From contig OY987247.1 in NCBI GenBank assembly GCA_963920765.1, positions 2,542,001 through 2,606,000 of the forward strand: DNA of 64,000 nucleotides, written 5' to 3'. Below are positions 1 through 64,000 of this stretch, one piece after another. Made by a program: the position numbers and the translations under genes. The stretch comes from Ulota crispa (taxonomy: Eukaryota > Streptophyta > Bryopsida > Orthotrichales > Orthotrichaceae). The first letter of the stretch is position 1, and each line of letters starts with the position of its first letter. The notes under the pieces are model-generated. The model made no database searches and was not told where the DNA came from. It saw nothing but the letters and a program-made list of their open reading frames with translations.

Positions 1-399
1 ATCAACGCCGAGTTCGTCTACGGCCTGCAAGCGAGGAATCCGAACGGGAAAGTAACCATGGAGTACGCCAAGTTCAACGTGCAAACGCTCTACATGGATG
101 TGGACATCGGCCACAGCAGCGTGGGCGGCTTCCGCGTCGACCACCACGGCGCCAACACCGTCACGGTCACGACGTCCGCGTCGAACGTCGTGGTGAACAG
201 CGTCGTGGCGAACGCGCTCCGAAGCGATATCAGTCGGCACTCCGTTACTGTGCAGGTGAAGATCGACACAAGGGCGCGCGCGCAGGTCGGGTCGTACACG
301 TTCTGGATGTGGCTCCACGCCTCCTGCGATGTCAGCGTCACTCCCCCGAATGCCGGCATCGCTGGCACCTTTGTGCGTGCCGACTGCCACAACACATAA
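1..399 (+). CDS. LEA_2-domain (NDR1/HIN1-like, NHL) protein, 3' end only
   Basis: The reading frame is open from base 1 to the TAA at 397-399 and gives 132 residues, so the 5' part lies outside the window. The visible part fits the LEA_2 (LEA14/NHL) beta-sandwich domain. It has an ARNPNG motif at residues 11-16, which matches the family's conserved RNPN turn. A 'VGGFRVDHHGANTVTV' stretch sits where the family has its P-x-F-x-Q-x-N-T segment, and a late 'SCDVSVTPPN' ends the domain before a short tail with a final cysteine. NHL proteins usually have an N-terminal membrane segment followed by this domain and act at the plasma membrane in stress or pathogen responses; that N-terminus cannot be seen here. 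The gene is far more GC-rich than its AT-rich surroundings. The internal ATG at 58 lies inside the domain and is not the true start. Family assignment is good; the subfamily is not resolvable. Confidence 0.75.
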   Translation: MNAEFVYGLQARNPNGKVTMEYAKFNVQTLYMDVDIGHSSVGGFRVDHHGANTVTVTTSASNVVVNSVVANALRSDISRHSVTVQVKIDTRARAQVGSYTFWMWLHASCDVSVTPPNAGIAGTFVRADCHNT

Positions 400-432
400 T
401 CGTTGCGTCCCCATGCCCGTCACGTCCGTCAC

Positions 433-666
433 GTGATAGTGGAAGGGTTAATCAATAAAAAGTAAATGGTTGTGGGTGACTGCGTGATGATTATGTGTGA
501 TGAAGTGATGGTTGTGAGTGATTAGCATGAGGTTTTGAGTACCCATCTTGTGATAGTGGAAGGGTTAATTAATAAAAAGTAAATGGTTGTGGGTGACTGC
601 GTGATGATTATGTGTGATGAAGTGATGGTTGTGAGTGATTAGCATGAGGTTTTGAGTACCCATCTT
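433..666. repeat. Tandem duplication, two 117-bp units
   Basis: Two almost identical direct copies (433-549 and 550-666) begin at GTGATAGTGGAAGGG and end at GTACCCATCTT. The only clear difference is one C/T change near the start. The unit contains the ATGGTTGTGGGTGAC sequence found in the mariner-like repeats at 7.2 and 32.9 kb, so it is a piece of that transposon family duplicated in tandem. It begins about 35 bp after the LEA_2 stop codon and may be transcribed as 3' UTR; AATAAAA occurs near its start. Confidence 0.9.
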
Positions 667-900
667 ACTATCTAAGAACCAATAAGTTTTGTGATTAGCA
701 TCTCTTACACATGATTCTTATAATTTTAATGATTTTGGACTTTGAAAATCTTTGTGAACAAATGCTTGTAGTTGGAACCTTGAAATTGATGCCAATATTT
801 TTGATTTCCATTTCCTAACATACAATATTTTTTTCAAAGTTAGTTAATTGTTTTACCTACTCCAAAACCCTTATTTCCACGCTTATGGGTGCGCCTACCT
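667..900 (+). mobile_element. Right part of a TA-flanked AGGTAGG-family (mariner-like) element
   Basis: The sequence is similar to 7683-7897, with shared segments such as 'TTGATGCCAATATTTTTG'. It ends in TTATGGGTGCGCCTACCT followed by TA at 901-902, the terminus of this family. The left end is not intact; the tandem repeat at 433-666 seems to carry part of the left half. Confidence 0.5.
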
Positions 901-902
901 TA

Positions 903-1676
903 AGCTTAGCCCATTGCCCGGTGAGTCTTAGCTCCTCCCATTTAGTGAAAATATTTTGGATGAAGTGGCCCTAGCTTTTTTTCTAACCAAAAAATGGTTG
1001 AGTAGCAAGTATGGCGATATACAGATGTAAAATTGAATGCTTTCAACCTTTCATTAAAGTAGCTAAATCTCTTGATGGTTTTGTGAGAAATTAGAATATT
1101 GCACTAGTACAGCAAGCCACATCAAGTGGAACCCTGAAAATTGGACTCCTACTCCCAAACCAGTATTTAAAAGTTGAATAAATATTTTACATTTTTTCAA
1201 AAAATAAGAATAATTAGCCACACCAACTTTGGTGTAACAAAAAAGCGATAATTAGCACAAAATCATTTCATTGTCCCATTTCGTGCTTCCAGCTCGGCTC
1301 CGACCTCTTCGTCTCCCGCTCTCCGAAAAGTTGGCAAGAGCGTCTGTGCATGCTACCTCCAGCTTTAGGGTTTCCCAACTTTGAGTCACTTGTACAGACA
1401 ATGTAGTAGGACTGCTGACTGGATTTTGCGTCAAATTGTGGAACATTACGATCATTTTCTAGGTAGATTTAACGTAAGGGTCTGTTCGTTCACGATTCAA
1501 GTGCAATGCCTCTGAGACTACCGCGAGAATGACATGACCCCTTATTAAGAAGGCAGACTCTCTCTCTTTTACCTCTGGAGCTTGGGTGCAATGTGATCTG
1601 CTCCTTGTAAATTAGCAACCAGCAACCATTTGAAACAAGCAGATACGCTATGCAAGGCTCTCTCCTTGTAGCACAA
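903..1676. other. Intergenic, nothing recognised
   Basis: AT-rich, with no coding pattern, splice-consistent exon or terminal-repeat pair that I can see. Short ORFs here have no recognisable similarity. Confidence 0.4.
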
Positions 1677-2003
1677 AGGTAGGCAGACCCATACCCGACC
1701 GTTTACGGGTTTGGGTACCTCGAGGTCTTGGAAAATTCATGGAAAAATCTGTAGGGTTATACTAACCTTGAAATTCTCATCCACTATAAGAAGCAAGCAA
1801 GGGTGGATGCGTTCTTATAATGGCACTTGACGATCTCAATCCCAATCTCAACCTCTCAAAAGTAATCTAGCAATTGACATGTGAAAAAATTTGCTTGTGC
1901 AAGCAATTTTTATTGTTCCACTTTGGGTTCAAGAGTGGACAATACAGCCCCTCAAAACTAGGGTGCAGAATTGGAAAGCGGTCGGGAATGGGTGTGTCTA
2001 CCT
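1677..2003. mobile_element. AGGTAGG-family MITE, 327 bp
   Basis: The left end AGGTAGGCAGACCCATACCC and the right end GGGAATGGGTGTGTCTACCT are inverted copies. TA follows on the right (2004-2005); the left TA has changed to AA. It belongs to the same family as 34317-34659 and shares internal words such as 'ATTTGCTTGTGCAAG'. Confidence 0.65.
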
Positions 2004-2005
2004 TA

Positions 2006-4157
2006 GTACTGGTTTGGTTTTTGAGGGGTAATGACACGATCAAGGTACCCAAAAAGGACTGCTTAACTTTGATTTGGCCATACCCGTGATACTTTTGCTA
2101 TATATTATGTCTTACTAGATAGTGCTTTGCTGTTTATTTTTTGGCAAGAAGTTGCTTATACTTGTAGATTAGTAGAAAAAAAAATACACTTTTTCAAATG
2201 ATGAATGTTATCATGTCTAAATGAGCGATTATGTGAGAAGTTCCGGAATTGTCTCATTTCATAAAAATGAAGTAAAGGATTCATCCGGACTACAAGTTTG
2301 GTTAGTAGGAGTTAGGTTAATGCATTTATAGTTATGCAAGCTTCTATGGTCCATGAATTTGAAGTATATTAGTCCATACATTATTAAAACTAGTTATGAA
2401 TTCTTTTAGGGACACTTTCATGCGAGTTTTTCCACGTCCAATAAAGAACATTAAAAATTTGTAATTTTTTTTTAAAAGTGACAAAAGCATGCAAATATGC
2501 TTGTTTCTAGGTGCACATATGGTCAAAATTATTAAAATGTTAATAATTCATTTTAGGGAGCCATTACAAATTACAAGTCAAAAAAAGTCCAAACCAAGAC
2601 ATTTGGGTTCTAATCACTTTTATTGTATGAAAAAAAATCAAGAAATTCCTTTTGATGAAAGGAACACTTTCTAAATGAATGTCTTAACGTAAGAAAAGCT
2701 TAAGAAAATTATTTCATCACTTGCAAGTTCAAACTTTTACCTAAACAAAAATAATTTGAACTCTTGAGGAAAGAGTCCTGTCCAAAGGTCCGGCAGGCTC
2801 TTTCAAGGGTACCCTGATCGTGCCATCACCCTAAGGTACCTTTGATTGCCTGACTAGTCACCTTGTCTGCTCTTTGGTTTTTGATTAAGCAATGCAATTT
2901 TGTACTTTACCTGACGTCAAGATTGGAACTTTGCAAAGGATTTTGGATTGTGGATAGAACACCTGGCATGCCAAAAGAGGAAACCAAAAGAAAATTTTGC
3001 CACCCGTATTAAAAACACATGTAAACTCAAATCTGTTTTTTAGGGACAAGGGGAGAGGTTGAGTAATAGGATTACAAACAATTAGAAGATTTTCAGATTT
3101 TATTTTCTCTCATTGGTATTTTGGGATACTTGAAATGAGAATATTCTATGAAGTGATTGATTCTTCTACATTTTAGGCCTACTTTGAATAAGTTTCTTGG
3201 TTTTTCCATGTTCACGGAAAACTTCTAGACTTTGACAATTCCCAATTGACAGTGGTGGAACGCAAACTGAGCTTCAGTTCCAGTGATTTGAGCTTCTTTG
3301 CAATAGGGTACTTCTGTGTACAACTATATATATTTCAGCTTTCTCAGCATGAAACATGTTAGCGGTTAAATTCAAGGCCGGTTATGGACTATAAAATCTC
3401 TGAGAGTGAGGCAAGAGAGGGATATTAGGGTATTGGATGCTTCTACCATTTATATTTTTTGAAAGATATTCACCTAATTTTTTTTTAAAAGTCCAGCTCC
3501 TCAAAAGTGTAGATCAGCTGGTAAAGGGTCTCTACGCATGTTCAATTCTATCTTGAAGTTAAGTTTAGAACCAGAGATCGGAAGTTATTGTGTAGCCAAT
3601 CTAAATTCTTCAAGGACATTCACCAGTTTGTAGAGGCTACAGATGGAAGAAACAGCTGTAATACAATCATCAATATGAAGATGGAGAGGCGCCAGTTGAA
3701 GTATAGTTGATATAAGTTACCGTTCGCTCACTCCGTCCGCCCAACAAATCAATGAGATTAAATCATGACATACCTTTGAACTAAATAACTTCAACCCATA
3801 GCACTAATTATAGACATATGCTAAGAGCTAGCCCAACCTCACTGGCACGACTTGCCATGCCTTTTACAGGTCTACATTATAATAGTTTCAACGGCCATCC
3901 GTAAGAGAATGCTACGTCAAAGAAGATTGGCTATCCCGAGAATAAAAAACCCACCGAGCCTTCGAGAGAGCTTTCAAAGTTGAGTATAAGCATGAATAAC
4001 ATGTTGTAATCAACGTTGATAAGCAATTGCACGAATCATGTCCCTGCCTCTCACGTAAGCTTACCGTCAAAACATTCTAAAGCCCCCTAAAAAACTGTAT
4101 GTTTTCCATAAACATCCAAATCCTGTTCCGCTACACATAAACTAAAACTACTATGGT
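2006..4157. other. Intergenic, no gene recognised
   Basis: About 2.1 kb of AT-rich sequence with homopolymer runs and only short ORFs without coding character. Its right end is presumably the 3' flank of the minus-strand gene that ends at 4158. Confidence 0.4.
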
Positions 4158-5079
4158 CTACAAAGGTGATGAAAACCCTGCCCGCATAGCCTGTGACTTC
4201 CGTTTGGCAAGTTTTTTCTCGTTTGCAATGGCGCGTGCATTTGCCTCCTGTTGCCGCCTTCTTTCTGCAATATCAGAAAAAGATGCTCCAAAGTAAATTC
4301 CAGTCCTAAAAGGCAAACTTGCTGAAGTTGATACACTTTAGAGTAATTACATTATAGGTTCACCTGACAAACTTTACTGCATACTGGTCTAAATCAACTC
4401 TAGCTGACATCATTCATGGTCGAGGTACTCAAGAAATCTCACAGCTAAAGATGCCACAATTTACTGGTACAACCAAATCACAGTAAAATCTTTCTGGAGA
4501 CGGCAAAATGATTGGCTACACCACGTGGCTTTACCAGTACAAATCTACTCATTCATGTTCCTCTTTTCCATGACCTAAGTGGAAACTGGTTATAAAAATA
4601 TAAGTATGACAGGTTATCAGGATCCTTAAAAGTATTTCAGTATTGTCTTCGCATCAAAAAGGAATTCATTTAATTTCCCTTGAGGATTCAGCTTTTCTAA
4701 GTCTCCAAGTTAGGAACCAAACAAGGAAATACAACATCCTTCAATTATATGCTACTTCTTGAAAACATCGGCAAAATTGGCATGTCCCATGCGACTCTTT
4801 CCGAGCGTGCTTAATAGTGAATGATATAAGAATAATCGAGCAGCTCTCGTGAGAAACCAGTGTAATAAGAAAGTAAGTCAGCCTACCTGTAGCAACCGAT
4901 TTCTGGACGATGTTTGATTCTTGCGCTACTTCGCAAGCATCCTTCGCAAGCGAAGGATGTGACAGTCGGTAGAGTCCCAGTCGAATGTCGGCTCTCAAGT
5001 GCGCCAGTTTCTCTCCGACAAGAGCACTCACCATAGTCATCTTCTTCCCTGCCGGCTTCGTAGGCGAGCCACTCGGCAT
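4158..5079 (-). CDS. Small basic protein of unknown function, two exons
   Basis: Exon 1 runs from the ATG at 5079 down to 4887 (64 codons plus 1 base) and is followed by a GTAGGC donor. Exon 2 runs from 4264 to the stop at 4158, preceded by a good acceptor (pyrimidine-rich tract, then TTGCAG). The phases match, giving 99 residues. The first part contains 'SALVGEKLAHLRADIRLGLY' and looks helical. The second exon is highly charged ('ERRRQQEANARAIANEKK'), like a short coiled coil or a nucleic-acid-binding tail. I do not recognise the family. Both exons are more GC-rich and codon-like than the intron of about 620 bp, which supports a real gene, although an extra small exon in that intron cannot be excluded. 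It faces away from the ORF at 5948, with about 870 bp between the two starts. Confidence 0.5.
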
Positions 5080-5947
5080 CTTCTATGTCAGTTACGCAAT
5101 TTCTTTTGCTTTTAATTTGTTCTAGAATCTGCTAAATCAACAGCTTCCACCAACCGCCACTATCTCTGCAGATCCACACGCTAAGGCAAACTTCTGATAT
5201 ATCAGTTGCCTCTTTCCGCCTCCAACTATAATAATCTCTACTGCTACTAACTAACCGTGACAATTATTTGACACGCTTCTCGTGCAACCAAATCGCTAAA
5301 ACTACATCAAAACAAGAATTTCTGCACGCAGATTTCTTAAAAGCTTCACAGCACTTTCACAGCACCTTCACTGCAACTTCACACAACCGAAATCTCTTCA
5401 GAAAAACAACTACTCAGATACTATCGCACCAAGATTCAACAGCGGATTGACCTTCAAAACTTCACGAGAGCTTTAAGAAACACACAGCTAGTTTGAACAC
5501 TACACAAATCAAACGTCACAAGATATATAAACGCTTCAAGAAACAGTCTCCACAAACCACACTTCTAATAAATCGTCTTAAAAGCCGTCCAGCCTCGCTG
5601 GATGCTCTTTAATTAATTAATTTTTTATTACCAGCTCAACAACAGCAAGGCACATTCAATTCCCGTCTACTTAGTCGAGTCAGCTGGAAACCAAAGTAGA
5701 CCAAGCCTGCGGCTCCTAACATCATCAACTCGTACAAAAACAGTAAAATCACGCGTAGCTTATACACACACAGACACAAACACAAACACGACAATTACCG
5801 ACGCACTCTCTTTTCTTTCCTCTTCACCGACCTGCACCGAATTTAGCAAAACGTGACCAAGAAATGCACTTACCGGCTAAGTTACCAGCCGAAAAAGTAT
5901 TGCTACATCTCCCGGTTCATCGTTATCTTGTTTAACAATCCGGCACC
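5080..5947. promoter_or_regulatory. Intergenic region between two divergent starts
   Basis: This 868-bp stretch separates the minus-strand start at 5079 from the plus-strand start at 5948. It has no transposon ends, unlike most intergenic DNA here, and contains CA-rich tracts around 5761-5790. A shared or bidirectional promoter is an inference from gene layout; no core element was identified with confidence. Confidence 0.3.
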
Positions 5948-6202
5948 ATGGCGAAGGTGTCACTGAAAGCAACTCTCCATCGGACAAACGTTGCTAAGTT
6001 AGCTGTTGACCAATGTAAGTTTAGCCGTGTCTGTACAGCTCCGGACTGTTTCCGTCGGTGGAAAAAAGATCAGAATAATAGTGGATCTCGGGAAAGGGAG
6101 TGTGAAAATGCTGGCTGTGCAAATGCAAGAGCCAAGGAGACTGTGAGACCTGGAAATAGAATGGCAAGGAAGAAGCAAGTGGAGGCACGAGAGACGGCAT
6201 AG
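5948..6202 (+). CDS. Small cysteine-containing basic ORF, unknown
   Basis: This 84-codon frame starts in a strong context (CACCATGGCG) in locally GC-richer DNA. It begins MAKVSLKATLHRTNVAKLAV, and the second half has four cysteines and many Arg/Lys ('RRWKKDQNNSGSRERECENA'). A consensus donor GTAAGT occurs at 6015, so the true first exon may be only 22 codons plus one base, with the rest of this frame being intron. I found no convincing downstream exon before the repeats after 6300. It could be a short gene, a first exon, or a fragment. Function unknown. Confidence 0.35.
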   Translation: MAKVSLKATLHRTNVAKLAVDQCKFSRVCTAPDCFRRWKKDQNNSGSRERECENAGCANARAKETVRPGNRMARKKQVEARETA

Positions 6203-6340
6203 CTATGGCTGTTTCTAAGGTAGTGTGGTGGTCGTCTTCGTCTTCCCCTGTTTTTTCAAGACGAGTATTCCGAACTAGTCTGCGACTCCTGAAGCTTCTA
6301 GGCGCCCCGTTTGAAGGTTCGGGGAAGGGGTTCCCCTAGC

Positions 6341-6357
6341 GGGGGGGGGGGGGGGGG
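6341..6357. repeat. Homopolymer (G)17
   Basis: Seventeen consecutive G residues; length in an assembly is unreliable at such runs. Confidence 0.95.
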
Positions 6358-7195
6358 TGATGACATGGACATTTATTTATGGCCTATGATGGGCCTCCAC
6401 GTCTACGAGGTAAATGCACAAGCATCTGACATACCCCTGTCAGGTAGCACCACCCATAATTGTGAGGTTTTAGGTATGTACACCCAAAAGTGACACTTAC
6501 TTTACATATGGTAATTGGGAGGGTGTTCTGAGAATTTAATGGCATGGGCTTGTAAGGAAATGGGTACACATTCAAGGAAAATTGTTTTTGGAATTTTTTG
6601 AGATCATATGATTAAAATATGAATTGTTGAAGGCAACTCTCTAGATTTACCTATTGTAGACACTAGACTCCTGAAAATGCGACAACAAAAAAATCATGTC
6701 ACACTCAATCATAAACCGTCACCTACACAATTTCTATTTCCTTATGTCAACTTACGTGTTTGACTTGGGGTGCATGTGTGTCTTGTTTGAGTGCAAAAGT
6801 GCTTACTATTAGGTTTAATTTTAGATGTCACTAAATGGCTGATGTTACTAATGGGTGTACATACCTTACATTTGCACCCATATAAGGTAAGAGGCTCATA
6901 AACCGACCATCTAAGGGCTGAAACTGAATTTTGGGGAGGTGGAACTTCTTGAAATATTTTTTCATTAAATTTTTCTTGAAAGACAAGAAGAATTGGCATC
7001 TAACCCAAGTTATTTCATATTTTTTTGGAGTTTTGTGGAATTAGTTATGAAATTTTGAAGCTAAAGTTGCATATGGCTCTAAAACCGCTCACTTCCTTAA
7101 ACGTATCCTATTTGTACATTTTGGAAACTTATGGAAAAAAGCATGTATAGAAAGAGTACATTTCAGAGGGTGAGCGTGTTTAGAGCCTGGATGGT
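6358..7195. other. Intergenic, no gene recognised
   Basis: AT-rich sequence. Parts (about 6820-7060) resemble the flank at 31080-31280, for example the shared phrase on 'AATTTTGGGGAGGTGGAAC'-like sequence in opposite orientation, so it is probably an old dispersed repeat. Confidence 0.35.
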
Positions 7196-7199
7196 TTTC

Positions 7200-7897
7200 A
7201 AGCCTCCTACCTTATGTGTTTTTTTGATCCCATGATTCACGAATACAAGAAAAAAATGGTTATGGGTAACAAAGTAATGGTTGTGGGTGACAAGATAATG
7301 GTTTTGGATGACAAGTGCATCCCTTTTGAATGCTAATGGGTTTGAAAATAAGTTCAATGGATGATGTTAAATAATTTAGCAATACCATTAGTACATAAAC
7401 AAAGGAGGTAAAGACACCATTCAAGTACCCCAAGCAAGATATTTTTTTCATCTTTCATGACAGTTACGGGTGTTCCATCTTACTACAATAGAATTCCTCT
7501 AAACTAATATGCTTGGGATTGAAAATTCTTTGTTGTACAGTGGGGTGGGAAGGGGGTGTGTAGTGTTGGAACATGCAAGATATTAGTTTAGGTGATATTA
7601 GTTTAGAGGAGTTTTATTGTATTTAAGTAACTATATTCAAGCTAGTTTTCCAAGCACGTGAGTACAATGAAGACTTCTGTAAGCCACTTTTTTAGCATCT
7701 CCTACACACGAATGTACATTTTAAGTGATTTGGATTTTGAAAAACCTTTGTGAACACATGGTTGCAATTGGAACTTTTAAATTGATGCCAATATTTTTGG
7801 TTTCCTCTTGCTTACTTGATAATATTTTTTCCGTTGTTCATCAATAGATTTTCCTACTCCAAAGTTCTTAGTTTCATGTTTATGGGTGTTGCTTCTT
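7200..7897 (+). mobile_element. AGGTAGG-family (mariner-like) long element, about 0.7 kb
   Basis: The whole stretch matches, in reverse orientation, the two arms of 31349-33005, but without the hairpin that splits that copy. It includes 'ATGGTTATGGGTAAC' repeats near 7255-7310 and the terminal GTTTATGGGTGTTGCTTCT at the right. The left end is not clearly preserved. It acts as the 'empty site' reference for the hairpin insertion at 31.7 kb. Confidence 0.6.
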
Positions 7898-7974
7898 TAA
7901 GTGTTGATATATATTGTAACTAAATCTAAACTATACATGAAATTTTGGATTATTCATGGAATGTTTCTGTCATT

Positions 7975-8245
7975 CTAAATAAAATACACTAATTACTGCA
8001 TTTAGGTTGTCTTAACAATTAGGTTGCCATACCTTGAAAGTTACCTCATGACTCATTGCTTGGTTACTTGGAGGCACATGAAACTCTCTAAACATGGTTT
8101 ACTACATGTATGAAACTAGTTTGTTTTTTTGCAACTTTTTTTATTGTTGCCAAGCTTTTGAAAATTTGTTTATTGCAATAATTATTGATGAAAACTACTG
8201 TAGAATTAATAGATGCAATGTCTGGGGAGATATTGAGCCTCCTCA
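7975..8245. repeat. Dispersed repeat, copy 1 (second copy at 50.83-51.08 kb)
   Basis: Shares a run of similar phrases with 50830-51080: 'GCATTTAGGTTG', 'AAAGTTACCTCA', 'TTGTTGCCAA', 'GAAAACTACTGTAG'. The 105-codon frame that starts at 8094 lies largely inside this repeat and shows no protein family, so I do not call it a gene. Confidence 0.5.
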
Positions 8246-8931
8246 ACAAGAATCCTACCTCTCTCATTTCCGACTAGTTTTTAAAATGCATGCACTGGAT
8301 ATTGAATTAAACGTTTTTCAAAAATCTCACCAGTTTTTATCTGGTTGGTTTAAATTTCCAATATGTTTCACAAAAATTTGGAATCTCTTGGAATTAGTTG
8401 TAGATTTCTGAAGTTCAAATGATAAAAACCCTCAAACTATCCACACCCTAAAATGTTCATTTTCAGTACATTGAAGAATCCAATATGTATCTTTGTAATT
8501 GAAACTTTCAAAGCCCAATTCACTTTTGAGCCTCCAACCTTATAAGTTAAATGGATATGTTTGTTGCAATTGCTATTGTTGTATTCTTATTCTGGAAGGT
8601 CAAAACAAACATATATTACGATAACTTTACAAGTATCACAACTTATTTTTATAAATTGACAAGTTCCTTTATAGGAATTATCTGAAAGTCTAAATTCTAG
8701 GCTTTTACAGATCAAAGATTTTTAATCGCCTAAATGCTGTATAACTGGTTTCCTGCTAATGTGTAAGAAAGGTAATAATTTTAGAGTTTTTAAATCTCTA
8801 ACATTTGCAAACTTCTGGATTGTTTGCAATTCTATAATCAATTTATTTTGCATTGATAAATGAGCCATGCAAATCATGTGGTCAATGCTGTTCATTGTGT
8901 TCAGTGTTCACTCTTTCAATTTTGAGCTCTA

Positions 8932-9163
8932 AGGTAAGAGGTTCTAATTGCGATTAGGCTCTAATTGCAATTAGCTCTAGGAACATTTGACATTTCACAA
9001 GAAATATCTATGATTGTCACTAATGAGTTAGGTAGGCTTAGCAATATGCTATGCTAAGCCTACCTAACTCATCAATGATAATCATAGATATTTCTTGTGA
9101 AATGTCAAATGTTCCTAAAGCTAATCGCAATTAGAGCCTGATCGCAATTAAAACCTCTTATCT
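8932..9163. mobile_element. Near-perfect 232-bp hairpin MITE, TA-flanked
   Basis: AGGTAAGAGGTT at the left pairs with AACCTCTTATCT at the right, and the arms continue to the centre near 9047 with few mismatches, for example GAAATATCTATGATTGTCA against its complement at about 9077-9095. TA flanks it at 8930-8931 and 9164-9165. The ends resemble the AGGTAGG family. Confidence 0.8.
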
Positions 9164-9491
9164 TATAGTGATTCAGTTCTTTTGCCCTAAATTATGTAGA
9201 TAGTATATTCATCTTATATGGGTTTTGATTTGTTATATTGTATAACGCAATCAATTGTACAATTTTGTTATTATCATTAATGTTAATCAATCACATCAAA
9301 AATATATATTCTAAGTGTTAGTACAAATTCTCAGCAAAAGTCCATAACGTCATTGTGACTTTAGTAATATGATGATTTGATTTCCTATTTTCAACCCGTA
9401 TCTTTGACCTCTCAAGAATATTTGGTCATTCAATCTCACAACCTCTCTACTTGATTAATTTTAGTGTGAAGTATCTCTAATATGTGTTTAA

Positions 9492-10023
9492 CCCTTAAAC
9501 ATTGGGCTAGTCACTGTGACCAGCCCCTCTACAGTGTTTACAATGTTCACTTCACTGCCCAGCAATTATAATATAATTTTCTAAAGTTGTAGGAGCCAAC
9601 AATGCATGGTGCCCTCATTAAATTTGCAAGAAAGGCAGCTTTGGGACTTAACATTGTTTTTCTTAGTCTTATCACAATTTGGGTTGCCCAAAAATATGAA
9701 TGCATGAGATGAGATAAATTTTTGTCTTCCATGATGGACCATGTGTTCCCTACAAGGAAACATGGTTGAATTTACAGAAAAGTTGACAAAAATTGTGACC
9801 TAATCTACAGTAATCTACAGTATACTGTAGATTAGGTCACAATTTTTGACACTGTAGATTAGGTCACAATTTTTGTCAACTTTTTCTGTAGATTTGACCA
9901 TGTTTCCTTGTAGTGGTTTATGATCACTTTTGAAAAAAATCAAATGAAAAACAACTTTTTTTGTAACACAAAATCTTTTTTTAGAGCTTGTGGACATTTT
10001 TTGTCCTCCTTGACGTCTAGGGG
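9492..10023. mobile_element. TTAA-flanked (piggyBac-type) element, about 0.53 kb
   Basis: TTAA at 9488-9491 and 10024-10027. The left end reads CCCTTAAACATTGGGC; the right end, reverse-complemented, reads CCCCTAGACGTCAAGG. A CACTA hairpin (9748-9915) is nested inside. An alternative right end is GGCCAAAAAGTTTAAGGG at 10776-10793, with TTAA at 10794, which matches the left terminus somewhat better and would make a 1.3-kb element. Confidence 0.6.
9748..9915. mobile_element. CACTA-type hairpin MITE, 168 bp, TSD GTT
   Basis: The right end reads CCTTGTAGTG, the complement of CACTACAAGG; the left end is CCCTACAAGGAAACATGG, one base from perfect. The 3-bp duplication GTT is intact on both sides (9745-9747 and 9916-9918), as expected for CACTA elements. 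The arms carry three copies of the word TGTAGATTAGGTCACAA (one inverted), so the interior folds as a multi-branched hairpin. It is nested in the TTAA-flanked element. Confidence 0.8.
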
Positions 10024-11307
10024 TTAATCTCTAGGGGCACCATAAGTTGTTGGAAATTTTATGTTTATGATTCTATAAATTTTGCAATTTTGGAAACTCC
10101 AAATATACAATAGGAGCATGTTTTAAACCTTAAATTTTTCAACAACCCAAAATGAGTTGATCCATTTTTAGAATGGCCATTTATGAACTTAGGAATGTTA
10201 AGAGGCACTTGAACTTTGGCTCATTTGAAAGAGAAACAAGTTAGCTATGTAGTGGTATTTTCAAACTTATAAAAAGAGCCACTATTGAATTTACAAAAAT
10301 TGTCAAACCACTGGTGGTCTTGGAGCTGTAATCTTAAATTTTGGCCCTAGACTTGTGAAAATCTTCTATTTCTCTCATGATTTTTGAAATGTAACAATGA
10401 AGTGGTCACTATTGCAAGACCATTTTCTCACTCATTTTTTATCCTATACATACAAAACTTGTTTCTATGCATGTGGAACTTTGTTACCTTGAAAATGAGC
10501 ATAGGATGCCAACTTTTAAAATGTTAGGTGTCCAAAAGAGCCAGTCAAAGCACAATTTCAACTACTCCAAAATATTGGTTTCCTTGTAGTACAGTTTACA
10601 TTTTTGTTATAACCTTCCAATCTATGACTTGGATTGAAACCAAACTTTGTAAAGATGATAAGGACTTGACTTTCTACAAGATCTTAAGGTTATATTGGCC
10701 TAAAAATGACTCATTGTATTTTGAACTTCACCCTCTCATAACTTACAAAATCAAGATCCAAAACACCTTCAAAATGGCCAAAAAGTTTAAGGGTTAAAGT
10801 GTGAACCTTGTGGGCAAGTATAAAGTTCTCAATCAAAACAAGCAAGCCTTGAAAAAGAAAAAGAAAAAGAAAAGAAAAAATCCTTGGCCTTATTCTTCTA
10901 GCCTTTAAATTCTTAGCAATTCTTTTGCAGAAATCTTACCTCAAATTTGGGTTAGCTACCAATACAGTAGAAAAATCATGCAAAAGAATGGATGAAATTG
11001 CCCAACAACGCTAATATGCAAGCCTCAAGCGGCGAGCTTGTGAGCCTTGAGCGTGAAGTCCATGAGCATGGAGCTTTAATTTAGAATATTTTAAGAAATA
11101 AAAGAAAAAATTCATTTTTTACAAACATTTAGTAAAATGGGAAAAAAAACACTATTTATAGTAAATTTGGAGACCTATGACCATGATTATGTCCTTGCAC
11201 CTATGACTGTGCAAATGTAAATTTTAATGTTTAAAATGTCTATAGTGATAATTCTATAAACAAACTGAGGTCAAAATAATGAAATGGATTATGAGCTACA
11301 TGTATAG

Positions 11308-11402
11308 TTAGTGGGCAAAAGTCTTTGGTCAAGACTTTTTCACTTACATACTTGTGAGTTCATAAGTGAACAAGTCTTGACCGGAGACTTTTGCCCACTA
11401 AT
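11308..11402. mobile_element. 95-bp hairpin MITE, possible hAT type
   Basis: The ends TTAGTGGGCAAAAGTCT and AGACTTTTGCCCACTAAT are inverted copies, with a loop around 11345-11360. TGTATAG occurs directly on both sides (11301-11307 and 11403-11409); with one mismatch it extends to 8 bp, the usual hAT duplication length. Confidence 0.65.
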
Positions 11403-12399
11403 TGTATAGGAATTCAAAGGTTTGAGCATTGAATAAATGGAATTTGATAAAATTTGATAATGTAACATTTTAAAAAATACTAAAAGGGGTCTTACTCCTA
11501 CAAGTCCATTTTTGATTGACCTACATGAATATTTATCAATGCATTTTGGTACAAGACTTGGCCTCTTATTACAAATTTTCATATATAGTTTGCAATGAAG
11601 AAGAAAAAAGCTTTATGATGACAATATACAAAAAATCTCACGTCACGTTGATAGAAAAAAGATTTTTTAGGAAAACAAACCATTCAAGTAGTTTTGCATA
11701 ATTGTAAAAGTGTGCGCGTAGAATTACAAGTAGCAAATTTGAAGTTGCTATATATGTTAAATTCAGAAATGATTGATTTGGGACATATATTGCTGATGAA
11801 TATAAATGCATGAACAATTTCCAATGTAGAAAACTAAATTACTTAAAAGAAATCTTCATTTTCAAAAGCTAATAACAAATAACTACTGAACCAAAATATG
11901 AGCACTTTTAATCCTTGATTTTGAGAATCATTGCTTAAACTAGAAGGGCCTTCACTTTGTTGTAACTATGTAGAAGCATGTGTAATTTTTTTCATACCCA
12001 TATTGCAAAAGCAACAAAAAAGGTAATATAAGTGCTTGCAATTTACATATTGCTAGCACATCCAATGGCAGATACAACTATATTTGCAAAGTCTGGGCAA
12101 GTGCAAGTGGAAAACATTCCTATTGTAATTTGATAAACATCCTTTATGTGATTGAATCTTGTTTCAACTTTCAAATATAACAAAAGCACCTTAACCCTAG
12201 CAAAAGAAATAATCTTACTTCCAAAATCTTACCACATACATTAGCTGCCACTAGTAGAAAACTCCTTCCAAAACAACAGAAAACCAACAGTTTCTTGTTG
12301 ATTTGGGCACTTGCCCATGCTAATTGACTAATTTAACAGAATTCTGTAAAAAACTAAATACGTTCTGTTGATTTGGACACCATTATCTAAATCAACAGA

Positions 12400-13110
12400 A
12401 ATTTTGGAATCTTTTGAAGATCTTTTGGGAATTTTTTGTGAATCTTTAAGAATCTTCAAGAATCTTTTAGGAATCATTGAGAATCTTTTTATGATTTTTA
12501 AGAATATTTAAGAATCTTTTTGAGATTTTAGAATCTTTGAGAATCTTTTAAGAATCTTCATGAATCTTTGGAAATCTTTCAGAATCTTTTCAAGTTTTTT
12601 TGGAATCTTAGAGAATGTTTGAGAACAATTGAGAATGTTTGAGAATGTTTGAGAATCTTTGAGAATCTTTGAAAATCTTTTTGGAATCTTTGAGAATCTT
12701 TTGGAATCTTTTCAAGTTTTTTTGGAATCTTTGAGAATGTTTGAGAACAATTAAGAATCTTTGAGAATCTTTGAGAATCTTTTTGGAATCTTTGAGAATC
12801 TTTTGGAATCTTTGGGAATCTTTTCAAGTATTTTGGAATCTTTGAGAATGTTTGAGAACAATTGAGAATCTTTGAGAATCTTTGAGAATCTTTTAGGAAT
12901 CTTTGAGAATCATTTGGAATCTTTGGGAATCTTTTCAAGTATTTTGGAATCTTTGAGAATGTTTGAGAACAATTGAGAATCTTTGAGAATCTTTGGGAAT
13001 CTTTTGAGAATCTTTTTTGAAATTCAAAAAATCTTTGAAAATCTCTAAGAATTTTCAAGAACCTTTTTGGAATCTTTGAGAATCTTTTTAAAATCTTTAT
13101 GGAATTTGTT
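12400..13110. repeat. GAATCTTT-based minisatellite inside the CACTA element
   Basis: Dense repeats of a unit of about 10-11 bp like GAGAATCTTT/GGAATCTTTT. A higher-order period is marked by the word TTTTCAAGT at about 12591, 12713, 12825 and 12936 (spacings near 122, 112 and 111 bp), each followed by the GAGAATGTTTGAGAACAATT segment. Confidence 0.85.
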
Positions 13111-13949
13111 AAAGTATTTCAAAATACTTATAGAAATAGAATCTCTTAGACTGAATTAGAGTCCTTTAGGAATCTTTTTGTAAATCATCAAAATACTTTC
13201 AAAAAAACTATCACAATAGTTTAGGTTTGTTTTTGAAATCTTTCTAAAACCTTTTTGGACCTCATTAAAATGTTTTGAAGTTTTAAAATAAAAGAAGTTT
13301 TCCAAAAAAAAGAATCTTTTAGAAGTTTGAGTGTACATTGACTGGTTTTATTTTCTTTACTTTTCACAATTTGGTAAGATTTGAAATTAGCAACCTTTAA
13401 AGTCAAGTAAACACATGACCATAATAACAAAAAACTCAACAGTTTTTTGTTGATCTAGATACTTTTGGACACAACTTCACTAATTCAACAAAATTTTATA
13501 TAAAAAGTACAACATTTTGTTGTTTTAAATACCAAAATTTCTTTACAAACAAATATAAATGATGCTCCTCAATTCTTTGAAGAAATCATAAATGTCCCTT
13601 AAGGATTAAAAGTACCAAAAATATCTTTGTGTTACATGATAACCAAGTGTATAGTTTAATGTAAATTCTTACAAGAAACCAAAGGTGATTTTTACATTTC
13701 AAATAACACAAGGATATGTTTAACATTTCAAATTAGAAGAGCTTTTTTATTAATTTTCCAAAATAATAGGAGTATAATTGATATTCCTACAAAAAATAAG
13801 GACTATTTTTTATGTTTCATATATTTTCGGCGTAAACTTGATATTTTGAAAGACTTAAAGGGTTTATTTAGTAATTCTTCCTTCTATTACTAACCAAATG
13901 AATTAAAAAAAAACAATCTTATAAAATATTTTTATAAGCTTTAAAAGAT

Positions 13950-14342
13950 GGGAATTGATATGTGTACCACACTCTTCCAATTAATATACCACACCATGAG
14001 TTAAATTTTAAATTTCTACCATCAAAAAGCTGAATTTGAAAATTTTGAATTCAGATTTGGACTTAGAGACCATGGTATTGTCTAGAACCACAAAAAAAGT
14101 TGCAATTCAACAACACCCAATGAAAAAATTTAGTTAGGGAGAAAATTGTTAATTTTACTTTTGTTTATAAAAAAAGATAAGCTTTTTCATTGGATGTTGT
14201 TGAATTGCAACTTTTTTTATGGTCCTAGACAATACCATGGTCTCTAAGTCCAAAAACTCAAATTTTTGATGGTAGAAATCTAAAATTTACTGCAAGGGTG
14301 TAGTACAGTAGTTCAAAGGGTGTGGTTCACATATTAATGCCC
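13950..14342. mobile_element. Foldback MITE, GGGAATTGATATG family, copy A (nested in CACTA)
   Basis: The left end GGGAATTGATATGTGTACC and the right end (reverse complement GGGCATTAATATGTG) are inverted. The flanks TTAAAAGAT and TTAAAAACT are a 9-bp duplication with two differences. The arms fold around a centre near 14150 and contain the family word TTGCAATTCAACAACA and its complement. Confidence 0.8.
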
Positions 14343-14854
14343 TTAAAAACTATCCAAAACTATGCAAAAGTCAATAGAATTTTGATTTTATAATTGCAAG
14401 GATTTAATTTTGTAACTTTTCCCGACTTCATGTTGTTTGAAGCTATCAAACTATGAACACTATTTTTAACAAAATAAGGTTCTTTTTACAAAAAAACTAT
14501 CACTAAATAATATTTATTAATGAATCCAACCTTTGCTTGCAACAATCCTTATGAGATTTGTGAATTCCAAAAAAAATTATAAACAAAATCAAAAGGATGG
14601 AAATAAACAATTTATTTAAAATTTCTAAACACCTTCTCTGATTTTAGCTCATAACTTTTGATAAAAAGATTGAAATCCAAAAAAAATTGTTGGAGGTGAA
14701 AGTAAAGCACATCTACTAACTTTTCTTAGTTCTAAGTTTTTTGAAAAAATGTCTTTTAATGGGCGGAAATAGCCTCCAAAGTCTACTGGATTACTAAAGA
14801 CATGAACATTTAATGTACAAATAGAATCAAGATACTTATGTGTGCATGTGCATT

Positions 14855-14930
14855 TGCACATTCTCTAGTGGTTTTGAGAATGTGTTAAGGTTGTGGAGTG
14901 TGAGAAGAGAGGTGGAAGGTTCAAACCCCG
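14855..14930 (+). repeat. Possible tRNA-derived SINE head
   Basis: CTCTAGTGGTTTTGAGAA resembles an A box and GGTTCAAACCCC a B box, about 45 bp apart, as in tRNA-derived SINEs. The sequence does not fold as a tRNA and no SINE tail was verified. Confidence 0.3.
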
Positions 14931-15241
14931 CTATCGGTAGCTGCCCGGGAGTTCGGGCAGCTGCCCAAAAGTTTGGGCAGCTGCCTATTCCCCTAAAAAG
15001 TTCACATTTTTGTAAAATAATAACAAATTCTATGAAAAAAAAATTTAAAAATGAAAAGAAATAGAATTGAACAACATAAAATACGTAATAGAAATCAACA
15101 ACAAATTAACAAAAAACTGTAAATAATCAACAGAAAATCAACAGAAAAGTACCCAAATCAACTTGACCAAATTCACAAAAAAAATCAACAGTTTTCGGTT
15201 GAAATTTTGTTGATTTTGTGCTGAATTTTCTACTAGTGTGC

Positions 15242-16602
15242 AATCTATCATTTGTTTTTCTATTCTGATGTAGGTACATTAGCAATATGCAAAATGATAC
15301 AAGTTTTTTTCACGGTTGTATAAGTTTTTCAAATAGATGGTGTTAGTTTATTGTAACTAGTGCATGCAAAATTATTTGATATGCTAAATAAGCTTCAAGG
15401 GAATAACAAAGGCTGTTTTTGCAAACAAAAACCTGCATGTTGAAACAATATAGATCCTCACATGTAAAATTTTACCTCATAAAACATGTCGAGATTTGGA
15501 AACCTCTAGCAAGTCAATAACCCACTTTTGCTTACTACCTTTGACACAATGCCCTATATTATTTGAGCAAAATCAAAAATTTGTTAGAACTTCCTGACAA
15601 CTACCATATTCTTTTTTTCCCCTCAATAGGTTGAAGCAAGAGTTTTTTAGAGCCTTTCTCTACTATGGCAATGTAATTCATATATGAACTACATTGCTAA
15701 GCATACCATTAAACATTAAACTTGTAGCTAATCTTTGCAATGTGCCATTTCAAAGAATCACAAGCCCTTCCATGGACTATATGGATGTAAAAAACAACAT
15801 ATCTCTTTGGAATTGAATTTGCACTTTTTCCAAATTTTGTTGAAGCAATTGTTAACATTGTAAAGTCACAATTGAGTAAAGATAACCTTATTAGGTCAAT
15901 GTGATTCTTCCTTATCACCTATTAGAAAGTCCAATTACTTTTTTGGACTTCCAAAGATTTTTTCTTCTTTCAAATGTGAAATGCAAATTTCATTATCTAT
16001 TGCTCCAAGTAATGTGTTCACGAGCAACAGTTTTCTTGGTCTCTCCAATTTGTGTTGCAACTCTTAACTTAAACTCATCTTTCAACGGGTTAAGATTAGA
16101 GGCATGGCCATTTAAAGGAACTCTAAAATTTGTCATTTGTATCCACGCTCAAATCTTGTTGTTACATGTGACTATAAACAAGTTGTACCTTAAATTTCTT
16201 GACATTTGAGGCCATTTGTTGTGTATGATCTTTGAGAACTTGCATACTGGCATATTTGCCAATTCTTCCTAGTTCAAGTTCTACAAAACAATTCAAAAAA
16301 TAATGAATTACATTATTATCATTTCAATATTGAAGCCATGAAAATTGTGAGTGATTAGTAAAGAATAAAACAAAAAAACTAAGAGCTAATGAGCTTTTGT
16401 GTCAAATACCTAAAAATTTAATAAAGATGCTAAATTGAGCATGAAAAACAATATCCTTGTGATAAGTTGAAAACTTTGTAAGCATGAATATAATTAAATA
16501 AAGGTAACCATACAATTTTTTTTGCATTAAACTCAGCAATCTAAGTAAATTAAAGCAATTTAAAACAACAATTTGCTATAACTACAAATCTATTCTTTGC
16601 AT
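15242..16602. other. Intergenic, no gene recognised
   Basis: AT-rich. Frames at 15709-15918 (-) and 15901-16209 (+) overlap each other and lack any recognisable motif. The phrase density around 15980-16210 is slightly more gene-like, but has no splice-supported continuation. Confidence 0.35.
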
Positions 16603-16606
16603 TTAA

Positions 16607-16847
16607 CCCATGAGCGCCCAAGAGACATTATAATGTCTGTCAACAAGCTGGGTCAACTCAATTTTGACCAATATAATCTCATTGCACGTTTGGTGAAACC
16701 ACTTTCAATCAAGTCCAGCATGATGGAGACACTACCCACTAACAAATCATATAGTCCGATCTTGTAAATCATATTTTTCAATCCACAAGAGCACTTTGAT
16801 TGCACACAAATCAAGCTTTCTCTGTTTCAACTTTGAGCGCTCAAGGG
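16607..16847. mobile_element. TTAA-flanked (piggyBac-type) MITE, 241 bp
   Basis: TTAA at 16603-16606 and 16848-16851. The left end CCCATGAGCGCCCAAGAG pairs with the right end TTTGAGCGCTCAAGGG. The ends match those of 46552-46963 (GAGCGCCCAG), so the two form a subfamily. Confidence 0.75.
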
Positions 16848-17774
16848 TTAACAATTCCACATTAAATGAATTTAGAATTCAAGCTTTAGAAGTCAAAAGT
16901 ACCAAAGAGCCCCTTCAGTCATTAGTTGTGGCCAATTGATGTACTATACCTAAGAGCCTCTTGGTACTCAAATATGAAATTTAAATATATCACTAAGTTT
17001 TGAGATCAGGTGTAATTTTACAAAGTTGCAATATATCAACTGGAGTCAACTTATGATTTTCATCTGACATTTAGTCCTTAGTATATTAAAGTAAATTAGA
17101 ACCTGGAATATGGAGATTGTCATAATTTTCTAAATGAATAGTAGTCCTACTCATCCTAGAATTGTCAAAATAAGCATAGCATATTTTAATGTTACCTAAG
17201 TTCAGGCAAGTAGAGGATATCTTCTAAACTTGGAATAGTTTGCGTATTTTGTGTCAATGTCAAGCAGTTCTAGATCAAGTTGTGTTGTTACTGTCTTAGT
17301 GCAATATCAATCCATGACAAACTTCATGCTAGACTTCATGTGGCTGTGCATGCATGCGTTAATGCATGTTGAGTTGAGTTGAGTTGCGCTTCTGGGTTTT
17401 AATGGGCCCTGAAGTGGGTTGCTTCATTCCAGCAAATCTTGATTCGCAATTGTTATGCCATGGATTAGGTCACAATGTGGTTGCATGTTTTGAACGATGC
17501 TAGATCAAATTGCACCGTCCCTTAAAGACCCCCTTTGGAGCGCCCCGTTACCATAAGTCCAAATTTGTGTGAGGTTTGGCCAAACTTGACCACGTTTAGG
17601 ATCCTCAAGGGTATCTAGTCTTGCGAGCACTCTAAGTTTGCTGCTCAAAAGATGACGGACAGTTTCCATACGTCAAATAAAAGGGGAGTTTTGATGTGCT
17701 GAATAATAGAATTTGTCAGAAATTCTTAAAATGCGATCACTATATATATTTACAAGGGCGGGTCGGCCCACCCC

Positions 17775-18125
17775 AAGACCTCAATTGCTGCTGACTAAGC
17801 TTTTGGATGTGATCCCAGCTATCCTTGTTTTGACAAACATGCAAAAAACTTGGTAAGAATTGCATTGTTTTTTTGAAACCAAGGGTGGCTGGGTCACTTG
17901 GGTGCACCCCTAGGAGCATAGTTGGCAACAACTAGGCTCTTGGAGGTGTGCCCAGCCACCCCTGCTTTGACAAACATGCAAAAATTTTGGTAAGAATTGC
18001 ATTGATTTTTTGAAACCAAAGGTGGCTGGATGCACCTATAGGAGCTTAGTTGGCAACAACTGGGCTCTTGGAGGTGAGCCCAGCCACCCCTATTTTGACA
18101 AACATGCAAAAAATCTAGTAAGAAT
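17775..18125. repeat. Direct repeats with internal inverted GGTGGCTGG motifs
   Basis: A unit of about 150 bp is repeated about 2.5 times. It contains CAGCCACCCCTG, 'TTTGACAAACATGCAAAAA', 'TAAGAATTGCATTG', then GGTGGCTGG and TTGGCAACAACT. Another piece, 18716-18790, lies beyond the MITE at 18139-18700, so the array has been interrupted by that insertion. Confidence 0.7.
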
Positions 18126-18138
18126 GACATTATTTTTT

Positions 18139-18700
18139 GGGAAAATATCAAAAATACCCCTTTATTCTTCCAAAATATCAAAGATACCCTTATATTATTT
18201 GAAATATAAAAAATACCCCTAGCTTAGTATAGGAATATCAATTTTTCCCTAGTTACCTATGAGAATATCATTAATACCCTTGATTTTTTGTGCCTCTTTA
18301 CTACAAGGTTTCAAATATTGAAATGATAAAAAAAATTACTATGCATCATTGCAAGGGCTTTGACCACAATAGACTTACATGAAAACAACATGTATAGTGC
18401 TTGAAGAGCTTGCTTCCAAGATTTGGCTTGCATTCAACTTACATCAAGTTTTTGTACTTTTCATTATCATCCAAGTTTTTACAAAAGTTTGCAAAAAGAG
18501 GCACAAGAGAGTTAGGGATATTTTTTATAATTCTAATAATATAAGGATAGGCTTGATGTTTTGTAACAATTTAGGGTCCCAATGAACTAGGGGTATAATA
18601 AATATTCCTACATAAAACCAAGACTATTTTTGGTATTTCAAATAATTTAGGGGTGTATTTCATATTTTGAAAGAATTGAGGAGTGTTTTTTATATGTTCC
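18139..18700. mobile_element. GGGAAAATATCAAAAA-ended MITE, 562 bp
   Basis: The left end GGGAAAATATCAAAAATACC is inverted relative to the right end GTGTTTTTTATATGTTCC, and pairing continues inward (CAAAATATC with GATATTTTG-like words). A second copy spans 22183-23232. The target duplication lies in a T run and cannot be read. The superfamily is unassigned. Confidence 0.6.
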
Positions 18701-18974
18701 TTTTTTTTTAAGAAATGGAGGTGGCTGGACGCACCCCCAAGAGCTTAGTGAGCAACGACTAGGCTCTTGGGGGTGCGCCCAGCCAGCCCCAGAGTGAAAT
18801 TTGACAGGGCTCAGCAGCAGTACATTGAGGATTTTTGTAAATTATTTGGCAACCATTACCCTTGGTTCCTCACTCAATCCCAACAATTCCCATGAATTGT
18901 CTTGATTCATGAAATCATTAATTGATCCTCTTACTGCTGCTTCAATGCCTTGGTTCTGAAATAATGTTTGTTAA

Positions 18975-19887
18975 CTCCTAAAGGATCACACCTTTTTTTT
19001 TAGAAACCTAGTGATTTTGGGCAAGTACCTGTGATTGGAGCTTTTCATATTTTAGGCTGAAATTTTAAGAGAATGTGGGGATGAGGTTTATCTTTCATAT
19101 GCACTAAGTTTCATGACATTTGGAATTACAGGTAAAAAATCATAGCCTAATATGTTGCTTTTTACGTTCGGCGGGCAGCTTGGGCAAATTTTTAAAAAAA
19201 ACTTTTTTCAAAAACAAAAATATTAGATTGGTTTAGGAGATTTATGTGAATGTAGGAAGCTTTGAATCATTCCGTTTGGATCAACAAGATGAAAGTTACA
19301 AGGATTTTTTGTTTGCAGGCAGTTATGCATTCTCTACTCCAAAATGAACTTTGAAGTCCTTTATTTTACTCAATTTTCAACATTTTGAAAAAAAAACAAA
19401 ACCAGAGAATGAACATTGTTTATGACAACATTATGACCATTGGGATTGGCATTTTTCATTTCCATAATTAAATTCTTAACAATTTAGTGTTTAGAATCAT
19501 TCTCTACTTCTTTTTACTTACTAATTTTTTTCCATATTTAAAACAACTCCAAATGATTTGAAATTTTTTTGACATGTACTTTACTTAGGTGGGATAAGGA
19601 ATTTAGAGAAGCACCACCCACATGGCCTTTTTTGCCTTAGGAATTTCACCGTTTGAAGAGTAGCTGCCCGGTTTTTTACAAGACATTTTTGAATATTCAA
19701 ATCATTCTAACTTCCAATCCACATGGTGAAAAACTCTGAAATTTTTTCCACATCTTCTAAAACTATTCTTCTACAAGATCCAACGGTCACAAACGCATAA
19801 AAAGATTCTTTTTCAAATTTGGTTGATGCTCTAAAAATGGCAGTTTTGAAGAGTTTTTGGTGAAAACTTTGCTTGGTCGTTTAGGGG
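18975..19887. mobile_element. TTAA-flanked (piggyBac-type) element, 0.91-kb class
   Basis: TTAA at 18971-18974 and 19888-19891. The left end is CTCCTAAAGGATCACACC and the right end GCTTGGTCGTTTAGGGG. The interior shares phrases with 39473-40400, 40596-41207 and 48570-49518, for example a GGGCAAGTACC-like word near the left end, 'AGAGAATG' blocks, and a GGGCAG-containing segment followed by a run of A. No coding frame. Confidence 0.8.
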
Positions 19888-19891
19888 TTAA

Positions 19892-21060
19892 TATTGAGAA
19901 ATTTCATGAACTCGGGATTGTAGAACTCAACTAATTGCATATTAAGTTTATATCAACGATTTCTCTCAATAATTCTAAAAGCTAATTGCATCATGTACTT
20001 GTTCTTCTTATTTTATGCTTTCATAGTTTACATGGTGGTCGTGTATTTTACTTTATGATTTTCTGAACATGTTGATTAGTTTTACTACTTTCGGAATGAG
20101 TGATTATTGTTGATAACACGTTATTCATTAAATGGGAAAATTTGACGTTTTGGGCCTTTTTGGATTTTTGGTTTTTTAAAAGATCACTCAATGAATACTC
20201 TTTAAAATCCAAAAATTCAAAAATCCCAAATGTCACTTTTACCCAATTTAATGAATAACGTGATTGATTAACTTTCATTTTCATCATATTGGGTCTTTCA
20301 TTTACTATTGATGTGCAAGCTTCTATTCATCATGGTGCAATTGGTGGCACAGGTGAGTCTTCTAGTGAAGTCAACCTCATACAAGAGGCCCAAACCCTTG
20401 CTGATGTTGGGGCCACATAGACCAAAATAGCCGGTGTGAAATGGATGAAGAAGTAACTTGTATTTTTGGAAATTTAGGAGATAATCATTTTTCTAATATT
20501 TCATCCACTATTCTCATAAAGATGACCTCTCCACTATTCTAGGGTAGGAGGTTTGAGATGTCGGTTTGTAAATTTTCAAGAATGTCATTATTGAACAGAC
20601 CAGAAAGTGGACTTAGAAAGTCAAATATTCTGTTTTTCCAAACATTAGTAACTAGCAATCACCTGTTTTTTCCAAAGCGCCCTTTCAAACCGTCGGTTTG
20701 GTTTTGTATGTCCTGGCTGTGAGACCTCTATTGCTTACCCAAGTGGAGCTCCTCAAACTGTAGTGTACTGTACAATAGGGTCATAAATGCTACTTTACTA
20801 TATTTGAATATATGAGTGAAGTACTTGGATAGTGAGTAGTGAGTACATTTACATATTTTATGAGTGCAATGCCTTTTTTATTGTTTTGGATTGTGCATGT
20901 GGCTTAGATCCTTCATACAAGGTAGTGAGTGCCCTTTTCTTGTACTCACGCTAGCCAATTAATTAAGAGCTTGGTTTGTTAAACCTTAGGGGTTTCTTGC
21001 ATGTTTAGTGCTAGTCAAATTTAAACTAGCACAACAACTCATCTTTCAAGCAAAGGTCAG
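19892..21060. other. Intergenic, no gene; inverted repeat near 20125-20265
   Basis: A short foldback is visible: GTTATTCATTAAATGGG near 20120 against CCCAATTTAATGAATAAC near 20242. The stretch 20395-20780 resembles 33300-33540 and 47215-47540 ('AAAATAGCCGGT', 'ATGAAGAAGTAA'), an old dispersed repeat. Confidence 0.45.
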
Positions 21061-21619
21061 TATTTGGATTGTGCAATTGACTTCACTCATTTTTTAGAAA
21101 TTCAACTGCATAGGTTTTTTGAAAGTATTGGAGCTGTTGACTTAGAGATGGATGACTTCATCAATTCAAATGAAATAGCAAAGGCCAAGGCTATTGGAAG
21201 AGGAGCAGCTGTTGATGAAAAGAAAGGTACAAAAGAGACTGCAATTTGGATTCAAAAGGCAACAAAAAAAAGTAAAGAAATTATTGAAGGTGGCAGAGAA
21301 GGAAAAAAAGAAGAAGAAAGGTGGGAGGTTTAGGGCAAAAAGAAAAAAAACCTCACTCCATTAACCCCATACTAGGCTTACTAGTGTCATGTTGTCATCT
21401 TTGGTGGACCAAGCTTCCTACATGCAAAGTGTCTCTCAAAGGAATTTAAAGAAGAATTTTGATTTACCTCAATTGATAGATGACAACATTCTCTAAGGAG
21501 CTATAGTCATATCCATTGGCAATGATGACAATGTTAACACAGAGGAGTGGATTTTCAACTTTTCAATTACTAAGGTAGTTGATGACATAGAAGGAAATGG
21601 CCCAAACTCTTACACATAG
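21061..21619 (+). pseudogene. Decayed two-part ORF of unknown origin
   Basis: A frame from about 21064 to 21333 (starts at TTG; upstream is open back to a possible acceptor AGGTCAG) gives an acidic then lysine-rich product ('EMDDFINSNEIAKAKAIG'). A second frame from the ATG at 21388 reads 'SYMQSVSQRNLKKNFDLPQL', meets one TAA at about 21494, and stays open in the same frame to a TAG at 21619 ('IGNDDNVNTEEWIFNFSITK'). Such near-open frames in otherwise frame-poor DNA suggest former coding sequence, from a host gene fragment or a transposon. I do not recognise the family. The last segment has a loose likeness to a HORMA-type beta strand motif, too weak to call. Confidence 0.3.
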
Positions 21620-22182
21620 GGGATGGAGTTTCATAAGAAGGTATTAGGACTATTCTTCACTTAATATAGGAATATTTATAAGACTCTCTATATATGTCTA
21701 TGTCTGTAAGTTTATTCATTGATTACATTGACTTTGCCCTTACTTTATTCCTATTTTTTTGTTTTGCAATTTTTCAATGACAATGACCAATTATATCACA
21801 AAAATGATAAATTGGTGGGTTAGAGTTGACCTTGCCCTAATAGATTGCCAACAAAATTTGCCTGTGTTTGGCATTTCTTCACCATCATTTGAGATACCTA
21901 ATTGTAATTCTGATGAACTCTCAAATTTCTCTTGCAATCTAACATGTTCATTATTTCAAGTTTGAGCTATTAATTTCATAGTCATAGGTACTTTGTTACA
22001 AAGTTTACTGAAATTAGTTTCCCGCTCATGAGCTCACAAGCTTGCTTACTAGCAATCCTGTGAAATTGCCAAGTTACTCCCTAAGCAAGTACAACAATTG
22101 CCAAATTTTGGATGAAAGCTACTAAAATTAGTCAAGAAATTAGTATATCTTACAGATGAAGGTCCACAAGTTGTTGATTTTG

Positions 22183-22888
22183 GGGAAAATACCAAAAATG
22201 CCTCTTATTTCTTTCAAAATACCAAATAGACTCCTATATTATTTGAAATATCAAATGTACCCCTCGTTTTAAGAATATCAATTATGCCCCTAGTTATTTT
22301 TGAAAACATCTACTATCTTTAAATTTCTTGTACCTCTTTAGTGCAAATTTTTGTAAATATTGAGATGACAATGGAAATCACAAAAACTAGATGCAAGTTG
22401 AATGTAAGTCAAATCTTGGTGGCAAGCTCTTCAAGCTTTATAGAGAGTTTTTGCATTTAAGTTTATTGCGCCAAAGCCATTGCATTAATTGAACAACACA
22501 TTTTCTTTGCCAATGTCTTTAGTGCAAATGTGACTTACAAAAAATTTAGTAAAGGGGCTCAACAAAACTAAGGGTATTAGATGTTTCTCAAAGGTAAGTA
22601 GGGACATAATTGATATTCTTACACAATTTCAAGGTATGTTTGATATTTCAAATAACATAGGGGTACATTTGATATTTCAAATAATGTAGGGGTACAGTTG
22701 CATAACATTTTGTAGCACTACTAGAGGCTGCCCTCCCTCCAACAAAATGGTGTTGAATATTCCTCACCATTCTTTAGCTATAGGGACACTTAGTTGAATT
22801 TGTCAGAGTTAATAAAAGAGAGGCTCAGTTCAGTGCATATACGTTAATGTGGGGGCCTAGACACATCAAAAAAGAAAATAACTATTTT

Positions 22889-22940
<52 letters not shown>

Positions 22941-23080
22941 TATTTCTATAATAGTCTTATTTATGGTCGGTCTTGGAGATGGGGTATACACGGGGATAGG
23001 GGGTGGCCGCGGGAAAAGGAGGTGAACTGCTTAAACTTTCTTGCACAATAGCCTTCCACCGGAACAGCAAGTGCACAAGT

Positions 23081-23122
<42 letters not shown>

Positions 23123-23232
23123 GGTCAAGATGAAGTTCATGGATGACATCTGAAGAGAGGGAAAGGCAACCTCTCTTCACTAAATGTTATTGATATTTTG
23201 AAAGAATTGAGGGGCATTTTTTATATTTTCCC
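22183..23232. mobile_element. GGGAAAATA-ended MITE, second copy, with internal insertion
   Basis: The left end GGGAAAATACCAAAAATGCC is inverted relative to the right end GGGGCATTTTTTATATTTTCCC (cut to its outer bases). Inside, matching stops near 22700 and resumes near 23180; the extra 0.45 kb carries two AT microsatellites with unrelated sequence between them. Confidence 0.6.
22891..22936. repeat. (AT)n microsatellite
   Basis: About 23 AT units. A second run occurs at about 23083-23119. Confidence 0.95.
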
Positions 23233-23235
23233 TTA

Positions 23236-23549
23236 AGGTAGGAGCACCCGTAAGTGTCATTGTCCCCATAACTGTCACCTTTGAAATCTTTGAAAATTTG
23301 TGGAAGTGAATAGATGGAATGACAAGGATGTATAACATGTGAACATGAAATCTTAAAAGTGGTTATGGGTGCAATGGCAGTTTGCTCTTTAGAAATTCAC
23401 AACTTATTCTCACAGTATCCAAATAATACATTTGAAAGTGCAAACTCATTTAATTTTTGTTCCTAATAGGATCCTATCATTTGCTAGTTGTTTATTAATA
23501 GTTGTCATGTTCAAAACCCTTAGTTTGACGTTTATGGGTGCTCCTACCT
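23236..23549. mobile_element. AGGTAGG-family MITE, 314 bp
   Basis: The left end is AGGTAGGAGCACCCGTAAG and the right end TTATGGGTGCTCCTACCT; TA flanks both sides (23234-23235 and 23550-23551). The interior is nearly identical to 30601-30897 ('GACAAGGATGTATAACATG'). It starts 3 bp after the end of the preceding MITE. Confidence 0.85.
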
Positions 23550-23631
23550 TAGTTCTGTCCATTTTTGTCCAAATTCTTACCAGCTTGCATTGTTGCCCAT
23601 TTTTGTCCAAATTCTTACCTACTTGCATTAA

Positions 23632-24255
23632 CCCCTAAATGCCTACGGCACCAATTTTTGGTGTTTGCAATACATTGAAGTTCAATAAACCTAATTAAGT
23701 TACTATTTTTAGTAGTTTACATTTTGAATTTATTCTTTGTGAAGTCTAATTTTAGGATCAGCAATTTGATTTTGAAAATGATCAATTATGAGTTTTTTGT
23801 TCAAGCTTTTGTGCAAGGGTCTCAACTTTCTCTAGTGTTGAGAGCTCTTGGAAATGAGCCTCAAATACACTAGATCTTGGAGAAAATTTTACATAAAAAG
23901 TTCATTTAAAAAATTGTAGAATTTTAGAAAAAAAGCTATAAAGTGATTAGGGTTATGTATGTTATTTTCTTTAACCTTGTATTTTTTTGATGGTCATTTT
24001 TTTAAATCCAACATCAGAAAAGAGAATTCAAAGATTTCAAGTCATTTTTGTAGTTTTAACACCCTCATGATCAAACATTATAATTTTTCAATTCATTAGT
24101 GATGTTGTTGTGTTTTCTTTTCTTATGTGACCTTTAATTTATCTAGTTTGAATTTGTAAGATTACAATTCAAAAAAAATTGATACAACTTATTAACATGT
24201 CGCCTTTTCGTTCAATTTGACTAAAAGCCCAAAAAAAGCCTCAGGCATTTAGGGG
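23632..24255. mobile_element. TTAA-flanked (piggyBac-type) element, 624 bp, next to the GID9-like gene
   Basis: TTAA at 23628-23631 and 24256-24259. The left end CCCCTAAATGCCTACGGC and the right end CCTCAGGCATTTAGGGG are inverted. Its interior is like 41955-42597 ('CACTAGATCTTGGAGAAAA' against a one-base variant there). It lies only about 35-40 bp before the probable 5' UTR exon of the gene at 25309. Confidence 0.9.
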
Positions 24256-24289
24256 TTAAGCGCCTGTAGCGCGAACAACGAAAAAACAA

Positions 24290-24506
24290 AGTGTAAATGC
24301 TGCGTCCTTCTCCGCAACCACAGATGCTGGTCGTGCTGTCTTTCTGTATCCTTCCTCGAAACCCTAATTTGCTCGCTGCCACAGCGCAAGTGTTGCGGTA
24401 TCCGCATCACCTCTCCTCCATCGCTATTCCCCCTCGTCTTTCTTCTCACAATCTACATTTCCCCGCTGCTCCTCTTCCTTACAACGGGGCGCTGTCGGCC
24501 AACTCG
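24290..24506 (+). promoter_or_regulatory. Probable 5' UTR exon of the GID9-like gene, with an upstream ORF
   Basis: The composition shifts abruptly from AT-rich repeat to balanced, pyrimidine-rich sequence at about 24280. A donor GTATGC at 24507 and an acceptor TTCAG at 25260-25264 would remove an intron of about 760 bp in the 5' UTR. An ATG at 24297 opens a frame whose start looks like a transit peptide ('MLRPSPQPQMLVVLSFCILP'), but joining at that donor hits a stop within six codons after the splice, so it reads as an upstream ORF. The transcription start is inferred, not seen. Confidence 0.45.
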
Positions 24507-25308
24507 GTATGCTTTCTCCCGCGGCCGTTCCTGCTTTTGTCAGGGTTTGCTCGTGTCTTAGTTCGAGCGCATTGGAACTGCTTGCCTTTTGGTGTATGAA
24601 GCCATTGAACGCAGCAAAAGCATTGAGTGTTGGCGTCTTGCATTGTAATTTATTTATTTTAATAATAGAATTCCTATCGCGAGAGCTTTATCAGTTTTCA
24701 ATTAGCGTGTGTTTTGAATTCTTGCAAGGCTGATTATTGACATTTGAACAGTTCTGGCGGCTATTTGAGCAGTGTGATCGGTGTATGATACGATTTGAAG
24801 GTCTTGGCAGGAATTGGAGGCGGTATGTGATATTACAAAGGTGCATATGTGATATTATAAAAATCGTTGTGGTTTTAGTAGTATGATTGATTTAGCGTTT
24901 GTAGAAGTCGTTTTGCGGCTATCCAAAGCGAAGAGTTGCTCGTGATTCTAGGTTTAACTTAGAATTATGTTGTACATTATGAGTTGCAGATAATGGTGAA
25001 CTTAGTAGTTTGCTTCATGTTCTTGACTCTGTGATTGTATGTCGTGATGTGAGATCAAATCTAGAAGTAATGCTGATTGATGAATTGTCCTATGTGTAAA
25101 GCGACTGATTAGGAAGTGGAAGTTATAAGCCGCAGTTGTTGAGCTGAGCTGGTCCTCTGTTTGCTTTTTTGCTTGACTGTAACCTTAATGCTATGATCGT
25201 AGGTGCTGTGAGAATGATGGATTTATGAAAGCATGATGGACTGGTTAGAAACTTGCTAATTCAGGTGGTGGATATGTATTAATCAGCATTGTACAAGATC
25301 TGCTTCCA

Positions 25309-28300
25309 ATGGCGACCATGATGGACACAGATATCGTAGTAGCGACAACAAATGGAGCAGCAACACCTGCTGCAGTAGCCGCTCCCCTTTCACAGGTTTC
25401 ACGTGCCAATGATCGTCTTGCTGATGCCCTTAAGCTGGAGCACCAGCTTATCAAGGTCAGTGGTGTTTTTTTTCTGTCATTATTTTGAATGAATTTTGTT
25501 ATTCTTCCTGCAGTCGAGTCTATCCACCGCGTGCTCTTTATACTTTACCCGGCGAGACGGTAATAGGATAGGTCTTTTGTTGAGATCTGTTGTAGAGTGA
25601 GATTCTCAGACAATTTAAGACTGAAGTCACAGCCTAATCTGAATGCCGTCTTTTGGTGCAACGTTTAGGGTTTCGTTCTTTTCGTCTTCGTGTGTAATGC
25701 GTAGTTTAAACTTTGAAAGAAGCGAATGTTCAGATTTCTCACGTTGAGTCACTCTTCGGCAGGTTCCATTTGAGCATTTGAAAAAGGCCATGCGCGTGAG
25801 TACACGTTTGGTAGAGAAGGAGGTGAACGCTGTAGTTGCTGTTGTGGCTGACGCTATTGACAAAGATATGTCGAAAGAGGAGGCTGTACAGCGCCTCACA
25901 TCTCTAGTTTCTCGATTGCAAGGCCTTAAACGCAAGGTATTGTTTTCTGACATATTTTTTTAGCATTGTAGGTGTTGAACAAGATTGGTTGAACATTCAC
26001 CAATTTCTGGAGGTGTTCATCTTTATCCAATATTTAGAAGGTTCTGATGATTGAGTTGAGGTCCAGTAGTATCGATAGTATGACTATAGATATGTTTTCT
26101 AATGACGTTAAGCACAGACACATTTCTTCAAGTATGTATGATGGTATGACCATTTCGCTTACATAAGTCTCTCATCCTATATCCGAATAGGTTCGTGACG
26201 ACGTAGTGCACTGATTTGACATTGAGTTGAGATGGAAGAATAATTTTGAAACCTACATTCCTTTGCAGTCATGAAAATGTATTTATTCTGTTTAAATGGA
26301 TGGATTGATGATCGCCTTGTTTGGACTGAATGTCCATGTTTGTCTCTCTTCTCTCGCCCTCTTCAAGTTGTTGTGAAATGGTGCATCACCGAATGTTCTG
26401 TGCAGACTTGTATTCGTATATTTCATTGAGTGTTTACTCGAGTTGCAGTTGGATGAGGGCAACAAAGGTGAACAAGTTCAGGTGCAAAGGTGCCGTGCCA
26501 GGATGGACCATTTAAGCATGCTTCAGGGTGAAAATGCCAAAGAGAATGAGGCTTCGTGGAATAATACACGAGTGCAGCGTGTATTGGTTGACTACATGCT
26601 ACGGTCCTCTTATTATGATACTGCCCTTAAATTGGCAGAATTGAAGGGTATACAGGTATGGCGCTAATACTTGGTCCCTATTTGTTAGGAATGCAGGTTT
26701 TGGTAAATTATTCTAGCTGCTGCTGATGTTGATATTCCAATGCTTTTATTGATATTTAGTGGTGTTTTGTTTCGTCAATGATTTGTTACCTGGTTTGTTG
26801 AATCTTGAGCTATGGATTACACTTTTTGAGATGTTGACGTGATCTTAGTACAGCTGCTTCAATTTTCTTTGAATCTTTTTTAGATTTTATTGGTTGGTGA
26901 TAGATGCTTTGTACATTTACAGGAACTTGTGGATATCGATATCTTCTTGGAGGCCCGAAAAGTCATTGAGGCTCTTCGGAATCGTGACTGTACTGAAGCA
27001 CTCACATGGTGCTCTGAAAACAAGTCAAAACTGAAGAAATCAAAGGTTCTACTTTCTCCGCTACTGTTTACTGTAAACGAGTCCACCATCATGAGTAAGA
27101 AAGAGCATTTGTTTATTTTTATTCTTTAATTATGAAGAGTTTTTGTATAAGAATCTCAGTTCGCAATTTTCATGTCATTTCCTTTTTATGAGATTTGTGA
27201 GTTTCTGAGAAAATCGTTTAACAAACACCGTTTTTTGGTAACATTTCATAATATGTGTGACAAGTGCAGAGCAAGTTTGAGTTTAAGCTAAGATTACAAG
27301 AGTTTATTGAATTGGTGCGGGCTGAGCGGATGATGGATGCTATTATGTATGCTCGCAAGCACCTTGCTGCATGGGGTTCTACCAACATGAAGGAACTTCA
27401 GCAGGCCATGGCTACCTTAGCATTTAAGAGTAACACTGATTGTGCTGGCTATAAGGTGGGTCTTCTCTGCTAAGATTTGCAGTTCCTAAAGACGACTGCT
27501 ACGATCTGCATAGAGTACAATTGAAATTTATTTGTAAAGTTCTTAGAATTCCCTCACTTTTTAGAGCACAGTCCTTTGGTACAGAGGTCAAGCTGTTCTT
27601 AGCCTTGGCATTAAAGTTCGGCTGTGTGATCTGTATTATCTTAGCATTGATGAAGCTGCATAGTATTAGAAGGCCTCAGTTTTTTTGCCTGAAGTGTTCT
27701 CTGCAGCTTGCATAGGTAGATCAGACTGGCAGAATATATAGTTTCATGATTTACGAAATGTTGCCAAAGTTACGTCTCAGTAACTAATTTGGAGTTTTTT
27801 TCATCTTCTGCAGATACTATTTGATATGCAGCAGTGGGATAACTTGACTCAAGAGTTCAAGCAAGAGTTTTATAAGCTATATGGCATGACCCATGAACCC
27901 CTTCTCAACATTCATCTTCAGGCTGGTCTTTCAGCACTTAAGACTCCGTATTTAACCACAACCTTACTCTAGCTGTTAAATTTTTCTGGTCTTTAGGGTG
28001 CCGCTTGAAAGTTGGGGCGACCTTCAGAGTTTGTCTTGTCGACTGTCGCATGTTGAAGTATTCTTTGCTATAACTTTCCCTGTTTAGTGTCCACTATAAG
28101 AATAGTCCCTGTGAGTTACACCTAAGTTCGTGCTTCCCAACTTAATGCCTAAATCATATGCCTTCATCTAAAAATTGTACATGGTACCAGATTTTGTTAC
28201 GAGGAAGGATGCACCAAGGAAGACCCTTTATCGCAAGATGTTATTCGGAAGTTGGCAGAACCATTGCCGTTTGCAAAGCACATTCACAGCAAGCTGGTGT

Positions 28301-29029
28301 GCTATATTACTAAGGAGCCCATGAACGACGATAATCCGCCTTTGGTACTACCTAACGGCTATGTATATAGCACCAAGGTATGTTCTCTTGCTGGTGTCGG
28401 AGTTGGTCTTCGAATATTCCCTGACTTTTATAAGTTCGTTCACTGAATTTAAAGACCACTAATATTTAGTGTTCTGGTACCTGTAGTGTTATTCACCCGA
28501 TTATGTAACTCACTCTAATTCTTTTTAGTTGATGATTGATGTTTGTGTTGACAGTTAGTGTTCAGGTTGAATACTTTAGTGCATGGTGAACTATCTTGGT
28601 ACTAATTTAGGTTTTTTGGTGGAAATTTAGTTGATAACTAGTGTTCATGTTGACATTTAGTGTTGGTAACATTAACACCATTGTCAACATTTAGTGTTGT
28701 GTTGCAAACGCTAAATGTCATCATTGGTGTATTGTGCGCCTCAAATAAGTTACTAATCTTTACCCACAGAATGTGGTAGTTGACAGCTCTAATGACAAAT
28801 GGCTCAAACATCTTGACATTTAATGCGGCAGCAATTATTCATATATGTCAACAGCCTATTGACTCTTTCTTGTCAGAAGCCACTATGAGTATCTAGGTTT
28901 CCGCCTAACTCACTGATCTGCTTACAGGCCATGGAACAGATGGCAATGAGATACCAAGGCAAGATCACGTGCCCAAGAACCGGAGCTGTTTGTAACTTTC
29001 AAGATCTTTCCAAAGCCTACATATCATGA
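25309..29029 (+). CDS. MAEA/GID9-like subunit of the GID/CTLH E3 ubiquitin ligase, 8 exons, 419 aa
   Basis: Exons: 25309-25455, 25763-25936, 26449-26655, 26923-27045, 27270-27455, 27814-27947, 28191-28377 and 28928-29029. All introns are GT-AG, and the total of 1,260 nt is in frame. The order fits MAEA/Gid9. An N-terminal helical region with 'HLTSLV'-type repeats ('RLTSLVSRLQGLKRK') ends at residue 107. A LisH motif lies near 146-178 ('RVLVDYMLRSSYYDTALKLA'), CTLH near 179-236, and a CRA region reaches about 325. A degenerate RING-Gid domain spans about 350-415, with C361, the N379-G380 turn and 'KITCPRTG' (C401). The product ends in YIS, as in plant homologues. With its RMND5/Gid2 partner this subunit forms the catalytic RING pair of a ubiquitin ligase found in nucleus and cytosol. 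Length is close to the usual 390-420 residues. The start was chosen because it is the first in-frame ATG after the UTR acceptor. The residue after KTP is F, created across the exon 6/7 junction. Confidence 0.9.
28469..28745. repeat. Dispersed repeat in intron 7 of the GID9-like gene
   Basis: Resembles 30271-30570 throughout: TGTAACTCACTCTAA-like start, 'TTTGTGTTGACA', 'AATTTAGGTTTTTTGGTGG', 'TTGACATTTAGTGTT', and a closing ATTGGTGTA/ATTAGTGTA word. The second copy lies about 1.2 kb after the stop codon. The element type is unknown; no clear inverted ends. Confidence 0.7.
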
Positions 29030-29963
29030 TGCTTCGGATTCCAAAGGGATTGTCAGCGCACTGGCCCATCAATCCTCAACCATTGGGTCCAGAATGTGAT
29101 TAACGGTGTTCAATATTTACATTGTAGAGGCATTTACAGCTTTTGAATTATCGTTCTGGTATGCAATTTGTTCTGTGTCGATGGGCTAGCTGTGGAAGCA
29201 TATGGCTATGGTAGGTTCTGTCCTTTTTAAATTGTTAGCTCATTATTGTCAGTGGCCGTGTAGCATTAGTGCTATCCCTTCAACTGATCCACGAAGTTTT
29301 TTCTGTATAGTTCAGTTCATGCTTAAGTTTACTTAGGGCAGGAACCAAATGTAAATCTTCAATGACTATAGTCTCAAGACTGTCAGCGTCAAGATTTACC
29401 TTGTACAAGTGAATGTTGTATCTGTTTCTGTAAATACTCAAGCAGTTGTTTCTTGCAGGTCACCACCTTGGTGTGACACTCTGTTCGAAACTCTGCATGC
29501 ATCATGAAAGTACGTTGCCCTTTTTTTATGGTGACATTTGTCATCGAGTTGCTTCCTGGTATTTCATCACCTTATCCAGTTGCTGTACTGTACACAAACC
29601 CTGCTTCAGTCTGTCCTTGAAGATCTTGCTGTGTCTTTCCTGTACTTGTACTTGTAACAGGCAACCGTATCTTTCATAAATTCTGGGCTGTTCGGTCCTC
29701 GAGGAATTGCGATACGGTATTCTGCTGTACAACACTGTACACAATGCCTCAATTACTTTGTGTCCATCAGCCTCCTAATTGTGAATACTACGTTGATAAG
29801 GTAAATATGCGATTTTGATCGTCAACTCATTCCTATGCTCTTTTACCCAAAAATATTTTTGAGATATTCGGGCTCCTTTATTTTCAATCCAAAGAAAATA
29901 ATTATTTTGAGTTAATCCTTCTTCATTAATTTTTTCTTGCAAAGGTTAGTTTGCATAACTTAG
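29030..29963. other. 3' flank/UTR of the GID9-like gene, then intergenic
   Basis: Composition stays gene-like to about 29770, so a long or spliced 3' UTR is likely. Frames at 29446-29679 (+) and 29541-29744 (-) overlap and have no family. No consensus polyadenylation site could be chosen. Confidence 0.4.
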
Positions 29964-30181
29964 CCCTTTACCCTGGGCTTAGTAGATACGTTGTTGTATA
30001 ACTGGCATTTACTACCATTAAGAAGTTTTATTTTGGGATTCCAAATATCTCAAATTGCATTGATCTATATTCCAACTTCTTTTGTTGATCTCAAATGTAG
30101 AAAGGGTTTGAATCCATTCCAAATACAAGACAAATATCTTGTATTGTATTGATCGTAGCAATATGCTCAAACATTTAAGGG
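29964..30181 (-). mobile_element. TTAA-flanked (piggyBac-type) MITE, 0.22-kb class, reverse copy
   Basis: The right end AAACATTTAAGGG is followed by TTAA (30182-30185); the left flank has decayed to TTAG. The interior is the reverse complement of 49909-50136 and 60624-60849, sharing the 'TTGATCTCAAATGTAG' and 'TTTGAATCCATTCCAAATAC' words or close variants. Confidence 0.7.
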
Positions 30182-30270
30182 TTAACATTAGGTGTTATAT
30201 GCTATGCTTGCCTTACACATTGAGCTAAAACACTCTTTATAACATCATTAATAATGAAACTCATTGTTTT

Positions 30271-30570
30271 GGTGTTATGGTACTTATATTGTTATTTACC
30301 CTATTATTCACCCTATCATATAACTCACTCTAAATTTTCTTAAGTTGACAATCAATGTTTGTGTTGACATTTATTGTTCATGTTGTACTACTTTAGTGCA
30401 TTGTGAACTTTCTTGATGTTAATTTAGGTTTTTTGGTGGAAATTTAAGTAGCAATTAGTGTTTATATTGATATTAAATGTTGAATACCACTTTTGACATT
30501 TACTATTAGATTTTGTAATTAGTATTCTAAAACATAAGTGTCATTATTAGTGTAGTGCCTATAACTCTAT
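30271..30570. repeat. Dispersed repeat, partner of the intron 7 copy
   Basis: See 28469-28745 for the shared words. This copy is more diverged in its middle. Confidence 0.65.
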
Positions 30571-30600
30571 AAATAGACTAATGCCTTAGAAATTGCATTA

Positions 30601-30897
30601 AGGTAGGAGCACCCATAAGCGTCAGTGTTCCCATAACTGTCACTTTTGAAATCTTGGAAAATCTATGGAATTGAATAGATGTAATGACAAGGATGTACAA
30701 CATGTGAACATGAAATCTTAAAAGTGGTTATGGGTACAATGGCAGTTTGCTCTTATTCTCACAGTATTCAAATAATACATTCAAAAGTGCAAACTCATTT
30801 TTTTTCTATTCCTTATAGGATCCTATAATTTGCTAGTTGCTTATTAATAGTCATCATGTTCAAACCCTTAGTTTGACCTTTATGGGTGCTCTTACCT
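30601..30897. mobile_element. AGGTAGG-family MITE, 297 bp
   Basis: AGGTAGGAGCACCCATAAG at the left and TTATGGGTGCTCTTACCT at the right, with TA on both sides inside a TTAA context (30599-30600 and 30898-30899). It is the closest relative of 23236-23549, with which it shares nearly all of its interior. Confidence 0.85.
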
Positions 30898-31348
30898 TAA
30901 GAGCAATTGTTGCGTAAGAGTGAAGAGTGTAAACATTATCTAAGGTAGGAAGCGCTAAATTCAAAGCAGACTCTGAAATGGAGCACCTCTTCAAATGTAC
31001 TTTATTTGTACTGTACATGTTTTTCATAGCCCTTCAACAATGTACATTTTATGTACATTTGAGGAGGTGCTCCATATCAGAGCCCTATGACCTTTCCACT
31101 TCAAAATTTCGTAACTAATTCCACAAAATTCCAAAAAATATGAAACAACTTATGTTGAATACCAATTCTTCTTGTCTTTTAAGATAAATTTACTAAAATA
31201 TATTTCAAGAAGTTTTACCTACCCAAAATTCAGTTTCAGCCCTTAGATGCTCCATTCATGAGCCTCCTAAGTCGCATTTTTGTGAGATCCACAACCAATA
31301 GCCGGGGATTTGATACAATAATGGTGCCCGCTACTTCAAACTAAATTA

Positions 31349-33005
31349 AGATAGAAGCACCCATAAGCATGATTTTAGGGATTTTGGATTATGAAAATCA
31401 ATTGACAAACTTCGAAAAAAATACTTTTAGGAGGAAATCAAAAATAGTGGCATCATTTTTAAAGTTCTAGTTGCAAGCATTTGTTCAAGAAAATTTTTGA
31501 AGTCCAAAATCAATGAAAATGTATAATTGCATGTAGGAGATGCTAAAAAAGATGCTCATTGAAAGTCTACATTATGCTCATAATACTAGTTTGAATAGTC
31601 ACTTAAACAATAATATGGGCACCTAAAATTGTCTTAAAAGGTGACTAAATACCATGCTTAGTGTACTTAAATGGTGTCTCAACTTCCTTTGTTTATTTAC
31701 TCATGGTATTGCAAAACTACTTATAAGTAGAAGAAAACAGGGATAAACAATTGCCACAAATTGCCACATCTAGGTCACAATAACTGCTTTACAATTGCAC
31801 AACATTTGTACAACTACAATTTAGTCGTGCAATTGTTGTGCAGTTGTTGTACAGTACCCAAAAGAAAGAGTACACAACACCCTTTTATGGCATCCAAAGA
31901 AGTATGTATAACAAAGAATAAAATTGACATTTCATTCTCACATTTTTAATATGCGATACTCATGCAATCTTCATCAAGCATATCAAATTTCAATTACTAA
32001 AACCCAACATCCTATTTTTGGTAAATGGTTTTGTGTCAAAATCATGGTTTTACAAGAAAGTTGATTAATAAATAGTGGTGATGAATTTTTGAGATTTGAT
32101 TGCATGGATATATAGGAGACATCCATATGCACATCTTCCTTTCAAATAAACATTTCCAAAAAAATTCAAAATTCCCTCTATAGAGATTTTAATGTTAGGA
32201 TGATCATGACCAAATTTAGTAAAATACATATTTCTTCATGGAAATTAGTTTTTGTTATTGGACTCATACATTGTGATTAAGTTTGTACCTTTAAACATGA
32301 TAATATGTTTCAAAAAAATATGTATTTTACTAAATTTGGTCATGATCACCCTAACATTAAAATCTTTATAGAGGGAATTTTGAATTTTTTTGGAATTGTT
32401 TGTTTGAAAAGAAGATTTGCATATGGATGTCTCTTATATATCTATGCAATCAAATCTCAAAAATTCATCACCACTATTTATTAATCAACTTTCTTGTAAA
32501 ACCATGATTTTGACACAAAACCATTTACCAAAAATAGGATTTTGGGTTTTAGTAATTGAAATTTGATATGCTTGATGAAGATTGCATGAGTATTGCATAT
32601 TAAAAATGTGAGAATGAAATGTCAGTTATATTCTTTGTTATACATACTTCTTTGGATGCCATAAAAGGGTGTTATGTACTCTTTCTTTTGGGTACTGTAC
32701 AGTTGTTTGTGCAGTTGTAAGGCAGTTATTGTGACCTAGTCGTGGCAATTCGTGGCAGTCATTTATGGCATGTTTTTCTTCTAGTTAACATAATTCACTG
32801 AACTTATTTCTATACCCATTGGCATTCAAATGGGATGCACTTGTTACCCATAACCATTATTTTGTCACCCAAAACCGCTACTTTGTTTCTCATAACCAAT
32901 GTTTTTTTTTTTGGTATTTGTCAATCATGGGACCACAAAACATAGATATGGGTGTAAATGTAGGTCACATCCATGGAGACCTCATGTTTATGGGTTCTGC
33001 TACAT
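31349..33005. mobile_element. Long AGGTAGG-family element split by a hairpin
   Basis: Outer ends AGATAGAAGCACCCATAAGC and TTTATGGGTTCTGCTACAT, with TA at 31347-31348 and 33006-33007. The two arms together match the uninterrupted copy near 7200-7897. About 1.06 kb in the middle (31725-32784) is a later hairpin insertion. Confidence 0.7.
31725..32784. mobile_element. About 1.06-kb near-perfect hairpin, nested
   Basis: The arms are inverted copies over roughly 500 bp each. CTAGGTCACAATAACTGC at 31770-31787 pairs with 32722-32739; GTCATGATCAcc-type words near 32190-32210 pair with 32335-32360. The centre is at about 32254-32273. The ends, AGTAGAAGAAAAC and its inverse TTTTTCTTCTAGT, resemble a worn CACTA terminus (CACTAGTAGAAAA), but no 3-bp duplication is readable. 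Confidence 0.75.
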
Positions 33006-33007
33006 TA

Positions 33008-33267
33008 TAAGTTGTAACTTCAATTTTGTTTTTCAACTCTAGATCTTGCTCATAGTATTGATTCAAAAATCCAAATTATACTAAATTTAATTTAGATAAT
33101 TTAATCAATACTATGAGAGAAATTTAGAATTGAAAATGTCAGGTTTTATTTTTGGTTTAGTGATATTTTGTTGTGGTCCATACCTACTGTAATATCATAA
33201 ATACATAGGCCATATATAGAAGGTGTGGCAGAATAATCAAAAGGGTGTGATACATATACCAATTTCC
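33008..33267. mobile_element. Foldback MITE, GGGAATTGATATG family, truncated copy F
   Basis: The interior matches 62782-63184 (an inverted pair around ATAGTATTGATT and AATCAATACTAT), and the right end is GGTGTGATACATATACC. The left end is absent where the element at 31349-33005 begins, so it is likely cut by it. Confidence 0.55.
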
Positions 33268-33299
33268 TTCTACAAAATATAACCTATTCATCATTCAAA

Positions 33300-33540
33300 A
33301 GCGCAAGGATGGAAACAACGGTTTGTGAAGACCAAACACTCAATTTGAAATAAACTTGAAAGTCGTTGATAAAAGTTCAAGGATTCTACATTTACACAAA
33401 GCAGTAACTACAGCCACTTGTTCTTTACATAACAGCGGTTTGTTTTGGTGTGGCCTGGCCTTGAAATGCCAGGTGCAGTTTCAAAATCTCAGTGATAGTC
33501 AGCATAAACCTCTGAGAATATTCGATCACCGCATAACCAA
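33300..33540. repeat. Dispersed repeat (also at about 20.5 and 47.3 kb)
   Basis: Shares ordered words with 47335-47520: 'GGTTTGTT', 'GTGTGGC(C/T)TGGCCTTGA', a TTCAAGGA word and a TTTACA(T/C)AAAG word. No terminal structure recognised. Confidence 0.45.
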
Positions 33541-33890
33541 GGCATATTCAAACAGTTCCGAGAAAGGTTCTTTGCATACCACCCAACCAACCAGTGTTTG
33601 ACTAGTTCGTCATGGCCACATGCATGTCTACATGCATGTCCACATGCATGGCCACGGCCACATGCTGAGCCATTTTTTTAAATTTTGTCCACTTTCACAA
33701 ATTCTCTTTATGGTGTTCTCAGAAGTGACACATGGCTTTTGAGAGCTGGGAACAGGTGTATGCATGCGTGTGGGTGGGAACATGTTCACATTCATGCTTC
33801 AAAAAGCTCATATTGAAATTTCTTTCCAAAAAAAAGGGAAAAACAGAAATGAACGACTTTCGATCCCCTCGTATCGATGCTTTGAGCTAA

Positions 33891-34314
33891 GGGCATCTCC
33901 ACCGGTTTGGGAACTTTAGGACTCGCCACATCTGTTTGAGCATGCCCGTGGCGGTGAGAGGGCTCAGGTAAGCGCCTCGATGTCCACCGGTTGCCTCAAA
34001 TCTGGACGCGCCACAGATTCAGAAGTACAGGACAATGCTAAACTTGGCTGCAGTCGTGGCGCAATTGGAGCCTCTTCGCCACATGTCAGCGCTTTGGGTC
34101 CGCTGGCAGTACCATGTGGGGGTGAGGGTCCAAGTTTCAAGCACGCTAAGATTTCTCGCTTCCGTGGGAGCTCCTCGTCCCGGAGCCTTGCTTGGCGAGG
34201 CCGGTGAGTTGTTTGAGTGGGGCAAGGCACCGGTGGAGATTGGATGTTGGAAAAAAATCTTCTGGCCTTGCCACCCGCCTCCCCCTCGGTTGGAGTCAGC
34301 ATGTGAAGATGCTC
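33891..34314. mobile_element. PIF/Harbinger-like MITE, 424 bp, TSD TAA
   Basis: The left end GGGCATCTCCACCGG pairs with the right end CATGTGAAGATGCTC. TAA is on both sides (33888-33890 and 34315-34317), the 3-bp target of PIF/Harbinger elements. It is unusually GC-rich; several overlapping frames on both strands (33964-34342) are explained by that composition and are not called genes. Confidence 0.7.
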
Positions 34315-34316
34315 TA

Positions 34317-34659
34317 AGGTAGACAGACCCACTCCCAACCATATAAGGGTTTAGGCCTTTGGGGTACCTTTTTGTGGAAAATTTTATTGTAGATTATTTT
34401 ATATTAAAGGGCAAAGTTGCAGCCCATAGTCCCTATTTGCAACTCTAAACTAACCTTGAAAATGCTTGGATGTGTTCCTATACGTGTACTTCATGGTCCC
34501 AATCCTGACCCTCCCAAAGCAGCTTAATAACTAACATGTGGCAAAATTTGCTTGTGCAAGTAGTGTTCACTGCTCCACTATGGGTTCAACAGTGTGTGAT
34601 GAAACCCTCAAAAGTAGGGTGCAAAATTGGGGAGCGGTCAAGAATGGGGCTGTCTACCT
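34317..34659. mobile_element. AGGTAGG-family MITE, 343 bp
   Basis: AGGTAGACAGACCCACTCCC at the left and AGAATGGGGCTGTCTACCT at the right, TA-flanked (34315-34316 and 34660-34661). It directly abuts the PIF-like MITE and overlaps its TAA duplication. Confidence 0.75.
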
Positions 34660-34756
34660 TACTTTACCTACATCACTATTGCTCCTTAGATGTAAAAGTA
34701 TGAAAGTCCTTTAGAGCATCTCCACCGGTCCTGGCACGTTCAAAGGTTTTTGTCTA

Positions 34757-35167
34757 AGGTAGCTAGGTATACTCATACCTGACCATTTAAAGGTTTGGAG
34801 TAACACAATGTCTTGGGAAATTTAGGTTTTTTTTTTTGTAAAATTAACCTTTCAACAAGCTATCAAAGAACGTCATTTTTGTGGAAAAATTTATTGTAGA
34901 ATATTTTATATTAAAGGGCAAAGTTGCAACTCATAGGACCCTAAGAGCAACTGTAGACTGACCTTGAAATTGCTTGGATGTGTTCCTATACATGTACTTG
35001 ATGGTTCCAATCCCAACCCTCTCAAACTAGCTCCTAAGCTGATATGTGGCACGATTTGCTTGTGCAAGTGGCATTCATTACTCCACTTCAGATTCAAGAG
35101 TATGTAGAGAACACCTCAAATGTAGAGTGCGGCATTGGGAATGGATCGGATATGGATGCACCTACCT
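34757..35167. mobile_element. AGGTAGG-family MITE, 411 bp, nested
   Basis: AGGTAGCTAGGTATACTC at the left and GATATGGATGCACCTACCT at the right, with TA on both sides (34755-34756 and 35168-35169). The interior is like 34317-34659 ('AAAGGGCAAAGTTGCA' in both). Confidence 0.8.
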
Positions 35168-35386
35168 TATTTTTGAAGGGACTTCAAGCTACTTGATCTC
35201 CAGCCATGCTCTTCAAACAAGGTGGTCTGGCACTTCAACACGCCTTATAAATAATCAGTTGCCCACTTATCAAGGAAAGTAGAGGATAAAGTCGATTAAA
35301 CTTAGGATAAATAATGTCTTGAAGGACCTTTGCTAGACACAGTTGGACAAAGTGTCTTGAGAGGGGCCTCAACACTTTTCATCCAC

Positions 35387-35541
35387 CACTGGTAGAAAAT
35401 TGCGTTGGAACCCACTAAATAATGTAAGGTAGTTTATGTTGAGTTCCATGCTGTTCAGCAAAATTTTGCATTGGAAGCATGGAACTCAACATAAACTACC
35501 TTACAATATTTAGTGGGTTTCAACGCAGTTTTCTTCTAGTA
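35387..35541. mobile_element. 155-bp near-perfect hairpin with CACTA-like ends, nested
   Basis: The left end CACTGGTAGAAAATTGCGTT and the right end AACGCAGTTTTCTTCTAGTA are inverted; the arms continue ('GTAAGGTAGTTTATGTTGAG' with its complement) to a loop near 35465. The ends resemble the CACTA element at 12249, but flanking CAC and CTT do not match as a duplication. Confidence 0.7.
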
Positions 35542-36387
35542 CTTTGAGTGTGTTTGAGCCGCTAGTGGAGATACCCTTAGGCTCTATGGGGTCACGTCCC
35601 CGGACTTGTTATAGGAAGTTTAATAAAAGAAATTTGTAAAATGTATCAAGCATGATGTCATGTGCTTTTGTTACTATAGCAAAATAAAAGAAACAATATT
35701 GTTCTTTACAAATTGAGTTACACTAAAAACGTTGTTTTTATGGATATTGTGATTTTTACACAAGACATTTCAATTATTACGCCCTATACTAATAACACTC
35801 ACTTGCATTGATTCAAGGAGTAAGTGGATTTGCAAGGTACATTAACAAGGCAATTCATAATAAATTAGGTTAATGTGATATCATTACAAAAAATTGTGTC
35901 CTAATTGACACGTCCGAATTGATTAAATGTGTTCAAAAAAACAAAAAGATTGTCAGATTGGACAATTTGTGTACATTCAACCATGTTGATTTGGACATAT
36001 TTTTGTCATTTTGAACAGTTTTCTTTGTAGTATATTGTGGTCTAAAGTATTTAGATACTATTTCAAATATTACAACCTTAGTTGCCAAATTTCCAAAAAG
36101 ATTTTGTAAGCACATATCTCAAAATAGAAAGTGTTTGAAGTATGATTGTGGCCAAACCTTACTTGAAAGACAAAAATGGGAGGCATGCCTAACCTTCACA
36201 CTAATAAGGCAAAACTCATCCAAATTAGTGTGAAGAAACTTTGCACTATCAAATTCTTGCACTTGTTGACATAGATGGTATATTAATTACAAAATATATA
36301 TATACATACATATATATTGGTTACACTTTTGGTATACCTAAATGCTCCTCCAAGGTACCAACCTAGTATAATTTCATGCAATAATGA

Positions 36388-36602
36388 CTTCTATATGGGG
36401 AGTAGCTGATTTTGTAGCTATTGTGGAATTCGTAAGGCATGCAAAAAGTAAATAAATTAATTAAATAAGGATTAAATAGAATCCTACTTTTGGTTTCTTC
36501 TATATGGGAAGTAGCTGATTTTGTAGCTATTTTGGAATTTGTAAGGCATGCAAAAAAAATTAAAAATTAAATAAGGACTAAATAGAATCCTACTTTTGGT
36601 TT
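36388..36602. repeat. Tandem duplication, about 109-bp unit
   Basis: Copy 1 at 36388-36496 and copy 2 at 36497-36602, both beginning CTTCTATATGGG and ending ATCCTACTTTTGGTTT. They differ by a few substitutions and a short indel in the A/T-rich middle. Confidence 0.9.
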
Positions 36603-37131
36603 AGTATGCTTGCGTGGTTCAAAAAAACATTTCAAGTTGTCTATTTTTTATTCCTTTTGGTTGTGTTCACTATAAATGTTGGTTTCAGTTTCCATACAAA
36701 TATGATAGTTGAATTTTGTGCTCCTCTTGAATTTTAGTTAAAGAAACACCTAAACTAATATTGTGTCTTCTACAATAGTCAACTAATGAGGAGTTAGAGT
36801 TAGAGTGAGCCTAGATTGAGCTACCTCCAAATCCTTCCCTTCATAACTTTGACCACCCATGACTTGAATTAGGGCAAGTGTTTGCCACCTTGAATTTGTC
36901 CAACCAATGATCTCTCTTTTCTAGCATATGTCACCCTATTTCCTCTTTATTTCAAGAACAACCATTCATAATTAATCAAATTATATTTTTATAGTGTTGT
37001 CAACTAATAATATTTGTTCATTTTACAAAGTTATACAAAATTATACAAAATGGGAAAAAAATTAGCTTGTTTGTGGCAAAGTATTAAAGTTTTATGACAA
37101 AATTGATAACTAACCATAACCATTGTCATCA

Positions 37132-37244
37132 GGGCATTTTTTTTAAGCAACACTGACTCTTTTAGGCCAATCAAGTTTGTCAAGTTTTGGAGGGACGACA
37201 CCTGATTGGCCTAAAAGAGTTAGTGTTGCCTTAAAAAAAATGCC
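37132..37244. mobile_element. 113-bp hairpin
   Basis: GGGCATTTTTTTTAAG at the left pairs with CTTAAAAAAAATGCC at the right, and CTCTTTTAGGCCAATCA pairs with TGATTGGCCTAAAAGAG. No readable target duplication. A short foldback MITE is the likely identity. Confidence 0.65.
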
Positions 37245-39472
37245 ATGATTGCCATCTTGTAGTTTAGGGTTGTGCTATCGTCTCTAAGGAGCCTTGTTGG
37301 TCTCATTTTTGTCCTAGCCAAAACTTGTCCATACTATTGAAAAATTGGAAGACATTCTTCACAGCAATATTCCTTTGATTTAATATCAACCTAGCCCACC
37401 TAGTAGAGGCTTCTATAGGTATTGTTTTCCTTGTCACTAAAGGGCATGTTAACTTGTGCAATTCTTTTTTTTGCACATGGAGTTAACTTCCTCTAGATGT
37501 TCACCTCAACCAAACTTGTTGCAAAGATCACCCATTCATCCAACAAACATGACACCTAAGTACCAAACATCAAATCTCTATGAAAACGGGATAATTTTAT
37601 TATTGATATTGGAGAAATTTTAACTTCACCAGCTTAAATCAGCCATTTTTCATTTTCAACCAATTTTTCACCAGCATGCGTCAAGTAGTTCCTATGTTTA
37701 TTTATATATTACTAGTTTACTCACCCATTGTACCAACGGGTTGAGCCTTTTGCCCCCTTTCCCTGGTCCCTCTATCCACTTGCCCCCCTATCCCCGTGCC
37801 CTTAGTGTCCATGCCCCCCATCTCCATGCCCTCCATCCCCATAATTCGGTTACGGAATCCCATGCATTCACATTCCCACAATTTGGTTACAAAACCCCAT
37901 GCACTCACATCCTCATAATTTGGTGACGGATTTGTTGTCCTTAGTTACGGAATTGTCAAGGACTACCACTAGGTATGCTTTTAAGGTGTATTCTATTATA
38001 TATATAGATAAAATATTATAATTTATTATTTTGAAAATGAAATTGGTTTTGTATACAATAAGGTAGAAAAACCGTAAACGGTTAAAATAAGCCCCTTAGC
38101 TTGATAAGATATGGGGAATTCTCAAGAAATTACACTCAATCTATGCATAAACAAGCATAGAGAAGAATACAAATAAAATAAAATACATATTTACTCAAGA
38201 ATGAATTTTTTATACGATATAAATGTGGATTCTTCATTTGGACCATATTCTTGTTTCATAGGTGCACCTTAAACAGCTACTTCTAAAACCTTATTCTGAA
38301 ACAAGTGTGAACCAGTTCAATGCAAGAAAATAGCATCTTTTTTGGAGCTAATTGTTGTTGGTTTCAAAACATATCTACTCTACTATTAGAGGAGATAATG
38401 ATTTATGATATTCCTACCTCGGTTTCATGTTTCAACTGATTTTTTTTTGCAACTTCAATTTTACAATTTCAACCGGCTGACAATATACTAAATGCCGAAT
38501 GCCGGATCTCCCCAGACCTTGACTGATACCACAATCCACATACTCGCATAGTACAACAAATGAGGAATAAATGGACAATGGGCTCCATCTTTTAATAGTA
38601 TTATTGGAAAATGCGACCAGACTACAGTATTACTAAATGGAGCTGTCAATCTTCATGCTCTGCAATTGGCTTGCTGTTGAGACAATTTCAACTCCAGATT
38701 CCCCGAGGTTGGCATTGGGCAAAATCAGCCAATCAGAATCCAGAAATACTCCACTGGAATGCTTGGTTTGTGGGGTCAGGGTGGAAAAGCTCAACTTGTT
38801 TGTTAGTAAAAGTAAGAATAGGTCTGTATTTTGCAGTTGGTCAATTTTAACTCTGTTTGTGGTTCTAGATTATAAGCAAACTTCCATACTGGTCAGGAAT
38901 TGTAAAACTTAGAAATGACAAACAAGTTTGTACGGTAAAATGGTTTGGTGAAACTGAGTTTTAGGTTTCCCACTGATGTAAAAATTCACCCCAAAATTGG
39001 GGGCTCGAAATTCAAATATGAATTCAACATCCCAAGATTCAATATCATGGGATGGATTGCTGAAATTTTGCATTTTCTGGCAGGTACAAAAGCTGAGCTG
39101 GATTGTCCACCCTGGCCCCTACAATGTTTCGTGTGCAGTATCCCAAGCGGGCCCCGATATGCTTACACCTGTCCTGCATTCCTCGGCCCCTTGAGGCTTG
39201 TGCCCAGGGTTGATTCCATGCAGCGAGGCCTTCAAGGTGGCTCCCAATCTCCCATTCCCAATATCGAACCCGTCCTGAAATCTTGAAACCAAGCCCATTG
39301 GGGGGCACATACTTGGCTTGGGTGTCATGTGGTGGCTTTCTATCCCCTGCCTTGCTCCATTGGCAGGCACTCTGTGGATTGGCTATGGACCCTGGTGAGC
39401 GGTGAAGCCAAGATTCAAGGCATTTACCGATGTTGGAAAATTATATTCTTAGAGCATCCATAACATTGTTAA

Positions 39473-40400
39473 CCCCTAAAGGCCCGAGCAATTTTCTCCA
39501 ATGAAAGTCATTATTAATTGTCACTTTAGGGGGAATGAGTAGAGAAGTAGGAAATAAAGTTTGTTTTGCAAATCCAACCATAGGATCTTGCCTTAAACTG
39601 GAAGAGGTACTTGTGGGAAAAAATCAGGTCATTCTAGATGGAAAGGAGGGAGATATTTACATCTAAAGTGAAAAAAGGTTTCTTTTTGTGCTATCCAAAA
39701 AAATTTGGAAGCCTTTGTCCACACTTACATGAAAAAAATTACTTTACACAAAGTTGAGGTTTATTTTTTCCATGTAGCATACCAAGTTAGGTATGTGCAG
39801 GAGAATTCAAATCAATTGGAACTATACAACATATGGGGGAAAAGAGTAAGTAAAAAGAAGTAGAGAATGAGTCAAATCACTAAATTATTAAGAATTTAAT
39901 TATCAAAATGAAAAAAAGAAAATCCCAACGGTTATAATGTTGTGATAAACAATCTACTTCTTTAGGTTTAGTTTTTTTTTCCAAAATATTAAAAATTGTG
40001 GAAAGTAAAGGACTTCAAAGTTTATTTTAGAGTAGAGAATCCATGATTGCCCACAAACTAAAACATCTCATAACTTTCATCTCATCAATTGAAGTTGAAT
40101 GATTCAAAGCTTCCCGCATATATAAAAATCTAAAGAACCAAATTCAGATTTCTATTTTTAGAAAATACAAATTTTAAGAAGTTTTTGGGTGCTCGGATTG
40201 CCATCCCTCCCCTGGGCAGCAAAAATTCTTCCATATCTTCTTTGTCAAATGTCAAAATGACAAAAAAATAGATTCCCGGATAGGTCTTGGAATTCCCCAC
40301 CTTCAATAAAAGTCTTAAAAAATCACAAAAACTAGATTAGCTATAGGTACATGCCCGGAATCTCAACTGTCCCCCAAGAGGATAGCTGAGCCTTTAGGGG
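39473..40400. mobile_element. TTAA-flanked (piggyBac-type) element, 928 bp
   Basis: Perfect TTAA on both sides (39469-39472 and 40401-40404). The ends CCCCTAAAGGCCCGAGC and GCTGAGCCTTTAGGGG are inverted. It is of the same class as 18975-19887 and 48570-49518 and in opposite orientation to 40596-41207. No ORF of note. Confidence 0.9.
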
Positions 40401-40595
40401 TTAACCTTCACTGGGGGGTTCCCTTTTACTCCCCCAAGATGAGGAGCCCCCCAGCAAATGGCATTCACAAGCTGTGCAATCGAAATCTATAACTAAACTC
40501 CCTCCAGGTATCGTGGGGGGAATATCCCTCCACTTGGGGAGAGGTATACTTGCTGGTAAACAATATTATGTCCTCAATCTAGCTGAGTGGGTTAA

Positions 40596-41207
40596 CCTCT
40601 AATGACCATTGTTCCTTGGGGGGACAGGTTGGACATTGGGCATGTACCTACGGCTAACTACTTTGTGTGATTTTTGAAACTTTTATTGAAGGTATGGAGT
40701 TCAAAGATCTATGTGGGCATCTAATTTTTTCTTCATTTTGACAATTTATGAAGAAGTTATGCATGAATTTATGAAATTTTGGGGAGGATTGCCCATCTGG
40801 GCAACCCAAAAACTTCTTTAAATTTTACTTTTTTTTAAATGAAAATTTGGAATTGGTTTGTTAGATTTTCTTATAGGTATGAAGCTTTGAATCATTCAAT
40901 TTCAGTCAATGAGATAAAGTGCAACTTTTGGTAGAGCAAATTTTTTGTTACAAGAGTGGTCAAGGGCTTTTGAAAAATTTGGGCAGCATGGAAAAAAAAC
41001 TTTTTCTTTCACTTTAGATGTAAATATCTCACTCCTCTCCATTTGGAATGAGCTGATTTTTGTCCCACAAGTACCACTTCTAGTTTGGGGCAAGATTGTA
41101 TGGTTGGATTTCCCAAAAACATAACACAAAATCCCTTTTTACTAAGCCTCCTATAACTAGCATTTTTCAGTGATTTTCAAAGAAAAAAGAGCTTGATCCT
41201 TTAGGGG
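40596..41207 (-). mobile_element. TTAA-flanked (piggyBac-type) element, shortened 0.93-kb-class copy
   Basis: TTAA at 40592-40595, left end CCTCTAATGACC; the right end GATCCTTTAGGGG has lost its TTAA. The interior is the reverse complement of parts of 39473-40400 ('GGGCATGTACCTA', 'TTTATTGAAGGT', 'CACAAGTACC'), with about 0.3 kb missing. Confidence 0.7.
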
Positions 41208-41954
41208 CATATATCAAGGGTCAGCTTTTTGAGAGAAATTTTGACTTCACTAGCTAAAATATGGCATTTTTTATTTCAACACACCAATATTTTCTATATT
41301 TACATCATAATGTGTCATATTTATTTTTTTTGGAGAAAATGTCAATGATTTTCCCCAATAATTTCAAATCCAACTGGTTTTCCCAATTTGAACAGGCTGA
41401 CAATACACGAAATGCCGGTCCTCCCTGGACATTTGCACGGGGCATGCTCTTGTTCATCATGAGCTCACTCTGGCTCCAGAAGTCAGTTATTATTAGCATA
41501 AAAAAACAAACCAGGCCATGTCCATGCTCTGCTTGCATGACAAATTTTAGATACAGTATAATATTGCCAGGGGTTAATCGAACCAGGAGTTTGTTTTTGT
41601 TTTTTCGTTGGACTGACTGGCACCCAGCAATATAAGCCAATATGGAAAAAATGGACAGAATAGGATAGAATAGTGGACATGTGGATGTTCATTCATAAAC
41701 TATATTAATATTAGTAAACTTCATTCTAAATATGGTAAATTTGATATTTGCCATGGAAAAGATTTGGCTTATTCAACCATTTTTCCACCAAGTTTTTTCA
41801 GTGTTATGTTGGCCAATTACGATTTGAGGTAAGAATTAGGCAAATTTTTTGCTAGTAAAAAGAACCCTAAATTGAACCCCTCATTGCCCTGCTTGGATGA
41901 ATGAGGTTGGGTCTTTGTCTATTGCACGTTGATGTTTTTGGGTTAATCCTTTAA

Positions 41955-42597
41955 CCCCTAAATGCCCAAGCAACCAAATTTGGGTCGCAACAAAAATTTG
42001 AAGATGAATAAAACCTTATCAAATCACTATTTTCAGTATTTTTTTTCAACATAAGTTGGTTTTGAAGTCTATTTCCAACATCAAAAATCTGATTTTGAAA
42101 ACAAAAAATGCTAATTTTTCTACCCAAGAATTTGTACAAGGGTATCCAGTGCAATCTTGAGTTTTCTAGTGTTGGAAGATCTTGAAAATGAGCCTCAAAT
42201 ACACTAGAGCTTGGAGAAAAAATCATATTAGAAATCCATTTAAAAAACATATAAGAATAGATTTTTGAAAGCCATAAATTGATTAAAGTTAAACATGTAA
42301 TGACCTTAAACCTCACATTTTTTTGGTAGCCAACTTTTTAGATTTGACTTGTGAAATGAGGATTAGAAAACTATAAGTCACTTTTGGAGTTTTAACACCC
42401 TCATGTTCAAACATTATAATCTTTCAAACTATATGTGATATTGTTGTGTTTTCTTTTCTCATGTAATCTCTAACATGATTAGTTTAAATTTGTACAACTA
42501 CAATTGAAAAAAAATTGATGAATTTTTTGAAAAGGTTGGTTGATTGTTCTATTTTATGGAAATTCCAAAAAGCTCAGATAGGGCTTGGGCATTTATT
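41955..42597. mobile_element. TTAA-flanked (piggyBac-type) element, about 0.64 kb, right end worn
   Basis: TTAA at 41951-41954, left end CCCCTAAATGCCCAAGC; the right side has GGGCTTGGGCATTTA but the final GGGGTTAA is lost. Same class as 23632-24255. Confidence 0.7.
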
Positions 42598-42599
42598 TT

Positions 42600-43151
42600 T
42601 TCAAAATTCACTAAGGAAAAGGATGGTAAATTTAGATGCGTAATTGAACCAAATATGGACTCAATGTATATAATCTAACCCTATGGATGGGGAGAACACC
42701 TTGTTTTTTTTTTTGTAAAATATCAAGAATTCAATCGGATTTATTGTTGGAGGTAAATATTATAACAATTGAGTTGGGTGAAAAATCTCTAGTTTTTTCA
42801 TGCGCATGTGGTAACAGTTCATGTGAGTTGTCTTGAGAAGGGCCTTTTTATTTTTTAAAGGCTAGGTTTTCAAACTTTTTAACAAGTTTAATTCTTGACA
42901 AAGTGCATAAACCCAGCAATCATAGGAAGTAGCTAAGTGGACAAAGAGGTAAAAAATCCCATTTTATTTGCCACTCAATAAGGGTTCTACAAGAAATTTG
43001 CTAAATGCTATGAAAAATCTAGTTAGTGAGTATAATTGAGAATTGGACTTATACGTAGGATGAATGTTTTTTTAAAGATGAAATGATAGCACAATTTATT
43101 AGTATTTTTCAAAAATTGCAATGATATTGCTACTGTAAAGAAAAAAGATAT
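42600..43151. other. Intergenic, nothing recognised
   Basis: AT-rich, with no coding frame over 60 codons of any character and no terminal repeats. Confidence 0.4.
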
Positions 43152-43160
43152 ATGAGAGAA

Positions 43161-43570
43161 GAGAATTGATATGTGTACCACACCCTTTCAATTACTGTAC
43201 CACACTCCAAGAGTAAATTTTAGATTTCTACCATCAAAAAGTTGAATTTGAGAATTTGGAATTCAGATTTGGACTCAGAGACCATGATTTAGTCTAAAAC
43301 CACAAAAAATTTGCAATTCAACAACATCCAATAAAATGGCTTATCTTTCTTTACAAATAAAAGTAAAAGTAATACTTTTCTCCCTGGCTAAACTTTTTCA
43401 TTGGGTGGTGTTGAATTGCAACTTTTTTTATAGTTCTAGATTAAATCATGGTCTCTAAGTCCAAATCTGAATTCAAAATTTCAAATTCAACTTTTTGATG
43501 GTAGAAATCTAAAATTTACTTTGGGGTGTGGTACAATAATTGAAAGGGTGTGGTACACATATCAATTCCC
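43161..43570. mobile_element. Foldback MITE, GGGAATTGATATG family, copy B
   Basis: Perfect 9-bp duplication ATGAGAGAA (43152-43160 and 43571-43579). Ends GAGAATTGATATGTGTACC and GTACACATATCAATTCCC. The arms share TTGAATTGCAACTTTTT and its inverse. A 9-bp duplication is typical of Mutator-like elements. Confidence 0.9.
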
Positions 43571-43948
43571 ATGAGAGAATTCCAAACGCAATTTGAAATA
43601 TTTTAGGGTTGTGGGGTTGAAATGTGATATTATTTTTGGATATTTGATGTATGGTGATATTGCTTTGATCCATCTTTAACCAAAAACGCATACAAATTTT
43701 GAGGCCTTACTTAAAAAACACCATTATTTGTCAACTCACATACCCAATTTCATTTTTGCCTTTTTAGTTGGATGCAAAAAAACTCTGATCACGTGCATTT
43801 TTCAAGACCAAATCCCAAATTGTTGAGCATTTTTTATTCTATAAGCCAAAAACTACTTTTTGCAACCAAAACATGGTGGCGTGATCTCTAAAGGGTTAAG
43901 GTGAAAAATTTGTGTTTTTTTACAAATAAGAGTAATAGTAAAAATTTA

Positions 43949-44362
43949 GGGAATTGATATGTGCACACCGGAGGGTTGACATTTGCACACCCCCCTGTGG
44001 GGTATATTTTAGATTTCAACCATTGTAAAGCTGAATTTGAGAATTTTGAATTCAGATTTGGACTTAGAGACCATGTTTTAGTATAGAACCATAAAAAATA
44101 TTGGAATTGAACTAACACCCAATAAAAAAGCTTAGCTAGGGGAAAAAGTGTTACTTTTACTTTTGTTTGTAAAAAAGATAAGCTTTTTCATTGGGTGTTG
44201 CTCAATTCCAATATTTTTTATGGTTCTATACTAAAACATGGTCTCTGAGTCTTGATCTGAATTCAAAATTCTCAAATTCAGCTTTTTGATGGTTGAAATC
44301 TAAATATACCCACAAGGGGGTGTGCAAATATCAACCCCCCCGGTGTGCACATATCAATTCCC
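43949..44362. mobile_element. Foldback MITE, GGGAATTGATATG family, copy C
   Basis: Flanks AAAATTTA and AAAATCTA (one difference). Ends GGGAATTGATATGTGCACAC and GTGTGCACATATCAATTCCC are perfectly inverted over 20 bp, and the arms remain highly similar to the centre near 44155. Confidence 0.85.
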
Positions 44363-44370
44363 AAAATCTA

Positions 44371-46547
44371 TCCCTATGTTGTAGTTAGTCAATTTTGTAC
44401 CCGTATGGATTCCTATATCAAATTAGGGTTTCTACTTTTGAAGGTGAATTCAAATTTTCCAAATTCAATCTCATGATGATAAATTTTCAAATTCTCACAA
44501 TTTTTGAAATGCGAAAGAGGGGAGCTTTTTTACCCTCACCCCGTAAACTCATAAACTAATGGGGAAACTATAAATAGGGGCACAATTTCAAAATAATATG
44601 TAAATTTCAATAAACTTCTTTGGTTCGAACATTGATTGATTTAGATATATCACATTAAATGTTAGTTGACTTCCAAAAAAAGTTCTCTCCAAAAAATTGC
44701 CATTCCCTTTACTATGTATTTTTTAATGTTTAGGCTTAATTTGGAAACGCCTTTAATTTTTTTGGGAGTTAGCTAATATTTAACGTGATATATTTAAATC
44801 AACCAATGTCCAAACCAACAAAAATTGCTGAAACTTTCATATTATTTTGAAACTGTACCCCTATGTACCCCTATGTGTAAATTTTTTTGTTTTCATGCCC
44901 CTATTTGTGATTTTTCCTAAACTAATTGATCAAACTCGTGGCACTATTCATAGGCAGAGGACAATGAGGGCTCACTTCACCTTGGCATGTAAAACCTTGA
45001 TGCGTTGTTTGGGGAGATTTTTGAGCTTCACGTGCTAGTATCCAGCATTTCCCATTTCAAACCAAATTCTCACAAGGCACCACAAGAATTTATCCAAATT
45101 CGTACTAAAATTATGGAATTTTTTGAAAATGAAACATAATTTTTCTTATAACTTCAAAGTTCAATTGAATTTTACGCAGTTTAACCTGTTAACGGTACAC
45201 GAAATGCTTGTTTTCTCCCGGCAGATGGCCTTGGTGAGTTATATGCTTGTCAAGCATTCATTTGGTTTAGAAGTATAATTTCTTAGTGTGGATGGAGACT
45301 TACTTGTTATGGTGATATTTGTATAGGTACCAGTCAGTCTCACTGGAGGTGAAATAATTTCAAGCCCATTTCCGCTAAACAATTCTCACGCATTAAAACA
45401 TTTTCTGTTTTGCAATAAAATATCTGTTGTTTTTTACCCATGCAGTCCAATTTTAGGCGCAATTACACAAACATTTTTTGTTCTTTACCCACATAGTACA
45501 ACATGTTTCATTTTTATCCACTCAATAGAAGGATCCATTGTTTGTTTTTGCTTACGCAATACAGTTTACCCACTCAATAAAACATTTTATGTTTTTACTC
45601 ACGCTCTTTTTACCCACACAATAAAAGGGTCGCCACTATTTTTCTGTTATGTACATAGATAGATACACCTTTATAGCCAATGCATACACTGAAAAGCCCC
45701 ACTAAAATACCCACTAAGTGCCTCCTTCCATGCTCACCTGGTGGCCGGTCAAACTAAAAATTCTCCACCAATAATCGGTCGGATCGGGCTCCAGAAAAAC
45801 CAGAATCCTATCCGACCGATTATTAGTGGAGTATTTTTAGTTCAACTGGCCACTGGAGGTCCTAAAATGACCACTAAAATACCCATAACCCCATAGAAAA
45901 TGAGAAAAGTAGGATATCTGACTAGGAAGCTCCAAATCTCCCCGGACAATGGTCTACTGACAGAATTTGCTATAAAAATCACGTTTGGGATTACTGGTGG
46001 AAAGGTGTAATTTAACCATTGGATTCCAAAACTTCCCAAGCATGGCGTGACTGCAATGAGATGAAGAGAATCCGAACCAACCGGTTACTCGATCCAGGGG
46101 CCTGTGGCCCTGTGTGCTTGTGCCCGTGATTGATTGGGGCAGGAGCCCAAGCCGGGCTCTGTTCCAGTACCGACCCGCTTTACAACATTATCTTCCAGGT
46201 CACCAGGGCACAGCTTCTACCAGGGCCAGAGTGGGGTCAGTCAGTGGGGTCAGTGGGGCCAGAGGGGCCAGAGGGGTCCTTGCAGGGGCCTTTTCCCGTA
46301 ATGTCAGGGTCCATCCATGCTGTTGAGAAAATTATTGCGTTTTTTGAACTGTATTTACACTCAATCATCTTCACCTGTTGTAGATGATAATGATGCATTT
46401 ATGTTTGGCAATATCGTTATGTTTTACTCACAACAGAAGTTTCATGTTTGATGGTTGGAAATTATGAGGAGAATAAGGGCTAACATCCATGTTAAATTGG
46501 AATTCATCACGGTGAATAGCGTTTTTCATCTTGAAAAAACTTAACCC
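44371..46547. other. Intergenic, no gene; hairpin at 45741-45853
   Basis: A foldback pairs CCACCAATAATCGGTCGGAT-type sequence at about 45765 with ATCCGACCGATTATTAGTGG near 45810; direct copies of CCACTAAAATACCCA lie on both sides (45699-45713 and 45871-45885). A shorter pair, TTGATTTAGATATATCAC near 44635 and GTGATATATTTAAATCAA near 44782, forms another foldback. A GC-richer patch at 46090-46320 has frames without family. Confidence 0.5.
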
Positions 46548-46551
46548 TTAA

Positions 46552-46963
46552 CCTTTGAGCGCCCAGAGTTATTTTTGGATTTAGGAGAAAATGGGTAGTT
46601 TAATGGCCACCACAGCTTGAAAAATTACATTTAGAAAAAGTGACTGTAGGATTTGAAAAAGGGCTACCTTCTCTCCTGATGGAGACCAACCATGACTGTT
46701 TTCACCATACAAATTGAAAGAAAAAATGAGATGAAGTTGTGGGCCCCAGCAACAGGATCTTGTTGTTGGGGCCCACAATTTTATCTCATTTTTTCTCCTG
46801 ATTGGTACAATGAAAATGATTGAGGCTAGTCCCCATCAGCAGAGAAGGTAGTCCTTTGTCAAATCCTATGGTCACTTTTTCTGAATGTAATTTTCCAAAC
46901 TGTGGTGGCCATTAAACCCCCCATTTTCTCCTAAATCTTAAAATAACTCTGGGCGCTCAGGGG
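46552..46963. mobile_element. TTAA-flanked (piggyBac-type) hairpin MITE, 412 bp
   Basis: TTAA at 46548-46551 and 46964-46967. CCTTTGAGCGCCCAGAG pairs with CTCTGGGCGCTCAGGGG, and the arms pair almost throughout (for example GGGGCCCACAA at the centre, near 46750). This is the only copy of the TTAA group that is a full-length hairpin. Confidence 0.85.
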
Positions 46964-46967
46964 TTAA

Positions 46968-48565
46968 ATCCCAAAATTATTGTGCTTCTTGCAAGGAACT
47001 TGTGGGAATATCATTTCTGATTTTTAATCACGGTGTTTTCTAGCACACTTCTATACACGGTTTATTATCTCCTTTTCTGTTTCCATAGTTCTGTAATTTA
47101 GATGCAGCATGGAAGTTGGCCCTAACTACTTAATTTTGCTCTTGTCACCAATGGGGCCAAACATCATTGAAGTTTGACAAGAGTCCTTTATTGTCTCACT
47201 CAGGAAGCCAGCCAGGGGCACACAAGCTAAAATAGCCGGTTTGGAACTAATGAAGAAGTAAATTGTATTTTTTAGAAAATTGGGAGATTCCATGCATTTG
47301 TTTTACCAAAATAACTTCTTCTCCATTCAAGGACGAGAGGTTGAAGACAAACATTTGTGAAAACCAAAAACTGTTGGTTTGAAACAAACGAAAAAGTTCA
47401 CTTTGAAAATTCAAGGAATGTCCTTTTACATAAAGAAGTAAATTCTGCCACTTATTTTGCACCAAAAGTTGGTTTGTTATAGTGTGGCTTGGCCTTGACC
47501 TGGTGAAGATGCAGCTCCATCCGTATCCAATCAAAAATGACTGCTCTTTTACAGAGAATAAAGCAAGTGATGGGTTGTGTTTTGTTTACCCCTGGGTGCA
47601 GTTGCTATGGACAGTAGTATGGGCCACCCTAATTTCCCTACTTATGTACCTGCCATACTGCTATATACTTAGGATGTGTGACCTTTCAGATTTTTTGTTC
47701 ACGTAGTGTGTGTTTCAACAAAAATGCAAAGACGACGTTAAAATTTGTAAATGTTTCGTAGGACTGAGAGGAGCATGTGTGGTTCTAACCTTTTGCACTT
47801 CATACAAACGTTCAGACCAACTTTAATGAATCCCAACACAAGAAATTTGTGTTTGTAATTTTAATGAATCCTAACACAAGAAAAGTGTGTTTGTAATACC
47901 AAGATCTCCTTTGTTTTGCTGATGTTGTTTGGAGGCTTTCAATCAACACACAATTTTGAATACTATCAGGTTTCACTGAATATTCGGATCTCATAAGTGT
48001 GAGCTTTTATTAATTTAGCAATACTTTTTGTGCTTTCAAAGGCCAAGCTACACAAGGTGAAATGTTTTGTAGCAAAGAGCTTGTAAACAAAAAAATTACT
48101 CCTTTCGATACTTAAATTAGGATTAGATATGTCAAAGCATTTGAAACTAACTTTTTGCTCCTTTCCAGGCAATAGTTTTTGGTCTCTACCATACAAGCTC
48201 TCCAAACCACATTCTTGATTTGTAAAGAGGTTATGTTTAGTCAAATATTGCATATATCTCATGCACACTTTTATAAATCTCTCCACTCTATGAAAACTGT
48301 TTATTCTTCTTTGACACCCATTTTGAATGAGGTTTAATGGTCAAGTGCTCCAATCAGCAGCAAAAATATAAATTGTTTCATAGGCTTTTGCTTTCCAAAG
48401 CAAGTATTAAAACTTATTATTGGCTCACAAAGTCCAAAGTACCATATTACTTATTATTTGATTGATTCATCTAGTTTTTTATAGCAGAAATCACAAATTT
48501 CATTGGTTTTAACATTCAATACATATGGATCTTTGTAGTAAGAAAAGTTAACTTATGACAATATG
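46968..48565. other. Intergenic, no gene recognised
   Basis: Includes the dispersed repeat related to 33300-33540 (47215-47540). The frame 47966-48286 (-) has no recognisable domain. Confidence 0.4.
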
Positions 48566-48569
48566 TTAA

Positions 48570-49518
48570 CCCCTAAAGGACCAAGGGTGATTTTTGAGAA
48601 AAAATTTCAGAAACTACCAGCTTTTAGTGCATTGCTCAAAATCAAAAATCAAAACCTTTTTTTCTCAATTTCAACCATACAAAAGTTTGTAAAACCAATA
48701 AACCAACATGTGCAAAAAATTTCAGCCCATTTGATTGTGTGGATTGTAAGATTATAACGTTTGAAGTGAGAAAAACATCCTTTTTTCATTCCTGCAAAAC
48801 AAGGTCAACAGACTTTGAGCCTTCCTAGAGTAAAATTTTTACTTTACTCAAATTTGAGCTTTTTGACCATTCACAAGTACATGATGTTAGGCTCACTCAT
48901 GAAAAATTTCAGATGCAAATATAGAGTCTAGCTTTTTCTAAACCACCCTCCAATGCAAGGAGGTTTAGTGAATTGGCAATACATCAGTCATTCTTTCATG
49001 ATTTCTTGTGCAATGTGGAAGTCTTTTATTTGAACTCTGAAAGGTGAAAATTTGGAAACAAACATTTGGAATATGTGAAAAAAAGTTTCCAGAGCTTTGG
49101 GTTTATAGATTGAAAGATAATGGGGCTTGAAGTTAGAGGATTTTTTTTTTTCTTGAAACTGCCCAAACATAATTAACAAAGTTTGACTCTCTTCAAAATG
49201 TGATGTGAGAGCTCTTTTTTTTTTGACAGTAGTACACCATATTTTTTCAGTTTCATACTTGCCAAATTTCAAAAGTTGATGAGAGTTTTAGCATAAGATT
49301 CTCCAGAAATGCTCAAACTGCCCAAATTGCCCAGTTTCTTTTGGGCAACATAATTTTTGAACCAGGCATCCAATTGGGGAAAAAATTAGATTTCCACTTG
49401 AGAGATACATATTTACACCTTGTGTAACAATTTTAAGAACATCCAATAAAAAATAACTTCATATGACCTTGCCCGAGTTCTCAAGTGGCTGTTGAACAGC
49501 CACTTGGTCCTTTAGGGG
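48570..49518. mobile_element. TTAA-flanked (piggyBac-type) element, 949 bp
   Basis: Perfect TTAA (48566-48569 and 49519-49522). The ends CCCCTAAAGGACCAAG and CTTGGTCCTTTAGGGG are a perfect 16-bp inverted repeat, the best-preserved of the group, so it is probably among the youngest copies. No transposase frame. Confidence 0.95.
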
Positions 49519-49762
49519 TTAACATACGGTTACTTACCGTAAAAAGAATTCCTAGTAGGAAACAAAGCTCCATTCACTTTTACATCCATTTTTGTTCATC
49601 TTCCTATCTAGAATGTATATTGTTCATCCGTCATCATCTAAATAGTTGATTTTAGGTGTTATCCATAGTGACAAAACTTGAGTAGAAAACTAGGAATGTT
49701 TAATTGTTAATCAGATACTTAACTTTTTTCTTGCAATAATTTTCTTGATCAATTCTTTACTT

Positions 49763-49773
49763 TTATATATATA

Positions 49774-49845
<72 letters not shown>
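49763..49845. repeat. (AT)n microsatellite, about 80 bp
   Basis: Nearly uninterrupted AT dinucleotides; assembly length is uncertain. Confidence 0.95.
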
Positions 49846-49847
<2 letters not shown>

Positions 49848-49908
49848 TTTACTTGCTATCGTTATTCTATGCATTCCAACATGAGGTCTTTGAAAAAACA
49901 AACATTAA

Positions 49909-50136
49909 CCCTTAACATCTAAAAGACCCTTTACGCCAATACAATACAAGATATCTTTAGTGTATTTGGAATGGATCCACATGTTTACTATATTTGAGAT
50001 CAACAAAGAAGTAAGAACATAGATCAATGCATTTCTAATTAATGAGCTTTTTCAAAACCCAAATTAAAATTTCTTGATGGTAACAAATGTCAATTGCATG
50101 ACAACGTTTCTATTATGCCCACGGGACGTCTAGGAA
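49909..50136 (+). mobile_element. TTAA-flanked (piggyBac-type) MITE, 228 bp
   Basis: TTAA at 49905-49908 and 50137-50140; ends CCCTTAACATCTAAAAG and GGGACGTCTAGGAA. The interior is like 60624-60849 ('GGAATGGATCCACA', 'TTTGAGATCAACAAAGAAG'). Confidence 0.8.
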
Positions 50137-50178
50137 TTAAAATTCTTAGTATTCTTCTCTTTGGGTGGTTTAAATTTT

Positions 50179-50563
50179 GAGAAATGATATATGCACATTG
50201 ATGGGGTTTAATTTTAGATATTCACCATCAACAAGCTAAATTTGAAAAGTTTGAATTCATATTTGGATTTAGAGACCTTGATTTAGTCTAGAACCACAAA
50301 GGAGGTTACAATTGAACAACACCTAATCGAAAAGCTTACCTAGGGAACAAATCACTACTTTTTACCCTTGTTTGTAAAAAAAGCTAAGCTTTTCCATTGG
50401 GTGTTGTTCAATAATAACCTCCTTCATGGTTCTAAACAAAACCAAGGTCTCTAAATCCAAACCTGAATTCAAATTTTCCATAAGTCAACTTGTTGATAAA
50501 CACCTAAAAATTACCCCCTCGGTGTGCATATATCAAACCTTGGAAGAGCACATATCAATTCCC
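50179..50563. mobile_element. Foldback MITE, GGGAATTGATATG family, copy D
   Basis: Duplication TAAATTTT on both sides (50171-50178 and 50564-50571). Ends GAGAAATGATATATGCAC and GCACATATCAATTCCC. More diverged than copies B and C. Confidence 0.75.
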
Positions 50564-50829
50564 TAAATTTTAACTAATAAGAAGATGACCAACTAATCTA
50601 TACTGAATATTGCATTTAGGTTGCCTCACACTAATTCTCATATCTTACACTGTTACTGCTATAAAAATTATTTTCATCACTAATTAATGCAAAAAAAATG
50701 TTTTAAAGGGCCTTGCAACCACTACAAAGCTGCTGCAAATTTTTTTAACAAGGTTCAAGTTGTAGACCATGTGAAATCTAAGCATGGTCAACCATTAGTG
50801 TGGGGCAACCTAAATGCACTATTCAATGT

Positions 50830-51080
50830 ATACCAAATAGTGCTTTTAGGTTGCCTTAACAATAAGGTTGCCTCACCATGGAAAGTTACCTCAAGATTCA
50901 TGGTTTGGCCACTTGAAGGTGCATGAAATTTAAGATTTCACATAGTTTACCATGTGGACTTAGCTAATTTGTCATCTTGCAACTATGTTGTTGTTGCCAA
51001 AGCCTTTAAAAATTACTTATTGCAGTATTTATTGCTGAAAACTATTGTAGTAGTAGTAAATATATTTAAATAGTGTGTAA
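50830..51080. repeat. Dispersed repeat, second copy of the 7975-8245 family
   Basis: See 7975-8245 for shared words. The start around 50590-50650 also resembles the family ('GCATTTAGGTTGCC'). Confidence 0.5.
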
Positions 51081-51159
51081 TGTCGAGAAATTAGTATGGG
51101 ACAACCTAAATGCAAGTAAGTACGTAGAGGATTCATCGACTGAAATCCATAGAATTGGG

Positions 51160-53470
51160 GAAGGGATCTTCCCTTTTTAATTGTTTTTCCCAAGTGAAAA
51201 TCGGCCCAAAAATGATCTCGCTGACCAAGAGACTTAGGTCACGCAAGGGAACGCGGGGAACGTGAGAAACCGAGAGTGCACCAGGGGAACTTCGTCTCGC
51301 ACCCTCGCCTACACATGTTTTCGGGAGCGGTCGCAGAATTCGTAGGAATTGTGTGCGCGCGTGTGCGTCCAGAGTGTTGCCTGAATTTCGGCGTCGGGGA
51401 GCTTTTTCAGTTCGATTTCCGCGACTGGCATTGACTTACGAGGAGTATAATGCAAGTAATGATCCGCTGTTTTGGCGCCGCCGTGCAGTTTTGAAATGAA
51501 ATGCCAGTGAGTGGGTGATTGATTGCGAGAATTTGAAGGGAACGTTGCGTGTTCTTAAAAACAAACAGGCGCGTGGCCGATGTGTAGCATGTCATAGGGC
51601 TCCAGAATTCACGATGATAGCGTAAACACGTTCGATTGTTTGGTTCGGGATTGTCTGAGAAGGTGAGAGAGTTAGCGCATACATTGTCGTCGCCTTGGTT
51701 GCCGCTCCAAGGAGAAGACGAAGGCTGTGTGGAGGGCCTGCTCTTAACTGAGTGCAAGGATATTCGGATTTTCGGATTCTTCTTCCGATCACAGTTTTAG
51801 CTTCCTCCCTTAGCATTTTCACTTTGCGACAGAGAGTGGTCTAAACTCTAAACAGAGTCGTCGAGTACAATCTAGTCATACAAGTGCCTACAATTGCCCT
51901 CAATTCTAAACTCGGGAACCAATGCAAGCCTTTCTCATGTTGAAACGTGCTTTTTAGTCGCTCGATGGCTTCAGTTGATCTGTGAAGCGTCTTGTATTAG
52001 TTCGCTCTGTTTTTTCTGAGGCCTAAGAGCAGTAGGACACACGTGTTGGATCGAAAAGAAGGATAGTGTCATTCATTAACGATATTTATGGAGCGTCTCA
52101 GGTCACTACTTTGCTCTTTGGTTTTTAAAATTCGTCGAATTTGCAAACAAGGCTTTGAAAGGAATCCAACTAGAACACTTGTTACGTGGCTCGTTTTCCC
52201 TCACGAGCGTCCATGACTTTCTTAGTTTTTCTCTGTTCTTAATCTCGTATCACTCTCATTGTCGTCAGATCTGCGGGCGTGGTATTCAAGGCGCGCTTAA
52301 TGTTTCTCCGTTTCTCCAGTTGTCGTTCGTATTTCTCAGGGTTCTTTGCAAATGATTTCTTTGTAGTCTTAAGCCGTTTGAAATCAACCTCACACGACAG
52401 CAACATGGACTGTTCTGGCGTGTGAGTGCACAATGCTTGCATACTTTCAGTCGACCCTTGCCACTCATTTAAAAGTTAGGAGTACGCTCACCTGCAGAAA
52501 ATGGATCACATATGTAGAAGCTCATAAAAAGCCCCGCCTATCTTTTCAAATTTCGTACGATACCCCCTTTTGACGTTGGTTTGTTGATCCGTTGGCTGCA
52601 GTTTGTGAACAAATTTGGTTGATTGGGAGAGAGAGCTCGCAAGATAGAGAGTGATTATGGAGCTGATACTTGCTCACGCAGGACATTTTGCAGCATATTC
52701 CAGGGAATCCTTCGCAACGCTGGTATGGATTCCCTTTATCTAATTCTGAAGTTTTCAATGGTGTTTCTTTTCTGGATAGTGGATCTTACGTGAATATTCA
52801 TTTGGATGGTACTCACCTTATTCCGAAAGGGTTCCTCTGACTTAGTCTTTAGTGTCATTCGCTGGTTTTAGGGTTGCAAAACTTCAAAACTCCAGATGGT
52901 GATCATTTAAAAAATATCGTTTACGTCTACATTGCGTATATAATTCAGGCTGCGCTGGATAGATGAACTATGCATCTTTGAACGTAAAATTTCATTGTTA
53001 CCTTAGCGCTAATTCATTTGTTATTATGTTTTTGTCTTAACTTCAAAGCTGTAGTTAATTTCGCTAGTACTTTTCAATGGTTGACATGTGAAAAGTTTCA
53101 GTTATATATTAGCAGATTCAAGTTGAACATTTTTAAATGATCCGTTTTTATTGTGCCCTTAATGCCGATCCAGCAATGTCTAACTGTGGTTCAATTGAGC
53201 TCTTGTTAATTATAATCACGTTGTAGGTAAGAGTTTAATGAGGTTTCAATGTTGACGTGGTTTACATATTGCTTTTACTATTCAGGTTTTGACATCTGAT
53301 ATTAGCTTGCTTGTTTGATATGGATTCGTCGTTTAAATTGTGAGTCTTTTTTGGGTCTTGTGCAGAGCCCAGCGGTTTATTCAATTGGGATTGAATAGCT
53401 AGCTTTTGAGATCCAACAACGGTTTCATAGAGAGTAGGAATCAACGACTCTTTTTGTACTGCGTCACAGA
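51160..53470 (+). promoter_or_regulatory. Upstream region / probable spliced 5' UTR of the cyclin-like gene
   Basis: This 2.3 kb is more GC-rich than the flanks and free of recognisable transposons, unlike almost all other intergenic DNA here. Composition jumps at about 51160-51420. A good acceptor (TTGTGCAG at about 53358-53365) sits roughly 105 bp before the ATG at 53471, suggesting a 5' UTR intron. Minus-strand frames (51407-51757, 51592-51822) overlap each other and have no family, so I do not call them. Confidence 0.4.
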
Positions 53471-55603
53471 ATGGCAGACAGCCAGGCCAACGATGCTAGT
53501 AGCCTTTCCGTCGGTGCATCCAAGTGTGACTTGAATAAAGGAGCCAGCAAGCGCCGGATGCTACAACATGGTAAATCACCAACCTGTACAGTAACTCGTT
53601 CTAAATGTACAAATTTGGAGAAGATGGAACCCACTCCATCGTCGCATTTGTATTCTAAACCATCCTCAATCATCCTCCGGATCAAACAACACCCCCTCTC
53701 ACTTGAGGTTCATCTCCCTGAAGAGAGCTTTCCGAGTTCTTCAACAACGGATTCCTCCGATTCAGACAACAGCCCCGGTGGAGCGACTCAATCATCCAGC
53801 ACGGTGGAGAAGAGATCCTTTGATGAAGACTCGGATGCAGAGAGTCCTTACAATGCTAGTGGAGCGATCGACTCCTTTGCCGAGCTGGAGAATGCACATG
53901 CATCTGAAAATCGTACCATCTTGATCCATCGGATGGCTGAGGTACACTCATTCCTTACGATCCTTGTCAGATTTCAATCCCCCTCACGGTACATGTAGGA
54001 CTCATAAAAAGCGTGAAATAGTCAAGGCTTCTAAAGTGCACCTGCAACATTATCCTGGTAATAGTTTTGTGCGTTGAATACATCTAGATAGAGTTGATTT
54101 GTTTGATACACTACATCTTCGGACCGTCATTGAGTTTGCAACTGGTGTTAATAGTAAGAATTTGCCTGTGTATGTTACTTATTTCGTACCTTCTTCTTGT
54201 TCAGGTCGCACTGAATATAAAATTAGGGCCTACAGGACTATACCTGGCTGTTCAACTGCTGGATTTGTATTGGAATCACCACCGTGGGAAAGGCAAGCTT
54301 TTGGATTCTGTACAGCTGCAAGTGCTTGCCCTCACTTGTGTTCATGTCGCCAACAACAGTTTCTGTAGCAACAAAAGGTACAAGAGGCCTTTCTGCATTG
54401 CACTGAAGCAAATCTTTGCTAATCAATTTTTATTGTTTAACATAGACTTGTTGATTTCATATATGTTTCTTGTCATTATCTAGATGAAAAGAGACGTTTT
54501 GACGATTTGCTCATTTGAGAACGGCTGTGAAAGTCTCGTGACTTATCCAAGTGTGTGTCTGTGAGCAGAACCCCAGACGAATTTTGTCGCCTGGCAGGGG
54601 TAGCAGAGGGAACCGTGAAAGGATGTATGATAGTAAAGCAAGAAGCATCGCTCGAGGCCTTGCTGGGAGGCCCGCAAGCTACAGCTACGATTTCTACTTG
54701 GGGGCTTTGGTATGGGCTTTCATTCAAATAAGCTCACCTTTGTTAAAACTTTTCGTTTATGTGCATGCCGTTTTCTAATTGTAAATATACACTTGGAGGA
54801 TACTATTTGCGTCACTTATGAGTTTCACAACCAATATGTAGGGAGGGGCCACCTCAGATATACAAGAGCCAAATCTGTGGAGATCAAATTCTAATTACTA
54901 TGTGATAAAATATGCCATATGCCACCAGTGTAGTGAGCCTGATATTTGTTGTGTGTGATGTGTTCAGGCTCAAAATGGGGCATCCAGCCAACCAGCAGCA
55001 TCTGTTACAGTTTGTAGGTTTGTTGAAGAGCTCTGACTTTGGAAAAGCACACTTCCCGCGTGATCTCATGCAAGCATCGCACTTTCCTCGGACTGCTTCC
55101 ACGTCATCTGTAGATGTTCTCACGACGAATGCAGCCAAGGTAAGAAAAGCCTTACAAGGGAATGGCTAAAGCTCTTCATTGGTATTATCGGGCTGTATTG
55201 AAGCTTTCTAATTCGTCACTCTATATGCTGTTGTGCATCTTTCGTAAGATTTACAATCGCCGTAGATCTCTATCGTAACAAAGAACGGTCGACTATTCCA
55301 GATTCGAGTTTTTTGGACTTCGTTTTTGTTAGCTAGTTTTGTGATTTTCCAACAAATCTGTGTTCTTGCGCTACAATAGCTTAGCTGTAGTTGAGAAAAT
55401 GTTGGAGGAAATTTTTGAACGTTCTCGAACTTGATTGTGTTTGTAATTCTGTACACATCTGAAGTGGCACGTACTCTCTCTTGCAGGTTGTGAATGCACT
55501 CTTGTCAGCTCAAGGTTGTGCTTCCTCTCCCTCTAGCAAGAAGAGGCCCTCGGAGAAGCCCATTGTGTTCGTGCCAATGAAACGAGGTGCAGCTCAGGGT
55601 TAA
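53471..55603 (+). CDS. Divergent cyclin-box protein, 5 exons, 357 aa
   Basis: Exons: 53471-53941, 54205-54377, 54569-54709, 54968-55139 and 55487-55603. All introns are GT-AG and phases agree (0, 2, 2, 0). Residues 1-140 are Ser-rich and likely disordered ('SSSTTDSSDSDNS'). The cyclin box starts near 146: 'ENRTILIHRMAEVALNIKLG' then 'GLYLAVQLLDLYW' and 'LQVLALTCVHVANN', which follow cyclin helices 1-3. The usual tryptophan of the first helix is R, and the A-x-K-[YF]-E-E motif that contacts the CDK is replaced by 'ANNSFCSNK'. The middle ('TPDEFCRLAGVAEGTVKGCM') fits helices 4-5 loosely. The C-terminus is basic ('SSKKRPSEK'), perhaps a nuclear signal. The LAV-LLD and L-ALTC spacing is most like J-type cyclins, but this is an inference from eye. 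CDK binding is doubtful given the lost residues. The ATG is the first in the long exon, after a probable UTR acceptor. Confidence 0.7.
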
Positions 55604-56290
55604 AGGTTTAAATCGAGGTGGAGTGTATATGATGGGGGTTTTCGGTTTGCCCCCTTGTGACTAAACAATAACGCTGGTAAGTACAATCTCGCAGGTGAAA
55701 CTTGTACACACACACACTAGAGATCGGAATGCCCAGGATTTATTTGTACAATTTCAACACCCAAGAATAACACTGGAGGGAATCCCAAGTTGTTACTTTG
55801 CTCACAGGAACCTTTTGTAAAGCATTTAGAAATTCGCTTGTTCATAGATCGAAATCAGTGAAAAAGGGAAACATGAAAGTTAACTGATACCAACCTTTTC
55901 AAGGCTTTATTTTTTTTTCAAATTCTTTTAGTTTTGAATCGAGTACACAAATAGGTGGTAGATAGCTGTCCTCGACCTCATCAAGGGTTGCATGGGTTGT
56001 ATTTGACTACAGATTTGCCTAGTCTAGATTTGAGAGCGAATGACAGCGTATGTGTACATTCTTTTTGCTGCTGCTCTTTTTGTCTTTAGAGGTTTGGTAA
56101 ATAGCTGCAATGTAGTCTGCAATTCTGCATTTTGGGCTTGTTCAATAAACTGTGCCTTTAGAGACCCATGGCACAGAATTATGGTAAATCTGCTTCCATT
56201 TGTGTATAACTCAATAAAAGGATTCTTTCACTGGACTTGTGTGTGCACTTTGTTTTCTCTTGTAGGTTCTATTCTTGACCATTTTTAAAC
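55604..56290 (+). other. 3' UTR and flank of the cyclin-like gene
   Basis: Gene-like composition continues after the stop. Candidate polyadenylation signals AATAAA occur at about 56145 and 56211. The frame at 56040-56288 has no family and lies in this UTR. Confidence 0.45.
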
Positions 56291-59121
56291 TCATGCTCTT
56301 GTAAGGAATTGAAAGAGGATTTCAATGCACTCTTATATGTGAGTTTTTGGAAAATGCCTGAATATATTACGAGTTTCTAAAATTGCAATCTAATATTAAC
56401 CCTAAACTCTCAAGCTCAAATTGGTTGCATTCTTGCAATCATTGTCTAAGCTATTGCTTTGGCAAGATGAGTAACTTCTGGATAAGGATAGCAATAAATT
56501 GTGCGTATTTATCTTACTCCTAAAGAACTTGATTGTTACGGTGGCTCGATATTTGTTTGTGGTAAAGAGACTATAAAACGTGAATTTTGATCAACGTGGA
56601 TTTTGAGCAATGTGGAATTGTTTGTTATATATGGAATGTATCTGAACATTGTATTGGTCTAGATACTATGCATATATAAAGTACAACACTTTATAAGGGT
56701 TAAGGGACTTATTGTAAGAGCTTCTTGCAGTTCATAATTCTAACAAGTAGCTACATTACAAAAGGCTCTTCTTAATTTAAATAAGCAGCTACACTACAAG
56801 AGGCTTTGTCCTTGTAACATTGGCTTGTTTTTTAGTAAGGTACCTTTGATTTGATTTGCTCAATGCAAAACCTCCTCTCTTGTGGTCCAAAGCCAATAAA
56901 GGGTCACATAAAATACCATTCAACATGGCGAGTTACTCAAGTGTCCATAACAAGTTATGGAAGTGTCTATGATCACTAATCCATTATGCTATGTAGACAT
57001 TTGACCAACGTGCTTGTGGTTTGTATGGAGTGTCATATTGAAATACAAGGGGGTCTACGAGTTCTTGTTTGTAGAAATTTGCAAGAAAATTATTTGTACC
57101 AAAAAATAAAGTTCCTGAATCCAACACAAATAAATCTATGAATCATTTTTTTTAGTGAATGTAATAAGTACATGTTTTTTATCAACCATGCAAAGCAAAT
57201 AGTTACATAGACCAAGCATTAAAAGAAGTTTTGCAATAAGCATTTTATTTAATGTATTATGTTTTTGTAGTACGTTTTTGTGTTTTGTGATACATTTTTT
57301 ATACTTAACTTTATGCTGAAATTTAGACGTTCTTAGACTTTTCAAACCAACTCTAAAGAAGATTTGAAATATGCTTTTTATTCCTAGTAATAGGAACTCC
57401 TATCAAGTTCTTGTGTACCTTATGAAGCTTTCTAGATGGTATATATAGGAGGTGTACATACAAGTCAAGGATGTGTTCTCAATTTTAAACAAAATCATTT
57501 ATTGTACTTTATTGAATGATATTTCACCTTCCATATCCTTTACATCTCATGGAGTTCTAATGTTTTTTCTTCTCCATATGCTTATTCTTTTCCCAATAAT
57601 ATGAAAATGATACACATATACATCTTGTCAGCTTGTTTTACTTTGAGTCATTAATATTTTCACATTTTTTTAAGGATTGCTCATAACACCATGGTAAATG
57701 ACAAACTTGGCACTTTTGGTTTCTATCAACACGTATTTGTCATGTAAATATTCAAATTGTTCACTTTCATCATGTGCGCAAAGGGAGATCAAACGAGCCC
57801 AACAAGCCAAAGAGAGTCTAGTTGGTGGTTAAGAGTCTCCAAGAGGATTTGGAGTTAGTTGAGTGCAAATAAAGAGGTCTCAAATGTGATTTTTCAACAA
57901 ACATTGATTAATGTGCTAAACATCCAACACATTGATCCCCTAAAAGTGCTAAGGGAGGGATATTGCAGAATTTAAGGCACATATATTGCAAAAATGCATC
58001 AACCATTACAAAGAAACAATACAAATACAAAGGACAATTCAGTCACTTTTGTATAAGAGTTAAATGAATGAAATCCCACCATTTATAACGAATGCAATGT
58101 TGTTTTAAAATTGCCTTTTCATTATCCACATAGTGCATGTTTGCTCTCTTAGGGTCCTATACTACAATATTCACTCTTTTTTTCTTTTTTTAAAATTCTT
58201 TTAGTATTTATTGTCTAGTGTAGGCTTTCTAGGGCTACAATGCATCAAGTTCTCATAACTAATTTGAGGACCAAATGACAAAGGCTGAGTTTAGAATCTT
58301 AGATTTTGTACTTTGCAAACCCATATTAATTAAGCTTTTAGGAACTAAGCAGTCAAAACCTAAATCTCCACCCTTTTGCATGTAATAGATTGGATGAGCA
58401 ACATATTGAGGCCCCTTATATACTAGAGGCAAGAAGCTATAAAGAAAGTCTCTCATGGGCCATAGTATGTCCTTGAAAGGCCAGCTTTTCATAGGTAAAG
58501 GCCTTTGGTTGTAATGTCAAGTGAGAAGATGTCACAAAATTATATATTTAAAAAACACACATGTACATAAATAAATAAAATTGGTTAGGAGGATTTTGGC
58601 CCCAAATGGTCTCCCTAAATTTTAGTCAAACCCACCTCTTTTGCCGGCCTAACAAAGATTCTAGGGACCCAAAAATTGTGCATTTTTATTGCCATAGAGA
58701 GCAAAAGTGTTGTTCACCTCATTTTCTCTTCTACTTATCTTTTGGAAAAAAAAAACTTATATAAAGTGACACCGCTTGGTCTTCTCAATTTTTGTAGTTT
58801 TCATTGGTTGAAATTTTCCTCTCCATGGCTTCTTACCTCTAGTGTGAAGGGAGCATGATTGGGAATGCAATGAATACTACTAAGTTTACAACCTAAGTAA
58901 CCAAAATTTATATCCAATGCATTGCCGTAGCCTAACCCTATTAGGACCTAAACCAAAAGGTTGCATTATTACCACACAAAACTTGGGTATGTTCACGCTT
59001 GTTGTTAGGAGGGGTTTTATCAATATGAATGCAGTCTAAAAGTGTGTCCAAATGCATCTAATTTACCTTTGCTACTACCCCTCTTAAGACCAAGTGTGAA
59101 CATGGTTACCCTTTGCAAGGC
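56291..59121. other. Intergenic, no gene recognised
   Basis: AT-rich, with only short frames. A weak TTAA-bounded candidate (56400-56699) is discussed under rejected items. Confidence 0.4.
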
Positions 59122-59124
59122 TTA

Positions 59125-59683
59125 GGGCGGCTTCACACTATGGCCAAAGGTTGAGAGGCCGTCGGTTTGCACCAATAAGATTGCAAGAAACCAAGGGTTT
59201 GGCCACTCAACCCTTCACACTAGAGGCCAAACTCCAAAGGCCATCATCCTCCAAATGTTTACATGGTAGCACTTTATCATTTAAGGTTGACAGCCTCTCG
59301 ACAATAGTTTGGGTCAAGCAAAAATGGAGATCCAAACTATAATTGAGAGGCTGTCACATTGTTTTCATAAAATAAACAAGAGTTGACAAAATCTTGGCCA
59401 TTGGGTTTGGAAGGTCTAATAAATGCTATGGTTTTGGACTTTGGGCTTGGCCTTTGGAGGCCCCACACTATGGCCATGCAATTTGAGAGGCCGCGGAAGC
59501 TCATTGCCAAAAGTCTGGCCTAATGGACATGGCCTTTGGAAGCTTCACACTAAAGGTGGCCAATGGTGTCAAAAACAATATTTTAATACCTATTTTCAGC
59601 TCATTTTATTGACCTCTCACCAAAGTTTGGCCACTCAATCCCACGGGCTCTCAACTAGGCCGGTCATAGTGTGAAGCGGCCCC
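59125..59683. mobile_element. PIF/Harbinger-like MITE, 559 bp, TSD TTA
   Basis: TTA on both sides (59122-59124 and 59684-59686). The left end GGGCGGCTTCACACTATGGC and the right end GTCATAGTGTGAAGCGGCCCC are inverted, apart from small differences. The interior repeats the core TTCACACTA/CCACACTATGGCC and GAGAGGC(C) several times (near 59148, 59212, 59462, 59548), an internal subterminal-type array. No transposase frame. Confidence 0.85.
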
Positions 59684-59689
59684 TTAGTT

Positions 59690-60619
59690 AGCCACTTTAG
59701 CAATATGGGTAGCAGAACCGGTTAGCAGGCCAAGGAACCGACAAATCCACAATCCAATCCAAGAGTTATTAACGATAATTAATCAAGCCAAACAGCTTTG
59801 AAATTTTATCAGATACAGGTTGATTTCAGTTGGTTTCTTTTCAAAAGAAAGAGTCTAAACTATGGTAAATAAACTTTGATGACCTATGACCACTCTTGGC
59901 TTAACAATGCAAGGTTTACAGAATTGCTATACTCCATTGCAGCTTTGGTACGCACAGGGTTTTAATTAGTTCCACTTAACTTGATTGAGAGCAACGAAGC
60001 TAGAAGGTCATCGGTTCTTAACCCCTTGACCCATCAAGATTTGGTTGACTAGTTTCTGGTCAATTTTGACCCTTTTTAGGGTGTAGGGAGAGTATGTTAA
60101 GGAATTTGGGGATGTGGCAAAGGGATGGATGTAGGCAATTAGGAGCCTCATAGCTTGGAACAAAAATCAAGTTTAGTTGGGCTACCACATGGTCAGGGTA
60201 TTGGAAAAACTTAAGAAGTATGGGCTGCCAAAATATAGGAATGAATGTAGAAAGATGGTTATAATTGCTAAAGATCAAGGATTAGAACGCGTTCCCAAGA
60301 GTCTAGGTTTTCCCTAAACCCATGATCACCCTAAAAATTGTCACATGGTCCATTAAGCAACAAGAAAGAGCAATCCATAAAGAAATACAATCTACCATCG
60401 TAGAGACCATTGTATTTGTATGAAAATGCATACATGCACATTTAAACCTATATGCAAACAAAATCAAACATAAAAAAATGATGTAGACTTATAAACCATG
60501 CATGGCATTGCCATTCATACAATTGGATCTTTTGTAGGCATTTGTATAATTTGTTAGTATGAGTTTTTCCAAATAACCAAAAAAGGCCTTGCCCCCCCCC
60601 CTAGAATTGACCACGGAAC
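59690..60619. other. Intergenic, nothing recognised
   Basis: Includes a lone TTAACCCC left-type end at about 60017 with no convincing partner, and a run of ten or more C just after 60590. Confidence 0.4.
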
Positions 60620-60623
60620 TTAA

Positions 60624-60849
60624 CCCCTAAACGTCTGAGCGTGCCGCTTCAACCAGTACAATAGAGGGTATTTTCCTTATATTTGGAATGGATCCACACC
60701 TCCACTACATTTGAGACCAACAAAGAAGTTGGAGAATAGATCAAAGTGGTTCTAATGAGCTAGTTGAGATTCCAAATTAAAATTTCTTATTTGTAGCAAA
60801 TGACAATTATACGTCAGCGTATGTACTATGTCCTATGGACGTTTAAGAG
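60624..60849 (+). mobile_element. TTAA-flanked (piggyBac-type) MITE, 226 bp
   Basis: TTAA at 60620-60623 and 60850-60853. Ends CCCCTAAACGTCTGAGC and CTATGGACGTTTAAGAG are inverted at CTAAACGTC/GACGTTTAAG. It is of the same 0.22-kb class as 29964-30181 and 49909-50136. Confidence 0.85.
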
Positions 60850-60853
60850 TTAA

Positions 60854-62772
60854 TGAATTAAGGAACAAATAGCATTTTTTTCTTTTTTTCTTTTTTTTTT
60901 CTTTTTTTTTTTTTCTTGTTGGCAACAAAGCAATTTTGGGCAAGCTAGTACTCATGAAAGAATGAATACATTTCCACACAAATTTATGCCCAAGGAGTAG
61001 CCTTCCAATGCAACAATTTGTGAATCTTCTCAATTTGTGGAAAAATGTTATGATGCAATATTTGCCTTTATTTGCTTGTAGAGCAAGAGAGGCACATTTA
61101 GTTACATTGTAGCTGAATTTTTTGGGATCTTGTCCAAAAGTTGAGGGCCAAAGATATTTCCTTGTCAAACCTCTATCCAACCTCATTCTATAAAGGTATT
61201 TGTTTTTGCTTAGCACCCTGTACTTCACCTTTGTTGGAAGTGGCCCTATGTTGATATTTTTGGTCAATTTCCTTTTTTTTTTGCTTCATCTAAAACTAGC
61301 TAAATTCCAAAACTCCATTATTCTCATTTTGAAAAGTTGATTTTATGTGGAAACTAAAAATTGTTGAAGAAATGGCTTTGAATGAGAATCTCTTGAAGCT
61401 AATTTCCTATTCTAATTTTTAGTATGTGTTCTCCGTTTCAAAATGTTGTGGTTTTTTTTTTTTGGACATATGGCCAGGTCTATCACAAGCATCAATGTAA
61501 AATAGTTCAAGAAAAAAAGTGATATTAGCTAGTGCAAAAGCCTCTCCAAATTAAAATTGCCCATAATTTGAATGCCTAAAAAAGAATATCACTTCAAATC
61601 CTAAAATCTCACAATCTATGAGGCAAAAATCTTTCACCTTTTGATTACATCATAACAAAGTAGTCAACTACTAGATCCTACAATAAATTGTAACAATATT
61701 TCATTTTCCATTTTTTGGCTTTGCTATCAAAATGACTCACTTTGAGTGTTTTTTTGAGAAACATAGTCAAAGAACTATAGGGGTTAAACAAAATTAGGAT
61801 CGATCTGTTGATAGAGCCTTAGCAGTGCACGGAGGTCTACTTATTAGTTTTTGGAGTAAAATTTTAGGCCGAGTGTGTTTTTCAAGTGCTTATTATGACA
61901 ACATCTCAACTCATGCTTGAAAGCTAGGGTCACTAAACATGTGACATGGCATGGTTTGAGTTTTTATATTGTTGTTTGTTTGAATTTCACTTCATGAAAA
62001 ACAAGAATAAGTGTTAGTGAGTTGACGACACCTCATATACAGCAACTAATTTCATAAGTTAATATTGAATGTCATGAATGCTATTGAAGCTCACTATCTC
62101 TTGAAGCATTTTGGACTAATTTCAAAAAACTTGTTGCTGTAAGGTTTGTTTGTTGAGTTTGATACTAGTTTTTACTAAACATTTAAGCCTATTTTTTATT
62201 TTATTTTTGGGAATGTTTGCAAAAATCTTTTTGCTAAGGGAGGTCACTCACCTTAATTCTTGGATACCACATGCAACCAAGTAAATTTTTCACCACCTAT
62301 TTATTTCTTAATAAATTTTGATTTAGCTTAAAATTTTTGGATGTTCTCTCAAAATCATTATATATTTTGTGTGATTTTTTAAAATTCAAATGAAATAAAC
62401 AAGATATCCAAATGTGCAATCGAGGATTGCCTGAAATTGTTGAATTTTCACTTCCAATATTTACTAAGATTGCGTTTGAATGACAATTGCATCCAACTTT
62501 GGTATACAAAAACTATAACTAAGCATTCATTTATTGGCAATTTGAAAATGTTTTTTAAAATATTTTTTATCATATAATATAGGGGGTAAAACAAAAAATT
62601 CCAACTATACAATGTTTTTTTTTTTTTCAAAAATTTGTAAGTAATCACTTAGAATAACAAATTGTTTTAATAGTTCATAATGTAAACTTTCAATATAGAA
62701 AAACAGAGTGCACCCCCAAGTTTTTTTTAGGGTTGGCTACATTTGATTAAAATAGAATGTGGGTAAATAGCA
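60854..62772. other. Intergenic, no gene recognised
   Basis: Pyrimidine and A/T runs at 60875-60915. A minus frame at 60833-61267 (144 codons) starts as readable sequence but ends in the homopolymer tract and has no recognisable domain. A right-type end ATAGGGGTTAA occurs near 61780 without a clear partner. Confidence 0.4.
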
Positions 62773-62781
62773 TTCAAGTAT

Positions 62782-63184
62782 GGGAATTGATACATGTACC
62801 ACCCCTTCTTGACTATTCTACCACACCCTACTATATATGGTCAATATTTCCAATATTAAAATAAGTGTGGACCACAAGAAAAACATCACTAATTTGGAAA
62901 TATAACTTGACATAAAAGTTGCAACTTATTTTGTTTTTTAGCTTAAAATCACACTCATAGTATCAATTAAAAAATCCAAATTAGGTTTAGTTTAATTCAT
63001 ATTTTTTAAATTGATACTATGAGTGGGATTAAGAGTTGAAAAATAAAAATGAAATTGTAACCTCTATATCAAGTTGTATTTTCAAATTAGTGATATTTTT
63101 CCTATTTTGATATTGTAAATATTAACCATATATAATAGGGTGTGGTTTAATAGTTAAGAAATGATGGTGCATGTATCAATTCCC
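62782..63184. mobile_element. Foldback MITE, GGGAATTGATATG family, copy E
   Basis: Perfect 9-bp duplication TTCAAGTAT (62773-62781 and 63185-63193). Ends GGGAATTGATACATGTACC and GTGCATGTATCAATTCCC are inverted. The interior has the inverted pair ACTCATAGTATCAAT/ATTGATACTATGAGT and belongs to the subtype of copy F. Confidence 0.9.
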
Positions 63185-63278
63185 TTCAAGTATATGTACA
63201 CTGGTAGTGATAGATCACTAGCAAAATTTTGAAGCAATTAGGTTCAAGCTAAACCTTGTGTTTCAAACGTGATTGCTG

Positions 63279-63783
63279 TAGTGTGACATGGGTTTTGTTT
63301 TTTACTGATTCAAAAAATGTAAAAAAAGAATTTCAAAATTTGTGAAAAATGAGTAAGAGACATGAAGAAAAGTTCAGTAATTGTCCTTTGGCAACACAAA
63401 ATATTTTTAATAAATCCATTGCAGTACATTGCATATTCACTATTCTTTCACTACCACACTCAAGCATCTTTTCAAATCCAAATCTAGTACTTTCTCTTCC
63501 TAGCTACCGTTACCTTCAATTGTTACCAAATCAATTAAAACCCATGAAACCCACTCCACTTTCATTCATTGTAAACATTACAAGAAATTAACCATTTTTT
63601 AATTGTCCCTTTAAATTTGAAAGGATGCAATATTTTGTTCAAATTGAATGTATGACAAAAAATCTAATAATTATGTACTTACAAAAACAAAATCATCATT
63701 ATTCCATTCAAACAAAAACAAACCTCTTCAGATAAAAATAAGAATTATTTTGTCAATGCAAAAACAAAACCCATGTCACACTA
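63279..63783. mobile_element. TIR element, about 505 bp, unassigned
   Basis: TAGTGTGACATGGGTTTTGT at the left is perfectly inverted at the right (ACAAAACCCATGTCACACTA), with pairing for about 24 bp. The flanking bases do not give a clear duplication, so the superfamily is not assigned. The 80-codon frame inside shows no family. Confidence 0.65.
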
Positions 63784-63793
63784 TGGTAATCCA

Positions 63794-64000
63794 TAAACAT
63801 TGAGGCAGACATTTTTGTCCAATGGAGAGCAAATAATACTTTGCAAAATACAAAAAAATGTTTTTCATTTGATTTTTTCCTGAGGCAATCATAAGCACAT
63901 GGTCCATAGTGGAAGGCAAAAAATTATCCCACAAAATACACTAATATTTTTAGGTGACACAATTTGTGAGAAGATTCAAAGACACGGTGTTAGGTCCCAT
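63794..64000. other. Intergenic end of window, nothing recognised
   Basis: AT-rich; no coding or repeat-end signal seen. Confidence 0.4.

Follow-up and report, generated by a model that had tools for sequence, protein, structure and literature searches.

TTAA-flanked miniature elements in a land-plant genome are very probably non-autonomous relatives of piggyBac transposons

The window, the whole stretch of 64,000 nucleotides analyzed here, contains a dozen repeats that begin CCC(C)T.A and mostly lie between TTAA tetranucleotides, and it raises the question of which kind of transposase gave rise to them and where in the genome such an enzyme is encoded. piggyBac transposases, a group to which this type of end points, are best known from animals. 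The host in this case is a land plant and perhaps a moss: contig C1 ends in (TTTAGGG)n, the plant-type telomere repeat, and rbcL on contig C157 matches at 96% a reference sequence that we take to be moss-like. The window also contains a coding stretch for LEA_2 and L024 one for pectinesterase, neither family being strictly confined to plants. Our analysis leads us to regard the window elements, with high confidence, as MITEs that derive, in non-autonomous form, from DNA transposons of the piggyBac superfamily in a land-plant genome.

The elements of this type and their mostly TTAA flanks, as described in the original prediction, were recovered at all 12 starts listed there. TTAA directly precedes 11 of these starts, the exception being 29964 (TTAG), and is found on both sides of the eight elements starting at 9492, 16607, 18975, 23632, 39473, 46552, 48570 and 60624, which bears out the claim that most are flanked in this way. 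The remaining four (29964-30181, 40596-41207, 41955-42599 and 49909-50134) retain one intact flank only. CC forms the first bases of 21 of the 24 window ends, as in CCC/CCY-type termini; the other three are the left end of 18975 and the right end of 60624 (both CT) as well as the decayed right end of 41955 (AA). Seven left/right pairs with a terminal inverted repeat (TIR) score of at least 9 were detected in the window versus none in any of 30 sequences simulated with a first-order Markov model, and six of them stand after correction. The pair that was dropped, 41955-43895, spanned a separate palindromic repeat (43163-43568) that is also present in L064, L065 and L068, and the right end of this element was therefore moved from 43895 to 42599. 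Scoring of single ends against a 20-base consensus was non-discriminating, as ten Markov sequences gave 14 to 37 hits at 13/20 or better. An Rfam search of the window returned no matches, and Pfam searches of six window ORFs only a sub-threshold Cyclin_N.

Closer examination showed that the elements fall into several families rather than one. By element comparison, family A (~930 bp) comprises 39473-40400 (928 bp, plus strand, TTAA on both sides) and, in reverse relative to it on the minus strand, 18975-19887 (913 bp, TTAA on both sides) and 40596-41207 (612 bp, right flank CATA), the left 305 bp of the latter being 86-89% identical to genome copies among the matches listed. Family B (~620-645 bp) consists of 23632-24255 (624 bp, TTAA on both sides) and 41955-42599 (645 bp, right end decayed to TTCA), both on the plus strand. 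Family C (~220 bp) includes 60624-60849 (226 bp, TTAA on both sides) and 49909-50134 (about 226 bp, right end decayed to AATT) on the plus strand as well as 29964-30181 (218 bp, left TTAG, right TTAA), which lies in reverse relative to these two on the minus strand. Four elements to which no strand was assigned stayed outside these families at the threshold used. Among them, 16607-16847 (241 bp, ends CCC(A/T)TGAGCGC(C/T)CAA), the near-palindromic 46552-46963 (412 bp, ends CC(C/T)(C/T)TGAGCGCCCAGA) and 48570-49518 (949 bp, identical 16-bp TIRs CCCCTAAAGGACCAAG) are each bordered by TTAA on both sides. The fourth, 9492-10793, is TTAA-flanked with ends CCCTTAAAC and has an uncertain right end, for which 10793 (12/16 TIR match) and 10023 (9/16) are the candidates, TTAA following both; its start has a counterpart in L060 (73.5% across 257 bp), a copy from which ~165 bp of the element (about 9750-9913) is missing.

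Further copies were found across the genome in large number. The exact 21-mer TTAACCCCTAAAGGACCAWTG, consisting of TTAA and one family's end, had 664+697 = 1361 genome matches and its reversed-pattern control none, and the end alone had 765+814 = 1579 copies, 86% of which carry TTAA directly outside. In a direction-adjusted alignment of 30 MITE elements, two groups of 12 showed median divergences from their consensus of 6.0% and 7.6%, with six elements outside both groups. Paralogous empty copies were compared at the nested insertions L002, L022 and L023, where 23 of 32 spanning alignments were gapless at one 4-bp position; the other nine had a gap near the junction, which in L031, one of the six listed, fell inside the four bases. 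None of the listed empty copies reads TTAA (ATAA, GTAA, CTAA, GCAA, CTAG, CTTG, CTGG, GTAT, TTAT and others), and the copies that were invaded must therefore have differed at that position. The empty sites fit a single 4-bp target, and with the 1361 of 1579 flanked ends they support TTAA as the target that is duplicated upon insertion. A reservation is that TTAA is palindromic, so that by its letters a 4-bp duplication looks the same as one of TA alone within a favored TTAA.

The source of transposase that had been expected elsewhere was located in the same genome, as DDE_Tnp_1_7 genes with the same kind of ends. A first look at the 275-Mb assembly for PF13843 (DDE_Tnp_1_7) yielded 528 candidates. 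The 116 that were scored produced 120 matches on contigs C1-C11, each of which exceeded the cut-off, with a best E of 1.3e-73; none was obtained in 14 control genomes. The genome harbors more than 100 transposase copies, most of which are broken, only 10 of the 120 rows (8 loci) being free of stops. Two of the loci, C1:1180709 and C8:19570986, were considered as domesticated genes because their rows lack stops, and nothing beyond the open frames spoke for this. The residues D268, D346, D447 and D450 (numbering and T. ni piggyBac reference sequence as we take them to be) are retained in 18, 13, 18 and 16 of 20 translated domains, respectively, and the copies without catalytic aspartates are mostly stop-bearing. 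In L064, identical 15-bp ends CCCCTAAATGCCTAA with TTAA on both sides delimit 5738 bp that encode a PF13843 transposase, split into two open pieces. A 368-aa piece from this locus matches the solved piggyBat transposase 9c0f (1.7e-16) and the transposase structures 6x67/6x68 (3e-13), and a Cys-rich C-terminal stretch was recognized by eye. These elements also contain a second conserved coding stretch upstream of the transposase domain, for which Pfam gave no convincing family (one match, E 0.097, below its cut-off).

The ends of the transposase loci connect them to the window. Among 12 hand-picked, non-random loci, and with an end pattern defined after the L064-type ends and the MITE/locus matches had been seen, a TTAACCC(C/T)T end in correct orientation lies 1.4-2.5 kb downstream in nine versus one with the wrong orientation, while left ends upstream were no commoner in the correct (4/12) than in the wrong orientation (4/12), and both ends were present in only three of the 12 long loci. 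In L059 (5019 bp) and L061 (5094 bp) the left ends both lie 2521 bp upstream of the domain. When the 24 window ends were compared with 11 ends of transposase loci, 13 of them had a match at 13/16 or better, as opposed to 1 of 2394 CC-starting controls. Individually, the left end of 16607 agrees at 14/16 and the ends of 46552 at 12/16 with the transposase-bearing element in L061, the right end of 18975 at 15/16 with L065, both ends of 23632 at 15/16 with L064 (first 33 bp 85%), the ends of 48570 at 15/16 with L067 and L065, and the left 16 bases of 41955 are identical to L068 (first 48 bp 85%). The terminal ~350 bp of family A are common to L065 (79%, E 4e-78) and L066 (71%, E 7e-43), the first 348 bp of 39473 resembling the 3' end of L065 (74%); as the MITE queries carried at most 2 bp of flank, this homology reaches the element end and is no independent measure of the border. 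The several MITE families probably go back to more than one group of transposases, and the end types CCCCTAAANGCCC and CCCTTGANCGCCC may belong to different ones. The long relatives with the same ends carry DDE_Tnp_1_7, which places them in the piggyBac superfamily, and the assignment originally drawn from TTAA and CCY ends is now supported by these loci, the common ends and the 4-bp empty copies.

Other TTAA-compatible systems have to be weighed against this reading. Tourist/PIF-Harbinger and Stowaway/mariner elements are common plant MITE types (PMC10004981, in the part available) and resemble the window elements in being small, TIR-ended and high in copy number. According to the same part of that source they make 3-bp TAA/TTA or 2-bp TA duplications, and they depend on other transposases; such a duplication would have to lie within TTAA by chance, and a TA duplication there would give identical letters. 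With the full tetranucleotide outside 1361 of 1579 exact ends and a terminal sequence common to MITEs and piggyBac transposase loci, we consider this origin very improbable. Kolobok elements likewise insert at TTAA, the target observed here, and are listed from chlorophytes and rhodophytes, but their termini read 5'-RR...YY-3' (both in the accessible portion of PMC9587614), whereas the elements here have CC...GG termini and 21 of 24 window ends begin with CC; moreover, the loci with the same ends score for PF13843 and match solved piggyBac transposases, which makes a Kolobok origin extremely improbable. That the transposase copies are contamination, with an animal or an oomycete as the source for instance, while the MITEs are the product of another system, would accord with the better-known occurrence of piggyBac outside plants. 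There is next to no chance of this, since the matches are spread over eleven large contigs (C1-C11), one of which, C1, has a terminal (TTTAGGG)n, and members of the same MITE families adjoin transposase copies.

Under the favored piggyBac origin, a transposase made by the ~5-6 kb relatives in other parts of the genome would bind the terminal repeats that these share with the MITEs, cut a MITE out and insert it at a TTAA, leaving TTAA on both sides. The window MITEs may in this way have been mobilized in trans, and the system may be active at present. Seamless excision is known for piggyBac and, by analogy, might also apply to these elements.

The TTAA target, the CCC...GGG ends, the DDE_Tnp_1_7 domain with its DDD motifs, the Cys-rich C-terminus of L064 and the matches to 9c0f and 6x67 are all shared with T. 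ni piggyBac and piggyBat. In contrast to both, the host is a land plant, and the elements are about 5-5.7 kb long and include the second coding stretch; the domains are only 19-26% identical to what we take to be the T. ni sequence. Similar to the window elements, angiosperm piggyBac-type MITEs are non-autonomous, have short TIRs and are assigned to PiggyBac; these were grouped by TIR, internal sequence and target site duplication (PMC10004981, in the portion available), whereas in the present case the MITEs share their ends with parent-type transposase loci of the same genome.

piggyBac is usually considered rare or absent in land plants. Two plant repeat tables, as far as available, contain almost nothing (1230 piggyBac fragments totaling 122 kb in C-Fern, one 75-bp piece in feather grass), but piggyBac-like elements were already said to occur in plants (PMC8086355), and these or MITEs of this type are stated to do so in PMC10004981 and PMC10794571 as well, in the parts of these sources at hand. 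Our literature search, mostly of records without full texts, returned list mentions and small table entries, and none of the listed titles centered on piggyBac elements native to land plants. The kind of element is therefore known in plants, and it is its number and diversity here that are surprising. We lean slightly towards a native, old and diverse land-plant, probably bryophyte, radiation of at least three transposase groups, with more than 100 loci confirmed and several hundred perhaps present. In this scenario, every group would cross-mobilize a separate set of MITE families, of which one has more than 1000 copies, and the elements bear a second conserved protein. If so, piggyBac would have had a major part in shaping some plant genomes and would not be an animal or fungal speciality. 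Since piggyBac is abundant, diverse and tied to MITEs by its ends in this genome, its plant history, as an old component lost in many lineages or a horizontal gain in some, becomes testable. An animal-derived piggyBac tool is already in use in rice (PMC5505980, in the part available), and native plant TTAA-targeting ends are now available for comparison with it.

The original prediction placed a transposase source for the TTAA-flanked MITEs elsewhere in the genome, and a search of the genome with the piggyBac transposase profile (Pfam PF13843, DDE_Tnp_1_7) located it: 116 of 528 first-look candidates were scored and gave 120 matches, all above the curated cut-off (best E 1.3e-73) and distributed over contigs C1-C11. 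No PF13843 matches were obtained in 14 control genomes. Among solved structures, a translated piece of locus L064 matched piggyBat (1.7e-16) and, at 3e-13, the 6x67/6x68 transposase. Each of the four aspartates known to be catalytic in T. ni piggyBac was compared over 20 domains, and they were conserved in 18, 13, 18 and 16 of them, respectively. These domains exhibited 19-26% identity to the T. ni sequence and 27-81% to each other, and clustered into three groups at 40% identity and eight groups at 50%. Only 10 rows, representing 8 loci, were free of stops among the 120, and the majority of scored transposase copies are thus relics; stop-free near-complete domains were located at C4:3591922 (profile 2-340) and in two rows at C8:19570986-19572215 (profile 5-349 together). 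Loci L059 (1503-1874), L060 (1537-1848), L061 (1059-2240), L062 (1494-1709) and L063 (6549-5815, minus strand) have another conserved coding stretch in common (WRxLxxxQIAKLLGW-like), which lies upstream of the transposase domain by ~1.5-2 kb. A Pfam search with this stretch returned no convincing family, and it may be a transposase first exon or encode an accessory protein. A long microsatellite coding (HTYI)n was observed at ~5100-5800 of locus L067, possibly inside a piggyBac element.

The window was placed on bases 2542001-2606000 of contig C6 in the 274.8-Mb genome (157 contigs). When each of the 12 proposed starts was inspected singly, TTAA was found directly before 11; both flanks carried it in 8 of 12 elements, as claimed for most of them, while 29964, 40596, 41955 and 49909 had a single good flank only. 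A TIR score of 9 was reached by seven left/right pairs compared to none in 30 Markov sequences, and since one pair was later given new bounds, six remain. By a looser single-end score the window was not distinguishable from random sequences. The proposal of one abundant MITE group held with regard to abundance, with 1361 exact genome matches to TTAACCCCTAAAGGACCAWTG versus 0 for the reversed control pattern, but several families rather than one were present: A (~930 bp; 18975, 39473 and 40596), B (~620-645 bp; 23632 and 41955) and C (~220 bp; 29964, 49909 and 60624), with 9492, 16607, 46552 and 48570 standing apart. At 31848-32701, two 389-bp arms with 96% complementarity, separated by 76 bp, form an inverted repeat.

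Without the TTAA requirement, the TTAACCCCTAAAGGACCAWTG end had 1579 genome matches, 86% of them with TTAA directly outside. Thirty family A loci on contig C1 were inspected, and in 27 of them the right end scored at least 15/20; 22 of these 27 were 906-958 bp long, and the bases past TTAA, judged by eye, were non-repeating among the C1 loci. L014 and L015 represent a single, duplicated locus. Thirty elements (the 27 C1 loci with a right end plus L006-L008) included two 12-element groups with median divergence from consensus of 6.0% and 7.6%, and the copies are therefore not brand new. Near position 1491 of L007, two unlike TTAA elements adjoin with one TTAA in common (GCGCTCAGGGG-TTAA-CCCCTAAAGG), the expected outcome of one element inserting into another's flank.

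Ends were compared at 12 transposase loci of 6.5-8 kb each that we selected from the match list (L061, L064, L065, L066, L067 and L068 being longer reads of L044, L042, L055, L056, L041 and L052, respectively). A piggyBac transposase between like ends, for which the original prediction had called, is exemplified by L064, where a 5738-bp stretch with TTAA on each side and identical 15-bp ends (CCCCTAAATGCCTAA) contains the PF13843 transposase, split into two open pieces and Cys-rich at its C-terminus. Both ends were also present in L059 (5019 bp) and L061 (5094 bp), at a distance from left end to domain of exactly 2521 bp in either locus. In 9 of the 12 loci the domain was followed, 1.4-2.5 kb downstream, by a correctly oriented right end, versus 1 of 12 for the wrong orientation, while upstream both orientations occurred equally (4 of 12 loci each), so that the case for left ends depends on individual loci. 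Thirteen of 24 window ends matched one of 11 transposase-locus ends at at least 13 of 16 positions, compared to 1 of 2394 other CC-starting 16-mers. Element 41955 shares an identical left end with L068, and its first 48 bp match the L068 start; the GAGCGCCC-type ends (16607 and 46552) were nearest to L061 (12-14 of 16), whose transposase group differs from that of L064-L068. Family A was homologous to the final ~350 bp of L065 (79%) and L066 (71%), reaching the element end, and the end TTAACCCCTAAA was present in both where this homology stops (queries had at most 2 bp of flank). A palindromic repeat of ~400 bp (window 43163-43568; also L064 5715-6120 in reverse-complement coordinates, L065 and L068), found inside or adjoining several piggyBac loci, is probably another MITE family.

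For empty copies of insertion sites, the flanks of 36 TTAA-flanked pairs from the retrieved loci were joined and aligned to other copies over the junction, yielding junction-spanning alignments for 7. Three insertions were well supported: the one in L002 is nested within a copy of family A, the one in L022 within a family B-like copy and the one in L023 within another repeat. Of their 32 spanning alignments, 23 were gapless near the junction, with one 4-bp position where the insertion has TTAA at both sides; the paralogous copies thus fit a single 4-bp target. TTAA itself was absent at this position in every empty copy among those listed, and the invaded copies must therefore have been different there. 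All nine gapped alignments belonged to L002; in the six listed, most gaps fell in a neighbouring A-rich run and one (L031) within the four target bases. Matches for L008, L014/L015 and L035 were weak or gapped.

With common ends, flanking TTAA, transposase genes and empty copies all observed, the best reading is that piggyBac transposases moved the elements by cut-and-paste. Such transposases would act in trans on MITEs that retain the terminal sequences they recognize; we infer this trans-mobilisation, as well as seamless excision and a lineage-specific pairing. An assignment to Kolobok elements is opposed by their RR...YY ends (PMC9587614), which are unlike the window ends, as well as by the transposase found in the genome. 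Tourist or Stowaway types are opposed too: TTAA is palindromic, so its letters taken alone are equally compatible with a TA duplication, but the TTAA statistic and the ends common to piggyBac transposase loci argue against both types.

In published work, plants are named beside fungi and metazoans as hosts of piggyBac-like elements (PMC8086355), PiggyBac is one of seven angiosperm MITE superfamilies in a 2023 review (PMC10004981), and TE tables include 1230 piggyBac fragments (122 kb) for a fern (PMC6890710) and a single 75-bp piece for feather grass (PMC8319324). The listings of literature searches, outside subscription papers and Repbase, included no paper dedicated to native land-plant piggyBac elements. 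Plant piggyBac as a kind is therefore already known, and what is surprising here is how many and how diverse its copies are in this host.

That the host is a land plant is well supported, with (TTTAGGG)n at the end of C1, coding stretches for LEA_2 in the window and pectinesterase in L024, and an rbcL on C157 with 96% identity to a moss-like sequence; a placement among the mosses would be a guess. On a different contig, a partial rbcL match (C97:118173-118880, 95%) lies within a 964-aa open frame and could represent either an organelle variant or a fusion.
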